64,000 bases of DNA from Salipiger pallidus (GTDB taxonomy: Bacteria > Pseudomonadota > Alphaproteobacteria > Rhodobacterales > Rhodobacteraceae), in contig NZ_BMJV01000004.1 in NCBI RefSeq assembly GCF_014643635.1, positions 310,001-374,000 on the forward strand. The letters run 5' to 3'. Made by a program: the position numbers and the translations under genes. Positions 1-64,000 of the stretch are shown here, in pieces. Under the pieces are notes generated by a model, which saw only the letters and a program-made list of their open reading frames with translations, ran no database searches and had not been told where the DNA came from. The number at the start of each line of letters is the position of its first letter. The stretch's first letter is position 1.

Positions 1-172
1 CTGGCAGCACCACGGCAAAACGCGTGGTGAGGGGCCGCAGGGCCCGCGCGAGATGCAGCGCGGAGAAGGCCCGGCGTCGGCCGGTGCCCCCACGGTACAG
101 CAGGACGACGATCCCGCCACCGAGTGACCTGCAGACGGGTCTGTGGGCGGTGGCTTTGCCGCCCGCAGGCAT
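1..172 (-). other. possible partial ORF at the window edge
   Basis: An open frame on the minus strand begins with ATG at 172 and runs off the left end without a stop. Its product would have a basic N-terminus followed by the hydrophobic run GGGIVVLLYRGG and an Arg/Leu-rich segment. The same codon register on the plus strand is also open from base 2 to a TGA at 125-127 and would give a Gly/Glu/Pro-rich tail. I cannot decide which strand, if either, is coded, and I recognise neither product. The sequence to the left of the window is needed to settle it. Confidence 0.2.
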
Positions 173-215
173 TGCGCCGTGCCGGTCTCCGGGCTAGCGC
201 AGTGGGAAGGGCCGG

Positions 216-800
216 ATGCCATATGACGCGATGAACGATTGCAGTGACGATATGCTGCTCGCGGCCTATGCCGCGGGGGATCCTGCCGCGGCGCGGGCGC
301 TGACCGCGAGGCTGGGCCCCCGGGCGTTTGCCCACGCCATGCGCATGCTGCGCGACCGGGCCGAGGCCGAGGATGTGGCGCAAGAGGCGCTGCTGCGCCT
401 GTGGCGGGCCGCGCCGGGCTGGCGGGCGGGCGAGGCGAAGGTGTCGACCTGGCTCTACCGTGTCGTCTCGAACCTGTGCATTGATCGGATACGGCGGCGC
501 AGGGGCGGGCATCTGGACATCTGCGATGTGCCCGAGCCCGAGGATCCCGCTCCGTCGGTTGAGCAGGACCTGCAGCAGGGCGCCCGGGGCCGGGCGCTGG
601 ACGAGGCGCTCGGCAGCTTGCCCGAGCGGCAGAAACAGGCGGTGGTGTTGCGGCATCTCGAGGGGCTGTCCAACCCCGAAATCGCTGACATCATGGAGAT
701 CGGCGTGCGTGCGGTGGAAAGCCTTACCGCCCGTGGGCGCAAGACGCTGGAGGGGCTTCTGGCCCCGAGGCGTGATGAGTTGGGGTATGACGATGACTGA
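216..800 (+). CDS. RNA polymerase sigma factor, ECF/sigma-70 family
   Basis: 194-residue extracytoplasmic-function-type sigma factor that would direct RNA polymerase to a small stress regulon. Region 2 lies at about residues 25-95 with the core-binding segment AEDVAQEALLRLWR and the DNA-melting segment STWLYRVVSNLCIDRIRRRR. Region 4 lies at about 127-180 with LPERQKQAVVLRHLEGLSN and a helix-turn-helix near IADIMEIGVRAVESL. The ATG at 216 has GGAAGG five bases upstream; an internal ATG at 231 is a weaker alternative. It overlaps the next gene by 14 bases, and a third gene follows four bases later, so the three form one operon. The operon suggests envelope or metal stress, but no target promoter is identified here. 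Confidence 0.93.
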   Translation: MPYDAMNDCSDDMLLAAYAAGDPAAARALTARLGPRAFAHAMRMLRDRAEAEDVAQEALLRLWRAAPGWRAGEAKVSTWLYRVVSNLCIDRIRRRRGGHLDICDVPEPEDPAPSVEQDLQQGARGRALDEALGSLPERQKQAVVLRHLEGLSNPEIADIMEIGVRAVESLTARGRKTLEGLLAPRRDELGYDDD

Positions 801-1173
801 CGATCGCAGAACGGAAGAGGGCGGGCTGGCACCATGGTTCGATGCCGGGCGGGACGAAGCGCCACTGCCGTCAGGCGACTGGTTGGCACGTATGGAAGCG
901 ATGGCGCTCGAAATGCAGCCTGCGCCTGCGCCCGCGGGCATTGCCACGCCCGAACGTGCAGCCCCTGCGTGGCGTGGCTGGCTGCGGGATATGCTTCGCG
1001 GGCTCGGCGGATGGCCTGCCATGGCCGGGTTGGTGGCTGCCTGCGCCACCGGGGTGTGGTTCGGTGTGGTCGCGCCGTCGGAGTTGTCCGATTGGTTGGC
1101 GCCTGCAGGTAGGGATGCGATGACGGCGATCGAGCCTGCCAGTGGCTTCGATTACGCAATGCTGGGACTTTGA
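787..1173 (+). CDS. single-pass membrane protein, candidate anti-sigma partner
   Basis: 128-residue protein with an acidic cytoplasmic-looking N-terminus, a Pro/Ala-rich linker at about 45-62, one hydrophobic segment at about 76-96 (GLVAACATGVWFGVV) and a short C-terminal tail. It starts inside the end of the sigma gene (ATG 787; ATG 793 also possible), which implies translational coupling. Its position between an ECF sigma factor and a periplasmic sensor-like protein makes an anti-sigma or signal-relay role plausible. I do not see the His-x3-Cys-x2-Cys zinc motif of classical anti-sigma factors. The role is inferred only from topology and context, and I do not recognise a named family. Confidence 0.75.
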   Translation: MTMTDDRRTEEGGLAPWFDAGRDEAPLPSGDWLARMEAMALEMQPAPAPAGIATPERAAPAWRGWLRDMLRGLGGWPAMAGLVAACATGVWFGVVAPSELSDWLAPAGRDAMTAIEPASGFDYAMLGL

Positions 1174-1176
1174 AAC

Positions 1177-1719
1177 ATGAGCACTGACAGGACATCCGGC
1201 AGCACACCGCCCGCCTCAAGGCGGCTACGGGCACTACTTTTCACCTCGCTTGCGGTGAATGTCGCCGTGGCCGGGCTGGCGGCGGGCGCCTTCCTGCTGC
1301 GCCCCAATCATGACCGGCCGCCGCCACGCGGGCGCGACTACGTCTTCCTCTATACCGACGCATTCGATGACGGGCAGCGTGAGGCGCTCGGGCAGAGCCT
1401 CCGGTCACGCTTCAATCGCGAGAGTGGTGGCCCGGAAGGCGCTGGACGGCAGGGGCTGGGGCAGATGCTGACACCCTACCGCGAGGCGCTTGGCGTTCTG
1501 CGCGCAGAGACCTTCGACGAGGCTGCCTTTGCCCGCATCCTGCGCTCGCAGAACGCCCAGGCCGAACGGCGGCAGGCCGCCGGGGAAGAGATGCTGACGG
1601 ACTTCATGGCAACGCTCGACCCGGCCGAACGGTCGGCCTACGCGGATCGCCTTGAAAAGAGGGTGAATCGCCTCGCGGGGCGGATACAGTCGTTCCGCGA
1701 ACGGCACCGGCACAATTGA
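1177..1719 (+). CDS. periplasmic heavy-metal sensor family protein (Spy/CpxP-like)
   Basis: 180 residues. A basic start is followed by one membrane anchor at about 18-41, then a helical, charge-rich, Gln/Arg/Glu-heavy periplasmic domain. The pattern (repeated amphipathic helices such as FARILRSQNAQAERRQAAGE, then LDPAERSAYADRL and an Arg-rich tail) matches the heavy-metal-resistance/Spy-like family found beside ECF sigma factors. These proteins usually sense or buffer metal or misfolded protein in the periplasm. It begins three bases after the preceding stop, so it is translated in the same operon. No Cys residues are seen, so a thiol metal site is unlikely. Confidence 0.8.
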   Translation: MSTDRTSGSTPPASRRLRALLFTSLAVNVAVAGLAAGAFLLRPNHDRPPPRGRDYVFLYTDAFDDGQREALGQSLRSRFNRESGGPEGAGRQGLGQMLTPYREALGVLRAETFDEAAFARILRSQNAQAERRQAAGEEMLTDFMATLDPAERSAYADRLEKRVNRLAGRIQSFRERHRHN

Positions 1720-1747
1720 TCCTGCCGGGCCGCGCCCCAGCAGGATC
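1718..1747. terminator. hairpin between convergent genes
   Basis: Perfect 8-bp inverted repeat GATCCTGC / GCAGGATC with a 14-base GC-rich loop. It overlaps the stop codon of the upstream sigma operon and sits 15 bases before the end of the convergent PleD-like gene. There is no strong T-run, so it may be a weak bidirectional terminator. Confidence 0.5.
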
Positions 1748-1761
1748 AGCCTATCGCCCCG

Positions 1762-3201
1762 CTATCCCCCCGCCGACGCGGCACGGGATGGGGTGGAGGT
1801 CATGTCGGGTTCAAAGAACCCGCCAGTCGGCTGCGTCGCTACGGCGGTGCGGTTCCGCCCCGAGCGCTTGGCGCTGTAAAGCGCCCGGTCCGCCCGGTCG
1901 AGCACCAGCTCGGGGTTTTCCCGCATCTCCAGTGCAGGAACGGCGATCCCGATGCTCGCGGTGATATGGCCGAGTGACCGGGCCTGATCCGGGAGATCGA
2001 ACGGGGCGCCTGCGATGACCACACGCAACCTTTCGGCGGCCACGAGCGCGGCATGTTCATCAGTGTCAGGCATGGCCACCAGGAATTCCTCTCCGCCGAT
2101 CCTTGCCACGAGGTCGGCGGCGCGAAGCGCGCCGGTCATGCGCTGTGCAACCTCGCGCAGGACAGTATCCCCGGCAGCATGCCCATAACCGTCGTTGATA
2201 CGCTTGAAATGGTCGAGATCGACGGCCAGCAGCGCATAGGGCCGCTGCTGCAGGATCGCCCGTTCCGCGAGGCGGGCGATGTGGGGCATAGCGTAGCGGC
2301 GGTTGTAGAGCCCGGTCAGCGGATCGGTCACCGCCGCACGCAACCCGTGGCGCATGGTAGCGCGCAGCCGGTCTCCGGCGCGCTTGCGGGCGATCTGGCG
2401 CGGCAGGCGTAGCGCCAACTCTTCGGGGTCGAGCCCGTCCGGCAGTAGGTCATCCGCGCCAAGGTCGAGCGCGCTTGCAGCTTCGCGCCGATGGTCGCTG
2501 CGCGTCACGTAGATGATCCCCGCGTGGCGCTGGGCCGGGCTGGCCCGCAGCTGGGTGAGCAGCGACAAGCCGCTCCCTGCCACGCTGCCGGTGTCGATGA
2601 TGACAAGGACCTCCGACCGGGCACCTTCATCCCGCAGGGCCTGTTCCGGCGAGAGTATCTCGAACCGGTGTGGCAGCCTGTCGCGCAGTTTCAGGGAGGC
2701 GGCGCGCAGTCCGATGTCTGCCTGTACCGCCACGAGCCCGACGCGCGCTGGCGCCTGCAGCTCGCCTGGCGGGTCGGCCATGCCCAGAGCGCGGCGCGCA
2801 TCCTCGCGAAGGCGCAGTTCGTCATTGGCATGGCGGGCGCGCAGCAGGCTGCGGATCCGCGCCAGCAACATGGTCTCGTCGATGGGGCGGGGCAGTACAT
2901 CGTCGGCCCCGGCAGACAGCGCCGCCATCCGGCGGCTGCGGTTTGGATCGGGGTGAATCAGGATGATGGGCGTTTCCGCGGTTTCAAGCTGTTTGCGCAG
3001 AGCATTACAAAGCGCGGCCCCGCTCATGTCCGGCAGCTCGGCCGAGACGATCACCAGGTCCGGGCGCTGACACCGTACCAGCTGCACGGCCTCCGCCCCG
3101 CTCGCGGACATCATCACATCGTAATATGCCGACGTCAGCTTGACCCCGAGGACGATCCTGTTCGTCGGCAGTCCTTCGACAATGAGAATTCTTCCTGTCA
3201 T
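1762..3201 (-). CDS. pleD: PleD-like protein: two receiver domains plus GGDEF diguanylate cyclase
   Basis: 479 residues from ATG 3201 (ATG 3219 is an alternative). Domains in order: receiver 1 (about 1-120), receiver 2 (about 153-270), GGDEF (about 290-455). The cyclase looks active: it has DPLTGLYNRR, DLDHFKRIND and GGEEF at 369-373, and an inhibitory I-site RAAD at 360-363 five residues before it. Aligned by eye to Caulobacter PleD, receiver 1 has E9 and G10 for the acidic pair, S53 for the phospho-acceptor Asp, H83 for Thr and R105 for Lys. Receiver 2 keeps D203 but has lost its acidic pair (A158, V159). Cyclic-di-GMP synthesis is therefore probably not controlled by canonical phosphorylation. 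It is divergent from the DUF3572 gene, a usual neighbour in this family. Confidence 0.92.
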   Translation of the reverse strand: MTGRILIVEGLPTNRIVLGVKLTSAYYDVMMSASGAEAVQLVRCQRPDLVIVSAELPDMSGAALCNALRKQLETAETPIILIHPDPNRSRRMAALSAGADDVLPRPIDETMLLARIRSLLRARHANDELRLREDARRALGMADPPGELQAPARVGLVAVQADIGLRAASLKLRDRLPHRFEILSPEQALRDEGARSEVLVIIDTGSVAGSGLSLLTQLRASPAQRHAGIIYVTRSDHRREAASALDLGADDLLPDGLDPEELALRLPRQIARKRAGDRLRATMRHGLRAAVTDPLTGLYNRRYAMPHIARLAERAILQQRPYALLAVDLDHFKRINDGYGHAAGDTVLREVAQRMTGALRAADLVARIGGEEFLVAMPDTDEHAALVAAERLRVVIAGAPFDLPDQARSLGHITASIGIAVPALEMRENPELVLDRADRALYSAKRSGRNRTAVATQPTGGFFEPDMTSTPSRAASAGG

Positions 3202-3306
3202 TGCACCAGTCAGACCCATAGGTTACCCAATCGCAAGACGGGCGTGCCTCGCATTAGGCAGTCTTTCTTTAAAACGGTTAACAAACTCTTTCGCATTTGA
3301 GGTGAA

Positions 3307-3591
3307 ATGAACGTCTCTCGCGACACCGCCGAGATCGTCGGGCTGCAGGCGGTCGCCTGGCTTGCCTCGAACGATGAGCTGCTTCCGGTCTTTCTCGGGT
3401 CCACGGGGGCGTCGGTCGATGACCTGCGCTCCGGGCTTCAGGATCCGGGCTTCCAAGGGGCCGTCCTCGATTTCATCCTGATGGACGATGCGTGGATTGA
3501 ACAGTTTTGCACCGCTCGCGATCTGTCGCCCGAGACGCCGCGAATGGCCCGGGCCATGCTGCCCGGCGGCGGCGAGGTTCACTGGACGTGA
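3307..3591 (+). CDS. DUF3572 family protein
   Basis: 94-residue small acidic protein whose recognisable core (AVAWLASNDELLPVFLGSTG, DDLR, then DFILMDDAWIEQFC) matches DUF3572, a conserved alphaproteobacterial family of unknown function usually encoded next to PleD. No signal peptide or membrane segment is visible. It starts 105 bases from the divergent PleD-like start, and its TGA overlaps the GTG start of the following phosphatase gene by four bases (GTGA), so the two are translationally coupled. The biochemical role is unknown. Confidence 0.88.
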   Translation: MNVSRDTAEIVGLQAVAWLASNDELLPVFLGSTGASVDDLRSGLQDPGFQGAVLDFILMDDAWIEQFCTARDLSPETPRMARAMLPGGGEVHWT

Positions 3592-4289
3592 CCCGCCGTG
3601 CCGATGCCATCCTGTTCGACAAGGACGGAACTCTCTTCGAATTCGGCGCCACCTGGAACGCGTGGGGCCGCGCGGCGCTGCAGTCCCTTTCGGCCGGGGA
3701 CGAAGCGCTGCTGGCCAGGCTTGCGGATGCCATCCGATTTGACCTCTGCCGCGATGGGTTTACCGCCGACAGCCCGGTCGTCGCGGGCACCGCGGCTGAA
3801 ACGGCGGACTGTCTCGCGGTTCATCTTCCCGGGCGCAGTGCGGCCGAGATCGAACACGAGCTGAGCCGCTCTGCCGCCAATGCGCCACTGGTCGAGGCGG
3901 TGCCGCTGGCGGCGCTCTTGGCGCAGCTGAACGGGATGGGTCTGACGCTTGGGGTCATGACGAACGATTCTGAGCAATCCGCTCGGTCTCATCTGGGCCG
4001 TTCGGGCGTGCACGACGCCTTCCGCCACATCATCGGGTTCGACAGCGGACATGGCGCCAAACCTGCGCCGGGCCCGCTGTTGGCTTTTGCGACGGCGGTG
4101 GGCATCGCGCCGGAGCGCATCGTGATGGTCGGCGACAGCCCGCATGATCTCGAGGCCGGACGGGCGGCGGGGATGCAGACTGTTGCGGTGCTGACCGGCC
4201 CCATCGGTGTCGAGCGGCTTGCGCCCATCGCGGACTGCGTACTGCCGGATATCGGGCATCTTCCGGACTGGATTGTCACGGCTCCGTGA
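3588..4289 (+). CDS. HAD-superfamily phosphatase (phosphoglycolate phosphatase-like)
   Basis: 233 residues from a GTG start overlapping the previous stop; the upstream open frame is longer but has no better start. HAD motif I is DKDGTL with nucleophile D11 and acid D13, motif II is in GVMTNDS, motif III is the Lys of GAKPAPGP, and motif IV is VMVGDSPHDLEAG. The helical cap lies between motifs I and II. Soluble, Mg-dependent phosphomonoesterase; the substrate cannot be read from sequence. Phosphoglycolate phosphatases have this layout, but many HAD enzymes of other specificity do as well. It forms a two-gene unit with the DUF3572 gene. Confidence 0.88.
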   Translation: MTRRADAILFDKDGTLFEFGATWNAWGRAALQSLSAGDEALLARLADAIRFDLCRDGFTADSPVVAGTAAETADCLAVHLPGRSAAEIEHELSRSAANAPLVEAVPLAALLAQLNGMGLTLGVMTNDSEQSARSHLGRSGVHDAFRHIIGFDSGHGAKPAPGPLLAFATAVGIAPERIVMVGDSPHDLEAGRAAGMQTVAVLTGPIGVERLAPIADCVLPDIGHLPDWIVTAP

Positions 4290-4381
4290 AACGCGGGGCA
4301 GGGCAAAAGTTGTTTCGCTTACGGTGTTCTTAACGCTCTGCTGTCAGTGTTCTGCGGAACCAGAAACGGCGGACCCTTCAG

Positions 4382-4999
4382 ATGCATGGGCTTATTGCGA
4401 GAACACTCCAGTGTTTCCTGCAGGATACCTACGGTCAGGCGGTCTGGCAGGATATCTGCCGGGCGGCCCGGTTCGATGCGGCTGAATTCGAGGCGATGCT
4501 CGATTACGAGACGGCGACGGTGCAGGCGGTTCTGGACGCGGCGGTGGATCGGCTCAATAAGCCGCGCGAGGTGATTCTTGAGGATATCGGCACTTACCTC
4601 ATAACCCATCGCAACAACGAGGGGTTGCGACGCCTGATGCGTTACGGCGGCGTCGATTTCATCGACTTCCTGCATTCACTCGAAGAGTTGCCGGGCCGGG
4701 CGCGGCTGGCGGTCGCGGACCTGTCTCTGCCGGCGCTGGAACTCAGTGACAGCGCGGCGGGGCAGTTCCTGCTCGTGTGCCGGGACAGGGGGTTCATGCT
4801 GCCGGGCTTTGGCAATGTGCTGGTGGGCGTGCTGCGATCCATGGCCGACGACTACGGGGCGCTGGTGCTGCTCGATCACCTCGGGAGCGAAGACGCCAGT
4901 GAGTGCATCCGCATCTCGGTGATCGAAACCGACTATGCCGAGGGGCGAGACTTCGAGCTGTCCGCATCCTGCGTAGCGCGGCACGGGATCGCATCCTGA
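4382..4999 (+). CDS. heme-NO-binding (H-NOX/HNOB)-like protein lacking the proximal heme histidine
   Basis: 205 residues. The N-terminus MHGLIARTLQCFLQDTYG and the order of helices match the HNOB fold, a soluble sensor that normally binds heme through one His and holds its propionates with Tyr-x-Ser-x-Arg. Here the position of that His, in the segment FLHSLEELPGRARLAV, is Pro104. The Tyr-x-Ser-x-Arg region reads FLLVCRDRGF, without Tyr or Ser. Heme-based NO sensing by the usual chemistry is therefore doubtful. The stop overlaps the ATG of a diguanylate cyclase (TGATG), the same partnership known for genuine H-NOX/cyclase pairs, so it probably controls that enzyme using another ligand or state. 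I am confident of the fold and not of the ligand. Confidence 0.82.
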   Translation: MHGLIARTLQCFLQDTYGQAVWQDICRAARFDAAEFEAMLDYETATVQAVLDAAVDRLNKPREVILEDIGTYLITHRNNEGLRRLMRYGGVDFIDFLHSLEELPGRARLAVADLSLPALELSDSAAGQFLLVCRDRGFMLPGFGNVLVGVLRSMADDYGALVLLDHLGSEDASECIRISVIETDYAEGRDFELSASCVARHGIAS

Positions 5000-5985
5000 T
5001 GCTGCCCAGGGACACTCTGGACGTGCTGTGCCCCCTGCACCTGCAGATCGCTCCTGACGGAATGGTGCGGCACCTGGGGCCGACACTGATCAAGCTGCAA
5101 GAAGGCGCTGTGGCGCAGGGGCGTCCGTTCACTGACGTGTTTGAGGTGTTCCGCCCGCGTCGCGTCCATGACCTGGCCGGGTTGCTTGACCTTGCGGGGC
5201 GCAAGCTGCAGCTGCGCCTGCACAGCGGGCAGGGGATGACGCTTCGGGGGCTTGTGATACCCGACGGCACCGGCGGCGCGATCCTCAACCTGTCCTTCGG
5301 GATCGGGGTGGTGGACGCAGTACGCCACCACGGTCTCACGAGCACCGATTTCGCAGTGACAGATCTTGCGATTGACATGCTTTACCTGGTTGAGGCCAAG
5401 TCAGCGGCGATGGAGGCGTCACGCACGCTCAACCGACGCCTTCAGGGCGCGATGCGAGAGGCCGAGCATCGGGCCATCACCGACACGCTCACGGGGCTGC
5501 AGAACCGCCGGGCGATGGATCACACGCTTCAGCGGCTTTTGCGTAACGAGGAAAGGTTCGCGGTCCTGCACGTGGATCTCGACTTCTTCAAGCAGGTGAA
5601 CGACACCCGCGGTCACGCTGCCGGAGACCAGGTGTTGCAGGCCGTGGCAAGGGTCATGCTGGACCTCACGCGCAAGGATGACATCGTGGCGCGGGTGGGC
5701 GGAGACGAGTTCATCATCCTTCTTGTGGGGCTGGTGGACCGGCCCCGGTTGTCCGTCCTGGCCGAGCGACTCATCAGCCGGATTGAGCAGCCGATTTCCA
5801 TTGATGGGGCGGATTGCAGCATTTCGGCGAGTATCGGTATTTCCGTTCATCTTCCGGATGTTGCTGGTGCGCAGGCGGGGAATCAACTGCTCGAGCAATC
5901 CGATCAGGCGCTCTATCTGGCCAAGCGTAGCGGGCGCGCACAGCATGCTTTTTACGAGCCATGGGAGCTGCGAAACGCGCCTTGA
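4999..5985 (+). CDS. diguanylate cyclase with N-terminal HNOB-associated/PAS-like domain
   Basis: 328 residues from ATG 4999, which overlaps the TGA of the HNOB-like gene by one base. Residues 1 to about 115 resemble the HNOB-associated PAS-like domain. Residues about 122-158 form a charged helical linker (likely coiled coil). The GGDEF domain follows with DTLTGLQNRRAMD, DLDFFKQVND and GGDEF at 234-238. The inhibitory site RKDD lies at 225-228, five residues before it, so product inhibition is expected. It makes cyclic-di-GMP in the cytoplasm. The fixed overlap implies equimolar expression with its HNOB-like partner, which is the likely regulatory subunit. No EAL domain is attached. Confidence 0.9.
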   Translation: MLPRDTLDVLCPLHLQIAPDGMVRHLGPTLIKLQEGAVAQGRPFTDVFEVFRPRRVHDLAGLLDLAGRKLQLRLHSGQGMTLRGLVIPDGTGGAILNLSFGIGVVDAVRHHGLTSTDFAVTDLAIDMLYLVEAKSAAMEASRTLNRRLQGAMREAEHRAITDTLTGLQNRRAMDHTLQRLLRNEERFAVLHVDLDFFKQVNDTRGHAAGDQVLQAVARVMLDLTRKDDIVARVGGDEFIILLVGLVDRPRLSVLAERLISRIEQPISIDGADCSISASIGISVHLPDVAGAQAGNQLLEQSDQALYLAKRSGRAQHAFYEPWELRNAP

Positions 5986-6067
5986 GAAATTCTGTGAGAA
6001 AGCCGAATTTTTTCGCAGATCGGGGGTTGCGCGTCTCTGCGGGCTGACGTAAACCCCGCGCCACGGA

Positions 6068-6142
6068 TGGGGTGTAGCCAAGTGGTAAGGCACCGGTTTT
6101 TGGTACCGCGCACCGTAGGTTCGAATCCTACCACCCCAGCCA
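6068..6142 (+). tRNA. tRNA-Gln (anticodon TTG)
   Basis: Cloverleaf of 72 bases plus an encoded CCA end (6140-6142). The acceptor stem TGGGGTG pairs with CACCCCA, the T arm is GTAGG-TTCGAAT-CCTAC, and the anticodon loop is TTTTGGT with TTG at positions 34-36, reading CAA and CAG. The anticodon stem has one C-C mismatch at positions 27/43. It closely resembles bacterial glutamine tRNAs. The antisense reading of this gene gives the false-protein motif GFEPTVRGTKNRC. Confidence 0.97.
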
Positions 6143-6719
6143 AATCCCCAAATAGCCATATGCGACAGTGCGTTAGCCCTTCATCAAGTGGCTGCATTAT
6201 CGCGTTCAGGGAACCATGTCCCACCTGCCGCCGAGCGCAGGTTCGGGGACGTCCGTCGAAGCCGGGGCGGCGATGAAATGTCCATTTGGGTCGCTCGAGT
6301 ACATAGCGTGTCATTGCAGGCGCTGGGCGGGCTCTCTGCCTGAAATCAGAGGGCATGAACCTTTGTTCCGACCCGTTTGGTACAGGGAGTTTCACCTGCT
6401 CGATGGGGGCACGGCGATTTCCTTTCGGTAACCGACGCAGAAAAGCCGCCAGCCTTTCCAAAGCGTCAGACGCCATCGCGGAGTGCACCGTTCTGATCCT
6501 GTGGGTGTCCGCGATCCGGCGTCAGGGTCTGCTCCATGAAAAAAGGCAGTCGATGGGCCCGATCCTGTTTGGAGAATGACACGAGATTCTCCGTCCGTGC
6601 ATGCGACGTGGCGACTCATCCGCGCGTGATTTTTCACCGGTCAGTCAAGGACCGGCCCGCGAGCAGGCTGGCCCCCTGAAAGCGGGCACCAAGGGCGTTG
6701 GGCAGACGCGGAAATGAGA

Positions 6720-6761
6720 GCCGCATTGCGACCGGATATGGCGTTCCGATCGCAATGCGGC
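6720..6761. repeat. long perfect inverted repeat (stem-loop)
   Basis: Arms GCCGCATTGCGA (6720-6731) and TCGCAATGCGGC (6750-6761) are exact reverse complements. Inside them CGGA and TCCG can extend the stem by four pairs after one mismatch, leaving an 8-base loop. It lies in noncoding sequence about 205 bases beyond the transporter operon end. There is no T-run on either side, so a simple terminator is unlikely. It could be a protein-binding palindrome or part of a structured RNA. Confidence 0.6.
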
Positions 6762-6921
6762 ATCCCTTTGTCGTGGCTTGCCCGCCGGCCACAGACAGCC
6801 GGGCAGTGGCAGGCCCCGGAGGTTCTGTTGCGCAGAGGTGGGCGTCGTCCAAACACCCTGCGCTGCGGACACATGACCGGTGAGGATCATGATCCGTCTT
6901 TGTCGCAAGCGGGGGTGGGGG

Positions 6922-6960
6922 GGGCGGGATATCGTCGCCTGATAGGATGCCCTCCCGCCC
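6922..6960 (-). terminator. hairpin after the sugar ABC transporter operon
   Basis: Arms GGGCGGGA (6922-6929) and TCCCGCCC (6953-6960) are exact reverse complements with a 23-base spacer, starting five bases beyond the stop of the ATPase gene. The position suits transcription termination on the minus strand, but no T-run follows. Confidence 0.45.
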
Positions 6961-6965
6961 GGCGG

Positions 6966-8063
6966 TCAGTTCAGGCGGGTGCCGGTTCCGGGCTCGAAAT
7001 ACGACACCTTGCCCAGATCGAAGGCCAGCGTCATCTGTTCGCCCGGCCTTGCGATGGTCTCTGCGTGCAGGCGGGCGGTGACACCGGTTCCGCCGAGCCG
7101 CGACATAACGTAGGTGTCCGCCCCCGCTGGCTCCACCATGTCCACGAGGCACTGTGCCTCCTGAACGTCTTCGCCAGCGCGGAAGCCCGCTTCGGCGATG
7201 TCCTCGGGGCGTAGCCCGAGGATGATGTCGCGCGGTAGGCCGCTGGCGTGCGGATCGTGCAGGATGATGGGGGCGGCACCCTCCCGGTCGATCTCGATCC
7301 GGGTGGCACCGCCCTCGGGCTCGGCCCGCGCGGGGATAAGGTTCATCGCGGGGGAGCCCATGAAATCCGCCACGAAGAGGTTGGCGGGTTTGTTGTAGAT
7401 CTCGGATGGTGAGCCGATCTGCTGAACCACGCCGTCCTTCAGGACGACGATCTTGGTGGCCAGCGTCATCGCCTCGATCTGGTCGTGGGTGACGTAGACG
7501 ATGGAGGCGTTCATCGAATGATGCAGCTTCTTGATTTCCGACCGCATCTCGACCCGCAGCTTGGCATCGAGGTTCGACAGTGGCTCGTCGAACAGGAACA
7601 GCTTGGGATCGCGTACCAGCGCCCGGCCCATGGCGACCCGCTGGCGCTGACCGCCAGAGAGCTGGCCGGGACGGCGGTTCAGCAGCTTCTCGATCTGCAG
7701 CTGGCGGGCGACGTCGGCAAGTTTGGCCTCCTGAGTGGCTTGATCGACGCCGCGCACCTTCATGCCGAAGGTGATGTTCTTGGCCACCGACATGGTGGGG
7801 TAAAGAGCATAGCTCTGGAACACCATGGCGATGTCGCGGTCCTTGGGGGACACGTGGGTCATGTCCCGCCCGCCAATGTGGATGGACCCGCCGGTGATCG
7901 GCTCGAGACCGGCGATGCAGTTGAGCAGCGTGGACTTGCCGCAGCCCGAAGGGCCGACGAGCACGAGGAAATCGCCTTCGTCGATCTGCACGTTGATGTC
8001 CTTGAGGACATGGGTGGCACCGTAGCTTTTCTGAAGCTTCGAGATGTCGAGGATGGGGGCCAT
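6966..8063 (-). CDS. sugar ABC transporter ATP-binding protein (MalK/UgpC type)
   Basis: 365 residues from ATG 8063 (the open frame continues upstream inside the permease gene). The nucleotide-binding domain has Walker A GPSGCGKST, signature LSGGQRQRVAMGRAL, Walker B LFLFDEPLSNLD and the switch His in VYVTHDQIEAM. A C-terminal TOBE/regulatory region starts around residue 235 (SPAMNLIPARAE). It energises import through the two permeases encoded just upstream. Gene order (binding protein, permease, permease, ATPase) and the neighbouring two-component system match glucose/mannose importers of the Gts type, so glucose or a related sugar is the best guess. Confidence 0.93.
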   Translation of the reverse strand: MAPILDISKLQKSYGATHVLKDINVQIDEGDFLVLVGPSGCGKSTLLNCIAGLEPITGGSIHIGGRDMTHVSPKDRDIAMVFQSYALYPTMSVAKNITFGMKVRGVDQATQEAKLADVARQLQIEKLLNRRPGQLSGGQRQRVAMGRALVRDPKLFLFDEPLSNLDAKLRVEMRSEIKKLHHSMNASIVYVTHDQIEAMTLATKIVVLKDGVVQQIGSPSEIYNKPANLFVADFMGSPAMNLIPARAEPEGGATRIEIDREGAAPIILHDPHASGLPRDIILGLRPEDIAEAGFRAGEDVQEAQCLVDMVEPAGADTYVMSRLGGTGVTARLHAETIARPGEQMTLAFDLGKVSYFEPGTGTRLN

Positions 8064-8068
8064 GAGCG

Positions 8069-8977
8069 TTATCCCTTCACGGAACCGGCGGTCAGACCGC
8101 GGATGAAGTATTTCCCGGCGACGACATAGACCAGAAGGGTCGGCAGGGCGGCGATGATCGCGGCGGCCATGTCGACGTTGTATTCCTTCACGCCGGTGGT
8201 TGAGTTGACGATGTTGTTGAGCGCGACGGTCACGGGCTGCGTTCCGGCGCTGCTGAAGGAGACCCCGAAGAGGAAGTCGTTCCAGATTTGGGTAAACTGC
8301 CAGATGACCGACACCACGACGATGGGCAGTGACAGGGGCAGGAAGATCGACACGAAGATCCTCAGGAAGCCTGCGCCGTCCACCTTGGCCGCCTTCACCA
8401 GTTCCGACGGGATGGTGACGTAGTAGTTGCGGAAGAACAGCGTGGTGAAGCCCAGCCCGTAGATGATGTGGACGAACATGAGGCCTGGGATGGTGCCCGC
8501 GATGCCCATGAGGCCCAGCATCCGCGCCATGGGCAGCAGCACCACCTGGAACGGGATGAAGCAGCCAAATAGCATCAGCGCGAAGATGATGTTGGCCCCT
8601 TTGAAGCGCCACTGCGCGATCACATACCCGTTCAGCGCGCCGATCACGGTCGAGATCAGCACCGAGGGCACCGCTAGAATGACCGAGTTCCAGAAGAACG
8701 GCCGCAGCCCCTCGCACTGGATGCCGGTGCAGGCGCCAGACCATGCCTTTGCCCATGGCTCCAGCGTGGCATCGCGGGGCAGGGCGATGAGGCTGCCGGT
8801 GCGGATCTCCTCGAGGGTCTTGATCGAGGTGGTCAGCATCACGAAGAGCGGCATCAGGTACCACAGGGCAAAGAGCCCGAGAACTATGTAGAGTATCCAG
8901 CGCAGCGCGGTCTTGCCCCAGCTGCGGGCCGGGCGCACCGCCTGTGCGGGCGCATGGGTTGCGGTCACGTCAGTCAT
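8069..8977 (-). CDS. carbohydrate ABC transporter permease (MalG type)
   Basis: 302 residues with six predicted membrane helices, the first at about 28-50 after a basic start. The inner-membrane ATPase-docking loop carries the EAA-type motif LVKAAKVDGAGFLRIFVSIF. The C-terminus GLTAGSVKG is typical of MalG-type subunits. It pairs with the MalF-type permease upstream, whose gene end overlaps this start by eight bases, and the ATPase gene begins five bases after this stop. It forms half of the transmembrane channel for the sugar importer. Confidence 0.93.
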   Translation of the reverse strand: MTDVTATHAPAQAVRPARSWGKTALRWILYIVLGLFALWYLMPLFVMLTTSIKTLEEIRTGSLIALPRDATLEPWAKAWSGACTGIQCEGLRPFFWNSVILAVPSVLISTVIGALNGYVIAQWRFKGANIIFALMLFGCFIPFQVVLLPMARMLGLMGIAGTIPGLMFVHIIYGLGFTTLFFRNYYVTIPSELVKAAKVDGAGFLRIFVSIFLPLSLPIVVVSVIWQFTQIWNDFLFGVSFSSAGTQPVTVALNNIVNSTTGVKEYNVDMAAAIIAALPTLLVYVVAGKYFIRGLTAGSVKG

Positions 8978-9842
8978 TGCGGACCCTCAGTTCTGAATAG
9001 AGGTAGGGGACGACGATGGCGAAGACGACGGCCATCATCACCATGGCCGAGCTTGCCGCCTGTCCAATGTCACCGCGCGAGAACGCCATGGCGTACATGT
9101 AGGTGGCGGGCAGGTCGGTGGCGTAGCCGGGGCCGCCTCCGGTGAGGGCGATCACGAGGTCGAAGGCCTTGATGGCAAGATGCGCCAGGACGATGAAGGC
9201 CGACAGGAAGATGGGGGCCATCGAGGGGATGATGATCGCGGAATAGATCCGCCACGTTGGGATGCCGTCCACCTGCGCGGCCTTGATGATCTCGCCATCC
9301 ACCGACCTCAGGCCGGCAAGGAACAGCGCCATCACGAAGCCCGAGCTTTGCCAGACCCCCGCGAGCACCACGGTGTAGATCGCCATGTCCGGGTCCACCA
9401 ACCAGTCGAAGCTGAAGTTCGGGTACCCCCAGCCCTGCACCATCGCCTCGAGCCCGAGACCGGGGTTCAGGATCCATTTCCAAGCCGTGCCGGTGACGAT
9501 CATGGAAAGCGCCATGGGATAGAGGTAGATCGTGCGGATCGCCCCTTCGACGCGGATGTGCTGGTCCAGCAGGATGGCAAGGGCAAGGCCCAGCACCATG
9601 CAGATGCCGATGAACAGCCCGCCGAAGATGAAGAGGTTGCCGAAAGCGGTGTCCCAGCGCGGGCTGTCGAACAGCCGGTCGTACTGGATGAAACCGTCGA
9701 TCTCGTAGCGGGGCAGCAGCTTGGAGCGGGTGAGCGACACCCAGGCGGTCCAGGCGATGAACCCGTAGACGAAGATCAGTACGGCGATGAAAGAAGGGGC
9801 GAGCACCATCTTGGGCAGATGGTTTTCTAGCCATTTGGTCAT
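8970..9842 (-). CDS. carbohydrate ABC transporter permease (MalF type)
   Basis: 290 residues from ATG 9842; the longer open frame runs back into the hairpin and the binding-protein gene and has no support. Six hydrophobic helices are visible (the first near FIAVLIFVYGFIAWTAWVSL). The EAA loop is IIKAAQVDGIPTWRIYSAII. The start is separated from the binding-protein gene by a strong hairpin (9860-9889), which would lower permease expression relative to binding protein. It overlaps the MalG-type gene by eight bases. It is the second channel subunit of the glucose/mannose-type importer. Confidence 0.92.
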   Translation of the reverse strand: MTKWLENHLPKMVLAPSFIAVLIFVYGFIAWTAWVSLTRSKLLPRYEIDGFIQYDRLFDSPRWDTAFGNLFIFGGLFIGICMVLGLALAILLDQHIRVEGAIRTIYLYPMALSMIVTGTAWKWILNPGLGLEAMVQGWGYPNFSFDWLVDPDMAIYTVVLAGVWQSSGFVMALFLAGLRSVDGEIIKAAQVDGIPTWRIYSAIIIPSMAPIFLSAFIVLAHLAIKAFDLVIALTGGGPGYATDLPATYMYAMAFSRGDIGQAASSAMVMMAVVFAIVVPYLYSELRVRND

Positions 9843-9859
9843 GGGGAGTCCTCCGGGGT

Positions 9860-9889
9860 GTCCTGCCCCCGCGTGATGGGGGGCAGGAC
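9860..9889 (-). promoter_or_regulatory. intercistronic hairpin in the ABC operon
   Basis: Perfect 11-bp stem GTCCTGCCCCC / GGGGGCAGGAC with an 8-base loop in the 56-base gap between the binding-protein stop and the permease start. Such stem-loops commonly protect the upstream message or partly terminate transcription, giving excess binding protein over membrane subunits. No T-run follows, so mRNA stabilisation is at least as likely as attenuation. Confidence 0.65.
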
Positions 9890-9898
9890 GAAGGGGGC

Positions 9899-11143
9899 TT
9901 ACATGGAATTCGCGACGGCGTCGGCCAGTTGCTGGACCGCGTCTTCGGAGCTCATGTCGGAGTTGAAGTGCGCGGTCACCACGTCGGTGATCGCACCGGC
10001 CTGCGCGCCGCGCAGGGCCATGCCGTGGGCGTAGGACGGCAGCAGCGAGCCAGCTTCGGCGCTGGCGGTCATGTCCTCGGACGACAGCTTGGCGCAATCG
10101 TCGAAGGCGTCGAGCGACACGTCGGTGCGTGCCGGGATCGAGCCCTTGTTGAGGTTGAACACCTCCTGGAAGCTCGGGCCGGTGATGAGCTTGGCCAGCA
10201 GATCCTGACCGGCCTGCTTGTCTTCGCCCTCGACCTCGAACATGGCGAAGCTGTCCACGTTGTAGAGGAAGCCGTCACCGGGGGTGGAGGCGCAAAGGAA
10301 GTCGGTGCCCGGCTCCTTGCCGGCGGCAAGGAATTCCCCCTTGGCCCAGTCGCCCATGATCTGGAACGCCGCTTCGCCGTTCATCACCATGGCGGTGGCA
10401 AGGTTCCAGTCGCGCCCTGAGAAGTTGTCGTCGACATAGCCGCGCATGGTGCGCATCTGGTCGAAGACCTGCACCATCGTGTCCGAGGTCAGCGCCTCGG
10501 GGTTCAGATCGATCAGCGCGTCCTCGTAGAACTCGGGGCCACCAAGGCCAAGCACCACGGTTTCAAACACGGTGGCGTCCTGCCAGGACTGACCGCCATG
10601 GGCCAGCGGGATGACCCCGGCTTCCTGCAGCTTGTCGGCGGCGGCATTGAACTCGTCCCAGGTGGTGGGCATCTCGATGTCGTTGGCCTCGAGCACCTCG
10701 GCATTGGCCCAGATCCAGTCCACGCGGTGGACGTTCACGGGGGCAGCGCACCAGCTGCCTTCGCATTTCATGTGGTTGGCAATGGCCTCGGGCAGCACGT
10801 CGGCCCAGCCTTCGGCCTCGGCCACATCCGAGATGTCGGCCAGAACGCCTTCCTCGTACCATTCCTGGATCGCCGGGCCCTTGAGCTGCACGGCGGTGGG
10901 GGCGTTGCCCGACAGAACGCGGGCGCGCAGGGCGGTCATGGCCGCGTCGCCGCCACCACCTGCCACCGGCATGTCGGTCCAGGTGCCGCCGTTCGAGGCG
11001 AATTCCTCCTGAAGGACGCCCACGGCCTTGGCCTCGCCGCCCGAGGTCCACCAGTGGAGCACCTCGGCCTGCGGCTCGGCAAGGCCGGGCGTGGCGAGGG
11101 CGAAGAGTACGGCCGAAGAGGCCGCCAGAGCGGATTTTTGCAT
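9899..11143 (-). CDS. sugar ABC transporter substrate-binding protein (glucose/mannose type)
   Basis: 414 residues. A Sec signal peptide (MQKSALAASSAVLFALATPGLA) ends near residue 22, so the mature protein is periplasmic. The mature start EVLHWWTSGGEAKAV is characteristic of glucose/mannose-binding proteins of the GltB/GtsA group, followed by family-1 solute-binding features. A GGAGG sits ahead of ATG 11143. It is the first gene of the leftward operon and divergent from a response regulator; in pseudomonads a similar arrangement links this transporter to the GltR/GtrS glucose-sensing system. Specificity for glucose is inferred from these similarities. Confidence 0.92.
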   Translation of the reverse strand: MQKSALAASSAVLFALATPGLAEPQAEVLHWWTSGGEAKAVGVLQEEFASNGGTWTDMPVAGGGGDAAMTALRARVLSGNAPTAVQLKGPAIQEWYEEGVLADISDVAEAEGWADVLPEAIANHMKCEGSWCAAPVNVHRVDWIWANAEVLEANDIEMPTTWDEFNAAADKLQEAGVIPLAHGGQSWQDATVFETVVLGLGGPEFYEDALIDLNPEALTSDTMVQVFDQMRTMRGYVDDNFSGRDWNLATAMVMNGEAAFQIMGDWAKGEFLAAGKEPGTDFLCASTPGDGFLYNVDSFAMFEVEGEDKQAGQDLLAKLITGPSFQEVFNLNKGSIPARTDVSLDAFDDCAKLSSEDMTASAEAGSLLPSYAHGMALRGAQAGAITDVVTAHFNSDMSSEDAVQQLADAVANSM

Positions 11144-11272
11144 GATAGAAGTTCCTCCCTAAGAACTGCCGCAGGTGCGGCTGAACGTCACACATCTTCG
11201 CGCCGGAAGATCGCACGCGCAACAGGGCGCGTAGGGGCAGCGCAAGCCCGGGGCACGGAAAATTGCGCCACC

Positions 11273-11299
11273 TGTTACAGCTTGTTACACGGTGTTGCA
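11273..11299 (+). promoter_or_regulatory. three-fold 10-bp-phased direct repeat, likely response-regulator operator
   Basis: TGTTACA at 11273-11279, TGTTACA at 11283-11289 and TGTTGCA at 11293-11299 recur at exactly one helical turn. OmpR/PhoB-type regulators bind tandem head-to-tail half-sites with this phasing. The array lies in the divergent region, about 130 bases before the binding-protein start and 75 before the regulator start, so it could serve both promoters. Confidence 0.6.
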
Positions 11300-11373
11300 G
11301 CGACGCCGGGGAAGGCTTGCGGATGCTGCGTGCGCAGCATTCACAGTACGGCGGAGAGGGAAGGATTAGGGAC

Positions 11374-12093
11374 GTGACGATTCCACGGCTGCTTGTGGTC
11401 GACGACGACATCGAGACCCGTTCGATGCTGACCGAGTACCTGCACCGGCAGGGCTTTGCGGCGCTGCCCTGCGGCACCGAGGCCGAGGTGCGCGCCCAGC
11501 TTGGGCAGGGACGGGTGGATCTCATCCTGCTCGACGTGATGCTGGGCGACGAAAGCGGGGTGGAGATCTGCGCCCGGCTTCGGGCGGAACAGGACGTGCC
11601 AATCATCCTTGTGTCAGCGCTGTCGGCGGATCACCAGCGCATGGCCGGTTACGAGGTCGGGGCGGATGACTACATTGCCAAGCCCTTCAACCCCGATTTG
11701 CTGCTGGCGCGGGTGCGGGCGGTCCTGGCACGGGCGCGGCGGTCGGCGTCGCTGATCTACCGCCGCCAGACATCGGTGTTCCGGTTCGGAGGCTGGACCT
11801 ATGATGCCCGCCGCGACGAGGTGAGCGCCCCCGATGGCGTGCAGATCGCCCTGTCGCGGCGCGAGACCGCGCTGCTCAAGGTGCTGTTGGCCAACCCGCG
11901 CATTCCCCTGACCCGCGACGAGATCGCCGCTGCCATGGGCGGAGACGGGGACGAGCAGGGCCGAGCCATCGACGTGCTGGTGGGCCGCCTGCGCGGCAAG
12001 ATCGAGGCCAACCCGCGCGAGCCGTCGCTTCTGCGCACCGAGCGGGGGGTGGGCTACGTGCTGGCCGCCGATGTCGAGATCGAGGCTGGGTGA
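11374..12093 (+). CDS. OmpR-family response regulator (GltR-like)
   Basis: 239 residues from GTG 11374, where the receiver domain begins at once with IPRLLVVDDDIETR. Longer in-frame starts upstream would add an unrelated tail. The receiver has the acidic pair in VVDDD, the phospho-acceptor Asp in LILLDVMLGDESG and the conserved Lys in YIAKPFNPD. The C-terminal winged helix (about 135-235) contains LSRRETALLKVLLANP and GRAIDVLVGRLRGKI. It is coupled to the histidine kinase gene by a one-base overlap (TGATG) and is divergent from the sugar transporter, so control of that transporter is likely; the phased repeats at 11273-11299 are a candidate site. Confidence 0.92.
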   Translation: MTIPRLLVVDDDIETRSMLTEYLHRQGFAALPCGTEAEVRAQLGQGRVDLILLDVMLGDESGVEICARLRAEQDVPIILVSALSADHQRMAGYEVGADDYIAKPFNPDLLLARVRAVLARARRSASLIYRRQTSVFRFGGWTYDARRDEVSAPDGVQIALSRRETALLKVLLANPRIPLTRDEIAAAMGGDGDEQGRAIDVLVGRLRGKIEANPREPSLLRTERGVGYVLAADVEIEAG

Positions 12094-13619
12094 TGGCCAC
12101 GCCCAGAGGCAGCCGTTCTGCGGCCACTGAAAACCCGGCACGTGGTCTCGGTGCCCGGCGGCAAAGCCCCCCTCGCAAGCCCATGCGCCTGCGCAGTCTC
12201 GGGCTGGCGCTGTGCCTTGCATCGATGCTGACAGGAATGGCAGTGGCGGCGCTCTGGGCCGTGTCGGTGCAGGGCTGGGACCGGCACCTGACACGCGCCT
12301 TTGTGGCGGGGATCGGGCTGTACGATTCCCTGCGCTACGGCATGCCCGCGCCCGAGGGGTTGGTGCTGACGCGGCTTGACCCCGACGAGGCCGCACTGGC
12401 GGACCGGGGTGGCTTTGCCCGGCTGCCGGGGATGCCGGTGCCGGGGTTCGTCACGCAGGTGTCGCTGATTGATCCCGGCCCCGACATGTTGTCGGGCCGT
12501 GTGCTTGGCCTCGGGATCGTGTCGGGGGCGTTGCAATATCCGGTGGCCGAGATCGCCTCGGCTCCCGGACAGGCAGCGGCGCAGAAGCTGGGCGAAGTGA
12601 CGCGACTCATGGCGAGCTACTGCAGCACGCCGGTGCTGTTTGCGCAGCTGGGGGATGGCGGCTGGGTTAGGGTCGACGGCGCGCCGGTCTGGGGCTGTTC
12701 GGTGGCACCGCGCGACTATCGGCTGATGGCGATCCTGCTGGGGCTGGTGGCGCTGGCGGCGGTGGTGACGCTGGTGGGGGACGTGTCGGCACGGTTCGAC
12801 CGCTTTGCCCGCAGCCTCAAGGACCGTGGCCGGGTGGGCGGCCCAGATGTCTACGAGGCCGAAGGGCCGGCCGAGCTGCACGACATGGTGTCGGCGGTGA
12901 ACGCCTATCTCGACGCGGAACGCGCCCGGCTCGCCCATCGCGCGGTTGTGCTGTCGGGGGTGAGCCATGATCTTGGCACACCTGCCACGCGGCTGCGGCT
13001 ACGGGCCGCGCTGATCGCGGATGATGACCTGCGGGCGCGCTTCGAGGCGGACATTGACCACATGACCGGCATGATCGAAAGCGTGCTGACGCTGACCCGC
13101 TCCGAGCTGGGGGCCGAAGCGCCCCGGCAGGTATCGCTTGGCTCGCTGGTCGAGGCGCTGGTGGACGATTACCACGACACTGGCCGCCCCGTAGCGTTGC
13201 TCGAGGCGCCGCCGCGGGTGGTGACGGGGGGCGGATCGCTCTTCAGCGCGCGGCATGGGCAGGGCGAGATGCCGCCCCCGAGCCACGTGCAGGTGATGGC
13301 AAGGCCCGTGCAGCTGCGGCGGGCGCTGGCGAACCTCGTGGACAATGCGCTGAAATACGGGCGCCGCGCCGAACTGAGTCTGCTGGCTGGGCCCGAACGG
13401 GTGGTGATCGTGGTGGAAGACGAGGGCTCGGCCATGTCGGTAGAGGAGATCGAGCGCCTCATCGCGCCCTTCCGCCGGGGCGAGGGGCACGGGCCGGTAA
13501 GCGGCTTCGGTCTCGGCCTGTCGATCGTCGCCACCGTGGCCGAGCAGCATGGCGGGCGGCTGTTCTTCGAGCGCGGCGCACGGGGGCTACGGGCCTGTCT
13601 CGAGATCGCCAGGGGATGA
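12093..13619 (+). CDS. sensor histidine kinase (GtrS-like)
   Basis: About 508 residues from ATG 12093 (a GTG one codon earlier is possible). After a basic N-terminus, membrane helix 1 lies near LALCLASMLTGMAVAALWAV. A periplasmic domain of roughly 150 residues follows with two Cys (YCSTP and GCSV), then helix 2 near AILLGLVALAAVVTLV, HAMP-like linker, dimerisation domain with phospho-acceptor His in VSHDLGTPATRLRLR, and an ATPase domain with NLVDNALKYG, VEDEGSAM and GFGLGLSIV. The H-box reads HDLGTP where HDLRTP is usual. It should sense a periplasmic ligand, plausibly a sugar or sugar acid, and phosphorylate the adjacent regulator. Confidence 0.9.
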   Translation: MATPRGSRSAATENPARGLGARRQSPPRKPMRLRSLGLALCLASMLTGMAVAALWAVSVQGWDRHLTRAFVAGIGLYDSLRYGMPAPEGLVLTRLDPDEAALADRGGFARLPGMPVPGFVTQVSLIDPGPDMLSGRVLGLGIVSGALQYPVAEIASAPGQAAAQKLGEVTRLMASYCSTPVLFAQLGDGGWVRVDGAPVWGCSVAPRDYRLMAILLGLVALAAVVTLVGDVSARFDRFARSLKDRGRVGGPDVYEAEGPAELHDMVSAVNAYLDAERARLAHRAVVLSGVSHDLGTPATRLRLRAALIADDDLRARFEADIDHMTGMIESVLTLTRSELGAEAPRQVSLGSLVEALVDDYHDTGRPVALLEAPPRVVTGGGSLFSARHGQGEMPPPSHVQVMARPVQLRRALANLVDNALKYGRRAELSLLAGPERVVIVVEDEGSAMSVEEIERLIAPFRRGEGHGPVSGFGLGLSIVATVAEQHGGRLFFERGARGLRACLEIARG

Positions 13620-13664
13620 GGCTGGGCCCCTTGGGGGATCGGCTGCGCCGATGCCTGCGGCGCG

Positions 13665-13685
13665 CGTATTTTTCAAGAGAAGAAG
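13665..13685 (+). repeat. dispersed intergenic repeat, copy 1
   Basis: 21-base element matching the consensus core GTATTTGGAAAGAGAAGAAG except for TTC in place of GGA. It is one of six copies in this window, all outside genes. Copies 1 and 2 are in the same orientation 135 bases apart. Confidence 0.75.
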
Positions 13686-13799
13686 AGGCTGGCAGTGCTT
13701 TTGGGGCAAGGTGGGCGCCGGAGCTTGTGCTTTCCTGTGAGGAAGACGGGGGCGGCGCCTTCGGGGATGGGACGGTGCCGATGGGGAGCCGGGATTTTG

Positions 13800-13820
13800 C
13801 GTATTTGGGAAGAGAAGAAG
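13800..13820 (+). repeat. dispersed intergenic repeat, copy 2
   Basis: Matches the consensus core GTATTTGGAAAGAGAAGAAG with one change (GGG for GGA). It lies 125 bases before the chosen Tex start. Confidence 0.8.
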
Positions 13821-13944
13821 GATGGGGTTGCGCGTTTGACCTGAGGGGGCGGCGGCGATTTGCCGGGAGGCGTTCGCGCGGGCTTGGCGCGGGAGCGGGG
13901 CGGCGGTAGAACGGGTGCCCGACCATTCCGAGGAGGCCCCCGTC

Positions 13945-16326
13945 TTGGACCAGACCCCCGAGCGCATCGCCCGCACCATCGCCACCGAGATCAACGCCAG
14001 TCCGCAGCAGGTGAAGGCCGCAGTGGAGCTGTTGGACGGTGGCGCGACCGTGCCTTTCGTCGCCCGCTATCGCAAGGAGGTAACCGGCGGCCTTGATGAC
14101 ACGCAGCTGCGCACGCTGGGCGAGCGACTTGGCTACCTGCGGGAAATGGAGGCGCGGCGATCCTCGATCCTGAATTCGATCCGTGAACAGGGCAAGCTGA
14201 CCGACGACCTTGCGAAGCGCATTGCGCAGGCGGGCACCAAGGCGACGCTTGAGGACATCTACCTGCCATACAAGCCCAAGCGCCGCACCAAGGCGATGAT
14301 CGCCCGCGAGCGGGGTCTCGAGCCACTGCTGCGTGCGATCATGGACCAGCGAGGATCCGATCCCGAGGCGCTGGCCCAGGGCTATCTTGGCGAGGAGGTG
14401 GAAACCGTGAAGGCGGCACTGACCGGCGCGCGGGACATCCTTGCCGAGGAGCTATCCGAGAACGCCGAACTGCTGGGCCGCCTGCGGGAGTTCATGCGCA
14501 AGGAGGCCCGGATCAGCGCCAAAGTGCAGACCGGGAAAGAACAGGCCGGGGCGAAGTTCTCGGACTATTTCGACCATGTCGAGGATTGGGCCAACATCCC
14601 CTCGCACCGGGCGCTGGCGATCCTGCGGGCCGCCAAGGAAGAGATCGTCACCATCTCCATCGAGCCTGAGCCCGAGGCCGGGCAAGAGCGCGCGCTGGGC
14701 ATCGTGTGCAGCGCCATCGGCACTCCCGGCACTGGAGCGGGCGATCAGTGGCTGCGCGATGCGGCGGGCTGGACCTGGCGGGTGAAGCTGAGCTTGTCGA
14801 TGTACGTGGACCTGCTGACCGAGCTGCGTCAGCGCGCCCACCAGGAGGCCATCGACGTCTTTTCGCGCAACCTCAAGGATCTGCTGCTAGCCGCACCTGC
14901 GGGGAACAAGGCAACGCTGGGCCTTGATCCCGGCATCCGGACCGGGGTGAAGGCGGCGGTTGTGGATGCCACCGGCAAGCTGCTCGAGACGGCAACGCTC
15001 TATCCGTTCCAGCCCAAGAATGACGTGCGCGGCGCGCAGGCCGAGATCGCCAGACTGGTCAAGCGCCATGGCGTCGCGCTGATTGCCATCGGCAACGGCA
15101 CTGCCAGCCGCGAGACCGAGAAGCTCGTGGGCGAGACGCTCAAGCTCATGGACGGAACCAAGCCGACCCGTGTGGTGGTGTCTGAGGCGGGGGCCTCGGT
15201 CTACTCGGCCTCCGAGCTGGCAGCGCGGGAATTCCCGGAGCTCGACGTGTCGCTGCGCGGCGCGGTGTCCATCGCGCGGCGTTTGCAGGATCCGCTGGCG
15301 GAGCTGGTCAAGATCTCCCCCGAGAGCATCGGCGTCGGCCAGTACCAGCATGACGTGGACCAGCGGCAGCTGTCCAAGGCCCTTGAGGCCGTGGTCGAGG
15401 ATGCGGTGAACGCGGTGGGCGTCGATCTCAACACCGCTTCTGCGCCGCTGCTGGCGCATGTGGCGGGGCTTGGGCCGTCGCTGGCGCAGGCCATCGTTGC
15501 GCACCGCGATGCCAACGGCGCCTTCGGGTCGCGCAAGGCGCTCAAGAAGGTGGCGGGGATCGGCCCCAAGGCCTTTGAACAAAGCGCGGGCTTCCTGCGC
15601 ATCCGCGATGGGGCCGAGCCGCTTGATGCGTCCTCGGTCCACCCCGAGGCCTATGACGTGGCGCGGCGCATCGTGAAAGCCTGCGGGCGTGACATCCGCC
15701 AGATCATGGGCCAGCCGGAGGCGCTGCGAGGCGTCCGCCCAGAGCAGTTCGTCGACGACAGCTTCGGCCTGCCCACGGTGCGCGACATTCTCTCGGAGTT
15801 GGAAAAGCCCGGCCGCGACCCGCGCCCGAGCTTCAAGACCGCCAGTTTTGCCGAAGGTGTCGAAGAGATCACCGACCTAAAGCCCGGCATGTCCCTCGAG
15901 GGCACGGTGACCAACGTGGCGGCGTTTGGCGCCTTCGTGGACATCGGTGTGCATCAGGACGGGCTGGTCCACGTGAGCCAGCTTGCGGACCGCTTCGTCA
16001 AGGACCCTCACGAGGTGGTCAAGGCCGGCGACGTCGTGCGTGTTCGCGTGACTGAAGTGGACGTGCCGCGCAAGCGCATCGGACTGTCTATGCGCAAGCA
16101 GCAGAGCGAGGACGAAGGGCGCAGCACGCGCGAGGGTCGAGGGCAGGAGAACCGTGGAGCGCGCGGTGGACCGCAGGGCAAGCCCGGTCCGCGCGGCGGG
16201 CCCGGCAGTGGCAGATCAGGCAAGGGTAGCCCGGACAAGGGGCCTAAGGGGGGCAAGCCCGCTTCCCGGGACAGCGGCAATGGCGCGCTTGGTGCCGCGC
16301 TGCTGGATGCCATGAAGAAACGCTGA
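13945..16326 (+). CDS. tex: Tex family S1 RNA-binding transcription accessory protein
   Basis: 793 residues if translation begins at TTG 13945, which has a perfect AGGAGG eight bases upstream and gives the family start [16 protein letters not shown]. The longer GTG start at 13915 lacks a ribosome site. Domains: N-terminal helical Tex region with [17 protein letters not shown], YqgF/RNase-H-like domain near [17 protein letters not shown], helix-hairpin-helix pair near [16 protein letters not shown], and S1 domain near [18 protein letters not shown]. After about residue 715 a Gly/Arg/Lys/Pro-rich disordered tail extends the protein and may add RNA binding. It acts with RNA polymerase and nucleic acids in the cytoplasm. 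The gene stands alone. Confidence 0.95.
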
Positions 16327-16393
16327 GTGCGGCCTAGCTGCATGCCCGCCGTTCGTTGGCGGGCGTGCCTGCCGCAGCCATGCCGCGCCGGGG

Positions 16394-18685
16394 TCAGGCG
16401 ATGATGCGCACCGGCGTGCCCTTGTAGGCCGGTGTGCCCGAGTTCTTCTCGTGGTAGCCCAAAGGCACCAGCGGGTTGAGCTCGGGGTAATAGCCTGCGA
16501 CGCAGCCGGGGGGCAGGTCATAGGCAGTGACGCTCAGGCCCTCGACCCGGCGGTCGATTCCGTCGTCACACTGGGTTTCCACGGCTACGGTCTGGCCCTC
16601 CTGCAGATCCAGCCGCGCAATCTCGCCCCGGTTCATCATGAGCACCATCCGAGATCCCTCGAGCCCGCGCAGCCGGTCCGAGAAGCCGTAGATCGTGGTG
16701 TTGAACTGGTCGTTGGATCGCAGGGTGATGAGGGTCATCCCCGTATCCCCCTGAGGCGCGGCACCAAGCGCCGACAGGGTGGTGGGCGTGGTGAACTGCG
16801 CCTTGCCGCTTTGCGTCTTCCACACCCGGTCGCGTGCGGGGTTGCCGCGATAGAAGCCGCCGGGCTGCATCAGCCGGTCATTGAAATCGGCAAAATCGTC
16901 GGGGAACGTCTCGGCGATGAGATCGCGCACGAGGTCATAGTTCGCCGTCCAGTCACGCCAGCGCAGGGCGGGGTTCGACGGCAACGCCGCCTCGGCCATG
17001 CCTGCAACGATGGCCAACTCGGACCTCAGGTGCGCCGAGGGCGGTTTGGCCCCGCCGACCGAGCCGTAGATGTGGCTGAACGTGTCCTCCATCGAGATGA
17101 CCTGTTCGCCCCCCGCCTGCACATCGCGGTCGGTGCGGCCGATGCAGGGCAGGATATACGACACCTCGCCCGGCACGAGGTGCGAGCGGTTGAGCTTGGT
17201 CGCGACGTGCACGGTGAGCCGCAGCTTCGGCCAGGCGGTCTCCATGCGCTCGCGGTCGGGCAGGGCGCGCAACAGGTTGCCGCCAAGCGATATCATCGCC
17301 TTCACCCGGCCCTCCAGCAGCCCCTCGCAGGCGGCGACGGCATTCATGCCATCGGTCGTCGGCGCCTCGATCCCGAATAGCTCGCGCAGCTTGTCCGCAG
17401 GCATGTGGGACGATTTCTCGCCTATGCCCACGGTACGCTGGCCCTGCACGTTGGAATGGCCCCGCACCGGCGAGATCCCGGCCCCCGGCTTGCCGATATT
17501 GCCGCGCAGCAGCAGCAGGTTGACCAGCATCCCGAGGTTCAGCCAGCCGTTCACATGCTGGGTGAGGCCCATGCCGTAGATCCCGATCACTTTGTCGGCC
17601 TTCAGATACACCTGCGCCGCCTGTTCGATCATCGCTCGGCTCAGACCCGACTGCGCCTCGATCTCTGCCCAGTCGGCGGCGCGGATGGCGGCCATGGCCT
17701 CGTCCATGCCGGTGGTGTGCTGGTCTAGGAACGCCTGGTCGAGGATCGTGCCCGGCGCGGTGTCCTCGGCGGTGAGCACGCATTTCATCATTCCCGCAAG
17801 CACCGCGATATCGCCGCCCGGCTTCACCTGGAAGTAATGCTCGGACATCTTGGTTGGGCTGGCGACGGTCATCTGGGCAGGGCTCTGCGGGTCCGCGAAC
17901 TCGATCAGGCCCCGCTCGCGGACGGGGTTGAACACGACCACCTTGGCGCCGCGATCTACCGCCGCCTTGATGTTGTGCAGGAAACGTGGGGAGTTGGTGC
18001 CGGTATTCTGTCCAAAAAAGAAAATCGCATCGCAGTGGTCGAAATCCTCCAGCGTGCAGGTGCCGACAGGGGTGCCGATCGCGGTCTTCAGATTCACGCT
18101 GGTGGTCTCGTGGCACATGTTCGACGATTGCGGCAGGTTCTGGTGGCCCATGGCGCGGGCGAAAAGTGCATAGAGATAGGATGCCTCGAGCCCCGCATGC
18201 CCCGAGGCGTAGAACACCTGTTCCGCCGGCGGCATGGCACGCAATTCCTGTCCGATCCCGGCGAAGGCATCCTCCCAGCTCGTTGCCACGTAGGTGTCCT
18301 GTGCAGGGTCGTAGCGCAGCGGCTCGGACAGGCGCCCGGCGCTTTCGAGGTCATGGTCATGCCAGCCCCTGAGGTCGGTCAGCGTGCGTGCCTTGAAGAA
18401 ATCGGCACCGACGCGACGTCTATCAAGCTCCCACAGGGTCGCCTTGGCACCGTTCTCGCAGAACTCGAAGGGCGAGGGTTTGGCGGGCTTGGCCCAGGCG
18501 CAGGACGAACACATCACCCCGCCGGGCTTGTTGAGCTCGCCGAGGATCTTGATGGCGACCGCAGATGGCTTTGCCTCCCCGGTGATGCGCGCGATCCCCT
18601 CGAGCGATCCCCAGCCCCCCGACGGTTCATGGTCAAAAGGCGTGCCGTCATCCTGGTGGGCGGGATCGTGACGCGTGTCGTCCAT
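16394..18685 (-). CDS. FdhF/YdeP-family molybdopterin oxidoreductase
   Basis: 763 residues, close to the usual length of the YdeP family, a branch of the formate-dehydrogenase-like molybdoenzymes. The N-terminus has CSSCAWAKP where related enzymes often carry a cluster-binding motif. The cofactor-binding core includes YASGHAGLEASYLYALFARA, SSNMCHETTSV and FFFGQNTGTNSPRF; the C-terminal domain has LITLRSNDQFNTTIYGFSDR. It is cytoplasmic, without a Tat signal. The physiological substrate of this family is not settled; acid resistance or formate-related roles have been proposed for relatives. It starts at ATG 18685 after AAGGAC and is divergent from the lysozyme-like gene. Confidence 0.9.
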   Translation of the reverse strand: MDDTRHDPAHQDDGTPFDHEPSGGWGSLEGIARITGEAKPSAVAIKILGELNKPGGVMCSSCAWAKPAKPSPFEFCENGAKATLWELDRRRVGADFFKARTLTDLRGWHDHDLESAGRLSEPLRYDPAQDTYVATSWEDAFAGIGQELRAMPPAEQVFYASGHAGLEASYLYALFARAMGHQNLPQSSNMCHETTSVNLKTAIGTPVGTCTLEDFDHCDAIFFFGQNTGTNSPRFLHNIKAAVDRGAKVVVFNPVRERGLIEFADPQSPAQMTVASPTKMSEHYFQVKPGGDIAVLAGMMKCVLTAEDTAPGTILDQAFLDQHTTGMDEAMAAIRAADWAEIEAQSGLSRAMIEQAAQVYLKADKVIGIYGMGLTQHVNGWLNLGMLVNLLLLRGNIGKPGAGISPVRGHSNVQGQRTVGIGEKSSHMPADKLRELFGIEAPTTDGMNAVAACEGLLEGRVKAMISLGGNLLRALPDRERMETAWPKLRLTVHVATKLNRSHLVPGEVSYILPCIGRTDRDVQAGGEQVISMEDTFSHIYGSVGGAKPPSAHLRSELAIVAGMAEAALPSNPALRWRDWTANYDLVRDLIAETFPDDFADFNDRLMQPGGFYRGNPARDRVWKTQSGKAQFTTPTTLSALGAAPQGDTGMTLITLRSNDQFNTTIYGFSDRLRGLEGSRMVLMMNRGEIARLDLQEGQTVAVETQCDDGIDRRVEGLSVTAYDLPPGCVAGYYPELNPLVPLGYHEKNSGTPAYKGTPVRIIA

Positions 18686-18876
18686 GGCATGTCCTTTCGG
18701 GGGGCTGTGTGCGGGTCAACCCGAAGTCCCCTTGGCGGGTTCCCGCCGTGCCGTGCAAGGCGCGGCAGACAGCCGGTAATTGTTCTGGGAACGTTGACCG
18801 GAACCGGCTTAGGGTGGTGCGTGACACCCTCCACCAATCTTTCGGATTTCCTGCACCAGCCCCCAGAGGAGCCTTC

Positions 18877-19707
18877 ATGCGCCAACCTGTCACGACCGCC
18901 CTTGCCCTTGCCGTGCTGGGGGCGCTTGCCGCCTGCGGCCCATCGGCGCAGGTGCGCAACACCGCCGGGACCGGCGCGTCCGAGATGTATGTGCGTGAAC
19001 ACCGGGCCAGCGGCGTGCCGAACCGGTTCGGCGATCTGAAACCGCATGAGTGGGGGCGACTGAGCCCTGCCAGCTACCCGGTGCACGGCCTTGATGCCGC
19101 GCGCTATCAGGGGCCGATCGACTGGCAGGCGGCCAGCCGCGCGGGCATCCGCTTTGCCTGGCTGAAGGCGACCGAAGGGGGAGACATGGTCGACCCGGAG
19201 TTTGCTGGGAACGTCGCCGGGGCGCGGGCGGCGGGGGTGGCCGTGGGGGCCTACCATTTCTACTACTTCTGCCGCCCGGCCGAGGAACAGGCCGCCTGGT
19301 TCATCGAGAACGTGCCGCGCACCCGGGGGGATCTGCCACCGATCCTTGACATGGAATGGAACCACCTGTCGCCCACCTGCAAGCTGCGCCCGCCGCCCGC
19401 GCAGGTGCGGGCCTCGATCCGCACCTTCCTGCGCATTACCGAGGCGCATTACGGCACCGCGCCGCTGATCTACACGACGCCCGATTTCTATGAACGCAAC
19501 GATCTGGGCTCTCTGGACGGGGTGGAATTCTGGCTGCGCTCCGTTTCGGCCCACCCGAATGAGCGCTATCCCGATGAGCGCTGGAGCTTCTGGCAATACA
19601 CCGGCACCGGCGTGGTGCCGGGGGTGAAGGGGGGCGTGGACCTCAACGCCTTCGCCGGGTCCGAGACCGCGTGGCGGGTGTGGCTGTCGCAGCGCGGGCA
19701 GGGCTGA
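18877..19707 (+). CDS. GH25 (lysozyme-type) lipoprotein
   Basis: 276 residues from ATG 18877 with AGAGGA upstream. The lipobox LGALAAC places the mature protein on a membrane as a lipoprotein with Cys near residue 20. The GH25 muramidase core is visible: GLDAARYQGPIDWQ with the first catalytic-face Asp, FAWLKATEG, GAYHFYYF, PPILDMEWN with the Asp/Glu pair, and the closing WSFWQYT. It should cleave the glycan strand of peptidoglycan, probably for wall remodelling; no phage genes or secretion system are nearby. A short linker of about 40 residues separates lipid anchor and domain. Confidence 0.9.
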   Translation: MRQPVTTALALAVLGALAACGPSAQVRNTAGTGASEMYVREHRASGVPNRFGDLKPHEWGRLSPASYPVHGLDAARYQGPIDWQAASRAGIRFAWLKATEGGDMVDPEFAGNVAGARAAGVAVGAYHFYYFCRPAEEQAAWFIENVPRTRGDLPPILDMEWNHLSPTCKLRPPPAQVRASIRTFLRITEAHYGTAPLIYTTPDFYERNDLGSLDGVEFWLRSVSAHPNERYPDERWSFWQYTGTGVVPGVKGGVDLNAFAGSETAWRVWLSQRGQG

Positions 19708-20050
19708 GCCCGTCGGCCCCATTTGGTCATGACCGGTCATCCCCGGTCGGGTCGTAACGCTTATGCCGTTGCCTCGATGGTGCCGCCTTGGGACAAGCTG
19801 TGCCGGGCAGAGAGGGCGCCCAGAGCGTTGTCAGGCGGGCGTCGCGGTGCTGCCCATCGGCGGTGACTGGCGATCATCGGGCTGCCTGTCAGACGGCAGT
19901 GACGGGCCAAGGGCTGCCCGAAGGGCAGCACGTCATGCTGCCGGACGGGCAGGGCGAGCGGTTCTGAGGGCCCGGCGCGGTCAGGGTATGTGGGCAGCAG
20001 TCGAGGGGCGTGCTAGACCGCGCTTCAACACCGTCTACCCGGAGCCTGCC
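19708..20050. other. 343-bp intergenic region with several palindromes
   Basis: No gene is supported. Just after the lysozyme stop lie two overlapping perfect palindromes, GGTCATGACC (19725-19734) and ATGACCGGTCAT (19729-19740). Further on are two small hairpins, CTGCC/GGCAG near 19882-19898 and GCTGCCC-GAA-GGGCAGC (19913-19929). The first could be a protein site and the last a terminator-like structure, but without T-runs. The right end is the leader of the selD fusion gene. Confidence 0.45.
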
Positions 20051-22213
20051 ATGAAAGCCCCGACGCTGCCGCTGACCCGCGACCTCGTGCTGATCGGGGG
20101 CGGCCATGCCCATGCGCTGGTCCTGCGCATGTGGGGCATGGACCCGCTTCCGGGCGCGCGCGTCACGCTGATCAACCCCGGCCCCACCGCGCCCTATTCG
20201 GGGATGCTGCCGGGCCACGTGGCTGGCCATTACCCGCGCGAGGCGCTGGATATCGACCTTGTGCAGCTTGCCCGGTTCGCCGGGGCGCGGGTGATCCTAG
20301 GGGCCGCCTCGGGGATCGACCTTGCCCGGCGCGAGATCGCTGTGGACGGTCGACCCCCGGTTGGCTTCGATGTCGCCTCTATCGACATCGGCGTAACCTC
20401 GGACATGCCCGACCTTCCGGGCTTTGCCGATCATGGCGTGCCGGCCAAGCCGCTCGGTTCCTTCGCGAGCCGCTGGCAGGCCTATCTTGGCGGTAATGGC
20501 CCGGCCTCCGTGGCCGTGATCGGTGGCGGTGTTGCCGGGGCCGAGCTGGCCGCTGCCATGGCCCATGCCCTGCGGGGGCGGGGCCGTGCGGCCTCGGTGC
20601 GGCTGGTGGACCGGGGGCCGGCGCTGTCGGCGCTGCGCCCGAAGGCTGCGGCCAAGTTGCGCAAGGCGCTGAGCGTGCAGGGGGTCGAGATCATCGAACA
20701 GGCGCAGATCGCCCAGGTCACTGCCGAGGGGCTGGTGCTGGCCGATGGAACCCAGCTGGCGGCGGATTTCGTCACCGGCGCGGCGGGCGCAAGGCCCCAA
20801 GGCTGGCTGGCAGAGACCGGCCTTGCGCTGAAGGACGGCTACGTGTCGGTGAACGCCTGCCTGCAAAGCTCGGACCCCGATATCTTTGCGGCGGGGGACT
20901 GCGCCCATCTCAGCGCCTCTCCGCGCCCCAAGGCCGGGGTCTTTGCGGTGCGCGAGGCGCCGATCCTGCTCGGGAACCTTCGCAGGCGGCTGGCGGAGGA
21001 GGGCGCTCTGAAGCCCTACCGGCCGCAGCGCGATTACCTCAAGCTGATCTCGCTGGGAGAGCAGAGCGCCCTTGCGGACCGCTTCGGCATCGCGCCCTCG
21101 GGGCCGCTCATGTGGCGCTGGAAGGATCACATCGACCGCAAATTCATGCGCAGGTTCACCGACCTGCCGCAGATGACCTCGCCGCCGCTGCCGGTACCCC
21201 GCGCCGCCGGCAGCATTGAGGCGCTCGGCGACAAGCCCATGTGCGGCGGCTGCGGCGCAAAGGTGGGGCGTGATGCGCTTGGCGCTGCACTGGCCCAGCT
21301 GCCTCCACCCCGCCGCGAGGACGTGACCGCGCTGCCTGGGGACGACGCTGCGCTGCTGCTGACCGGGGGCGTGCGGCAGGTGATGACCACGGACCACCTG
21401 CGCGCCTTCGTGGACGACCCGGTGATGATGACCCGCATCGCCACGGTCCACGCATTGGGCGACATCTGGGCCATGGGCGCCGAGCCGCAGGCGGCCACCC
21501 TCGCGCTGACCCTGCCACGTATGTCCGAAACTCTGGCCGCCCGAACCCTGACCGAGATCATGGCCACCGCTTCCGACATTCTGCGCGAGGCCGGGGCCGA
21601 GGTGGTGGGCGGGCACAGCTCCATGGGCGACGAGATGACCATCGGCCTGTCACTCACCGGCCTTTGCGAGGCAGACCCGATCACCTTGCGCGGCGCGCGG
21701 CAGGGTGATGACCTTGTGCTGACCAAACCCATCGGGTCCGGCGTTGTCATGGCCGCCGAAATGCAGGGCCTTGCCCGCGGGGCAGACGTGGCGGTGGCAC
21801 TGGACAGCATGGCGCGGCCTCAGGGCGAGGCGGCGCGTCTTTTGCGCGGGGCCCATGCAATGACGGATGTCACGGGCTTTGGCCTTGCGGGGCACCTGCA
21901 CGGCATTCTCATGGCCTCGGGCCTGTCGGCCAAGCTGGACCTCGCGGCGATCCCGCTGCTGCCCGGCGCGCTGGGGCTGGCGGAGCGGGGCGTGCGGTCG
22001 ACGCTGTATCCCAAGAACCGTGATGCGGTGCCCGGTCTGGCGGGGACGGGCGCACTGGTGGACCTGCTCTTCGATCCGCAGACCGGGGGCGGGCTGCTGG
22101 CGGCGATCCCGGAAGGCGCGTCACGGGTGACAGAGCTGAGGGAGGCGGGCTTCGAGGCCGCTGTCATCGGCCGGATCGAGGGCACCTGGCCCGGTCATAT
22201 CGAACTGGCCTGA
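20051..22213 (+). CDS. selD: selenide, water dikinase fused to an N-terminal FAD/NADH oxidoreductase
   Basis: 720 residues from ATG 20051. Residues 1 to about 385 are a pyridine-nucleotide-disulfide-type flavoprotein: LIGGGHAHALVL and VIGGGVAGAELAAAMAHAL bind FAD and NAD(P)H, and IFAAGDCAHL closes the FAD domain. From about 395 onward is SelD, which makes selenophosphate from selenide and ATP: catalytic Cys401 and Lys404 in CGGCGAKVG, then MTTDHLRAFVDDP, VVGGHSSMGDEM and MTDVTGFGLAGH. The active residue is Cys, not selenocysteine. This fusion is known in cyanobacteria and some proteobacteria; the flavoprotein may supply reduced selenium. MnmH, which consumes selenophosphate, is encoded convergently next door. 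Confidence 0.95.
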   Translation: MKAPTLPLTRDLVLIGGGHAHALVLRMWGMDPLPGARVTLINPGPTAPYSGMLPGHVAGHYPREALDIDLVQLARFAGARVILGAASGIDLARREIAVDGRPPVGFDVASIDIGVTSDMPDLPGFADHGVPAKPLGSFASRWQAYLGGNGPASVAVIGGGVAGAELAAAMAHALRGRGRAASVRLVDRGPALSALRPKAAAKLRKALSVQGVEIIEQAQIAQVTAEGLVLADGTQLAADFVTGAAGARPQGWLAETGLALKDGYVSVNACLQSSDPDIFAAGDCAHLSASPRPKAGVFAVREAPILLGNLRRRLAEEGALKPYRPQRDYLKLISLGEQSALADRFGIAPSGPLMWRWKDHIDRKFMRRFTDLPQMTSPPLPVPRAAGSIEALGDKPMCGGCGAKVGRDALGAALAQLPPPRREDVTALPGDDAALLLTGGVRQVMTTDHLRAFVDDPVMMTRIATVHALGDIWAMGAEPQAATLALTLPRMSETLAARTLTEIMATASDILREAGAEVVGGHSSMGDEMTIGLSLTGLCEADPITLRGARQGDDLVLTKPIGSGVVMAAEMQGLARGADVAVALDSMARPQGEAARLLRGAHAMTDVTGFGLAGHLHGILMASGLSAKLDLAAIPLLPGALGLAERGVRSTLYPKNRDAVPGLAGTGALVDLLFDPQTGGGLLAAIPEGASRVTELREAGFEAAVIGRIEGTWPGHIELA

Positions 22214-22564
22214 GAGGGCGACCGTCGACACACGCTCGTCCAGCGTCCAGCATACCGTGAACGGTCCCTCACGCTCGGGGGAGGGGCCGTGCGCCGGGTC
22301 CAAAGACCTGCTTTGTCGGAGGGCGAGTGCCTGAGAGTTGCACCTTGGATCACACACCCGCCGCCCTGCGGTTCGGAGACTGTACCGAGCCTACCAAAGG
22401 CCGCTTCCCGGCGCTACGCACTGCTAACCTCTTCCATGTGGGTATCGCGTGCGGACGCCGGGCGGCCCACGCGTTTGGGCTTTGCTCAGCCTCCGGGCAT
22501 CACATGATATGCCATGAGCCATGGTGCGCTGCATTGGCCCTTCGGCCTTGCAAGATGACGCCGA
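22214..22564. other. 351-bp gap between convergent selenium genes
   Basis: No gene is supported; the short open frames on both strands look random. I looked specifically for a tRNA-Sec because of the flanking selD and mnmH and found no TCA-anticodon cloverleaf. A stretch around 22310-22365 resembles part of a glycine-riboswitch-like sequence on the minus strand but lies downstream of mnmH with nothing to control, so I do not call it. Confidence 0.5.
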
Positions 22565-23611
22565 TCAGCTCCGAAGCCGCTCGGCCATGCGCTCGGCCAA
22601 CGCCTCGAGTCCGGCATCATCGAGGGTCAGCGTCTCAAAGCGGCTCATCACGTCGGGGGTCATGGCACGCATGGATTTCTCGTAGGCCGGATCGTAGTGA
22701 TCCGCCGCCAGCGACCGGCAGAGCGCCACCCGCTCGCCTGCGTCGATCAGCGTGTCCCAATGGTTCACGAGCTCGTGGCCGCGATGGTAGCGCAGCGGCC
22801 CGAGCATGTCCTTCAGCCGTTCGCCGTCGGACAGGATGTCATCGTAGGCGGCATCGAGATAGTGCGCCCTTGCCTCGAGCGGGGCGGTGACCTCGACCCA
22901 TTTCGCGGTCTTCATCGCCTCCCACAGGGAGGGTGGCAGCAGGATCTGCCCGATCTTGGAGCTTTCGGCCTCGACCAGTACGGGCCGGGCCGGATCGAGC
23001 GCGTTCATCGCCTGCGCCAACGCCGTCTCGAAGGCCTTCTGGCTGGGCTGCCCGCCCATGCCGCCAAGCAGCGAGCCGCGGTGGTTCGCCAGCCCCTCGA
23101 GATCAAGCACCTGCACGCCGCGTGCCGCAAGCTTCGGCAAAAGGGCGGTCTTGGCAGTGCCTGTGTAGCCGCCAAGCTGGATCAGCCGGAAGGGCAGCGG
23201 CTCGTCGTAGAGCGCCGCCGTCACGAGGCGGCGGTAGGTGCGGTAGCCGCCCTCGACAACCTCGGCCCGCCAGCCGATCTGGCTCAGCATCCAGCCGAAC
23301 GAGCCCGAGCGTTGCCCGCCGCGCCAGCAGTAGACCAGCGGCCGCCAGCCACCATCATGGTGCGACAGCGGCCCCTCGATATGCGCGGCGGCATTGCGGA
23401 ACACCAGCGCTGCGCCCAGCTTGCGGGCAAGGAAGGGCGACTGCTGCTTATAGATGGTGCCGACGCGGGCGCGTTCCTCGTTGTCGAGAACCGGCAGACT
23501 GATGGCGCCGGGGACGTGATCCTCGGCGTATTCGGCAGGGCTTCGCACGTCGATGACCGTGTCGAAGCCGTGGTTCAGGATGGCGGAGAGGGAGGTGAAG
23601 GCGCGCGGCAT
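22565..23611 (-). CDS. mnmH: tRNA 2-selenouridine synthase
   Basis: 348 residues. The N-terminal rhodanese domain (about 10-125) has IDVRSPAEYAEDHVPGA and the active-site loop YCWRGGQRSG with Cys95. The C-terminal ATPase-like domain starts with the P-loop GGYTGTAKT at about 147-155, followed by DLEGLANHRGS. The enzyme replaces sulfur by selenium in 2-thiouridine at the wobble base of Glu, Gln and Lys tRNAs, using selenophosphate from SelD, which is encoded convergently 351 bases away. It also has geranyltransferase activity in characterised relatives. No selA, selB or tRNA-Sec is visible here, so selenium may be used only for tRNA modification. Confidence 0.95.
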   Translation of the reverse strand: MPRAFTSLSAILNHGFDTVIDVRSPAEYAEDHVPGAISLPVLDNEERARVGTIYKQQSPFLARKLGAALVFRNAAAHIEGPLSHHDGGWRPLVYCWRGGQRSGSFGWMLSQIGWRAEVVEGGYRTYRRLVTAALYDEPLPFRLIQLGGYTGTAKTALLPKLAARGVQVLDLEGLANHRGSLLGGMGGQPSQKAFETALAQAMNALDPARPVLVEAESSKIGQILLPPSLWEAMKTAKWVEVTAPLEARAHYLDAAYDDILSDGERLKDMLGPLRYHRGHELVNHWDTLIDAGERVALCRSLAADHYDPAYEKSMRAMTPDVMSRFETLTLDDAGLEALAERMAERLRS

Positions 23612-23709
23612 GACTGCGGTTCTACTCCGGGAGCGGCCAAGGGGGAAGCCTTTCCCGACAGCCGCGCCACAGGCCCGTCAGCAGGGTGCCCGGGGCAGGC
23701 CCGATGGGG

Positions 23710-23727
23710 CCGGGGGCTGGCCCCCGG
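23710..23727 (-). terminator. GC-rich hairpin after hisH
   Basis: CCGGGGGC and GCCCCCGG are exact complements around TG, so a tight stem-loop forms 12 bases past the hisH stop. There is no T-run. The position suits termination or 3'-end protection of the fabB-fabI-hisH transcript. Confidence 0.45.
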
Positions 23728-23738
23728 ACGCCGGATCG

Positions 23739-24374
23739 TCAGGGTTTCCAGCCGAGGAAGTTCGCGATCATCCGCAGGCCGGCGTGGGCGCTTTTCTCAG
23801 GGTGGAACTGGAAGCCCACCACCGTGTCCTTCGCCACCACGGCAGTCACGTCACCGGCGTAATCCACGTGGGCGACGCGCTGCGCGGGATCAGCCATCTC
23901 CATCTGGTAGGAGTGGACGAAATAGGCGTGCTCGCCGCTCGACAGCCCGTCAAGCACCGGGTGGGGCGTGTCGACCACGAGATCGTTCCAGCCCATGTGC
24001 GGCACCTTGAAGGACGGATCGGCGGGCCGGATGCGGCGCACTTCGCCGTCGATCCAGCCAAGGCCAGGCGTGTCCTCGTATTCATGCCCGGTGCGGGCCA
24101 GAAGCTGCATGCCCACGCAGATTCCAAGGAAGGGCACACCGCGGGTTTCCACCGCCTCGATCATCGCCTGGAAGCAGCCCGATTTGCGCAGCGCAGCGGC
24201 GCAGGACGGGAAGGCCCCGTCGCCGGGCAACACGATGCGGTCGGCCTTTGCCACAACGTCAGGGTCCGTGGTGACCACCACCTTGCCGGCACCCGTTTCG
24301 GCGGCCATGCGCTGGAACGCCTTTTCCGCCGAGTGCAGATTGCCGCTTTCGTAGTCGATGATTGCGGTCAGCAT
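23739..24374 (-). CDS. hisH: imidazole glycerol phosphate synthase glutaminase subunit HisH
   Basis: 211 residues from ATG 24374 (the longer frame runs back into fabI). It is a class I glutamine amidotransferase with nucleophile Cys86 in GICVGMQLL, His191 and Glu193 in FQFHPEKS, and the oxyanion region LPGDGAFPSC. It supplies ammonia to HisF for histidine and AICAR synthesis. The N-terminus AIIDYESGNLHSAEKAF is typical. It starts 10 bases after fabI, so it is likely read from the fabB-fabI transcript. HisF is not in the window, and the fatty-acid/histidine pairing looks accidental rather than functional. Confidence 0.95.
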   Translation of the reverse strand: MLTAIIDYESGNLHSAEKAFQRMAAETGAGKVVVTTDPDVVAKADRIVLPGDGAFPSCAAALRKSGCFQAMIEAVETRGVPFLGICVGMQLLARTGHEYEDTPGLGWIDGEVRRIRPADPSFKVPHMGWNDLVVDTPHPVLDGLSSGEHAYFVHSYQMEMADPAQRVAHVDYAGDVTAVVAKDTVVGFQFHPEKSAHAGLRMIANFLGWKP

Positions 24375-24384
24375 GGGCGTGCCT

Positions 24385-25176
24385 TCAGAGGTTCTCGTAC
24401 TGGGGCATGCCCAGCACGTGGTAGCCGCCATCGACGTGGATGATCTCACCGGTGGTGAAAGCGCCCGCGTCGGACACGAGGTAGACCGCCGTGCCGCCCA
24501 CCGCCTCGAGTGTGGCGTTGGAACGCAGGGGCGCGTTCGTGTCGGTGTGCTTGTAGGTCTTGCGCGCACCGCCGATGGCCGCCCCGGCAAGGGTCTTCAT
24601 CGGGCCGGGGGACACGGCGTTGACACGGATGCCGTCGGGGCCAAGATCGTTGGCAAGGTAGCGGGTCGCCGATTCCAGCGCCGCCTTGGCCACGCCCATG
24701 ACGTTGTAGTTCGGCACCACGCGGTGCGAGCCGTCATAGGTGAGGGTCAGCAGCGTGCCGCCGTTCTCGACCATCAGCGGATGCGCACGGCGCGCCACGT
24801 CGAGGAAGCTGTAGCACGAGATGTCGAGCGAGTTGCGGAAGTTGTCGCGGCTGGTGTTGAGGATCCGGCCCGTGAGCTCCGACTTGTCGGAGAAGGCGAT
24901 GGCGTGGACCACGAAGTCGATGGTCGGCCAGCGTGCGCCAAGCTGCTCGAACGCAGCATCCAGCGAGGCATCGTCGGTCACGTCCACGTCGACCATGAAA
25001 TCGCTGCCGACCGACGCCGCCAGCGGTTCCAACCGCTTGCCGAAGGCTTCACCCTGGTAGGTGAAGGCCAGCTCGGCCCCGGCTTCGTGCAGCGCCTTGG
25101 CGATGCCCCATGCGATCGAGCGGTCGTTCGCGACGCCCATGACCAGACCGCGTTTGCCCTTCAGAAGCTCCGACAT
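24385..25176 (-). CDS. fabI: enoyl-[acyl-carrier-protein] reductase FabI
   Basis: 263 residues, normal for FabI. It reduces the enoyl-ACP double bond with NAD(P)H in the last step of each fatty-acid elongation round. The short-chain dehydrogenase fold has GVANDRSIAWGIAKALHEAG at the cofactor site, VVHAIAFSDK, and the catalytic Tyr-x6-Lys in YNVMGVAKAAL. SPGPMKTLAGAAIGG forms the substrate loop. It lies 28 bases downstream of fabB and 10 upstream of hisH on the same strand, an operon for unsaturated/saturated fatty-acid supply together with nearby fabA. Confidence 0.96.
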   Translation of the reverse strand: MSELLKGKRGLVMGVANDRSIAWGIAKALHEAGAELAFTYQGEAFGKRLEPLAASVGSDFMVDVDVTDDASLDAAFEQLGARWPTIDFVVHAIAFSDKSELTGRILNTSRDNFRNSLDISCYSFLDVARRAHPLMVENGGTLLTLTYDGSHRVVPNYNVMGVAKAALESATRYLANDLGPDGIRVNAVSPGPMKTLAGAAIGGARKTYKHTDTNAPLRSNATLEAVGGTAVYLVSDAGAFTTGEIIHVDGGYHVLGMPQYENL

Positions 25177-25204
25177 GTCGTTCTATCCGTTGCTTTTATT
25201 GTTG

Positions 25205-26434
25205 TCAGTCGAGGTAGCGGGACAGCAGCATGGAGCCGTTGGTTCCGCCGAAGCCGAAGGAGTTGGTCAATACCGTATCAAGGCCCGCGTTCTCGACCAG
25301 CGAGGTGGCGATCTCGGCCGGCTTCAGCGCCTCGTCGAGGGTTTCGACGTTGATCGACGGGATGATGAAGTCGTTCTTCAGTGCCAGCAGGCAATAGATC
25401 GCTTCCTGCGCGCCGGTGGCGCCCTGGCTGTGGCCGGTCATCGACTTGGTCGAGCTGATGGGCGGCGTGCTGCCGTCGCCGAAGACACGGCGTACCGCCT
25501 CGACCTCGCCGACATCGCCGACCGGGGTCGAGGTGCCGTGCGCGTTGATGTAGCCGACCTTGCGGCCTTCGGCCAGGGTCTGAAGCGCAAGCCGCATGGC
25601 GCGCTCGCCGCCTTCGCCGGAGGGGGCGACCATGTTGTGCCCGTCAGAGGTGGCGGCATAGCCGGTGACTTCGGCGTAGATCGTCGCGCCGCGCGCCTTG
25701 GCGTGTTCCAGGTCTTCGAGCACGACGATGCCGCCGCCGCCCGAGATGACGAAACCGTCCCGGTCCTTGTCGAACGCGCGCGAAGCCTTTTGCGGCGTGT
25801 CGTTGTATTTCGAGGACATGGCGCCCATTGCATCAAACAGGCAGGACAGGGTCCAGTCCAGTTCCTCGCCGCCGCCTGCGAACATCACGTCCTGCTTGCC
25901 CATCATGATCTGCTCGGCTGCGTTGCCGATGCAATGCAGCGAGGTCGAGCAGGCCGAGGTGATGGAGTAGTTGATGCCCTTGATCTGGAACGCGGTGGCG
26001 AGGTTCGCCGACACGGTCGAGCTCATGGCCTTGGGCACGGCGACGGGGCCAACGCGCTTGGTGCTGCCCGAGTTCAGGACAGCCTGATGCGCGGTCAGCA
26101 GCGCCGAGGTGGACGGCCCGCCCGAGCCGGCGACAAGGCCGGTGCGCGGGTTGATGATGTCGCTCTCCTCAAGCCCCGCATCGGCGATGGCCTGCTGCAT
26201 GGCGATATGGGCGTAGGCGGCACCCGGGCCCATGAAGCGCAGGGCGCGCTTTTCCACGTGGGCCGAGAGGTCGATGTCGACGGCACCCGCGATCTGGCTG
26301 CGGAAACCGTGTTCCTTCATCTGTTCGTTGGCGGTGATGCCCGAACGGCCCGCCTTCAGAGATGCGAGAACCTCTTCGGCGTTGTTGCCGATGGACGATA
26401 CGATGCCCAGTCCGGTGACGACGACGCGGCGCAT
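25205..26434 (-). CDS. fabB: beta-ketoacyl-ACP synthase I FabB
   Basis: 409 residues. The thiolase-fold condensing enzyme has nucleophile Cys162 in TSACSTSLHCIG and catalytic His residues in NAHGTSTPVGD and KSMTGHSQGATG. The C-terminal NSFGFGGTNGSML is typical. FabB elongates the cis-unsaturated intermediates made by FabA, encoded about 1.1 kb upstream on the same strand. In many alphaproteobacteria fabA, fabB and fabI are contiguous; here a secreted-protein gene (26537-27253) interrupts fabA and fabB. Confidence 0.96.
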   Translation of the reverse strand: MRRVVVTGLGIVSSIGNNAEEVLASLKAGRSGITANEQMKEHGFRSQIAGAVDIDLSAHVEKRALRFMGPGAAYAHIAMQQAIADAGLEESDIINPRTGLVAGSGGPSTSALLTAHQAVLNSGSTKRVGPVAVPKAMSSTVSANLATAFQIKGINYSITSACSTSLHCIGNAAEQIMMGKQDVMFAGGGEELDWTLSCLFDAMGAMSSKYNDTPQKASRAFDKDRDGFVISGGGGIVVLEDLEHAKARGATIYAEVTGYAATSDGHNMVAPSGEGGERAMRLALQTLAEGRKVGYINAHGTSTPVGDVGEVEAVRRVFGDGSTPPISSTKSMTGHSQGATGAQEAIYCLLALKNDFIIPSINVETLDEALKPAEIATSLVENAGLDTVLTNSFGFGGTNGSMLLSRYLD

Positions 26435-26536
26435 ATGGCCTCCCTTGTGTTGGTTGCCCGGTGTTTAGGGCAAGAGGGGAGGGGCGTGCAAGGACGGGTT
26501 TGGCCCGCGCCGCTGCTTGCGGCGCGGCGAATGGCG

Positions 26537-27253
26537 TCAGTCGCGCGCCTTTTCAACCCGGCTGAGGATGTAATAGGCCTGCATGCGGCTGGCCTTGTGT
26601 TCCAGCGTCTGTAGGGCTTCGGCCTCGCGGGCCGCGGTGGCGCCTTCGCCGGAACAGGGGGATGCGCTGTCTTCGAGAGTTTCGGCGCTGACCTGCAGCA
26701 TCCAGTCCATGAAATCCTCGAAGTAGTAGATCACCTGCGCATCGCGAAAGACCCCTGAGATGAGCTTTTCCGCATCGGTCTCGGTCGGGCCGGTGCCATT
26801 GCAGCTGAGCTGGGCATAGAAGTCGGGAAAATGCGCAAACTCCGAGATGGCGTCATCGCTGGGGGCCACCTTGGCGGCGCGGGCAAAGCGGTTGCAGTAA
26901 TCGAGGTTGCTGTCCACGGCGTTGGCGGGGGTCACGCAGCGGGCGTAGACATCGGCCAGGGCGTTGCGGGGATCGGGGGTGTCGCCAAAGGCGCGGGCAT
27001 ACCGGTCGGCAAAGCCCTGAAGCGCATCTTCGGTCTGATCGGTCCGCAGCCCGTCGATGGCGCCAAGATTGAAGCCCAGCGAGACAAGTTCTTGCTGGAC
27101 GCGGCTTGCATCCAGACTAACTGCGCTGAAGCCGCCGAATGCTGCGGCTGCCTCCGCGGCCGGTATCGGTGCGGTCCCAATTGGGCTGGGCGATGCAGCT
27201 GTCGTCTGTGCGGCACAAACCAAAGCTCCTGCAAGGCAGGCGATCCGAGACAT
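26537..27253 (-). CDS. secreted protein with peptidoglycan-binding-like segment
   Basis: 238 residues from ATG 27253, which has AGGAGG just upstream; an in-frame ATG at 27316 adds an unconvincing leader. A signal peptide (MSRIACLAGALVCAAQTTAA) is followed by an Ala/Pro-rich linker. VQQELVSLGFNLGAIDGL with a following helix resembles the PG_binding_1 repeat used to bind cell wall or related polymers. The remainder is helical with Cys pairs that may form disulfides (CVTP, YCNRF, LSCNG, SPCSG). It probably acts in the periplasm; no catalytic motif is seen. It is inserted between fabA and fabB, and I do not recognise a named family. Confidence 0.72.
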   Translation of the reverse strand: MSRIACLAGALVCAAQTTAASPSPIGTAPIPAAEAAAAFGGFSAVSLDASRVQQELVSLGFNLGAIDGLRTDQTEDALQGFADRYARAFGDTPDPRNALADVYARCVTPANAVDSNLDYCNRFARAAKVAPSDDAISEFAHFPDFYAQLSCNGTGPTETDAEKLISGVFRDAQVIYYFEDFMDWMLQVSAETLEDSASPCSGEGATAAREAEALQTLEHKASRMQAYYILSRVEKARD

Positions 27254-27460
27254 GTGTTCCTCCTTTGGAATGGTCGATCGGTTCCTATTCGATGCTGCAT
27301 CAATCCCGTCTTTCATAAAAGACAGGCACTAATATCCTGTTATCATCTTGCAAGAAATTGCCGCTTCAGCGTGTTGGGCCGAGATTACTGCCTGCGAAGC
27401 GTGCAGTTCGCGGCCGCGTCAGTCTTGGCCGGAGCTGTTTGGCGGGGCGGGCCACGCATG

Positions 27461-27489
27461 AAAAAGGGGACCGCCACAGCGATCCCCTT
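27461..27489 (-). terminator. rho-independent terminator after fabA
   Basis: On the minus strand AAGGGGA ... TCCCCTT form a 7-bp stem with a 12-base loop, followed by a run of five T. It lies 24 bases past the fabA stop. Having stem and T-run together makes this one of the clearest intrinsic terminators in the window. Confidence 0.85.
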
Positions 27490-27513
27490 CCTGACATGCG
27501 TTGAGGTCCGGCC

Positions 27514-28023
27514 TCAGCTTTCGCTTAGTGCGACCTTCATGTCCTTGACCTGATAGATCACTTCGCCATCAGCTTCTACGATGCCGTCGGCGACACCCAT
27601 GGTCAGGCGGCGGGTCTGCACGGCCTTGGTGAAGTCGATCTTGTAGGTCAGCATCTTGCGGTCCGGCCGCACCATTCCGGTCAGCTTCACCTCGCCCACG
27701 CCAAGCGCATAGCCGCGCCCCTGCCAGCCACGCCAGCCGAGGTTGAAGCCGGTCAGCTGCCACAGGCCGTCAAGGCCGAGGCAGCCGGGCATGATCGGGT
27801 TTCCGGGAAAGTGGCAGTCGAAGAACCACAGGTCCGGAGTGATGTCGAACTCGGCAATCACGTGGCCCTTGCCATGAGCGCCGCCATCCCCCGAAATCTC
27901 GGTGATGCGGTCCATCATCAGCATGGGCGGCGCGGGAAGCTGCGCGTTGCCCGGGCCGAAAAGCTCGCCGCGGGCGCATTTGAGAAGGTCTTCCTTGCCG
28001 AAGCTGGTCGGGTAGTCGGCCAT
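27514..28023 (-). CDS. fabA: 3-hydroxyacyl-ACP dehydratase/isomerase FabA
   Basis: 169 residues from ATG 28023. It dehydrates 3-hydroxydecanoyl-ACP and isomerises the product to the cis-3 form, the branch point to unsaturated fatty acids. Catalytic residues are His71 in [11 protein letters not shown] and Asp85 in [11 protein letters not shown] of the partner subunit of the hot-dog dimer. The N-terminus [20 protein letters not shown] is typical. It is divergent from irr across 228 bases, a conserved arrangement in this lineage that raises the possibility of iron-linked control. A strong terminator follows. Confidence 0.96.
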
Positions 28024-28192
28024 GTGTCGAAGGCCCCTTGTTGCGTGTTGTGTCAATAGGTCGGGTTCGGGCCTTCCTCTATCACCGGCCGCGCGCCGCT
28101 TGCAAGGCTGGCGCGGTGGGGAAAGGGCGGGCGCAAAGCTGGTACGAAGAGCGCGGTCAGGGCGGGGCATGGGCCGCTCGCGAGAATTCCAT

Positions 28193-28222
28193 TTGAAATC
28201 GCAGGCCCCGAACCCTTATATT
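28193..28222 (+). promoter_or_regulatory. sigma-70-type promoter of irr
   Basis: TTGAAA at 28193-28198 and TATATT at 28217-28222 are separated by 18 bases, close to consensus, and end 29 bases before the irr start at 28252. The AT-rich -10 stands out against the GC-rich background. Confidence 0.65.
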
Positions 28223-28251
28223 CACAAGGCGTCGATACGATTGGAAAGCAT

Positions 28252-28671
28252 ATGACCACCGAAGCAATTCGCAGGGGCACGGAGTGGCTGGGCGAGGCGG
28301 GCGTTCGCCCCACCCGTCAGCGCGTCGCGCTGGCGGCATTGCTTGTCGGAGACGGGAACAACCGTCACGTCACCGCCGAAAGCCTGTTTGCCGCCGTCAA
28401 GGACCAAGGTGAAAGCGTGTCGCTTGCCACGGTCTACAATACGCTCAAAGCGTTCTGTGAAGCCGGCCTGATGCAGGAAGTCACGGTAGACGGATCGCGC
28501 AGCTACTTCGACACCAACACCCACGAGCATCCGCATTTCTTCTGGGAACAGGACGGCCATCTCACTGATGCGCCCGCCGACCAGATGGTGATCTCGCGGC
28601 TGCCGGACGTGCCGGAGGGTTCTGAGATAGCCTCGGTGGACGTGGTGATCCGCCTGCGCCCCAAGACCTGA
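28252..28671 (+). CDS. irr: iron response regulator Irr (Fur family)
   Basis: 139 residues. The winged-helix DNA-binding half (about 1-85) contains RPTRQRVALAALL and SLATVYNTLKAFCEAGLM. The C-terminal half has the metal/heme-binding cluster THEHPHFF with His91, His93 and His95, the feature that distinguishes Irr from Fur. Irr represses or activates iron-uptake and heme genes and is itself degraded when heme is plentiful. It is encoded divergently from fabA, as in many alphaproteobacteria. A GGAAAG precedes the ATG. No clear iron-control element was found in the shared upstream region by eye. Confidence 0.93.
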   Translation: MTTEAIRRGTEWLGEAGVRPTRQRVALAALLVGDGNNRHVTAESLFAAVKDQGESVSLATVYNTLKAFCEAGLMQEVTVDGSRSYFDTNTHEHPHFFWEQDGHLTDAPADQMVISRLPDVPEGSEIASVDVVIRLRPKT

Positions 28672-28758
28672 GCCGGACGGCAAATTCCTTTGAGAGGAAT
28701 TTGTGCTGCGGAACCACCGGGCGCGGCTGCTGGTTTGCCTGTCAAAGGAGGATTTCCA

Positions 28759-29445
28759 ATGACACGCAAGATTACCATCCGCTCTATCGATACAGTCACC
28801 CATGACACGTTGACGCTGACCCTCGACAAGCCGGAGGACTTTTCCTACGCCCCCGGTCAGGCCGCGCACATCGCCCTTGACCTCGACGACTGGCGCGAGG
28901 AATGGCGATCGTTCACCATGACCTCGCTGCCGCAGGAAGATCACCTCGAGTTCGTCATAAAGTGCTACCCTGAAAGCGACGAGGATCACGACGGCATGAC
29001 CGCCCGCCTCGCCAAGCTTCAGCCCGGTGACGCGCTGATCTTCAAGGACGTGTGGGGCGCCATCGAGGACGAGGGGAATGGGGTCTTCATCGCCGGCGGC
29101 GCCGGGGTCACGCCCTTCATCTCGATCCTGCGCAAGAAGCTCGACCAGAAGGGCACCCTGGATGGCAACACGCTCATCTTCTCGAACAAGGCGGAGCGCG
29201 ACATCATCCTGCGTGACGATTTCGACAAGATGCCGGGCCTCCAGACCCGCTACATCGTCACCGACGAGCCCGACAGCCCGCTCTACCATGACCGCATCGA
29301 TGCGGATCTGCTCTCGGAATACGTCTCGGCCGGGCGTGACACCTGCTACATCTGTGGGCCCCAGCCCATGCTGGACGAGTTAAGTGACGCGCTCAAGAAG
29401 ATCGGCGTTAAAGACAGCGACATCGTCACCGAGCAGTTCGACTGA
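28759..29445 (+). CDS. FAD/NAD(P)-binding flavin oxidoreductase (ferredoxin-NADP reductase type)
   Basis: 228 residues from ATG 28759, which has AGGAGG eight bases upstream. The FAD-binding beta barrel is marked by RSFTMTS, and the nucleotide-binding half by GGAGVTPF and CGPQPM. There is no fused ferredoxin or globin domain, so it should pass electrons between NAD(P)H and a separate partner protein, or act as a flavin or iron reductase. The C-terminus SDIVTEQFD is typical of small reductases of this type. It follows irr by 87 bases on the same strand and may be co-expressed, which would fit a redox or iron role, but the partner is unknown. Confidence 0.85.
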   Translation: MTRKITIRSIDTVTHDTLTLTLDKPEDFSYAPGQAAHIALDLDDWREEWRSFTMTSLPQEDHLEFVIKCYPESDEDHDGMTARLAKLQPGDALIFKDVWGAIEDEGNGVFIAGGAGVTPFISILRKKLDQKGTLDGNTLIFSNKAERDIILRDDFDKMPGLQTRYIVTDEPDSPLYHDRIDADLLSEYVSAGRDTCYICGPQPMLDELSDALKKIGVKDSDIVTEQFD

Positions 29446-29510
29446 TCCCGCAAAGGGGTATCCCGCATAAGGTCAGAGCGTCATCCTGCTTCGAACCGGA
29501 GCGGGGTGCG

Positions 29511-30386
29511 CTAGAACCATTGCCCGGGCTCCATCAACCCCAGGTCCAGAAGCTGGCGTGAATGCCATTCGAACGGCACGGAGTTGTGCCAGCGGAAGCT
29601 GTCGATGTCGAAGCTGCTTCCCGGATTGCGCTTCAGCGCTTTCGCTGTGCGGAACGACACCAGCGCCGCCGTGAGGTTGTTATGCCACGGGCAGGCATAG
29701 GTATTGTATTCCTCGTCCGAGAATAGGTGGCTCTCCCGCAGTTTCAGCCCTGCCTTGGCACGGAAGATCGAGATCCGGTCGATCCTGCGACGCTCCTCCG
29801 GGATGTGTTCTTCATAGCGCCAACGCAGACCTCCGAAGAAATCCAGTTGCCGTTCGTGCGGATGGTTGTGGCGGGCCGGATCGCTTCTGGCCTGCGCATA
29901 GTAACCCGACCGATCCAGCCATGCATCGTCCAGCGACACGCCGTTCGGGAACCGCGTCAGGCTGCCGGGGTAGAGGTCGATCACGTAGGTCAGCATGGCT
30001 GACCGCCGTTCTTCCGCATGGAAGGTCAGCATCTCGGCAATCAGCCGGGTCTCGCAATAGGGATAGAAGAGGTATTCCGCGTTGTAGCACCAGAACATCC
30101 ACGTCCCCAGGCCTGCGTCGTTCACCCGGTTCACCGCGTCGGGGACCGCCCGGTCCGCCCCGAGATCGTAATCCACCCGGTGCACGCGGCGCTCCACGTC
30201 GCTGGCAAGGGTAATGTGCGGCGACATGAAGCCGATGACGCAGTGAAAACCGCACTGAATGTGGTGGCGCAGGGTGGTGTCGACTTCGGTCTGGTCCTCG
30301 CAGAACACCATGGCAACGGGCCCTTTCCCAAGGGCGGCCTTCCCCTGCCTGAGGAACGCGTCCAGTCCCGAATACCGCCCCGACAT
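29511..30386 (-). CDS. glycosyltransferase-like protein
   Basis: 291 residues from ATG 30386, with AAGGAGG upstream; the longer open frame to 30446 lacks one. The first 90 residues look like a compact GT-A-type nucleotide-sugar fold (VAMVFCEDQTEVDTTLRHHI, then CVIGFMSPH), and this family is usually annotated as glycosyltransferase family 2 or related in Rhodobacteraceae. Trp-, Tyr- and His-rich stretches follow (WMFWCYNAEYLFYPYCE, FFGGLRWRYEEHIP). No signal peptide or membrane segment is seen. The acceptor is unknown, and the classical DXD motif is not obvious, so enzymatic activity is an inference. Confidence 0.65.
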   Translation of the reverse strand: MSGRYSGLDAFLRQGKAALGKGPVAMVFCEDQTEVDTTLRHHIQCGFHCVIGFMSPHITLASDVERRVHRVDYDLGADRAVPDAVNRVNDAGLGTWMFWCYNAEYLFYPYCETRLIAEMLTFHAEERRSAMLTYVIDLYPGSLTRFPNGVSLDDAWLDRSGYYAQARSDPARHNHPHERQLDFFGGLRWRYEEHIPEERRRIDRISIFRAKAGLKLRESHLFSDEEYNTYACPWHNNLTAALVSFRTAKALKRNPGSSFDIDSFRWHNSVPFEWHSRQLLDLGLMEPGQWF

Positions 30387-30455
30387 GCCCAAGACCTCCT
30401 TGAGGGAGTTTTGATGCAGAGTCCTTGATATTCCGTGGCTTTGCAAGGGCGGGCG

Positions 30456-31763
30456 TCAATCCTCGATGGCGTCGGTGAGGCTGCGAAGGAACCCATCCGC
30501 TTCGCCTGCGGTGAGGCACAGGGGCGGGCGCACCTTCAGTGTCGCGCCAAAACGCCCGGCGGCTCCGATGAGAATCCCGGCCTCGCGCAAGGCGTTGATG
30601 ACGGTGACGGTGTATTCAGGGTCTGGCGCGGCCTCGGCATCCGCCGTGCAAAGGTCCACGCCGATGAACAGCCCCGCACCGCGCACATCCGCGATACGGG
30701 GGGACCTTGCTGAAAGCGCCTTCAGGCCTGACAGAAGATGTGCCCCGACCTGCGCGGCATTGGCCTGCAGCGCCTCGGTCTCGATCACCTCGAGCACCGC
30801 AAGGCCTGCCGCCGCCGCCACCGGATTGCCGCCGAAAGTGTTGAAATACCCCGTTTCCCGGCAGAAGGCCGCAAGGTGATCGGGCCGTGCCGCCATGCCC
30901 GCCACGGGAAAGCCGTTGCCCATGGGTTTGCCCATGGTCACGATGTCCGGGCAAAGCCCATGCCGCGCAAACCCCCAGAACGCCTCGCCGGTGCGCCCGA
31001 AGCCCGGTTGCACCTCATCTGAGATGACCAGCCCTCCGGCGGACTGCACGGCCTCTGCCGCCGGGGCCAGAAAGCCCGCAGGGTCCGCAAAGATCCCGTC
31101 GGAGCTGAAGATCGAATCCACCAGCAGCGCCGCCGTTCCCATGCCGCGTCGGGCCAGCTCTGCCATGGCGGCCTCGGTCGCCGCGCGGAACCCGGCAGAG
31201 ATGTCCTCGCCATAGCTCGCATGGCCGGGGGCGGGGATGGCGATGACGCTGTCGGGCAGTCTGCCGCGCTTTAGGGCGGAAGGCGACGCCTCGGTCACCA
31301 GCGCGGTGTTGCCGTGATAGGCAGTCTCGGTGACGATGATGCCGCGCGCGCCGGTCACGGCCCGCGCTACCCGGATCGCAAGGTCGTTTGCCTCGGACCC
31401 CGAGCAGGTCAGCACCACGTTCTCAAGGTGGTCCGGAAGCCTCGCCTTGAGCGCATCAAGGTAGTCATCGACGATGCCCACCACGTAGCGGGTGTTGGTG
31501 TTAAGCGTGGCGATCTGGCGGCTCACGGCCTCCACCACCTTTGGATGCGAATGCCCCACCGACGGCACGTTGTTGTAGAAGTCGAGATAGCGCCTGCCGT
31601 CCTTTGCCATCATCCACGCGCCCGAGGCGGACACCATCTCGATCGGCTCGCGATAGAACAGCACCGACGCCGCCCCGAGGTTGCCCAGCCGCCGGGCCAC
31701 CGCGCCGGTGGCGCCCGCGCCGTCAAAGGCGTTCATGTCGAGGATCTGCCGAACCTTGCTCAT
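30456..31763 (-). CDS. class III PLP enzyme, probable phospho-lyase (aminotransferase family)
   Basis: 435 residues. It is a fold-type I PLP enzyme with cofactor Lys in TMGKPMGNG, SGSEANDLAIRVARA at the phosphate site and VISDEVQPGFGRTG holding the ring. The segment NNVPSVGHSHPKVVEA plus LNTNTRYV is the hallmark of the ethanolamine-phosphate / 5-phosphohydroxy-lysine phospho-lyase branch rather than ordinary transaminases. Its ATG overlaps the stop of an APH-type kinase by four bases (ATGA). Kinase plus phospho-lyase suggests a two-step path: phosphorylate a hydroxy-amine, then eliminate phosphate and ammonia to an aldehyde, with hydroxylysine a likely substrate. Ordinary omega-transaminase activity cannot be excluded. 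Confidence 0.82.
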   Translation of the reverse strand: MSKVRQILDMNAFDGAGATGAVARRLGNLGAASVLFYREPIEMVSASGAWMMAKDGRRYLDFYNNVPSVGHSHPKVVEAVSRQIATLNTNTRYVVGIVDDYLDALKARLPDHLENVVLTCSGSEANDLAIRVARAVTGARGIIVTETAYHGNTALVTEASPSALKRGRLPDSVIAIPAPGHASYGEDISAGFRAATEAAMAELARRGMGTAALLVDSIFSSDGIFADPAGFLAPAAEAVQSAGGLVISDEVQPGFGRTGEAFWGFARHGLCPDIVTMGKPMGNGFPVAGMAARPDHLAAFCRETGYFNTFGGNPVAAAAGLAVLEVIETEALQANAAQVGAHLLSGLKALSARSPRIADVRGAGLFIGVDLCTADAEAAPDPEYTVTVINALREAGILIGAAGRFGATLKVRPPLCLTAGEADGFLRSLTDAIED

Positions 31764-32782
31764 GCGCCATGCTCCGCCATGTAGGCGCGGGCCAGCGCGA
31801 CGGTGCCTTGGGTATAGGTGCCGTGCCCCGCAAGGGCGGCCGTTTCAGTTTCTGCGTGGCTCGCGATCCATGCGGTCAGCAGCAGGCGGCGGACCATCAC
31901 GAAGGTGGGGATCATGGCAACATGCTCGTCGCCTAGCGGCGCGACGCTGCGGTAGCCGCGCACCCAAGCTTCCTGAAGGACTGGCAGATAGGGTTCGGTT
32001 TCAAGGAAGGACACCGCGGCGGCGAAATCATAGACGAACCACGAAAAGCCGCAGTCGTCGAAGTCGATCACACCAAGCCGCCCGTCATCTTCCAGAAGGT
32101 TGGCAAGCCGCAGGTCCGCATGCACCAGCCCGAAGCGGTCCGGCCCCGCGCCATAGGCCGCAAGCTTCGCCTCGAGCAGGTTGCAAAGCCGTTCCAGCGT
32201 ATCGCGCCCGCCTGCGTCGAGGGCGATGGCCTCGCGCCAGTCTCCCCAGAGCGGGGCGGGGCCAAAGGAGGTCTCGAAATTCCACGTCTTGCGGGTGAAC
32301 CCCTCGGGCGGGGGCCAGCCGCGCACATGGGCATGCAGCCGGGCCGAGATCGCGCCCAGCATCTCGAACCCTGACGCAAGGTCTTCGCTTGCCTCGGGCT
32401 CGGACCCGGACATGAAGGCGAAGGCCACCACGTGCCGGGTCTCGGGTCCGTCCTCAAAGCTTGCGATGAGGCTGCCGTCGGTCATCGGCAGAGGAGCGGG
32501 GGTGTCCACCGCGCCATCGGCCCGCAGCGCCTCGATCCACGAAAGCTCGGACGCGATTTCGGACCTCGTGTGATAGGCGGGGCGGTGGACGCGCAGGATC
32601 ACCGGCGCGGGGCGGGCGGGATCGGTGGCAAGGAAGGTGGCGTTCTCGGACAGGGTCAGCAACCGCACCTGCGTGTCCTCGGACAGCCCCCAGCGCGGCA
32701 GCAGCGATATCGCCCCAAGGCGCAGCCGTTCCGTGAAGCCGCTTTCATACAGTCCCGCCATGCCATCCTGCCCCTTTTCCAT
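31760..32782 (-). CDS. APH-family kinase (hydroxylysine-kinase-like)
   Basis: 340 residues; ATG 32782 has GAGAGG upstream, and ATG 32761 is an alternative. It has an aminoglycoside-phosphotransferase/choline-kinase fold with catalytic loop LVHADLRLANLL (Asp and Asn) and metal-binding VIDFDDCG. The N-terminal lobe has ILRVHRPAYHT with the ATP-contacting Lys position apparently Arg. Members near class III phospho-lyases phosphorylate hydroxy-amino acids such as 5-hydroxylysine. It is co-translated with the PLP enzyme gene and divergent from an SDR gene. Antibiotic resistance is unlikely given the context. Confidence 0.82.
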   Translation of the reverse strand: MEKGQDGMAGLYESGFTERLRLGAISLLPRWGLSEDTQVRLLTLSENATFLATDPARPAPVILRVHRPAYHTRSEIASELSWIEALRADGAVDTPAPLPMTDGSLIASFEDGPETRHVVAFAFMSGSEPEASEDLASGFEMLGAISARLHAHVRGWPPPEGFTRKTWNFETSFGPAPLWGDWREAIALDAGGRDTLERLCNLLEAKLAAYGAGPDRFGLVHADLRLANLLEDDGRLGVIDFDDCGFSWFVYDFAAAVSFLETEPYLPVLQEAWVRGYRSVAPLGDEHVAMIPTFVMVRRLLLTAWIASHAETETAALAGHGTYTQGTVALARAYMAEHGA

Positions 32783-32921
32783 GCAATCCTCTCAGGGGCT
32801 AGGAGCTTGGCCTTTGACTTGCAACATTTTGCTTGCGGCTCGCCACACCATCGCGGCTCACTGCCGGGGAACTGCCCGAAAGCGAGGCATCCACCAACAG
32901 GGACAACAGGGAGAACGGCAC

Positions 32922-33701
32922 ATGCTCACATCCATCGCAGGCAAGTCGGTCATCGTTACCGGCGGCTCCAAGGGCATCGGTCGGGGCATCGCCATGGTCT
33001 TTGCCCGGCAGGGGGCAAAGGTGATGATCGCTGCGCGGGGCGAGGCTGCGGCGAAGGCCACGGTGGCCGAAATCGAGGCGGCGGGCGGGACCGCCGCATG
33101 GCATGCCACCGACGTCGCCGACTGGGACAGCGTGCAGCAGATGGTCGCCACCACTGTCGAAACCTTTGGGGGCGTCGACATCCTCTGCGCCAATGCCGGT
33201 ATCTTCCCGCAGATCAAGCTGGTGGACATGTCCCCAAGCGACTGGGACGAGGTGATGTCAGTGAACCTCAAGAGCAGCTTTCTGTGCGTAAAGGCCTGCA
33301 TCCCGATCTTCGAGAAGGCGAGCAAGGGGCGGGTGGTGCTCACCTCGTCGATCACCGGGCCGGTCACGGGCTATCCGGGCTGGGCGCATTACCGCGCGTC
33401 GAAATCGGGTCAGCTGGGTTTCCTTAAGACCGCCGCCATGGAGCTTGCGCGCTACGGCACGACCATCAACGCGGTGATGCCCGGCAACATCATGACTGAA
33501 GGGCTGGCGGATCTGGGGCAGGATTACCTCGACGGCATGGCCGCCTCGATCCCGCTGAAGCGGCTTGGCGCGGTGGAGGACATCGGCAACGCTGCGCTCT
33601 ACTTTGCGTCCGACGAGGCGGGCTATGTCACCGGCCAGCAGATCGTGGTGGACGGCGGGCAGATCCTGCCCGAGAGCCTCGAGGCAATCAGCGAGATCTG
33701 A
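32922..33701 (+). CDS. SDR-family oxidoreductase (FabG-like)
   Basis: 259 residues from ATG 32922; the longer open frame includes the end of the divergent kinase gene. It is a classical short-chain dehydrogenase with cofactor motif TGGSKGIGRGIAM, CANAG, catalytic Ser of TSSITGP and Tyr/Lys in YRASKSGQLG, and NAVMPGNIMTEG. The Arg residues after the second strand (AARGEAA) favour NADP(H). The substrate is unknown; the divergent kinase/phospho-lyase pair suggests an aldehyde or semialdehyde, but this is only context. Its stop overlaps the start of a decayed isochorismatase-family gene. Confidence 0.9.
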   Translation: MLTSIAGKSVIVTGGSKGIGRGIAMVFARQGAKVMIAARGEAAAKATVAEIEAAGGTAAWHATDVADWDSVQQMVATTVETFGGVDILCANAGIFPQIKLVDMSPSDWDEVMSVNLKSSFLCVKACIPIFEKASKGRVVLTSSITGPVTGYPGWAHYRASKSGQLGFLKTAAMELARYGTTINAVMPGNIMTEGLADLGQDYLDGMAASIPLKRLGAVEDIGNAALYFASDEAGYVTGQQIVVDGGQILPESLEAISEI

Positions 33702-34206
33702 TGTGTCTTGCGCCCCCGAGTGAAGGGACCGGGGCGATCCGCGTGGCCGCCCGTTGGCCGCCGTACTTTGCGCGGATGTGGGGGGTGGTGATCCATAAGA
33801 CCGCCGCGCTGCAGGATCGGGTGCGTGCGCAGTGGATCGAGGCGATCCACGCTCGCATCGCCTGCCTCGACGACAGCGGCGCGGACCGCTCGCTCAGCCG
33901 GAAGACGCCGGGGGTCAACCACCTGCTGCCGCCCAAGGGCCGCGCTGACGCCCAGTTCGCCGACGCGGTCGCGCCGGTGGGGGACAAGCTCGTGTTGACC
34001 AAGACCACTGACAGCGCCTGACGGACACCAACCTTCGGATGGTGCTGCACAATCTGGGCGTGCGGGATGCCAAAGGGGCGGGGATCGTCACCGACCAGCG
34101 CATCAGCTCATCGGTGCGCTCGCTGGCTTACGAGAGCTTCGCTGTGGTGGTGGTCGAGGATTGCTGCGCCGCCGCCACGCGCGAGTTGCACGAGGTGGAA
34201 CTGTGA
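33701..34206 (+). pseudogene. decayed isochorismatase-family hydrolase
   Basis: Two open segments in different frames together make a cysteine-hydrolase-like protein. Segment 1 (33701-34021) ends with VGDKLVLTKTTDSA then TGA. Segment 2, one frame over, continues TNLRMVLHNLGVRDAKGAG, then IVTDQR, then VVVVEDCCAAATRELHEV and stops at 34204. The order matches biuret/isochorismatase-type hydrolases. The nucleophile expected in the TDQC motif is Arg, so even a repaired frame would lack the catalytic Cys. The ATG overlaps the SDR stop by one base, implying it was once the second gene of that operon. Confidence 0.8.
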
Positions 34207-34265
34207 ATGATCAACATGATACACTGCCATGTGGCACCGGGCGAGGACGTCTGCAGCTTCTTGCC

Positions 34266-35630
34266 CTAGCGCGCCAGCCCGCGCCCGATGCCACGCCACG
34301 CGGCCAGTGTCAGCAGCCCGACGCCGATGGCGGCGATCCAGAACGGCAGCTCCAGCGCCGTGGCCCGTGGCAGCGGGCCATCGGCGGCGCGGGTGATGAT
34401 CCCTGACAGGAGCAGCCCCACCGGCATCATGCCCCATGCCAGCAGCCGGTAGATGCTGTTGACCCGCCCCAGCAGCGGCCCCGGAATGAGGCGCTGCCGG
34501 GTGGCCACGGAGACCGTGTTCCACACCATCCCGGCGCAGTGGAATGCCGCCAGCACCGCCCCGAGGCTCGCCGCGCCCGAGGCCAGCGCGATGCCGACGA
34601 AGCTCGGTGCCGAGACCGCCAGCGCCCATTGCGCCACCCTGCCGGGGCCGAAGTGTTTGACCAGCGGCTCGCCGACAAAGCCGCCGAAAATGCCGCCCAC
34701 CGCACCCGCTGCCAGCACGAGGCCGAAGGCCTGTGCCGACAGGCCAAGTCCCTCCTGCGCGTGCAGCACCAGCGCGATGCTGGCCATCTGGAAGAACAGG
34801 TTCCACAGCCCCGTGACCCCCGCCAGCAGCACCAGCAGCGGACGGGCGCGCAGGAACACCGCGCCCTCGGCCAGTTCGGTGCGCCATGGGCGCGGGCTGG
34901 TACGGCCCGGCGCAAAGCTGCCCGCGATGCTCAGGACCACCAGCGCGGCGGCGCCATAGGCCAGCGCGTTGAGCGCGAAGGGCAGGGGCAGGGCGATCGC
35001 CACCAGCGCCGCACCCAGTGGCGGGCCGATGAGGGCGTTGCCGGACAGCTCGGCGGCCCAAAGCCGCCCGTTGGCGGCCTCGAGCCGGGCATGGGGCACC
35101 ATGGAGGGCAGCATAGTTTGGGCGGCATTATCGCGAAACACCTCCGCCGCGCCGACCAGCAACGCCCCCAGCACAAGCGCAAGGTAGGCGGGCACTGAGA
35201 CAACGCCCACAACTGGCGCCGCCTGCGCGTTGGGCCGGGAGGCGGCTGCAGAGGGTGGAACGCTTACTGCGCCCGAGGGGGAAATTGCATCGGCGTGCGG
35301 CCCGGCCTCGAGGGACGGCGGCGCTGCCCCTGCAAATGTCGGCGCGGTCTCAGGCAGGGCCCACCATAACGCCAGCGCCACCAGCGCGAAGGCCGCCGCG
35401 CGCAGAAGGTCCATGGCAAGGATCAGTCGCCGCCGGTCGACCCGGTCGGTGATCACGCCCGCGACCAGCGCCAGAAGCGCCCATGGTGCCTGTTGCGCCA
35501 CCGGCACCAGCGCCACCAGGAGCGGATCACGGGTCAGCAGAGACGCGGCCCAGGCCCATGCCACCAGCGCCACCCCGTCCCCGAGGTTGGTCAGCCCGCT
35601 CGCCGCGATGAAACGGGCGAGTGGGCTCAT
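34266..35630 (-). CDS. MFS transporter (EntS/MFS_3-like)
   Basis: 454 residues with about twelve hydrophobic helices. The N-terminal half starts FIAASGLTNLGDGVALVAWA, and the loop GVITDRVDRRRLILAMDLLR is the MFS signature between helices 2 and 3. Around residues 95-140 an unusual Pro/Ala/Ser-rich insert (from ALPETAPTF to about ASRPNAQAAP) lengthens the loop before helix 4. The family includes enterobactin exporters and drug efflux carriers, and the substrate is unknown. Its end lies 60 bases past the isochorismatase remnant, converging on it, and it starts 65 bases beyond the MarR gene end on the same strand. Confidence 0.87.
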   Translation of the reverse strand: MSPLARFIAASGLTNLGDGVALVAWAWAASLLTRDPLLVALVPVAQQAPWALLALVAGVITDRVDRRRLILAMDLLRAAAFALVALALWWALPETAPTFAGAAPPSLEAGPHADAISPSGAVSVPPSAAASRPNAQAAPVVGVVSVPAYLALVLGALLVGAAEVFRDNAAQTMLPSMVPHARLEAANGRLWAAELSGNALIGPPLGAALVAIALPLPFALNALAYGAAALVVLSIAGSFAPGRTSPRPWRTELAEGAVFLRARPLLVLLAGVTGLWNLFFQMASIALVLHAQEGLGLSAQAFGLVLAAGAVGGIFGGFVGEPLVKHFGPGRVAQWALAVSAPSFVGIALASGAASLGAVLAAFHCAGMVWNTVSVATRQRLIPGPLLGRVNSIYRLLAWGMMPVGLLLSGIITRAADGPLPRATALELPFWIAAIGVGLLTLAAWRGIGRGLAR

Positions 35631-35694
35631 ACGGCGCTAGGGGGCTGGCTCATCGGTCTCTCACAGGTGGCTCTTGCTGCGGCTTAAAGGGCGC

Positions 35695-36147
35695 TCACTC
35701 AGTGATGATCTTTTTCAGCAGGCGCAGCAGCGTTTCCTTCTCGCGCTCGCGCAGGGGGGCGAGGGTCTCGGCGCTGACCTTGATGGCGGCATTCACCGCC
35801 TCGTCGATAAGGGCGACCCCGTCCGGAGTGAGCGACACGAGATGCCGCCTCCGGTCGCCGGGGTCGGGGGCGGTGACGAGCAGGCCGCGCCCGATCAGCC
35901 GGTCAACCACGCCCTTGGTGGTCGCACCGTCCATGGCCACGGAACGCCCCAGAAGGTTCTGCGACATGGGGCCATCCTCGGCCAGCCGGTGCATGACGGA
36001 GAACTGCGTGGTGGTCAGGTTGCCCGGCACAAGCTCGGTGAAGATGTTGGAATTGCGCTGGTAGGCCTTGCGCAGCAGAAATCCGATCTGCTCATCAAGC
36101 AGGTAGCCATGGTCGGCCGAGGTACGGGCTCTGGGTGTATCGCTCAC
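35695..36147 (-). CDS. MarR-family transcriptional regulator
   Basis: 150 residues from GTG 36147 with GGGAGAGAG upstream; the ORF upstream of it has no better start. The winged helix-turn-helix (about 45-110) has TTQFSVMHRLAEDGPMSQ, then MDGATTKGVVDRLIGRGLL and the wing DPGDRRRHLVSLT. MarR proteins bind palindromes and are released by small aromatic ligands. It is the last gene on the strand of the ABC importer and Rieske/6-hydroxynicotinate-reductase-like operon, so it is a good candidate for its regulator, although the palindromes at 45754 and 45925 could also be read by a GntR-type protein encoded elsewhere. Confidence 0.88.
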   Translation of the reverse strand: MSDTPRARTSADHGYLLDEQIGFLLRKAYQRNSNIFTELVPGNLTTTQFSVMHRLAEDGPMSQNLLGRSVAMDGATTKGVVDRLIGRGLLVTAPDPGDRRRHLVSLTPDGVALIDEAVNAAIKVSAETLAPLREREKETLLRLLKKIITE

Positions 36148-36220
36148 GTCGTGTCTCTCTCCCTGTCGGAAAACCGGAATAGCGGCATTCCATCTGCGGG
36201 GCAACGCCTTATGGTTGTTT

Positions 36221-36241
36221 CCGGCCCCGTGAAAGGGCCGG
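36221..36241 (-). terminator. hairpin after livF
   Basis: CCGGCCC and GGGCCGG form a perfect 7-bp stem with a 7-base loop, 10 bases past the livF stop. On the minus strand it is followed by AAACAACC rather than T residues, so termination may be partial, with read-through into the MarR gene. Confidence 0.5.
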
Positions 36242-36250
36242 GGCTGGCGA

Positions 36251-36952
36251 TCAGACAGACAGATATGCATCGCGGATCTCGGGGTGCGCCTCGAGCTCGG
36301 CAAAGCTGCCGTCGAACTTCTTTTCTCCGCCTTCGATGATAATGGCACGGTCGGCCACGGCGCGGGCAAAATGCAGGTTCTGCTCGGAGATCATCACCGT
36401 CAGCCCCTCGGCCTTGAGCCTCAGTATGGTGGCGGCCATCTGTTCGACGATCACCGGGGCGATGCCCTCGGACGGCTCATCCAGAAGCAGCAGTGCAGGG
36501 TTGCCCATCAGGGTGCGGGCGATGGTCAACATCTGCTGCTCGCCCCCCGACATGTGCTTGCCCCGGTTGGCCCGGCGTTCAGACAGGTTCGGGAAGATTT
36601 CGAACAGCTGCTCGGTGGTCCAGTGCGGTGCGTCCTTGCGGGCGGGCTGACGGCCCACCTCGAGGTTTTCCAGCACCGTGAGGTCGGTGAAGATGCGCCG
36701 GTCCTCGGGCACATAGCCGATGCCACACTTGGCGACGCGGAAGGCGGGCTCGCCCACCATGTCGCGGCCCTGGAAGGTGACCGCGCCCTTGCGGGGGCGG
36801 ACCAGCTGCATCACCGATTTCATCGTCGTCGACTTGCCCGCGCCGTTGCGGCCCAGAAGTGCGACCACTTCACCCCGGCGCACCTCGAACGACAGGTCCG
36901 ACAGGATGTGGGCCTTGCCGTAATAGCTGTGAATGCCCTCGACACTAAGCAT
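36251..36952 (-). CDS. livF: branched-chain-amino-acid-type ABC transporter ATP-binding protein (LivF)
   Basis: 233 residues from ATG 36952, eight bases inside the end of livG. The ATPase has Walker A GRNGAGKST, signature MSGGEQQMLTIARTL and Walker B LLLLDEPSEGIAP, and the LivF-type ending with EGGEKKFDGSFAELEAHP. It works with LivG as a heterodimer on the fused LivHM channel. Sequence families of this class (HAAT) import amino acids, amides, urea and also aromatic acids; here the operon context points to an N-heteroaromatic compound rather than leucine. Confidence 0.93.
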   Translation of the reverse strand: MLSVEGIHSYYGKAHILSDLSFEVRRGEVVALLGRNGAGKSTTMKSVMQLVRPRKGAVTFQGRDMVGEPAFRVAKCGIGYVPEDRRIFTDLTVLENLEVGRQPARKDAPHWTTEQLFEIFPNLSERRANRGKHMSGGEQQMLTIARTLMGNPALLLLDEPSEGIAPVIVEQMAATILRLKAEGLTVMISEQNLHFARAVADRAIIIEGGEKKFDGSFAELEAHPEIRDAYLSV

Positions 36953-37715
36953 GGGTGTCCTCCTTGAAGAGCGTCCCGCCGCCAAGATAAACCTCCTGGA
37001 CCTGCGGGTTGTTGCGCACCTCTGCCGCGTTGCCGTCGGCGATGAGCTCGCCGCGGTTCAGCACCATGATGTGATGGGAATGAGCAAAGACCACATCCAT
37101 GTCGTGTTCGGTAAACAGCACGCTGACCCCCTGATCGCGCACGATGTCCGCCACCAGCTGCATGAGCTCAACCCGCGCGGTGGGGGCCATGCCCGCCGTC
37201 GGCTCGTCCATCAGCAAAAGGCGCGGCTTGTGGCACAGTGCGATGGCCAGCTCGAGGCGTTTCAGGTCGCCATAGGCCAGCACCGAACAGGGCCGGTCCG
37301 CCTGATCCTGCATGGCGACGGTCTTCAGCAGCTCCATCGCCTCATCGCGGTAAAGTCTCCACGCCCGTGGTCCGATGGTGAAGATCCGGCGGTGGTGGGA
37401 CATCAGCGCCATCTGCACGTTCTCGATCACCGTCATGGACTGATAGGTGCCGGTGATCTGGAAGGTCCGACCCACGCCCCGCCGCCAGATGTCGCGGGGT
37501 TTGTGGCCGGTGATCTCCTTGCCATCGAAGTAGACGCGGCCGTGCGTCGGCTTCAGCTGCCCCATGAGCATGTTGAAGCAGGTGGACTTGCCTGCGCCGT
37601 TGGGGCCGATGAGGGCTTTGAGCTCGCCCGCCGCGACGGAGAAGCTGACATCATTGACGGCAAGGAAGCCGTCATAGCTTTTCTTGAGGTTTTCGACCCG
37701 CAGAATCTCGGTCAT
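36945..37715 (-). CDS. livG: branched-chain-amino-acid-type ABC transporter ATP-binding protein (LivG)
   Basis: 256 residues. It has Walker A GPNGAGKST, a shortened signature region SVLAYGDLKRLELAIAL in place of a strict LSGGQ, and Walker B RLLLMDEPTAGMAP. The extra loop with EITGHKPRDIWRRGVGRTFQ is LivG-specific. The ATG at 37715 overlaps the permease stop by four bases. It partners LivF to drive uptake by the HAAT-family importer of this operon. Confidence 0.93.
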   Translation of the reverse strand: MTEILRVENLKKSYDGFLAVNDVSFSVAAGELKALIGPNGAGKSTCFNMLMGQLKPTHGRVYFDGKEITGHKPRDIWRRGVGRTFQITGTYQSMTVIENVQMALMSHHRRIFTIGPRAWRLYRDEAMELLKTVAMQDQADRPCSVLAYGDLKRLELAIALCHKPRLLLMDEPTAGMAPTARVELMQLVADIVRDQGVSVLFTEHDMDVVFAHSHHIMVLNRGELIADGNAAEVRNNPQVQEVYLGGGTLFKEDTHA

Positions 37716-39571
37716 TTCACCACCTCTTCGTCATCGTTGCGCATGCGGCGCCAGAGGGTGCGGAGCGTGCCCACGATGCCCTCGGGCATGAGGATCACCA
37801 CCGCGATGATCACGAGGCCCAGCAGCAGGCGCCAGTATTCCAGCCGCACCAGCCAGTCCTCGACGCCGGTCATGAAGCCTGCGCCGACGACCCCGCCGGC
37901 CAGCGTCTTGACCCCGCCGAGGAAGACCACGATCAGCGCGTCGAAGCTTTCGGCGATCTCGAGCACAGTGGGGAAGACCGAGCCCTTGGAGAAGACGAAG
38001 ATCCCTCCCGCAAGCCCCGCCATGACCCCCGCCAGCACGAAGGCGGCATATTGCACGCGCTTGACGTCGATGCCCATGGCCTCGGCCTGGCGTGGGCTGT
38101 CGCGTCCTGCCCGCAGGGCGTAGCCGAAGGGCGAATGGATAACATGGCGCAGGAAGACGATGCCGCCGACCCCCAGGATCAGGGTGAAGTAGTAGAAGGG
38201 CGCGGGCGCGTTGAGCCAGTCCGATGGCCAGATCCCCACCAGACCGTCATCGCCCCGTGTCACGCCGCGCCACTGGAAGGCCAGCGACCAGACCAGCTGA
38301 CTGAAGGCCAGCGTGAGCATGGCGAAATAGACGCCGGTGAGCCGGATGCAGAACCAGCCGATGGCCAGCGCCAGCATGCCCGCAGCGAGCGGGGCGAAGA
38401 GGAAGGCCAGCTCCATCGGGGTGCCCGTGTGGAAGACCAGTAGCGCCGCCGCATAGGCGCCGCCCCCGAAGAAGGCGGCATGGCCGAAGCTCACCAGCCC
38501 GCCGCTGCCGAGGATGAAATGCAGCGAGGCGGCGAAAAGTGCGAAGACGATCATGTCGACGATCAGCGTCATAACGAACTGCTCGGCAAAGAGCGGCACG
38601 AGTGCCAGCACCGCGATGAACAGCGTAACAGCGAGGATGCCCGTGCGCCCGTAGGGCCGGATGGGCTGTTCCGGGGCGCCGACCTGTCCGTGCTCGCCCG
38701 CGACTTCCTCGCGCCCGAGAATGCCATAGGGGCGCACGATGAGCACCACGGCCATCACCACATACATCAGCACGAGGGTGGACTGGGGCAGGTAAGTGAC
38801 GCCGAAGACATTGAGCACCGAGATGATCACGGCGGCGATGAAGGCCCCCGGAAGGCTACCCATGCCGCCGATGACCACGACCACGAAGACCTCGCCGATG
38901 ATGTTGAAGTCCATCAGGAGATCCGCTCCGCCCTTGGGCAGTTGCAGCGCGCCACCGAGGCCGGCGAGAGCCGAGCCGAGCGCAAAGACCCCGGTGAAGA
39001 GCCACGCCTGGTTCACGCCGAGCGCACCGACCATCTCGCGGTCCTGCGTTGCTGCCCGCACCAGCACGCCGAGACGGGTCTTCGTGATGAGATACCACAG
39101 CGCAAAGAGGATGAATGGCGTGATCGCGATCAGCACGATGTCGTACTTGGGCACAGGTTCGCCGAAGATGCGCCATACGCCGCGCAGGCCGGGGGCGCGG
39201 GGGCCAAGCTTGTCCTCGGCGCCCCAGATCATCAGCGCGAGGTCCTGGATCACGAGGATGACGCCGAAGGTGGCGACGAGCTGGAACAACTCGGGGGCCT
39301 TGTAGATCGGGCGCAGGACGATGATTTCGGTAATCGCCCCGATCAGGCCCACGGCCACCCCGGTCAGCAGGATCGCCGCCCAGAAGCCTACATGGCCGGG
39401 CAGGATTTCCATGAGGTAGATGCCGATGAAGGCCCCCAGCATGTAGAAGCTGCCGTGGGCAAAGTTGACGATCCGGGTGACGCCGAAGATCAGCGAGAGG
39501 CCGGAGGCGACGAGGAACAGGGCCGCCGCATTGGCGAGCCCCGTCAGGAACTGGGCGAGGAAGAAGGCCAT
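37712..39571 (-). CDS. fused LivH-LivM permease
   Basis: 619 residues from ATG 39571 (AAGGAAAG upstream); the frame further upstream crosses the dispersed repeat and is not coding. Residues 1 to about 300 are LivH-like (MAFFLAQFLTGLANAAALFL, then SLIFGVTRIVNFAHGSFYML). The rest is LivM-like (FILGSGGLVSFGHAAFFGGG, then FSKGSVFPTVLEIAESFDAL). About 16-18 membrane helices are visible. Both halves of the channel are usually separate proteins, so this is a fusion, a form seen repeatedly in Rhodobacteraceae. It overlaps livG by four bases. Confidence 0.92.
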   Translation of the reverse strand: MAFFLAQFLTGLANAAALFLVASGLSLIFGVTRIVNFAHGSFYMLGAFIGIYLMEILPGHVGFWAAILLTGVAVGLIGAITEIIVLRPIYKAPELFQLVATFGVILVIQDLALMIWGAEDKLGPRAPGLRGVWRIFGEPVPKYDIVLIAITPFILFALWYLITKTRLGVLVRAATQDREMVGALGVNQAWLFTGVFALGSALAGLGGALQLPKGGADLLMDFNIIGEVFVVVVIGGMGSLPGAFIAAVIISVLNVFGVTYLPQSTLVLMYVVMAVVLIVRPYGILGREEVAGEHGQVGAPEQPIRPYGRTGILAVTLFIAVLALVPLFAEQFVMTLIVDMIVFALFAASLHFILGSGGLVSFGHAAFFGGGAYAAALLVFHTGTPMELAFLFAPLAAGMLALAIGWFCIRLTGVYFAMLTLAFSQLVWSLAFQWRGVTRGDDGLVGIWPSDWLNAPAPFYYFTLILGVGGIVFLRHVIHSPFGYALRAGRDSPRQAEAMGIDVKRVQYAAFVLAGVMAGLAGGIFVFSKGSVFPTVLEIAESFDALIVVFLGGVKTLAGGVVGAGFMTGVEDWLVRLEYWRLLLGLVIIAVVILMPEGIVGTLRTLWRRMRNDDEEVVK

Positions 39572-39615
39572 GTGCGGGGCGACTTTCCTTTGAGCGGCGC
39601 ATGTAGCGGGGGCGG

Positions 39616-39634
39616 GAGGGGGCGCTGCCCCCTC
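39616..39634. repeat. palindromic hairpin attached to the dispersed repeat
   Basis: GAGGGGGC-GCT-GCCCCCTC forms a perfect 8-bp stem with a 3-base loop. The same GGGGGC-GCT-GCCCCC hairpin precedes the repeat copy at 63208. At both sites it is followed by CTCTTGGC and, just before the repeat, by a C-run (CACCCCCCGG), so the two parts make one composite element. Confidence 0.65.
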
Positions 39635-39723
39635 TTGGCGGTGGGCGCCTTTCCGGCGCTCGGCGCATTCGTGGGCGAAACCGTCCCTTGGACGGTTTCC
39701 GGGAAGCCCACTCACCCCCCGGT

Positions 39724-39744
39724 CGTATTTGCAAAGAGAAGAAA
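39724..39744 (+). repeat. dispersed intergenic repeat, copy 3
   Basis: Matches the core GTATTTGGAAAGAGAAGAAG with two changes (GC for GG; final A). It sits in the gap between the substrate-binding-protein gene and the fused permease gene, directly after the terminator-like hairpin on the minus strand, whose T-run it supplies. Confidence 0.75.
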
Positions 39745-39775
39745 CGCAGGGCCACGCGTTCTGGCCGGCCCTGCG
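39745..39775 (-). terminator. terminator/attenuator after the substrate-binding-protein gene
   Basis: CGCAGGGCC and GGCCCTGCG make a perfect 9-bp stem 14 bases past the binding-protein stop; on the minus strand it is followed by TTTCTTCTCTTTGC, a T-rich tail contributed by the dispersed repeat. It would stop most transcripts after the binding protein and let a minority continue into the permease genes. Confidence 0.75.
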
Positions 39776-39788
39776 CCTGCGTCGGGCT

Positions 39789-40994
39789 TTATTCGGCGGG
39801 ACGCATTTCACCGATCTCTTCATCGGTGGGCATGTAAGGTGCCGGGTCCTTGTATTCCCAGTCCACCATCACGCCCATGCCGTCCTCGACAGCCGTGGTG
39901 CCGACCCATGCGCCCAGCGTCGACTGGTGGTCGATGGCGCGGTAGGTCAGGTCTCCGATCGGGGTGCCGCTGACCTGCAGGTCTTCGAAGGCCTCGCGGA
40001 TCGCGTCACCCTCGGTGGAGCCAGCGGCGTTGATTGCCGCCGCGATGGATTGCGCGGTCATGTAACCCACGAGGCTGCCGATCTTGGGTGTCTCGCCCGT
40101 GGCGTCTTCGTAGGCGGCCACGAAGGTTCCCTCGGGGGTGCCGTCTTCGAAGGCGTACCAGGGGAAACCGGTCACGAACCAGCCCTCGGGGGCCTCGTCG
40201 CCTAGCGGCTCGAGGTATTCCGGCTCGCCGGTGAGCAGGCCGTAGACATCGCGTCCGTCGAACAGGCCCCGGTCGCCGCCTTCACGTACCAGCTTGGCAA
40301 GGTCGGTGCCGAAGGTGACGTTGTAGATGGCGTCGGGCTTGGCGCGCTCGATAGCCTGCACCTCGGCACCGGCGTCGATGTTGAAGAGCGCCGGCCACTG
40401 TTCGGCAACGAATTCTACGTCCGGCTTCAGGCGGGTGAGGTTCTCCTTGAAGGCGGCCACCGCGTCTTGCCCGTAGGCGTAGTTCGGGGCGATGGTGGCA
40501 TAGGTCACCGCGTCGGTCTTGGCCGCCTCTTCGGCCAGCATCGCGGCCTGCACCCAGGTCGAGGTGCGCAGGCGGTAGGTCCAGGGGTTGCCGGATTTCC
40601 ACACCAGGCTGTCGGCCAGCGGCTCGGACGCGAGGTAGAGGTAGCCCTTCTCCGCAGCGAACGACGACAGCGCGAGACCCACGTGGCTGAGGATCGAGCC
40701 GGTGAACATCACCGCGCCGTCGCGGGTCATCAGTTCCTCGGCGATCTTCACCGCCTCGGCGGGGTCGCCCTGGTCATCGCGGAAGATGAACTCGAGATCC
40801 TTGCCGAGAACGCCGCCGTCCTCGTTGATCTCGGACAGGGCCAGCTCGATCCCCTTCTTGTAGGGCTCGGCGAAGGCGGCCATGCGCTTGTAGTGGTTGA
40901 TCTCGCCGACCTTGATGCTGTCGTCCTGTGCCACGGCGGGAAGGGCAGCGGCCACGGCGACCATGCCAAGCACGGTCCGTCTGATGAAATTCAT
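39789..40994 (-). CDS. HAAT-family ABC transporter substrate-binding protein
   Basis: 401 residues from ATG 40994, with AGGAG upstream; a GTG three codons earlier is too close to the ribosome site. Signal peptide MNFIRRTVLGMVAVAAALPAVAQ, then DDSIKVGEINHYKRMAAFAEP. It is a periplasmic-binding-protein type I (Leu/Ile/Val-binding) fold with VGLALSSFAAEKGYLYLAS, APNYAYGQDAVAAFKENLTR and a DAIYNVTFGTDL segment. It captures the operon substrate in the periplasm. The usual glycine-rich amino-acid-contact motif is not clear, in keeping with a different ligand. It is separated from the permease by a terminator-like hairpin and a dispersed repeat. Confidence 0.92.
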   Translation of the reverse strand: MNFIRRTVLGMVAVAAALPAVAQDDSIKVGEINHYKRMAAFAEPYKKGIELALSEINEDGGVLGKDLEFIFRDDQGDPAEAVKIAEELMTRDGAVMFTGSILSHVGLALSSFAAEKGYLYLASEPLADSLVWKSGNPWTYRLRTSTWVQAAMLAEEAAKTDAVTYATIAPNYAYGQDAVAAFKENLTRLKPDVEFVAEQWPALFNIDAGAEVQAIERAKPDAIYNVTFGTDLAKLVREGGDRGLFDGRDVYGLLTGEPEYLEPLGDEAPEGWFVTGFPWYAFEDGTPEGTFVAAYEDATGETPKIGSLVGYMTAQSIAAAINAAGSTEGDAIREAFEDLQVSGTPIGDLTYRAIDHQSTLGAWVGTTAVEDGMGVMVDWEYKDPAPYMPTDEEIGEMRPAE

Positions 40995-41084
40995 GATCTT
41001 CACTCTCCTGTTGGATGGACTCTTTGTCGGTCCAAATCCTGTTGTTCGGGCGCGTTGGCCCGGATCACCCGGTCTTTGTGCCGG

Positions 41085-42155
41085 TTAATCGTGGTAAACA
41101 AAAGCCGGAGATGGGTCGGAGGCAATATCTTCCGTCCGTTCCAGCTCGATCAGTTCGTTGATGCGCTTGCGATAGACAAGCGGGCCCTTGTCGATGGCGA
41201 TGCGCAGGGGGCGGCGCTTCTGGGGGCGCAGCTCCTCCTGCTGGACCGCCTCGAGGATCTCCTTGTCCTCGGCGAAGGCGACGCGGAACATGGCGTCCAT
41301 ACGCTCCTCGGCCTCGGGGTCGTCCAGCGCCGTGTTGCGGATGTGCATCCAGCGGTCGATGGTGTGGGTTTCCGTGACCGGGGTCATGAAATGCAGCGCG
41401 AAGATGCGGACGCCTTGACCTCGGTCCTCTTCGGCGCAGTGCTTTTCCGTCTCGATGGAGCCGAAGTCGATGACGGCGGTGCAGGGGGTGTAGAGGTAGT
41501 AGTAATGCCAGCGGTCGACGTTGCCGGTGAAGCCGCCAAAGGCCTTGAAGAAGCCGATGGGCTCACCGTCGCGGATCCAGCGCCAGGCCACGATGGCCTC
41601 GCCTTCGGTCTGGACATGGACGGGCACGTTCTCCGACGCAGCATTGCCCAGCGTGGTGGGGTGGACGAAGCTCACATGAGCCGGATCCACGAGGTTTTCC
41701 GCCACGTTGAGGTAGTTCGATTCAAGGTGCAGCGCGTCACCGTGATGCACCGCCCATGCGGGATCGGTGAATTCGGGCATGTCGAAGACCGTTGCGGGAT
41801 CGGCCTTGGCCGGATCGCCCATCCAGATCCAGACGATGCCGTGGCGTTCCTCGATGGGGAAGGCGTCCACATAGGCGGACTTGGGAAGGTTGGTCTGGCC
41901 CGGAACCCGTACGCAGGCGCCCGAGCAGTCGAAGGTCAGGCCGTGGTAGCCGCATTGCACCGTGTCGCCGATGCGCTTGCCCTTAGACAGGGGCAGCAGG
42001 CGGTGGGGGCAGCGGTCGTCCAGCGCCGCGACCGCCCCGTCGGACTTGCGGAACATCACCACATGGTCGCCAAGGATGGTGAAGCGGCGCAGTTCGTCGT
42101 CAATTTCCGTGGACCATGCGGCCACGTACCAGGCGTTTCTTACGAACTGCGTCAT
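41085..42155 (-). CDS. Rieske non-heme iron oxygenase (VanA-type)
   Basis: 356 residues. The N-terminal Rieske [2Fe-2S] site is Cys49 and His51 in CPHR with Cys68 and His71 in CGYHG. The catalytic iron facial triad follows in ENLVDPAHVSFVH (Asp157, His160, His165). Length and layout match single-component-alpha oxygenases such as vanillate O-demethylase and N-demethylases for trigonelline- or stachydrine-like compounds. A separate reductase must feed electrons and is not encoded in the cluster. The context (pyridine-type reductase, Mo-hydroxylase, lactam hydrolase) suggests hydroxylation or N-demethylation of a heteroaromatic acid. Confidence 0.92.
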   Translation of the reverse strand: MTQFVRNAWYVAAWSTEIDDELRRFTILGDHVVMFRKSDGAVAALDDRCPHRLLPLSKGKRIGDTVQCGYHGLTFDCSGACVRVPGQTNLPKSAYVDAFPIEERHGIVWIWMGDPAKADPATVFDMPEFTDPAWAVHHGDALHLESNYLNVAENLVDPAHVSFVHPTTLGNAASENVPVHVQTEGEAIVAWRWIRDGEPIGFFKAFGGFTGNVDRWHYYYLYTPCTAVIDFGSIETEKHCAEEDRGQGVRIFALHFMTPVTETHTIDRWMHIRNTALDDPEAEERMDAMFRVAFAEDKEILEAVQQEELRPQKRRPLRIAIDKGPLVYRKRINELIELERTEDIASDPSPAFVYHD

Positions 42156-42193
42156 CGTTCCGTCTCCCTTGCCTCAGCTGGGTGGTGGTGTGG

Positions 42194-42772
42194 TCAGCGC
42201 AGCCCGTCCGCGCCGGTGATGTCGTCCTTGGTGAGGCCGCCGACCCGAGGGAGGGGGCGACCGGTCTGTTGCAGGGCCACCGCCACCACGATCTCGCCGG
42301 GGCGGGGGGCGTCATTCAGTTGCACACGCATGGCGTCAAAGTGGCTGCGCACATAGGCCGCATCCTTGTGACCCAGCGGCACGTCGAGCACCTCGCCCGC
42401 GCGGCCGATGGCTTTGGAGGAGGGGACCAATGCCTTGCCGCCCCCGATCACCGCCCTCAGCGGGGCGCCGAGTTTCGGGTGCAGCAGCGCGGCGGCATGT
42501 TCCAGTTCGCCCAACTCTCCCACGAGGGCGGCCTTGCCGTAGCCTTCGATGGTGTCGGGTCCGCAGCCGAGGGCCTTCAGCGCCTCTTCTCCCAGCAGCT
42601 GTCCGAGCGCCTCGCCGGTCCCCATGAGTTCCGACAGATCGTCCTCGTAGCGCGCGGCGAAGGGGTTCGCGATGACCGCCGCCGCCAGCGCACGGCGGGC
42701 GCGGGGCGAAACCTCGCGGCCCATCTCAAGCCGCGTCTCCTCGGTCAGGGTGATGAGCTTGCGCAGCTTCAC
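42194..42772 (-). CDS. amino acid synthesis family protein (DUF1185), paralogue A
   Basis: 192 residues from GTG 42772, which overlaps the stop of paralogue B by four bases (GTGA). It is a soluble alpha/beta protein with IEGYGKAALVGELGELEHAA and a closing GGLTKDDITGADGLR that is nearly the same as in paralogue B. No known catalytic motif is visible. The family name is historical, and I know of no proven reaction. Two adjacent, diverged copies suggest a heteromeric enzyme, and their fixed position between a Rieske oxygenase and UPF0280 suggests a step in the same catabolic route. Confidence 0.88.
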   Translation of the reverse strand: MKLRKLITLTEETRLEMGREVSPRARRALAAAVIANPFAARYEDDLSELMGTGEALGQLLGEEALKALGCGPDTIEGYGKAALVGELGELEHAAALLHPKLGAPLRAVIGGGKALVPSSKAIGRAGEVLDVPLGHKDAAYVRSHFDAMRVQLNDAPRPGEIVVAVALQQTGRPLPRVGGLTKDDITGADGLR

Positions 42773-43353
42773 CGCAGCCCGTCCTCGCCCTTGATGGTGT
42801 CCTTGGTGAGGCCGCCGATGCGGGCATGGACACGGCCCCCGGTGGTCATCGCCAGCACCAGAACGATCTCGTTCGGGCGGGGGGCATCTGGGATGCCGAC
42901 CTCGATGGCGTCGTAATGGGTGCGCACATAGGCGGCGTTGGTGTGGGTGATCGGCACATCGAGCCGCGCCCCCGCCGCTCCGACCTTCTTGGTCGAAGGC
43001 ACGATGGCGAGGCTTTTCTCGATGGCGTCGCGCATGGCGTAGCCACCGGGAACGTGCCAGAGCGCGCCATGCTCGATCTCGCCGTTGACGCCGGTGATGG
43101 CGCCCTTGCCGTAGCCTTCGATCAGCGATGCATCACCGCCAAGCGCGTCGATGCACATCTGCGCCATCTCGGCGCCAAGGGGTTCGAGATCCTTCATGAA
43201 GGGGGCGATGTCCTCGACATACTGCCCGGCGAAGGGGTTCTCGATCACCGCCATTGCGGCGGCGCGTTTCGTGGGTGTGTCAGGGGCGGGGCCGCCTTCG
43301 TGGAAGATGGTTTCGACCTGGACGAGGGTCTTGCGGACCTTGACCTCAGGCAT
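42769..43353 (-). CDS. amino acid synthesis family protein (DUF1185), paralogue B
   Basis: 194 residues from ATG 43353, which has GAGGAG eight bases upstream; ATG 43368 is possible. Conserved with paralogue A in IEGYGKGAITGVNGEIEHGA, THTNAAYVRTHYDAIEV and the tail GGLTKDTIKGEDGLR. Unlike A, it starts with a longer lead (VKVRKTLVQVETIFHEGG). The eight-base overlap with UPF0280 and four-base overlap with paralogue A show tight translational coupling, as for subunits of one complex. Function unknown. The repeated GYGK and His-containing segments (EHGALWH) would be the first places to look for active residues. Confidence 0.88.
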   Translation of the reverse strand: MPEVKVRKTLVQVETIFHEGGPAPDTPTKRAAAMAVIENPFAGQYVEDIAPFMKDLEPLGAEMAQMCIDALGGDASLIEGYGKGAITGVNGEIEHGALWHVPGGYAMRDAIEKSLAIVPSTKKVGAAGARLDVPITHTNAAYVRTHYDAIEVGIPDAPRPNEIVLVLAMTTGGRVHARIGGLTKDTIKGEDGLR

Positions 43354-44215
43354 GGGCGGGCTCCTCATGGTGTGCGTCGATGGTGCTGCCGAAGGCGATG
43401 CGCTCTCCGGCTAGGGCAAGGCAGGCGCCGCGGATCAGGCCGCGCCCGATGAAGTCCTGAGCGAGCCTCGCGCCGCTGTCCAGCGCGGCGGTGATCTCCG
43501 ACGGCGTGAGCGGGCCGACATCGGTGGTGACCGGCCGGTCCCCAAGGTCGCTGTCGGGAGCAAGATCGCAGGCGCGCAGGCGGGTGATGGTGGGATGGCC
43601 GGGCAGGTTCACGGCATTGGCGATGAGCGTCGCCGCGACATCCGCCAGCGCCGCGTCCCGCGCCAGAACCGTGACCGCATCGGCGATGCCCAGCGAATGG
43701 GACCGCCCGCGCCAGCCGCTGGTGGCGATGCCGCCGATCCCGTCCTTCGTGCCTATGGTAGCCCGTCCGCCGGGGGCGCGGATGGTGGGATCTTCGCAGA
43801 TCGCCAGCCGGAAGGGGCGCCCGGCGGTCCAGAGCGCGATGTCCCCGCCGTTGTTCACATGTGCGCGTTCGAGCCCGTGACCGGGTGTCAGCATGGCAGC
43901 CAGCACATGGTCCGCAACCGACCCCGCCACCGCCGCCATGGGCGTCACGAAAGCGGGGGCGAAGAGGTCGGCTGCGCTTTGCATCCGCCGGGCCACCTCA
44001 CCTTGCGGCGCGGGGCCGTCCACACGGCGCAGGCGCGGCAGCTCGGCGCAGAGGTCTGTCAGGATGGGCTCGAAGGCATCGCGGGCGCGGGTCAGGGCCG
44101 CCGCGATCGCCTGGGTGGGGCCTTCGGCGCGCAGGATCAGGTCGATGGGCCCGTGGGTCAGGCGTATCCGCCCGTCGCGGGCCACCTGCACGGCGGGAGT
44201 ATCGTGAAAGCTCAT
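43346..44215 (-). CDS. UPF0280 family protein
   Basis: 289 residues from ATG 44215; the longer frame runs into the upstream reductase gene. It matches UPF0280, an ApbE-like-fold family: GPIDLILRAEGP, then FVTPMAAVAGSVADHVLAAM, ERAHVNNGGDIALW with an Asp-Ile pair typical of ApbE relatives, TSGWRGRSHSLGIADAV and TLIANAVNLPGHP. It has no signal peptide, so it is cytoplasmic and unlikely to flavinylate exported proteins. The start overlaps the 6-hydroxynicotinate-reductase-like stop by four bases. The reaction is unknown; the context points to heterocycle catabolism. Confidence 0.88.
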   Translation of the reverse strand: MSFHDTPAVQVARDGRIRLTHGPIDLILRAEGPTQAIAAALTRARDAFEPILTDLCAELPRLRRVDGPAPQGEVARRMQSAADLFAPAFVTPMAAVAGSVADHVLAAMLTPGHGLERAHVNNGGDIALWTAGRPFRLAICEDPTIRAPGGRATIGTKDGIGGIATSGWRGRSHSLGIADAVTVLARDAALADVAATLIANAVNLPGHPTITRLRACDLAPDSDLGDRPVTTDVGPLTPSEITAALDSGARLAQDFIGRGLIRGACLALAGERIAFGSTIDAHHEEPAHA

Positions 44216-45714
44216 GGCTTCGCCGTCCCGAGCGGCCAGGGGCTGCCCTGTTTTGCCGCCTCGCCCCGGCGACCTGACAGGCGGTGGTCGCTTTGGCGCC
44301 CGGTGACGCCCTTCAGCGCCTCCTCGAGCGGCATGACATAATCCATGTGCCCGCCAAGCGCCTGGTAATCGGCACGGGACATGGTGAACTCGATGGGGGC
44401 GACCAGCGCGGGGGTGGGGACATAGCCGAAGGAATTCTTCGGCATTTGCGTCACGTCCGCCATGTAGGTGATCCCCCCACCGGGCCACATCATCACCGGC
44501 GCGCCGCCACAGGTCACGCGGGTGAGCCGCGATTGTACCGAGCGGGTCAGCGACACCGGGTTCTCGGTCACGCCCGACCGCAACGACCCGCCAGCGCCGG
44601 CCATGAACAGCACCGAGGCCAGCGACGGCTCGCAGTTTTCCTCGATCCGCCGGACGGAGGGCAGCAGCCGCTCGGGCATGTCCTTCTGCACCGGGATCAG
44701 GTCTTCGTTCAGCTCGAAATAGGCGGCGTGTTCGCCGGTGGTCGAGACCATGAGAAGCGACAGCCCCGGCCAGGCGTCGGCCTTCCACGTATCAAGAATG
44801 CTCAGCGGATCCGACAGGTCCGTGCCACCCCAGCCGGTGCCCGGCTCGGCCACCTGGAAATAGCGGCCGGGGGTGGAGCGGCGGCCCTTGATGCGGATGC
44901 CCGTGGGCTGCCAGCCGATCACCTTGCCCGCCTGATGTTCCGACATGACGCCGGTGATGTGATCGTCGATCACCACCACCTCGTCCACGAGGCCCTGCCA
45001 TTGAGCGGCGAACATGCCCACGGTGGCGGACCCGCAGCCGACACGCATGCGCTGCTCGGCCACGCCGTTGACGATGGGGGCCTGCCCTGCGGCGATCTGC
45101 AGATCCGCGCCGCCGTCGATTGTAAGCGCCACCTCTTCGCCGTTGCACAGGGCCAGCAGGGTGGCGCAGGTGACGCGGCCTTCCTTCTTGGACCCGCCGG
45201 TCAGGTGATGCACCCCGCCGAGGCTGAGCATCTGGCTGCCGTACTCAGATGTGGTGACATGGCCGATCACCTCGCCATCGCTGCGCACTTCGGCACGTTC
45301 GGCCCCGAGGTGGCGGTCGGTATCGATCTTCACCTTGGCGCCGCAGTAGGAAAAGATGCCTTCGGTCACGACGGTGATCATGTCCGCACCCGCCACGGTC
45401 GAGGCAACGATGAAGGGCGCGGGCTTGTAGTCGGGGTAAGTGGTGCCGGAGCCGACGGCGGTGATGAAGTGCTCGTCCCCGGCCACGATGTCGCCGTCCC
45501 ATTCGCGGTCGAGGAAGGGCACCACGGGCGCATCGGACTTCGACAGGATGGTCAGCGGATCGAGGCGCACCAACTCGCCGCCCTCGTTGGCATAGCGATC
45601 GCAAGCCCCCGCGCGGCCCTCGGCGATATAGCACATCACCGGGCAGGCATCGCAGCGGATCTTCTCGGGCTTGTCCGAGGCGGTACGCTTTGCGGGAGTC
45701 GGTTCGGCCGTCAC
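44212..45714 (-). CDS. 6-hydroxynicotinate reductase homologue
   Basis: 500 residues from GTG 45714, with AGGAG seven bases upstream. The N-terminal iron-sulfur site has Cys21, Cys24, Cys28 and Cys38 in CDACPVMCYIAEGRAGAC. Later landmarks are SYCGAKVKIDTDRHLGAE, GGVHHLTGGSKKEGRVTC, MRVGCGSATVGMF and MMWPGGGITYMADVTQ. Known relatives are ferredoxin-dependent enzymes that reduce 6-hydroxynicotinate to a tetrahydro-6-oxo lactam in reductive nicotinate degradation. It is the first gene of the leftward operon, across the control region from a Mo-hydroxylase. The exact ring compound here is not proven; another pyridine carboxylate would need the same chemistry. Confidence 0.85.
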   Translation of the reverse strand: MTAEPTPAKRTASDKPEKIRCDACPVMCYIAEGRAGACDRYANEGGELVRLDPLTILSKSDAPVVPFLDREWDGDIVAGDEHFITAVGSGTTYPDYKPAPFIVASTVAGADMITVVTEGIFSYCGAKVKIDTDRHLGAERAEVRSDGEVIGHVTTSEYGSQMLSLGGVHHLTGGSKKEGRVTCATLLALCNGEEVALTIDGGADLQIAAGQAPIVNGVAEQRMRVGCGSATVGMFAAQWQGLVDEVVVIDDHITGVMSEHQAGKVIGWQPTGIRIKGRRSTPGRYFQVAEPGTGWGGTDLSDPLSILDTWKADAWPGLSLLMVSTTGEHAAYFELNEDLIPVQKDMPERLLPSVRRIEENCEPSLASVLFMAGAGGSLRSGVTENPVSLTRSVQSRLTRVTCGGAPVMMWPGGGITYMADVTQMPKNSFGYVPTPALVAPIEFTMSRADYQALGGHMDYVMPLEEALKGVTGRQSDHRLSGRRGEAAKQGSPWPLGTAKP

Positions 45715-45753
45715 GTGCGGGCTCCTGTGGCTGGCATGGTGGTCAGGCTATTT

Positions 45754-45767
45754 GTTTGTATACGAAC
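45754..45767. promoter_or_regulatory. operator-like palindrome, leftward promoter
   Basis: GTTTGTATACGAAC is a 14-base near-perfect palindrome (one mismatch pair) lying 40 bases before the reductase start. TTGTATAC-type cores are common sites for GntR-family regulators. The second copy at 45925 suggests one regulator controls both operons. Confidence 0.65.
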
Positions 45768-45924
45768 GCATGTGAGTCGACGTTCTGTCAAGCATGACGT
45801 GTTGCGGCCCGAGGTGGCTCGCGTCGTCTGATGAAGATTTCGGCAAAGCGCCCGACGTGCTATGGTCTGGCCTCACAGGTGGATTGACAGGTTGCGGACA
45901 CTGGGCCTAGCGTTGGGCATCTTC

Positions 45925-45938
45925 GTTTGTGTGCGAAC
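45925..45938. promoter_or_regulatory. operator-like palindrome, rightward promoter
   Basis: GTTTGTGTGCGAAC matches the 45754 site at 12 of 14 positions and lies about 100 bases before the FAD-subunit start. It keeps both outer half-sites (GTTTGT and CGAAC), the part most likely contacted by a dimeric repressor. Confidence 0.6.
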
Positions 45939-46039
45939 AAAGTTTTCTGACGCATGTGAACGCGGATGGCGGTTGCGGGCGATATGGGAATCGCTTCTCG
46001 GCCTGTCATGTTGCAAAGCCATCCTGCCGGGAGATCGCC

Positions 46040-46879
46040 ATGCCGCTGCACCGACCCGAGACTCTGAGCGAGGCCCTGTCGCTTCTTGCGGGCGGGGGTC
46101 GTGCGCTTGGCGGAGGCACTGATCTTTACCCCGCGCTGCGTGATGGCCCACCGCCTGCGGACCTCGTGGACTTGATGAACGTTGCCGGTCTGCGCGGCGT
46201 TTCGCGCGACGGCAATGGCTGGCGCATCGGGGGCGCGACCACCTGGACGGACATCCTGCGCGCGGACCTGCCGCCTGCCTTCGACGGGCTGAAACAAGCC
46301 TCGCGCGAGGTGGGGTCGGTACAGATCCAGAACGCCGGGACCGTGGCGGGGAACCTCTGCAACGCGTCCCCCGCCGCCGATGGCGTGCCCGCGCTGCTGA
46401 CGCTGGAGGCCGACGTCGAGCTCAGCTCGCAAACCGGCACGCGGCGGATGCCTCTGTCGCAATTCATCACCGGGCCAAGGCGCACCGAGCTGGCACAGGG
46501 CGAAATCCTTTCGGCGATCTTCATCCCTGAAACAACGGGTTCCGGAGCGTTCCTCAAGCTGGGCGCAAGGCGCTACCTTGTCATTTCCATCGCCATGGTT
46601 GCTGCCGTGGTCGAGATCCGCGAAGGGCTGATCGTCAGTGCCAAGCTTGCCGCGGGCTCCTGTGCGCCAGTGGCGCAGCGGCTTCGCGGCCTCGAGGCGC
46701 AGCTGGTTGGCAAGCCCGCTCATGACGCCGCCGCCATCATCACCGCCCATGACTTCCCCGAACTCGCCCCCATCGACGACGTGCGCGCCCCTGCCGAATA
46801 CCGCCGCGATGCGGTGGCCGCGCTGACGCTGCGCACGCTCAATGCCGCCATCTCGAAGGAGACAGCCCATGTCGCTTGA
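46040..46879 (+). CDS. molybdenum hydroxylase FAD-binding subunit (CoxM/XdhA type)
   Basis: 279 residues from ATG 46040; the open frame further left is noncoding. FAD-binding motifs are LGGGTDLYPALRDG and GNLCNASPAADGVPALL, with SVQIQNAGTVAG between. The C-terminal CO-dehydrogenase-flavoprotein domain runs from about residue 175. It passes electrons from the iron-sulfur clusters of the partner subunit to an acceptor. The next gene, the fused 2Fe-2S/molybdopterin subunit, starts 11 bases before this stop. Together they form a xanthine-dehydrogenase-family hydroxylase that inserts a water-derived oxygen into an N-heteroaromatic ring. Confidence 0.93.
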   Translation: MPLHRPETLSEALSLLAGGGRALGGGTDLYPALRDGPPPADLVDLMNVAGLRGVSRDGNGWRIGGATTWTDILRADLPPAFDGLKQASREVGSVQIQNAGTVAGNLCNASPAADGVPALLTLEADVELSSQTGTRRMPLSQFITGPRRTELAQGEILSAIFIPETTGSGAFLKLGARRYLVISIAMVAAVVEIREGLIVSAKLAAGSCAPVAQRLRGLEAQLVGKPAHDAAAIITAHDFPELAPIDDVRAPAEYRRDAVAALTLRTLNAAISKETAHVA

Positions 46880-49568
46880 TGCTCCCAACGGCCATATCGG
46901 CCTCACGCTCAACGGCGCCGAGATCACGGTGCCCGCGGACAGCACCATGCGCCTGTCGGAACTGCTTCGCGAGGTGGCCGGGGCGAAGGACGTGAAGGTC
47001 GGCTGCAATGCCGGCGACTGCGGCGCCTGCACGGTGCTCGTGGATGGCAATCCGGTGTGCGCCTGCCTGATGGCGGCGGGGCAGGCTCAGGGCGCGGTGG
47101 TAGAAACCCAATCCGGCCTTGTGGCGGATGATCCCATCGCCGAGCGTCTTGCGCAAAGCTTCCAGCGTCACCAGGCGGCGCAATGCGGCATCTGCACGCC
47201 GGGCATGATGGTCGCCGCCGTAGCGCTGCTGCGCCGGGGCGGAGCGTTAACCTCGGAGGCGGTCGAGGATGCCCTGGGCGGTGTGCTATGCCGCTGCACC
47301 GGATACCGCAAGATCATCGCTGCCGTGCTGGATGCGTCGGACACGGCCCCGCTGGCGGAGGGCGGGGTCGGCGCACCCATCGCGCGGCTGGACGGCTGGC
47401 CCAAGGTCAACGGCGCGGAGCGCTTCGGCGACGACGTGGCGCCTGAGGGCGCGCTGGTGGTGCGGGTGATCCGGTCGCCCTTCCACCGGGCGTCCTTTGC
47501 CTTTGGAGATCTGGATAAGTACCGCGAAGACAATGGGCTGGAGCGCATTCTTCTGGCCGCCGACGTGCCCGGAGAGAACTGTTTCGGCACCATCCCCGGC
47601 TTCGAGGACCAGCCCATGTTCGCCGAAGGCGAGACCCGCTTCAAAGGTGAGGCCATCGCCGCCGTGGTGGGGTCTACCGAGGCGGTCGAGGCCATGCAGG
47701 CCTTCCCGGTGGACTGGACCGAGCTGCCGTCAGTCACCACGCCCGATGGCGCAGGCGATGCGGCGTTGCTGCACGAAAATCGTGCGGGAAACGTCATGTG
47801 CCGGGGAATCGTCAGGCGCGGGGATGCCGCCGCTGCTTTGGCCGAAGCCCCACACCGGGTCGCGGGCGATTTCTCGACCGGTTTTATTGAACACGGCTAT
47901 ATCGAGCCCGAGGCCGCCTCGGCCATCCGCGTTGGAGACCGGCTTGAAATCCGCTGCTGCACGCAGGCCCCCTTCATGAACCGCGACGGCATCGCCCGGC
48001 TCATGGGGCTTGCGCCCGAGGCGATACGCATCAACCCCACGGCCACCGGGGGCGGCTTTGGCTCCAAGCTGGACCTGACGGCACAGCCTTATGTGGCGCT
48101 TGCGGCGTGGCTTCTGAACCGGCCCGTGCGCATCACCTATAGCCGCACCGAAAGCCTCATGTCCTCGACCAAGCGTCACCCGTCAGAGGTGCATATGGAG
48201 ATTGGCTGCGACGCCGAGGGGCGCATCACGGCGGCGCAGTTCGATGGGGTGTTCAACACCGGCGCCTATGCCAGCTGGGGCCCAACCGTGGCGAACCGCG
48301 TGCCGATCCACGCCAGCGGGCCGTACCTCACACCGCATTACGAGGCGAAAAGCGTCGGCATCCACACCAACACGGCCCCCGCCGGGGCCTTCCGGGGCTT
48401 TGGCGTGCCTCAATCGGCAGTGGCGCAGGAACAGCTTTACGACATTATGGCAGACCGGCTGGGTATTGACCGGCTGGAGTTTCGCCTGCGCAACTGCCTG
48501 CGCAACGGTGATCCTACGGTGACGGGCCAGGTGTTCGAACGCGGTATGGGCATCGACGCCTGCCTCGAGGCGCTGAAACCCAGCTGGGACGAGGCTCTGG
48601 CAGAGTGCGCCGCCTTCAACGGGGCGCATGAGGGACGCAAGCGCGGGGTGGGGATTGCCTCGGGCTGGTACGGCTGCGGCAACACCTCGATCTCGAACCC
48701 CTCGACGATCCGCGCCGGGATCACCGCAGAGGGGCAGCTGTTCCTGCATCAGGGCGCGGTGGACATTGGGCAGGGGTCCAACACCGTCATCACGCAGATC
48801 TTCGCGCAGGCGCTTGGGGTCCCGGTGGCGGACATCACGCTGGTCGGCGCGGATACCGACGTGACGCCGGACGCAGGGAAAACCTCGGCCAGCCGCCAAA
48901 CCTATATCACCGGCAATGCCGCCCGGCTTTGCGGCGAAGCGCTCCGGGCGCAGATCCTGCGACTGGGCAATGTCTCCAACGATGCCGTGATCTCGCTGGA
49001 CGGAGGGCTCACGCTGACCGACGGCGAGGCCACGGTGACGGTCCCGCTGATGGGCGAGGGTTACGCCATCGAGGCGGTGGAAAGCTACGATCCACCCACC
49101 ACGCCGCTCGACGAGAACGGGCAGGGCGATCCCTACGCGGTCTTCGGCACCGCGGCGCAGCTGTGCGTGGCCGAGGTGGACCTTGCCCTCGGGACCACCA
49201 AGCTCATCCGCATCGTCGCGGCGCATGACGTGGGCCGTGCGATCAACCCGCTGCTGGTCGAAGGCCAGGTGGAAGGCGGTGTCGCACAGGGCATCGGCCT
49301 TGCGTTGATGGAAGAGTTCCTGCCGGGCCGCACGGAGAACCTGCACGATTACCTCATTCCGACCATCGGCGACGTGCCACCCATCGACACGCTCATCATC
49401 GAGAGCGGCGACATGCATGGCCCATACGGTGCCAAAGGATTGGGCGAGCATTGCCTCATCCCCACCGCGCCCGCTGTGCTCAACGCCATCGCCCATGCCA
49501 CCGGCGCACGCATCCACCATCTTCCAGCGACGCCCGACAGGGTTCGTGCGGCGATCCGGGCGCTGTGA
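46869..49568 (+). CDS. molybdenum hydroxylase, fused [2Fe-2S] and molybdopterin subunit
   Basis: 899 residues from ATG 46869 (AAGGAGA upstream). Residues about 8-155 are the two-cluster ferredoxin domain: Cys46/51/54/66 in CNAGDCGACTVLVDG and onward, and Cys106/109 with Cys141/143 in QCGICTPGMM and LCRCTGYRK. The molybdopterin domain follows, with TGGGFGSKLDL, GAFRGFGVPQ, DIGQGSNTVITQIFAQAL and the catalytic Glu in GPYGAKGLGEHC. It hydroxylates carbon next to ring nitrogen in purines, nicotinate, isoquinoline and similar compounds. Fusing the iron-sulfur and Mo parts while keeping FAD separate is one of several known arrangements. The actual substrate is not readable from sequence. Confidence 0.93.
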   Translation: MSLDAPNGHIGLTLNGAEITVPADSTMRLSELLREVAGAKDVKVGCNAGDCGACTVLVDGNPVCACLMAAGQAQGAVVETQSGLVADDPIAERLAQSFQRHQAAQCGICTPGMMVAAVALLRRGGALTSEAVEDALGGVLCRCTGYRKIIAAVLDASDTAPLAEGGVGAPIARLDGWPKVNGAERFGDDVAPEGALVVRVIRSPFHRASFAFGDLDKYREDNGLERILLAADVPGENCFGTIPGFEDQPMFAEGETRFKGEAIAAVVGSTEAVEAMQAFPVDWTELPSVTTPDGAGDAALLHENRAGNVMCRGIVRRGDAAAALAEAPHRVAGDFSTGFIEHGYIEPEAASAIRVGDRLEIRCCTQAPFMNRDGIARLMGLAPEAIRINPTATGGGFGSKLDLTAQPYVALAAWLLNRPVRITYSRTESLMSSTKRHPSEVHMEIGCDAEGRITAAQFDGVFNTGAYASWGPTVANRVPIHASGPYLTPHYEAKSVGIHTNTAPAGAFRGFGVPQSAVAQEQLYDIMADRLGIDRLEFRLRNCLRNGDPTVTGQVFERGMGIDACLEALKPSWDEALAECAAFNGAHEGRKRGVGIASGWYGCGNTSISNPSTIRAGITAEGQLFLHQGAVDIGQGSNTVITQIFAQALGVPVADITLVGADTDVTPDAGKTSASRQTYITGNAARLCGEALRAQILRLGNVSNDAVISLDGGLTLTDGEATVTVPLMGEGYAIEAVESYDPPTTPLDENGQGDPYAVFGTAAQLCVAEVDLALGTTKLIRIVAAHDVGRAINPLLVEGQVEGGVAQGIGLALMEEFLPGRTENLHDYLIPTIGDVPPIDTLIIESGDMHGPYGAKGLGEHCLIPTAPAVLNAIAHATGARIHHLPATPDRVRAAIRAL

Positions 49569-49815
49569 GCATGAGCGAAAGCCTTGGCGCGGCGAAGAGG
49601 CGCAAGCGGCCGGATTGGCCCGGCTTGTGCGCTATGAACACGAACCGTCTCAGCGCCGATGCGCCAATGGGATGGCCTCATGAAGATACCCCGGTGAGCC
49701 GGGCCATTGCCCAAGCGGCCCTCGCGATGACGACGGGGCGCCCGGCTCGTTTCACCAAGCTCGCGCCCTGTCCCGCATGTTCGAGATTTCAGATGACACC
49801 GAAAAGGCCCCGCAG

Positions 49816-51873
49816 ATGACTGACAAGACACTCACCGGTAGCTTTGCGGGCATCGACGTGGGCGGCACCTTCACCGACCTCGTGCATTACGACAGCACCG
49901 CGCGGGCGGTGAAGCTGGCCAAGGTGCCCACGACGCTCGACAACCAGTCGCATGGCGTGCTTGCGGCGCTGGATGCGGCGGGGGTCGATGCGGCGGCGCT
50001 CGATCTTATCGTGCATGGGACCACGACCACCACGAACGCAGTGCTGGAGCGGCAATTGTGCAAGACCGGCCTCGTGACCACCATGGGCTTCCGTGATGTG
50101 CTCGAGCTGGGCCGCCGCACGCGGCCCCACGCCTATGGCATGACCGGCCAGTTCCGCCCGCTGATCCCCCGCGATCTGCGCCTCGAGGTGCCCGAACGGA
50201 TGTTGGCCGACGGGTCGGTCCATGTGGCCCTCGACGAGCACGCCCTGCGCGACGCGTTGGCACAGCTGGTGCAGGAGGGCTGCGAGGCGCTGGTCATCCA
50301 CTTCTTGCACTCCTACGCCAATCCAGCCCACGAAAGGCGCGCCGGCGAGATCGCCCGCGAGGTCTGGCCCAACGGCAACATCACCATGGGCCACACGCTG
50401 ATCTCGGAATCGCGCGAATACGAACGTGGGGTGACGGCGGCGGTGAACGCCTCGGTGCAGCCCCTCCTGCGCCGCTACGTCGAGCGGCTCGCGGACAAGC
50501 TGTCCGAGCGTGGCTATGACCGGGACCTGCTGGTGATGAACGGCAACGGCGGCATGGTGTCGGCCCGGGTGGTGGCCGAGGAAGCCGCCAAGACGGTGAT
50601 GTCCGGCCCCGCCTCGGGCGTGATGGCTGCCGCCTACACGGGGCGCCGCGCCGGCATTCCCGACCTTCTGACCTATGACATGGGCGGCACCTCGACGGAT
50701 GTGGCGATGATCCGGGGCGCGGACCCGGCGGTCAGCCACGAGATCGAGGTGGAATATGCCATGCCCATCCACGTCCCCATGGTGGACGTGCGCACCGTGG
50801 GCGCGGGCGGCGGGTCGATCGCACGGATCGACGCAGCGGGCCTGCTGCAGGTGGGGCCGGACAGCGCGGGCTCGACCCCGGGGCCGATCTGCTACGGCAA
50901 GGGCGGCACGCTTCCGACCATCTCTGACGCCAACATGGCGCTGGGCCGGCTCAACCCCGACCGGCTGAACACCGGGGCGGGGGGCGTGTCGCTCGACACC
51001 ATCCGCGATGCCTTTGCCTCGCTGGGCGCGGGCCTCGGGCTAGCCGCCGACGAGGCCGCCGCCGCCGTACTGCGCGTTGCCAACGCGAAGATGGCCGACG
51101 CGGTGCGCATGGTGTCGATCTCGCTTGGTGAAGATCCGCGCGATTTCGCGCTCTTTGCCTTTGGAGGGGCAGGGCCGCTGCACGCCTGCGCCATCGCGCG
51201 CGAGCTGGGCGTGCCCCGGGTGCTGGTCCCGGCGCGGCCCGGCATCACCAACGCGCTTGGCTGCGTTGTGGCGGACCTGCGCCACGATTTCGTGGCGACG
51301 GTGAACAAACCGCTCGACGCCTGCGACATGGACGAGGTGCACGCGCTCTTCGCCCGCCAGATCGAGGACGGCCGCGCCGCCATCGCCCGCGAGAGGGTCG
51401 AGATCGCCGAAGAGCGCATCGCCCATTCGGTCGAGATGCGCTTCATCGGCCAGACCCACCTGCTGCGGGTGCCGCTGGACTCGGCCAAGCCCAGCCGCGA
51501 AGAGCTTCAGGCGCTCTTTGAAGACGCCTATTTCAAGCGCTTCCAGGTGCGCCTGCCGGAGATTCGCCCGGCGCTGGTGAACGTGAACAGCTCGGTCGTA
51601 GGCCGCCGCCCCGAGATCGACCTCTCGGCGCTGATCGACGCCTCCGAGCGCAAGCCATCGCTCCCCGAGGCGCAGACCGCCACCCGGCCCGTGTTCTTCG
51701 AGGACTGGACAGACACGCCGGTCTACTGGCGCGACCACCTGCCCGCCGATGCCACCCTGAGCGGCCCGGCCATCGTCGAGCAGATGGACTGCACCCTCGT
51801 GCTGGAACCTGGTGATACCGCCGAACAGGATGATGACGGCAATCTCATCGTGACAGTGGGGGCAGGCGCATGA
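49816..51873 (+). CDS. hyuA: hydantoinase/oxoprolinase subunit A (HyuA type)
   Basis: 685 residues from ATG 49816 with GAAAAGG upstream; ATG 49777 is possible. The actin-like ATPase fold is marked by FAGIDVGGTFTDLVHYD, VHGTTTTTNAVLERQ, TYDMGGTSTDVAMI and FAFGGAGPLHACAIARELG. With subunit B it uses ATP to open a cyclic amide (hydantoin, 5-oxoproline, N-methylhydantoin or a related lactam). In this cluster the expected substrate is the oxo-lactam produced by the 6-hydroxynicotinate-reductase-like enzyme. The gene follows the Mo-hydroxylase gene after a 247-base gap in which I see no gene. Confidence 0.92.
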   Translation: MTDKTLTGSFAGIDVGGTFTDLVHYDSTARAVKLAKVPTTLDNQSHGVLAALDAAGVDAAALDLIVHGTTTTTNAVLERQLCKTGLVTTMGFRDVLELGRRTRPHAYGMTGQFRPLIPRDLRLEVPERMLADGSVHVALDEHALRDALAQLVQEGCEALVIHFLHSYANPAHERRAGEIAREVWPNGNITMGHTLISESREYERGVTAAVNASVQPLLRRYVERLADKLSERGYDRDLLVMNGNGGMVSARVVAEEAAKTVMSGPASGVMAAAYTGRRAGIPDLLTYDMGGTSTDVAMIRGADPAVSHEIEVEYAMPIHVPMVDVRTVGAGGGSIARIDAAGLLQVGPDSAGSTPGPICYGKGGTLPTISDANMALGRLNPDRLNTGAGGVSLDTIRDAFASLGAGLGLAADEAAAAVLRVANAKMADAVRMVSISLGEDPRDFALFAFGGAGPLHACAIARELGVPRVLVPARPGITNALGCVVADLRHDFVATVNKPLDACDMDEVHALFARQIEDGRAAIARERVEIAEERIAHSVEMRFIGQTHLLRVPLDSAKPSREELQALFEDAYFKRFQVRLPEIRPALVNVNSSVVGRRPEIDLSALIDASERKPSLPEAQTATRPVFFEDWTDTPVYWRDHLPADATLSGPAIVEQMDCTLVLEPGDTAEQDDDGNLIVTVGAGA

Positions 51874-51924
51874 TGCGCTGCCCCGCCCATGCTGGGCGCT
51901 GCACCCGGACCCGCCGCCGGGGTG

Positions 51925-51945
51925 CGTATTTGGAAAGAGAAGAAG
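51925..51945 (+). repeat. dispersed intergenic repeat, copy 4
   Basis: Exact match to the consensus core GTATTTGGAAAGAGAAGAAG. It lies in the 160-base gap between hyuA and hyuB and faces copy 5, which is inverted 24 bases further on, so the pair can fold into a long hairpin. Confidence 0.85.
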
Positions 51946-51969
51946 CGTGGGATTGTGCGCGCGCCCCTG

Positions 51970-51990
51970 CTTCTTCTCTCCAAAAATACG
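51970..51990 (-). repeat. dispersed intergenic repeat, copy 5 (inverted)
   Basis: On the minus strand it reads the consensus with TTTTGGAGA in place of TTTGGAAAGA. It is the only copy in reverse orientation and forms an inverted pair with copy 4 inside the hyuA-hyuB gap, about 45 bases before the hyuB start. Confidence 0.8.
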
Positions 51991-52033
51991 CAAATTCCAA
52001 GCCCGCCACACAGACCTGCGCCGGAGTATCGCG

Positions 52034-53710
52034 ATGAGCCTCGATCCCATCACCCTCACCGTCATCCAGTCGGGCCTGCAGCAGGTCTGCGACGAGATGG
52101 ACCTCTCGTTCTCCCGCGCGGCCTTCTCCCCGGTGATCGCCGAAGCCAACGACCGCTCTGACGGGATCTATTCCGCGGAGGATGGCAGCCTGATCGCGCA
52201 AGGCTCCATGGGGCTGCCGGTCTTTGTCGGGGTCATGCAGTATTCCACCGCGACGCTGATCGAAATGATCCGGGACGGCAAGGTGGGCGCACCGACGCCC
52301 GGCGACATCTACATCGTCAACGATCCATATCTTGGCGGCACCCACCTGATGGACGTGCGCTTTGCCATGCCCGTGTGGCGGGACGGCAAGATCTTCTGCT
52401 GGCTCAGCAACACCGGCCATTGGCCCGACACCGGCGGCGCGGTGCCGGGGGGCTTTTCCGCGTCCGCCACGGCGGTCGAGCAGGAGGGGCTGCGCCTGCC
52501 ACCCGTGAAGCTTTTCAAGAACGGCGAGCTCGACCAGGAGATCTATTCGATCATTTGCTCCAACATCCGCGTGGCCGACCAGCGCATCGGCGACGTCAAG
52601 GCGCAGGCGGCGGCGCTTTACGTCGGCGAGGCGCGGCTGACCCGGCTGCTCGACCGGTACGGTGACGACACCGTGCGCGAGGCCATCGCCGAGCTGCGGA
52701 CCCGCGCCGCCGATCAGATGCGCAGCCGCATCGCCGGGATCGCGCCGGGCACCTATCGCTCCACCGCCTATATCGACAGCGACGGCGTGGTGAACGAGCC
52801 TCTTGAAATCAGGCTTGCCATCACCGCCGACGGCGACACTCTCACCTTTGATTTCGACGGCTCGAGCCCGCCCTGCATGGGGCCGATGAATTCCGTCATC
52901 GCAACGACGCTGAGCTCGGTCTACCTTGGCATGAGGCACATCTTCCCCGAGGTGCCGATCAGCGCCGGTGCCTTCGAGCCGCTCAACATCATCCGTCCCG
53001 AGGGCACCTTCCTCGATGCGCGCTATCCGCGCCCGGTGTCGGGCTGCGCCGCCGAGGTCAGCCAGCGCATCGCCGAGGCGGTCTTTGCCGCTCTGGTTGA
53101 GGCGCTTCCGGGCAAGGTGTCGGCGGCGCCCGCAGGATCTTCGGGCAACTTCGCTCTTGGCGGCGAGGTGCCACAGACCGGGCAGAGCTATGTCATGTAC
53201 CAGATCTCGGGCGGCGGCTACGGCGGCTATGCGGGGGGCGACGGCATCTCGAACGGTTGCTCGACCATCGGCATCTCCAAGGCGCCCCCGGTCGAGATCA
53301 TGGAACAGCAGTTTCCCGTCCTCTACCATCGCTATGCCCTGCACGAAGGGTCCGGCGGGGCCGGGGAGCATCGGGGTGGCTTCGGCCTCGACTACGAGGT
53401 GGAGATCCTGCGCGGCCATGCGCGCGCCAGCTTCGTGATGGACCACGGGCGGTTCGGCCCGCAGGGGGCGCTTGGGGGCGGCGACGGCAAGGTCAACGAG
53501 GTCGCCGTGACGCGCGGGGGCGAGACGTTTACCCCTGAGCACCTGTCCAAAGCGCAGGACATCCAATTGACTGCCGGAGACCGGGTGCGGGTGAAGACGC
53601 CGGGGGGCGGGGGCTATGGCGATCCGGCCAAGCGCGACCGCGCCAAGGTGGCCGAGGATGTGAGGCTGGGCCGGTACACCGCCGAGGAGGCAAAGTGGCT
53701 CTTTGGCTGA
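52034..53710 (+). CDS. hyuB: hydantoinase/oxoprolinase subunit B (HyuB type)
   Basis: 558 residues from ATG 52034; the upstream part of the frame crosses the repeat. Typical motifs are MSLDPITLTVIQSGLQQVCD, FSPVIAEANDRSDGIYS, DIYIVNDPYLGGTHLMD, WLSNTGHWPDTGGAVPGG and the glycine-rich end GRFGPQGALGGGDGKVNE with TPGGGGYGDP. It is the lactamase partner of HyuA. The pair should be assembled as a large heteromer in the cytoplasm. The operon gap before it carries an inverted pair of dispersed repeats and no obvious promoter. A strong hairpin (53898-53930) ends the transcript. Confidence 0.93.
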   Translation: MSLDPITLTVIQSGLQQVCDEMDLSFSRAAFSPVIAEANDRSDGIYSAEDGSLIAQGSMGLPVFVGVMQYSTATLIEMIRDGKVGAPTPGDIYIVNDPYLGGTHLMDVRFAMPVWRDGKIFCWLSNTGHWPDTGGAVPGGFSASATAVEQEGLRLPPVKLFKNGELDQEIYSIICSNIRVADQRIGDVKAQAAALYVGEARLTRLLDRYGDDTVREAIAELRTRAADQMRSRIAGIAPGTYRSTAYIDSDGVVNEPLEIRLAITADGDTLTFDFDGSSPPCMGPMNSVIATTLSSVYLGMRHIFPEVPISAGAFEPLNIIRPEGTFLDARYPRPVSGCAAEVSQRIAEAVFAALVEALPGKVSAAPAGSSGNFALGGEVPQTGQSYVMYQISGGGYGGYAGGDGISNGCSTIGISKAPPVEIMEQQFPVLYHRYALHEGSGGAGEHRGGFGLDYEVEILRGHARASFVMDHGRFGPQGALGGGDGKVNEVAVTRGGETFTPEHLSKAQDIQLTAGDRVRVKTPGGGGYGDPAKRDRAKVAEDVRLGRYTAEEAKWLFG

Positions 53711-53897
53711 CAGAATAGCGCGGGCACGCAATGAGATGGTCCGCTAGCGGCCGGGCGATACGAAGGGCCGCCGGATTGCGGTAGCGCCAAGGTGGCCGAG
53801 GCTGAGGCTGGGGCGCTACGCGATGGCGCAGGCCTGGTGGCAGTGCGCTCGCACCGGGTGCATCGGCCTGTTGGCCAAGCGACTACAAATGGTTTGC

Positions 53898-53930
53898 TAC
53901 ACCCCGGCACAGCTGATGTGCCGGGGTGTA
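53898..53930. terminator. strong bidirectional terminator hairpin
   Basis: TACACCCCGGCACA and TGTGCCGGGGTGTA are exact reverse complements (14-bp stem) around a 5-base loop. It lies between the hyuB stop (53710) and the convergent PreA-like stop (53939), so it can end both transcripts. T-runs are weak on both sides. Confidence 0.75.
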
Positions 53931-53938
53931 TCGCCATA

Positions 53939-55045
53939 TCAGGCGGCGTCGGGGGACTGGGCGTAGCCGCCGTTGTAATCCTCGCTCTTGCGGCGGATCT
54001 TGGAATGCTCGACCACGCGCTCGCGGGCGATGCCACGGAACGCCTCGATCGAGTCAAAGCCCTTGCGCTCGAGGAAGTCGGCCAGATCGCCGGTCAGCTC
54101 CTGGATCAGCTTCACGCCAACCCCGCCGCTGCCCTTTTCCTCCATCGCGGCGGTGCAGACCTGAAGGTTGCCCGCGCCGTGGGCGATGAAGTTGAACGCC
54201 TCGCGGAAACCCTTGATCCCACCAATGCCCGAGATGGCCCCGTCCGGATAGGCGCGCGAGATGTCCGACACCCGTTGCAGCGCCTGCGGCAGGATCGCGA
54301 GGCCGCCGAGACCGCCAGAGGTGACGAGGCCGTCCACCTCCACCTCGAACTTCATGGTCTCGGGATCCATCAGCGGCAGCGAGGGGAAGGTGTTGCACAG
54401 CGAGATCGACGATGCACCGGCCTCGTAGGCAGCGCCTGCAGCGTCCACCAGCGTCGAGGTCGCAGGCGTCAGCTTGACCCAGATCGGCACGTCCACCGCC
54501 TCGGTCACGGCCTTCAGCACGGAGCGGATGATGTCCTCGTCATTGGCAATATGCGCGCCCATGTCCTTGCGGTCCATGTGGGGGCAGGACATGTTCAGCT
54601 CGAGCGCATCGCAGCCGACCCCCACGCAGGCGCGGGCGAGCTTTTTCCAGTTCTCCATCTCTTCGTCCGACCCCGCGCCCGCCATGATCGAGGCGATCAC
54701 CATGCGGTCGGGGTAGGTGGCCTTGATCTCTTCGAGATCCGGGAGCCACTGCTCCAGCGGCTGGTCCGAGATCAGCTCCCAGTTCCACGACGAATGCGAC
54801 ACCGTGTCGGGGCGCTTCATGCGCGACACGTAAGGTTTTTCTTCGCTGGTGCGCTGGTAGATCGTCTTGGGTCCAGCGACGTTCTCGACCGGGTGCAGAC
54901 CGATGGTCTTGGTGACCACGCCGCCCCAGCCGGCCTCGAACGCCTTGAGGATCTTCCGCTTGCTTTCCGTCGGCGGGGCCGAGGCCAGCACGAACGGGTT
55001 GACGAAGTCGAGACCGGTGAACCGGGTCGTAAGATCAGGTGCCAT
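53939..55045 (-). CDS. preA: PreA-like dihydropyrimidine dehydrogenase subunit without ferredoxin domain
   Basis: 368 residues. It is a dihydroorotate-dehydrogenase-type FMN barrel: FVNPFVLASAPPTESKRK, GGVVTKTIGLHPVENVAG, LELNMSCPHMDRKDMG, VPIWVKLTPATSTLVDAA, ISLCNTFPSLPLMDPE and GIGGIKGFREAFNFIAHGAG. PreA normally reduces uracil or thymine with NADH together with PreT and ends in a Cys-rich 4Fe-4S ferredoxin domain. Here the chain stops after KIRRKSEDYNGGY with no CxxCxxC motif, so it is about 40-60 residues short. A RutR-like operator lies 41 bases upstream, which supports a pyrimidine role. The PreT partner is not in the window. Confidence 0.85.
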   Translation of the reverse strand: MAPDLTTRFTGLDFVNPFVLASAPPTESKRKILKAFEAGWGGVVTKTIGLHPVENVAGPKTIYQRTSEEKPYVSRMKRPDTVSHSSWNWELISDQPLEQWLPDLEEIKATYPDRMVIASIMAGAGSDEEMENWKKLARACVGVGCDALELNMSCPHMDRKDMGAHIANDEDIIRSVLKAVTEAVDVPIWVKLTPATSTLVDAAGAAYEAGASSISLCNTFPSLPLMDPETMKFEVEVDGLVTSGGLGGLAILPQALQRVSDISRAYPDGAISGIGGIKGFREAFNFIAHGAGNLQVCTAAMEEKGSGGVGVKLIQELTGDLADFLERKGFDSIEAFRGIARERVVEHSKIRRKSEDYNGGYAQSPDAA

Positions 55046-55085
55046 GTGTCATCTCCCTTGGGTTTTTCTTTTATGGAGACGTTTT

Positions 55086-55101
55086 TTTACCAATCGGTCA
55101 A
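55086..55101 (-). promoter_or_regulatory. RutR-like operator upstream of preA
   Basis: On the plus strand TTTACCAATCGGTCAA; on the minus strand TTGACCGATTGGTAAA, close to the RutR palindrome TTGACCA-nn-TGGTCAA (two half-site mismatches). It lies 41-56 bases before the PreA-like start, where a repressor of a pyrimidine-degradation gene would bind. Confidence 0.5.
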
Positions 55102-55198
55102 TAAATTTCCGGGCACCCGCGATGCGGGACTGAAAAACAGGCGGCCTTCCTTGTCGATTGATTGAAACTTGGGCGGCCATGGGGCCCTGCGCAACGGA

Positions 55199-55230
55199 AA
55201 AGGCCCGGCAGATCGCTCCGCCGGGCCTTT
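55199..55230 (-). terminator. terminator after acnA
   Basis: AAAGGCCCGGC and GCCGGGCCTTT form a perfect 11-bp stem with a 10-base loop, 21 bases past the acnA stop, followed on the minus strand by TCCGTTG. The A/T ends of the arms give a partial T-tract. Confidence 0.8.
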
Positions 55231-55251
55231 CCTATGTCTTTGAAGAGGTGC

Positions 55252-58020
<2,769 letters not shown>

Positions 58021-58113
58021 GAAATGGCTCCCTTGCATTGGCTGGGGTTAAGGGTTCGCTTGCGAGGATATCTGCCCCATGCCGCGCCTGCATTCAAGTG
58101 CTATGGTGGAATT

Positions 58114-58131
58114 TGTATACCGTAGAATACA
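58114..58131. promoter_or_regulatory. inverted repeat in the acnA upstream region
   Basis: TGTATAC-CGTA-GAATACA is a 7-bp inverted repeat with one mismatch around a 4-base centre, 94 bases before the acnA start in an AT-rich patch. It could be an operator for a TCA or iron-sulfur regulator, but I cannot assign it. Confidence 0.4.
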
Positions 58132-58239
58132 GAAATTTATGCTATGGGCGTTTCCCACGCTCTCGCAAAACCTTGATTGGCCATTACAAGCGGGGTTGGT
58201 TAGCCAGAAAACGGGAACGGCAAAGGGACAGACGCAGTG

Positions 58240-58971
58240 ATGCAGCGACTCACCTACTGGTTGGCGGGGGCGCTTGTTGCGTTTTCCGGCGCGGGCGCTT
58301 CGGCGCAGGATACGGCGCGGAACGAAACGCAAGGCACTCAGGACAATCCCGTGGTGGTGGAGCTCTTCACCTCGCAGGGCTGTTCCTCCTGTCCGGCCGC
58401 CGACGCGGTGCTGTCCGAGCTTGGCGCCATGGACGATGTCATTCCGCTGGCGCTGCACGTAGATTACTGGGATTACATCGGCTGGGCCGACAGTTTCGCC
58501 GATACCGCCTTCACCAAGCGTCAGAAGGGCTATGCCCGCGCATCGGGGCGGCGGTCGATCTACACGCCGCAGATGATGATCGGCGGCACCCATGACGTGA
58601 TCGGATCGCGCCCGATGAAGGTGATGGACGCCATCGACAAGGCGTCGAACGTGCCCCCCAAGGCGCGACTGTCGCTGGAGCGGAACGGCGACATGCTGGT
58701 GATCCGGGCCGAGCCGCTCGAGACGCTTCCCGCCACGAACGTGCAGATGGTCCGCTACAAGCCGCAGGCCAAGGTCGACATTCTCGACGGGGAGAACGCG
58801 GGCCGCAACGTCACCTATACCCACATTGCCCATGACTGGCGGATGCTGGGCCTCTGGGACGGGGCGGAGCCGCTGGAGCTGCGCATCGCCGTCGAAGGCA
58901 GCGATCCCATCGTGGTCATGCTGCAGGGCGAGGATTACGGACCCATGTTCGCGGCAGCGCGCTTGCGCTGA
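58240..58971 (+). CDS. DUF1223 thioredoxin-like exported protein
   Basis: 243 residues from ATG 58240 (a GTG one codon earlier is possible). Signal peptide MQRLTYWLAGALVAFSGAGA ending near ASA-QD. The DUF1223 core opens VVVELFTSQGCSSCPAAD with a CxxC redox pair (CSSC), then HVDYWDYIGWADSF and IYTPQMMIGGTHDVIGS. The fold is thioredoxin-like, and the family is widespread in proteobacteria with no defined substrate; a periplasmic thiol or copper-related role is conceivable. Its 3' end overlaps the convergent acyltransferase gene by 37 bases. Confidence 0.9.
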   Translation: MQRLTYWLAGALVAFSGAGASAQDTARNETQGTQDNPVVVELFTSQGCSSCPAADAVLSELGAMDDVIPLALHVDYWDYIGWADSFADTAFTKRQKGYARASGRRSIYTPQMMIGGTHDVIGSRPMKVMDAIDKASNVPPKARLSLERNGDMLVIRAEPLETLPATNVQMVRYKPQAKVDILDGENAGRNVTYTHIAHDWRMLGLWDGAEPLELRIAVEGSDPIVVMLQGEDYGPMFAAARLR

Positions 58972-59927
58972 CGCTTGGCCTGGCGCCGGGGTTTCCAGCG
59001 GCGGTGGATCCAGAACCACTGGGCGGGATCTTCCTTGATTCGCGCCTCGAGCCGCGCAGTCGCTTCGCGCATCATCTCCACCGGATCCCCATGGGGGATG
59101 GGCGCCTCGAACACAGCCTTGAAGCTCTGCCCGTCCGATTGGCGAATGCCGAAGAACGGCACGAAGAGCGCCCCCGTTTTCAGCGCGATGTCCGCCGCCG
59201 AAGTGAGGGTGGGAGCAGGCTGGCCGAGAAAGTCGATGGGCACGCCGTCGCTGGAATAGACGTCGAACAGCAGCACGCCCATGCCGCCTTCGCGGATATG
59301 GCGTAGAAGGCCCATGGTGCCCCGCCGCCCCTGTTCGAAGACCGGGTCCGACAGGGCATGCATGTTGGCGGCGTAATGTTCGTTGAAGAACGGGTTGGCC
59401 ATGGGCCGGTAGAGCCCCCCGATCCGCCAGCCGCGCGCCACGAGGGCGGCGCGGGGGGCTTCGAAATTGCCGTAATGCCCGGTGACGAAAAGGATCGGCC
59501 GCCCTTCGGCGCGGGCCTGTTCCATGGCAGGCAACCCGTCGCCCGTGACGCTGGCGCTGGCCATCCGGGCCAGCAGGCCGGGCACGTCGTAATTCTCGAT
59601 CATCGTGCGGCCGGCGTTGTCGGACACCGCGTCAGCGATGCGCCGCCGGTCCGCCTCGGGCATGTCGGGCCAGACATGGGCGAGGTTGTCCATGGAGCGC
59701 TTGCGGTAGCCTGCCAGCGGCGCCACGATCTGGCGCACCGCCCAGCCCATGAGCCGCAGTCGCTGTTTCAGCGGAAGCGCCAGCGCGGCGGAGATCATCC
59801 CGCGCAGCACCTTGTCGGACAGTCGGTCCTGCCAGCCACCGCGCGGCTTTTGACTTGCAGGCTTGGAGGCCTTGCCCTTGGGCTTGCCTGCATGCGTGTC
59901 GTCGGCTTTGTGATCCGGTCCGGCCAA
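58935..59927 (-). CDS. lysophospholipid/lipid A acyltransferase (LpxL/HtrB family)
   Basis: 330 residues. A 35-residue Lys/Gly/Pro-rich N-terminal extension precedes a membrane-anchoring helix near MISAALALPLKQRLRLMGWA. The acyltransferase motif is VTGHYGNFEAPR (His-x4-Glu). Further conserved parts are GLYRPMANPFFNEH, REGGMGVLLFD and FFGIRQSDG. It adds a secondary acyl chain to lipid A (or an ornithine-type lipid) at the inner face of the cytoplasmic membrane. It overlaps the DUF1223 gene tail to tail by 37 bases, so the two transcripts are antisense at their ends. The C-terminus is strongly basic (RRQAKRQRKRAAAN). Confidence 0.9.
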   Translation of the reverse strand: MAGPDHKADDTHAGKPKGKASKPASQKPRGGWQDRLSDKVLRGMISAALALPLKQRLRLMGWAVRQIVAPLAGYRKRSMDNLAHVWPDMPEADRRRIADAVSDNAGRTMIENYDVPGLLARMASASVTGDGLPAMEQARAEGRPILFVTGHYGNFEAPRAALVARGWRIGGLYRPMANPFFNEHYAANMHALSDPVFEQGRRGTMGLLRHIREGGMGVLLFDVYSSDGVPIDFLGQPAPTLTSAADIALKTGALFVPFFGIRQSDGQSFKAVFEAPIPHGDPVEMMREATARLEARIKEDPAQWFWIHRRWKPRRQAKRQRKRAAANMGP

Positions 59928-60171
59928 GCTGCGCTCCTTCGTGGTCCGGCGCAGAGATAAGCTCAGCGGGCAAAAGACACAACATCGGGGCGTGTCATGC
60001 TTCGGCGTGCACCCTCGCTGCGGGCGGCCCCAGATGCTCGCGGGGGTGCCGAGCAGACCACATGGGAGCTGCCGCGCGCAATGCCCAGCCCAAGTGTGCC
60101 GACGCGCCCGATGCCGGGGCAGGCGGCACTGTCATGCCTGTCGGGACCCGTCGTGGCGTTGGGCGCTTATG

Positions 60172-61230
60172 TCATTCGTCGTCGTCCGCGTCGGGATCGC
60201 GCAACTCGATCTCTCCGGCATTGATGAGATCGCGGATCACCGACACCACCTGGCTCATGGCCTGTTCGCCCTTCTTGGCGCCGACACTCATGCCAGCCGC
60301 CTCTTCGCGCAGGGCGCCGGCCATGCGTTTCGACATGTTCTCGAGCATGAATTCGACTGCCTTGGCATCGCCCTCGCTCGAGGCGGCGGCGACGGCGGCG
60401 GTAAGCACTTCCTGGGGGCAATCGCGGGCGAGCTTGGGCACGTCCTGAGCCTTGAGCCGGTCGGGGATGTTGGCAAAGGTGAAGATCGCCTTGCGCACGG
60501 CTTCGGCAAAATCCTTATCCGTCTCCTCGAGCCCTTCGAGCACTTCGTCGCGCTTGGCGCTGGCGGCGTAGTTGAGAATGGCGCCGACGCGCTGGTCGGG
60601 CTTCTTGTCGAAGGCTTTCGGCGGTTCGGCATCGAGGGCTGCGGCCAGCGACAGGCCGATGCGGTCCACCGCCTCGGGGCTGACACCTGCGGTCATGGAG
60701 ATCGCATAGGAGATCCGCCGCGCCCGGTCGCCGGGCAGGCGGCCAAGCACCTTGGCCGCTTTAGACGTTTCGATCATCGACATCATCACCGCCGCCACTT
60801 CGGTGGATTCGCCCAGCACCAGTTCTTCGATCCGCTGTTCGTCGAGCTTGCTGATGCGCTCCCACGGATTGCCGGTTTCGCGCACGCCGGCTTCCTTGCG
60901 CAAGCGCATGGCGGTGCGGGTGTTGATCTTGCCGTCCAGCGCCGACAGCGCGCCGGCCATGTCGCCCGGGAAGGACATGCCGACGGATTCCAGCTGGTCC
61001 GTGAATTCCTGCACCACCGCGTTCAGCGTGTCGCGGTCCACATAGCGCATGCGCCCCAGCTGCTGCGTCAGCTCGGCCTGCAATTCGTCGGGCAGCGATG
61101 ACAGGGGCACGTCGGCCCCTTCATTGAGCAGGAACTGCACGATGATTGCCGCCTTCGCCCGTCGGGTGAGGGGAGGCCGCCCCCCTGCTGACGGCGCGGG
61201 AAGGGCGGCAAGTGAGGTGAAATTCGACAT
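60172..61230 (-). CDS. fliG: flagellar motor switch protein FliG-like
   Basis: 352 residues from ATG 61230 (GGAGCGG upstream). It is an all-helical protein with the FliG start LTRRAKAAIIVQFLLNEGAD and N-domain DELQAELTQQLGRMRYVD, the middle domain around LDEQRIEELVLGESTEVAAV and KAAKVLGRLPGDRARRISY, and a C-terminal torque domain ending IRDLINAGEIELRDPDADDDE. The EHPQ-type motif of the middle domain is replaced by ESTE. FliG forms the rotor ring at the MS-ring/C-ring junction. No other flagellar gene is in the window, so this is an isolated copy, as I recall for several Rhodobacteraceae. Confidence 0.85.
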   Translation of the reverse strand: MSNFTSLAALPAPSAGGRPPLTRRAKAAIIVQFLLNEGADVPLSSLPDELQAELTQQLGRMRYVDRDTLNAVVQEFTDQLESVGMSFPGDMAGALSALDGKINTRTAMRLRKEAGVRETGNPWERISKLDEQRIEELVLGESTEVAAVMMSMIETSKAAKVLGRLPGDRARRISYAISMTAGVSPEAVDRIGLSLAAALDAEPPKAFDKKPDQRVGAILNYAASAKRDEVLEGLEETDKDFAEAVRKAIFTFANIPDRLKAQDVPKLARDCPQEVLTAAVAAASSEGDAKAVEFMLENMSKRMAGALREEAAGMSVGAKKGEQAMSQVVSVIRDLINAGEIELRDPDADDDE

Positions 61231-61487
61231 CTGGAACCGCTCCGGTCTTGGTATTCCAGAGCTACATGGTCGAGGTTAACGAAGCCTCACTTCGCGAGAG
61301 CTTTCGAAGCACTGCCTCGTAGGCGCTTGTGGCGCGCCTAGGGCTTTCGGGCGGTCAGGCCATTCCGAAGGACGTGCGGCCTGCCAGTTCAGGCAAAGCC
61401 CGTCCAATCCGCCTCAGGAGACGAGTCGTCCGCGCAACTGACGCGACGGGCCCGACCGAGGGCGAGGCCCGTCCGAAGATTAGGCTG

Positions 61488-61643
61488 TCAGCCCGATGCC
61501 AGCGTGCAGCTTTGGGTTGCGCTGTCGTAGACCATGCCGTCGGCGCAGGTCATGGTGGCCTCCTTGTGGCCGGAACAGGCGGCGAAGGCGAGGCCGGGAG
61601 CCACGGCAAGAACGGTGGCGGTCAGGAAGGTCTTGATCGTCAT
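61488..61643 (-). CDS. small secreted Cys-containing peptide next to purB
   Basis: 51 residues from ATG 61643 with GGAGA upstream; the longer frame to 61685 lacks a ribosome site. Signal peptide MTIKTFLTATVLAVAPGLAFA with cleavage before ACSGHKE, giving a mature peptide of about 30 residues with three Cys (ACS, MTCADG, QSCTL). The pattern CADGMVYDSATQSC resembles a tiny extracytoplasmic domain that I recall near adenylosuccinate lyase in roseobacters. An odd Cys number allows one disulfide plus a free thiol or dimer. Function unknown. The purB terminator separates it from that gene, so it has its own promoter or uses read-through. Confidence 0.7.
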   Translation of the reverse strand: MTIKTFLTATVLAVAPGLAFAACSGHKEATMTCADGMVYDSATQSCTLASG

Positions 61644-61704
61644 CTTGGGTCTCCGGGGTTGCAATACGGCCAGACTAGCACGCATTGCGGGATTCCCGAA
61701 GAAC

Positions 61705-61731
61705 GAAGGCCGGGCGTGGAGCCCGGCCTTC
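61705..61731 (-). terminator. terminator after purB
   Basis: GAAGGCCGGGC and GCCCGGCCTTC form a perfect 11-bp stem around GTGGA, 26 bases past the purB stop. On the minus strand it is followed by GTTCTTCGGG, only weakly T-rich. Confidence 0.75.
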
Positions 61732-61757
61732 GTAAATGCTTGTCGGTGAGGCGTGGT

Positions 61758-63065
61758 TCACGCCTCGCCGAACACGCGTTTGAAGATCGTGCCCACATGC
61801 TTGGTGTGGTAGTCCATGTCGAACTTCTCGTTGATGCCGGCAACGCCGAGGGCCGCGACCACCTCTTCGTCCGCCAGCAGAAGCTCGCGGAAATCGAGAC
61901 GTTCTTCCCAGACCTTGAGCGCGTTGCGCTGGACCATGGAATAGGCGTCCTCGCGCGACACGCCCGCCTGCGTAAGCGCCAGCAGCACGCGCTGCGACAT
62001 CACGAGGCCGGGGAACTTGTTCATATTGTCGAGCATGTTCTGCGGGTAGATGATCATCTTGTCGACAACGCCTGCAAGGCGGTTCAGCGCGAAATCGAGC
62101 GTGATGGTGGCGTCGGGGGCGATGCCGCGCTCGACCGAGCTGTGCGAGATGTCGCGTTCATGCCAGAGGGCGACGTTCTCCATCGCCGGGATCACGGTCA
62201 TGCGGACAAGGCGCGCGAGGCCGGTGAGGTTCTCGGTCAGGACCGGGTTCTTCTTGTGCGGCATCGCCGACGAGCCCTTCTGGCCCATGGAGAAGAACTC
62301 CGCGCCCTCGAGCACCTCGGTGCGCTGCATGTGGCGGATCTCGATGGCGACGTTCTCGATGCTGGAGGCGATGACACCCAGCACGGCGAAGAACATGGCG
62401 TGGCGGTCACGGGGGATCACCTGGGTGCTGATCGGCTCGGGCTTGAGGCCGAGCTGCTGGCAGACATGTTCCTCGACCGCCGGGTCGATGTTGGCGAAGG
62501 TGCCGACGGCGCCCGAGATCGCACCGGTGGCGATTTCCTCGCGGGCAGCCACGAGGCGGGCGCGGTTGCGGTCCATCTCGGCGTAGAAACGAGCGAAGGT
62601 GAGGCCCATGGTGGTGGGCTCGGCGTGGATGCCGTGGGAGCGGCCGACGCGCACGGTGTCCTTGTGCTCGAACGCGCGTTTCTTGAGCGCGGCCAGAACG
62701 TTGTCGACGCCCTTCAGCAGGATGTCGGCGGCGCGCACCAGCTGCACGTTGAGGCAGGTGTCGAGCACGTCCGACGAGGTCATGCCCTGGTGGACGAAGC
62801 GCGCCTCGTCGGCGCCCACGTGTTCGGCGAGGTGGGTGAGGAAGGCGATGACGTCATGCTTGGTGACGGCCTCGATCTCATCGATGCGGGCGACGTCGAA
62901 GTCCACGTCCTTGGCTTTCCACACGGCGTCGGCGTTTTCCTGCGGGATGACGCCGAGCTTGGCCTGCGCGTCGCAGGCGTGGGCCTCGATCTCGTACCAG
63001 ATGCGGAACTTGGTTGCGGGTTCCCAGATCGCGGTCATCTCGGGGCGGGCATAGCGGGGGATCAT
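61758..63065 (-). CDS. purB: adenylosuccinate lyase
   Basis: 435 residues, normal for the family. It cleaves SAICAR and adenylosuccinate to fumarate plus AICAR or AMP in purine synthesis. It belongs to the fumarase/aspartase superfamily, with the signature loop [11 protein letters not shown] carrying the catalytic Ser, [15 protein letters not shown], and the His of [13 protein letters not shown]. The N-terminus [20 protein letters not shown] is typical. The gene is monocistronic with a hairpin terminator and is followed on the same strand by a tiny secreted peptide gene. A dispersed repeat lies in the upstream gap shared with the DUF6314 gene. Confidence 0.97.
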
Positions 63066-63164
63066 CGGCGGTCCTCTGGTTGATTGGGGACTTGGTGGCG
63101 GGTTGCGGTTGGATTGGGCGCGTCATAGGCCCTGAGGGGCTGGGCGGCAAGTGCAGCGAGGGAA

Positions 63165-63179
63165 GGGGGCGCTGCCCCC
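63165..63179. repeat. palindromic hairpin attached to the dispersed repeat (second site)
   Basis: GGGGGC-GCT-GCCCCC, the same hairpin as at 39616-39634, followed by CCTCTTGGC and the C-run CACCCCCCGG that leads into repeat copy 6. The two sites share hairpin, linker words and repeat in the same order. Confidence 0.65.
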
Positions 63180-63207
63180 CTCTTGGCTGCGTCAATCCAC
63201 CCCCCGG

Positions 63208-63228
63208 CGTATTTGGAAAGAGAAGAAG
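63208..63228 (+). repeat. dispersed intergenic repeat, copy 6
   Basis: Exact match to the core GTATTTGGAAAGAGAAGAAG. Its purine-rich end (AGAGAAGAAGGGG) lies about 10 bases before the GTG start of the DUF6314 gene and could serve as that gene's ribosome-binding region. Confidence 0.85.
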
Positions 63229-63238
63229 GGGCGGGCGC

Positions 63239-63640
63239 GTGCGGCTGGCGGAGTTCATCGGGGAGTGGAGCCTTGAGCGCGAGATCTCGCAGGCGGATGG
63301 CGGGCAGGCGCGGTTCGAGGGGATGGCGGAATGGCGCGCCTCGGGGGGCGGCGCCGATTACCTTGAGCGGGGCGAGCTGGTGATGCCCACCGGACGCTTT
63401 GCCGCCGAGCGGCGCTATCGCTGGGAGAGCGATTTATCGGTGTGGTTCGACGATGGGCGGTTCTTTCACCAGGTGCCCGAGGCCGGGGGGGAGACCGGGC
63501 ATTGGTGCGATCCCGATCAGTATGATGTCAGCTACGATTTCAGCCTCTGGCCGCTGTGGCTGGTGCGCTGGCAGGTGCGGGGGCCGCGCAAGGATTATGT
63601 GATGGTGTCGCGTTACGCGCCACTGGAGGCAAAGGGGTGA
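63239..63640 (+). CDS. DUF6314 family protein
   Basis: 133 residues from GTG 63239, where the family start VRLAEFIGEWSLEREI begins; longer upstream starts would translate the dispersed repeat. It is a lipocalin-like small beta protein with conserved RGELVMPTGRFAAERRYRW, WFDDGRFFHQVP, HWCDPDQYDVSYDFSLWP and the closing GPRKDYVMVSRY. The HWCDPDxYxVxYDF motif is the family hallmark. Soluble, function unknown. The repeat copy 6 just upstream supplies a purine-rich Shine-Dalgarno-like AAGAAGGGG, an unusual case of a repeat donating a translation signal. Confidence 0.85.
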   Translation: MRLAEFIGEWSLEREISQADGGQARFEGMAEWRASGGGADYLERGELVMPTGRFAAERRYRWESDLSVWFDDGRFFHQVPEAGGETGHWCDPDQYDVSYDFSLWPLWLVRWQVRGPRKDYVMVSRYAPLEAKG

Positions 63641-63766
63641 GATTTCCGTATCTTACGGCGCGGTATGCGGTGGTATTCCCGTAAGGTGCTGGAACCGCTT
63701 GGGAAAATCGCTTTACTTGGGCGCGGTTCCGGGTAGGTTCCCCGGGCCGGAACGAAAGGACGCCCC

Positions 63767-64000
63767 ATGCCCCCCATCGCGGACCACCCGCTGCGCTATC
63801 AGCTGGCCAACGAGCTACATGCGCGGCCCTTCCCGTCGCTGCACGCACCGGGCCGGGCGGTATTCCTTGCGGTGAAGAAAGCTCAGGATGCGGCCTCGCG
63901 CGATCGGAGCGAGGATCTTGCGCATCTACTGGATCTGCTCGACCGCTACGGCACGCCGCATCCACAGCCCGGCGCCACCCATTTCAGCGCCGCTATCGGG
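63767..64000 (+). CDS. DUF3422 family protein, N-terminal part
   Basis: The first 78 residues of a gene that runs off the window. ATG 63767 is followed by PPIADHPLRYQLANELHARP and FPSLHAPGRAVFLAV, the characteristic start of DUF3422, a conserved proteobacterial membrane-associated family usually of 400-430 residues with C-terminal helices. LLDLLDRYGTPHPQPGATHF continues the match. Function unknown. GAAAGGA lies 6-12 bases before the start. It follows the DUF6314 gene by 126 bases on the same strand. Confidence 0.85.
   Translation, partial: MPPIADHPLRYQLANELHARPFPSLHAPGRAVFLAVKKAQDAASRDRSEDLAHLLDLLDRYGTPHPQPGATHFSAAIG

What the first reader, a model, noticed from the sequence alone, without database searches (positions are those of the whole stretch)
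35695..53710. Complete import-to-ring-opening cluster for an N-heteroaromatic compound
Two divergent operons combine a HAAT-type importer, a Rieske oxygenase, a molybdenum hydroxylase (46040-49568), a 6-hydroxynicotinate-reductase homologue (44212-45714) and an ATP-dependent lactam-opening HyuA/HyuB pair (49816-53710), plus a MarR regulator. Established chemistry of these families gives an ordered route: hydroxylate beside the ring N, reduce to an oxo-lactam, hydrolyse the lactam. The Rieske enzyme could add an N-demethylation or extra hydroxylation, which would fit N-methylated marine pyridine acids such as trigonelline or homarine. The exact substrate, and whether this cluster has been described, I cannot tell from sequence.
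Basis: partly seen in the sequence, partly recalled or inferred. Interest (0 to 1): 0.78.

Follow-up and report, generated by a model that had tools for sequence, protein, structure and literature searches.

The report
Marine trigonelline and nicotinate breakdown cluster
This gene cluster of a marine bacterium most likely imports the vitamin-B3 relative trigonelline, strips its methyl group to give nicotinate and opens the ring by a known reductive route with a swapped last enzyme; it points to a candidate demethylase gene and to a job for a protein family of unknown function.

Summary
The genes are real and form a conserved catabolic cluster. The core (Mo hydroxylase, 6-hydroxynicotinate reductase HNR, UPF0280, AA_synth, MarR) matches the reductive nicotinate route described for Bradyrhizobiaceae, here with HyuAB instead of the enamidase-like amidohydrolase. 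Of 163 long unique loci, 72 carry the amidohydrolase, 35 HyuAB, none both. The Rieske gene travels with one clade of the importer. Its orthologs occur in 13 of 292 order genomes, all with a nicotinate route: 11 with HNR, 2 with the chemically different NicC/NicX maleamate route instead. The shared intermediates are nicotinate and 6-hydroxynicotinate, so the Rieske enzyme most likely makes nicotinate, by N-demethylating trigonelline; homarine is disfavoured. UPF0280 occurs in exactly the 77 of 292 genomes that have HNR and has an ApbE (flavin transferase)-like fold; I propose that it loads HNR's flavin. All activities are inferred. New variant of a known kind.

The parts
35695..36147 (-). MarR regulator (likely GTG start at 36147)
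   Evidence: Pfam MarR; start read; a homologue at 40% identity or more lies in 129 of 163 long HNR loci
36251..36985 (-). HAAT ABC transporter ATPase (LivF type)
   Evidence: Pfam ABC_tran 8.1e-32
36945..37715 (-). HAAT ABC transporter ATPase (LivG type)
   Evidence: Pfam ABC_tran, BCA_ABC_TP_C
37712..39823 (-). fused LivH-LivM permease (703-aa ORF; annotated homologues have about 620 aa, so the true start probably lies near 39571)
   Evidence: BPD_transp_2, two stretches; homologue lengths
39789..41003 (-). substrate-binding protein of the importer, Rieske-linked clade
   Evidence: Peripla_BP_6; PDB 3i45 E=7.5e-133; tree
41085..42155 (-). Rieske/VanA_C oxygenase, proposed trigonelline N-demethylase (C49-H51-C68-H71; H160, H165, D297)
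   Evidence: Pfam; best PDB match dicamba O-demethylase 1e-49; near-invariant residues in 30 sequences
42194..42772 (-). AA_synth (PF06684/DUF1185) copy 2, function unknown
42769..43368 (-). AA_synth (PF06684/DUF1185) copy 1, function unknown
   Evidence: PDB 3byq 1.7e-61
43346..44215 (-). UPF0280 protein with ApbE-like fold, proposed flavin-loading partner of HNR
   Evidence: PDB 2o34; profile comparison with ApbE; fold search; same 77 of 292 genomes as HNR
44212..45714 (-). 6-hydroxynicotinate reductase homologue (HNR)
   Evidence: homologues named so in deposited records; 69-70% identical to the Bradyrhizobium copies listed
45755..45766 (.). putative regulator operator TTTGTATACGAA
45926..45937 (.). 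second putative operator TTTGTGTGCGAA
46040..46879 (+). Mo hydroxylase FAD subunit
46842..49568 (+). Mo hydroxylase fused [2Fe-2S]-molybdopterin subunit, proposed nicotinate 6-hydroxylase
   Evidence: PDB relatives
49777..51873 (+).
   Evidence: Hydantoinase_A; caprolactamase alpha model 501 bits, below its cut-off of 1000
51947..53710 (+). HyuB, ATP-dependent lactamase subunit
   Evidence: Hydantoinase_B 3.1e-158

Best explanation
A trigonelline (N-methylnicotinate) and nicotinate catabolic cluster. (1) The HAAT importer takes up the betaine (inferred). (2) The Rieske monooxygenase oxidises the N-methyl group; formaldehyde leaves and nicotinate remains (inferred; nicotinate as the product is well supported by context, trigonelline as the substrate is the simplest natural choice). 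(3) The Mo hydroxylase makes 6-hydroxynicotinate. (4) HNR reduces it to 1,4,5,6-tetrahydro-6-oxonicotinate (THON), with UPF0280 supplying or attaching HNR's flavin (proposal). (5) HyuAB opens the lactam with ATP in place of the enamidase, giving 2-formylglutarate and ammonia (inferred). (6) The MarR protein controls both divergent operons from the TTYGTNYRCRAA sites (inferred). Steps 3-5 follow the published route by homology; no activity was measured here.
For: The core fits the nicotinate cluster of Bradyrhizobiaceae (PMC3511419, passages; Bradyrhizobium loci L230-L232 etc. hold HNR, UPF0280, AA_synth, NicAB, importer, MarR and amidohydrolase). The window's 12-row HyuAB clade of HNR lies in a 22-row set (SH-aLRT 95) with 6 amidohydrolase rows, and the sister rows of the window's nine-row subclade (L103, L036, L037) carry a NicAB-type enzyme instead of the window's Mo hydroxylase. 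MoL type 128, NicB type 27, both 0, neither 8 of 163 loci. Amidohydrolase 72, HyuAB 35, both 0, neither seen 56 of 163. Rieske orthologs (69-100% identical; next hit 44%) in 13 of 292 order genomes: 11 have HNR, the other two have NicC, none has neither; hypergeometric 3.8e-8, not corrected for kinship. In G199 the Rieske gene lies near NicC (PDB 5eow 2e-157), NicX (7cn3 1.4e-91), NicB and genes of the NicD, NicE and NicF protein families. Six further class-sample genomes with the Rieske gene all have HNR. Rieske-linked binding proteins fall on one side of a 100/99 branch. The best solved relative of the Rieske enzyme is a demethylase, dicamba O-demethylase; the N-demethylase NdmA also matches.
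Against: No substrate was tested. The solved relatives of the Rieske enzyme also include saxitoxin hydroxylases (SxtDIOX, SxtT), ranked above NdmA. The Rieske gene is absent from 66 of the 77 HNR genomes and 4 of the 6 NicC genomes, so the link runs one way. L036 and L037 have the Rieske-linked importer type without the Rieske gene, and G024/G115 show no ortholog, so that importer may also serve nicotinate. L190, at the base of the other HNR clade, carries two Rieske genes (61 and 63%) and no AA_synth. No dedicated Rieske reductase lies in the cluster; the own genome has an FNR at 57% identity elsewhere and only a 30% match to the VanB-like reductase. THON is an enamide whose opening should not need ATP (own knowledge), so HyuAB could mean a different lactam. 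56 of 163 loci show neither opener in the stretch held.
Confidence: 0.62

Rival explanations
1. Nicotinate cluster in which the Rieske enzyme acts on another nicotinate derivative (methoxynicotinate, N-methylnicotinamide, an alkylated or ring-substituted nicotinate).
For: Same context evidence; the closest solved relative is an O-demethylase, and hydroxylases match too.
Against: Such compounds are less abundant in the sea than trigonelline (own knowledge; papers that name trigonelline in marine metabolomes were seen only as a search listing).
Confidence: 0.2
2. The cluster degrades a different pyridine acid, such as homarine/picolinate or isonicotinate, with HyuAB opening a non-activated lactam.
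For: HyuAB type, ATP-dependent; a separate HNR clade (46 rows) with HyuAB or no opener and no amidohydrolase may well serve another substrate, and its HyuA proteins are related to the window's.
Against: The window lies outside that clade, next to NicAB-bearing clusters, and its Rieske gene has orthologs with NicC/NicX nicotinate clusters. The homarine gene paper (doi 10.1038/s41564-026-02313-7, seen only as a citation) was not held, so its genes could not be compared.
Confidence: 0.12
3. A purine- or aldehyde-type Mo enzyme in an unrelated lactam or hydantoin pathway.
For: The Mo subunit's best PDB relatives are aldehyde oxidoreductases (1sij 2.4e-97), above nicotinate dehydrogenase (3hrd_A 1.8e-65, one of two Mo chains); its best NCBIfam models are xanthine dehydrogenase types, below cut-off.
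Against: PDB rank may reflect the fused architecture; the Mo enzyme and NicAB replace each other in the same clusters, never both.
Confidence: 0.04

Closest known systems
Nicotinate degradation cluster of Azorhizobium/Bradyrhizobium/SG-6C (THON route; PMC3511419, passages read)
   Same: [quoted passage not shown] the accessions named in the paper were not compared themselves
   Different: Mo enzyme is FAD + [2Fe-2S]-Mo instead of NicAB; HyuAB instead of the amidohydrolase; added Rieske gene; importer of another clade
Eubacterium barkeri nicotinate fermentation (recalled; paper not held)
   Same: Mo hydroxylase, then HNR, then ring opening
   Different: no enamidase and no downstream fermentation genes seen here
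Pseudomonas putida nic maleamate pathway (recalled)
   Same: nicotinate hydroxylation first; Rieske orthologs occur near such genes in G199 and on the same contig in G236
   Different: the window genome has no NicC match
Acinetobacter tgn trigonelline pathway (recalled)
   Same: same proposed substrate
   Different: recalled to open the ring directly, without nicotinate; not compared by any search
Dicamba/vanillate O-demethylase Rieske family
   Same: fold family and metal-ligand motifs
   Different: substrate; no reductase gene in the cluster
ApbE flavin transferases
   Same: UPF0280 shares the fold and GGD, ATSG and ADAxAT motifs
   Different: catalytic His not conserved; HNR lacks the DxxSGAT target motif

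Membership tests
Nicotinate THON route (Azorhizobium/E. barkeri type) | HNR homologue | tested here: met
   69-70% identical to the copies of Bradyrhizobium loci; gene set
Nicotinate THON route (Azorhizobium/E. barkeri type) | Mo-dependent nicotinate hydroxylase | tested here: inconclusive
   Mo hydroxylase present and interchangeable with NicAB by context; substrate not shown
Nicotinate THON route (Azorhizobium/E. barkeri type) | enamidase (amidohydrolase) | tested here: not met
   none found in the cluster; HyuAB instead. The rest of the own genome was not searched for it
Nicotinate THON route (Azorhizobium/E. barkeri type) | 6-hydroxynicotinate and THON as intermediates | not testable with these tools
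   needs biochemistry
P. putida nic maleamate route | 6-hydroxynicotinate 3-monooxygenase NicC | tested here: not met
   no match in G000 at E<=1e-60 or E<=1e-90
Rieske (VanA/DMO) demethylases | Rieske CxH-CxxH and 2-His-1-Asp iron motifs | tested here: met
   C49/H51, C68/H71, H160, H165, D297 conserved in at least 29 of 30 sequences (assignment to iron by recalled DMO numbering)
Rieske (VanA/DMO) demethylases | demethylation of trigonelline | not testable with these tools
   context only
HyuAB/oxoprolinase lactamases | Hydantoinase_A and _B domains | tested here: met
Caprolactamase CapA (NCBIfam equivalog) | score over the curated cut-off | tested here: not met
   501 bits against 1000
ApbE flavin transferases (for UPF0280) | ApbE fold | tested here: met
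   Foldseek ranks 3-40 are all ApbE/Ftp/FmnB, E 4e-5 to 0.03, TM-scores modest; hhalign 95.5%, E 1.4e-8
ApbE flavin transferases (for UPF0280) | Pfam ApbE gathering score | tested here: not met
   20 of 30 members match at E<=1; window 17.9 bits against 25.6
ApbE flavin transferases (for UPF0280) | catalytic Asp-Ser-His (V. cholerae Asp285-Ser241-His257; PMC12052999, passages read) | tested here: not met
   Ser166 and Asp192 invariant, candidate His position 173 variable in 30 sequences; correspondence by motif and by the alignment
ApbE flavin transferases (for UPF0280) | DxxSGAT-type target motif in the partner (HNR) | tested here: not met
   0 of 190 HNR sequences
Homarine catabolic operon | homology to the published homarine genes | not tested
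   paper not held

The most novel reading that the evidence does not exclude
UPF0280 is a dedicated cytoplasmic flavin-loading enzyme of HNR, an ApbE-like protein that works without the catalytic His and without the DxxSGAT motif, that is, by a new attachment chemistry; and the Rieske gene is a so far unnamed bacterial trigonelline N-demethylase, joined to a nicotinate route whose enamidase was displaced by an ATP-dependent HyuAB lactamase.
Probability: 0.3. Interest if true: 0.78.

Novelty: new variant of a known kind. Interest (0 to 1): 0.62.

Why it matters
Trigonelline is a common nitrogen-bearing solute of marine phytoplankton (own knowledge), and I found no published bacterial gene for its demethylation in the searches made (open-licence papers only). 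The cluster gives a named candidate and marker genes to look for in seawater data. It also ties two widespread families without known function (UPF0280, AA_synth) to one reaction, and suggests that UPF0280 handles flavin, which can be tested in a single co-expression. HyuAB in place of an enamidase shows how this pathway is rebuilt from exchangeable parts.

Tried and rejected
Homarine as substrate: disfavoured for this cluster because Rieske orthologs go with NicC/NicX nicotinate clusters; the homarine paper itself could not be read.

HNR structure: AlphaFold from 20 sequences gave mean pLDDT 59.9, too poor for a fold search; not used.

Canonical ApbE flavinylation motif in HNR: not found in 190 sequences; 4 hold a loose [ST]GA[ST].

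Mo-subunit relatives in the PDB did not separate substrates. NCBIfam gave no family over its cut-off for the Mo enzymes and nothing for HNR or the amidohydrolases. Paper searches for UPF0280 (0 papers), 3I45 (0), homarine operon, 6-hydroxynicotinate reductase and trigonelline catabolism gave no description of this cluster in their listings. That PDB 3i45 holds nicotinate is only a recollection and is not used as evidence.

Specificity residues of the binding protein: only one position separates the two SBP clades at 95% (Ser114 against Asp), so the ligand could not be read from sequence.
Full report
What is there. The minus-strand operon reads, from 45714 downwards: HNR, UPF0280, AA_synth 1, AA_synth 2, Rieske, binding protein, fused LivH-LivM, LivG, LivF, MarR. 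The plus-strand operon reads MoF, MoL, HyuA, HyuB. The window is G000:C4:310001-374000 of a 4.44-Mb assembly. Its closest named relatives by HNR are Salipiger, Sagittula, Pseudosulfitobacter and Actibacterium, 83-88% identical (near records of the own genome may be left out of those lists). Neighbours outside are an MFS protein, a dihydroorotate dehydrogenase and an aconitase.

How common. HNR has a near full-length match in 77 of 292 order genomes; a 78th (G150) is a 47-residue fragment and was dropped. It also matches 33 of 398 phylum-sample genomes at E<=1e-3, overlapping the first set and including one 32-residue fragment. From these, the G-handle stretches and seven plasmid records I collected 190 loci, 187 unique by HNR core, 163 of them at least 19 kb. 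Each of the 77 genomes has one near full-length HNR.

Core and exchangeable parts. Of 163 loci, UPF0280 is in 161 and at least one AA_synth in 156. The Mo enzyme is the MoL type in 128, NicB type in 27, both in 0, neither in 8. The ring opener is the amidohydrolase in 72, HyuAB in 35, both in 0 and neither seen in 56. With independent loci 15.5 would hold both (probability of none 3.7e-11), but the loci are related, so this number overstates the case. The amidohydrolase type always carries AA_synth 2 (72 of 72); the HyuAB type nearly always AA_synth 1 (34 of 35), with AA_synth 2 in 13 of 35. Presence was decided by identity cut-offs to window or reference proteins, so a diverged gene can be missed, and genes beyond the stretch held are not seen.

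Trees. In the HNR tree (179 rows, quick method, SH-aLRT only) a 46-row clade holds 17 HyuAB rows, 29 rows without an opener and no amidohydrolase; most of its rows have AA_synth 1 alone, and its basal row L190 is odd (two Rieske genes, no AA_synth). The other 133 rows hold all 78 amidohydrolase rows and 17 HyuAB rows. The window's 12 HyuAB rows form a clade (100) inside a 22-row set (95) that also holds 6 amidohydrolase rows; three more HyuAB rows (L106, L202, L208) sit elsewhere among amidohydrolase rows. In the HyuA tree these two groups form one 15-row set (99), so HyuAB was probably handed between backgrounds. L103, L036 and L037, the sisters of the window's nine-row subclade, use NicAB-type Mo enzymes. 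I read this as displacement of the enamidase within one pathway, nicotinate.

The Rieske gene. Of 187 unique loci 24 hold it at 60% identity or more (L188, at 54%, was not counted); in 21 of the 24 the next gene is the binding protein. Binding proteins split 25 to 42 across a 100/99 branch: 21 of the 25 rows have the Rieske gene; L117 has it just outside the first stretch (L256); L198, L036 and L037 show none; the 42-row side has none and includes PDB 3i45. Genome-wide, orthologs at 69-100% identity occur in 13 of 292 order genomes, the next hits being at 44% or below (E<=1e-70). Eleven of the 13 have HNR. The two without it, G199 and G236, are two of only six genomes with NicC; the other four NicC genomes and 66 of the 77 HNR genomes have no Rieske ortholog. 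In G199 the Rieske gene has its own reductase with FAD, NAD and [2Fe-2S] domains, a TctABC importer and a MarR gene, and stands near an SSF symporter, NicC, NicB and, downstream, genes of the NicE, NicD, NicX and NicF families (NicX and NicC by PDB match, NicD, NicE and NicF by Pfam family and order only). In G236 the same nic genes lie on the same 48.6-kb contig, about 21 kb away. A class sample of 385 genomes gave six more orthologs at 58-67% (E<=1e-120); all six genomes have HNR, five with the Rieske gene in the HNR cluster, the sixth (G913) on another contig. Two routes with different chemistry share only nicotinate and 6-hydroxynicotinate, so the Rieske product should be nicotinate. Its best solved relative is an O-demethylase, with an N-demethylase and hydroxylases further down, and the natural N-methyl derivative is trigonelline. 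The last step is inference.

UPF0280. It is found in 77 of 292 genomes at E<=1e-15, exactly the 77 with HNR. The window protein has no Pfam hit at 0.001 and a sub-threshold ApbE hit at 0.0024; 20 of 30 members match ApbE at E<=1, best 3.2e-5. Profile comparison with 12 ApbE proteins gives 95.5% and 1.4e-8 over 90 columns. A profile search of PDB sequences found DVU1097 (2o34) but no ApbE. The AlphaFold model (pLDDT 93.5) matches DVU1097 first and then only ApbE/Ftp/FmnB structures down to rank 40; TM-scores to these are modest (0.28-0.51 by query length). The ApbE Ser and Asp of the triad given in PMC12052999 (passages) have invariant counterparts, the His does not. I recall, without a held source, that the E. 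barkeri reductase carries a covalent flavin. Together this suggests that UPF0280 loads HNR's flavin. Against it: no DxxSGAT motif in HNR, so the chemistry would differ.

Regulation. TTYGTNYRCRAA occurs between the divergent operons (45755, 45926). In 12 window-clade loci 27 sites were found against 0.4 in mononucleotide shuffles; 44 against 4.8 in 59 amidohydrolase loci without NicB, 49 against 0.8 in 22 NicB loci, 20 against 0.6 in 23 other HyuAB loci. At least one site lies in the divergent or HNR upstream region in 11 of the 12; in L036 the only site is elsewhere. That the MarR protein binds there is inferred.

Limits. Nothing was measured. The loci are not independent. The paper most likely to bear on homarine was not available.

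Noticed in passing
HNR clade of 46 rows, e.g. L048, L054, L105, L063, L222 and L235 (SAR116): A second, widely spread variant: MoF-MoL-HNR-UPF0280 with mostly AA_synth 1 alone, HyuAB or no opener nearby, never the amidohydrolase. It may serve another pyridine acid; homarine is worth testing (I recall a six-gene hom operon name, not verified).
   Followed up: partly
L101 (Sagittula stellata) 13057-13884; own genome G000:C5:133024-133824: A ferredoxin-NADP reductase gene lies between MoF and HNR in L101, L102, L170 and L172 but is absent from the window cluster; the own genome has a 57% identical copy elsewhere. Likely electron donor of HNR and perhaps of the Rieske enzyme.
   Followed up: partly
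L105:14897-16270: A 457-aa protein without Pfam match has relatives at 30% identity or more in 35 of 163 long HNR loci, often beside a HAAT importer.
   Followed up: no
L103 (Paracoccaceae bacterium La 6 plasmid) 4312-5634 and 18407-19333: HNR cluster without Rieske gene but with a gene annotated as nitrilotriacetate monooxygenase and a TauD-type dioxygenase gene: possible other ways into the same route.
   Followed up: no
window:42194-43368: Two tandem AA_synth (DUF1185) genes; the family has solved structures (3byq, 2qtp) but no function known to me, and at least one copy is in 156 of 163 long HNR loci.
   Followed up: partly
L104 (Sulfitobacter pontiacus plasmid) 1105-9371: Beside the amidohydrolase-type cluster lie acyl-CoA dehydrogenase, hydratase, 3-hydroxyacyl-CoA dehydrogenase, AMP-binding and SDR genes, candidates for the lower pathway from 2-formylglutarate; none of these adjoins the window's cluster.
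   Followed up: no
L190 (Minwuia thermotolerans MAG): Two adjacent Rieske genes (61 and 63% identical to the window's) next to HNR and UPF0280, no AA_synth and no importer detected.
   Followed up: no
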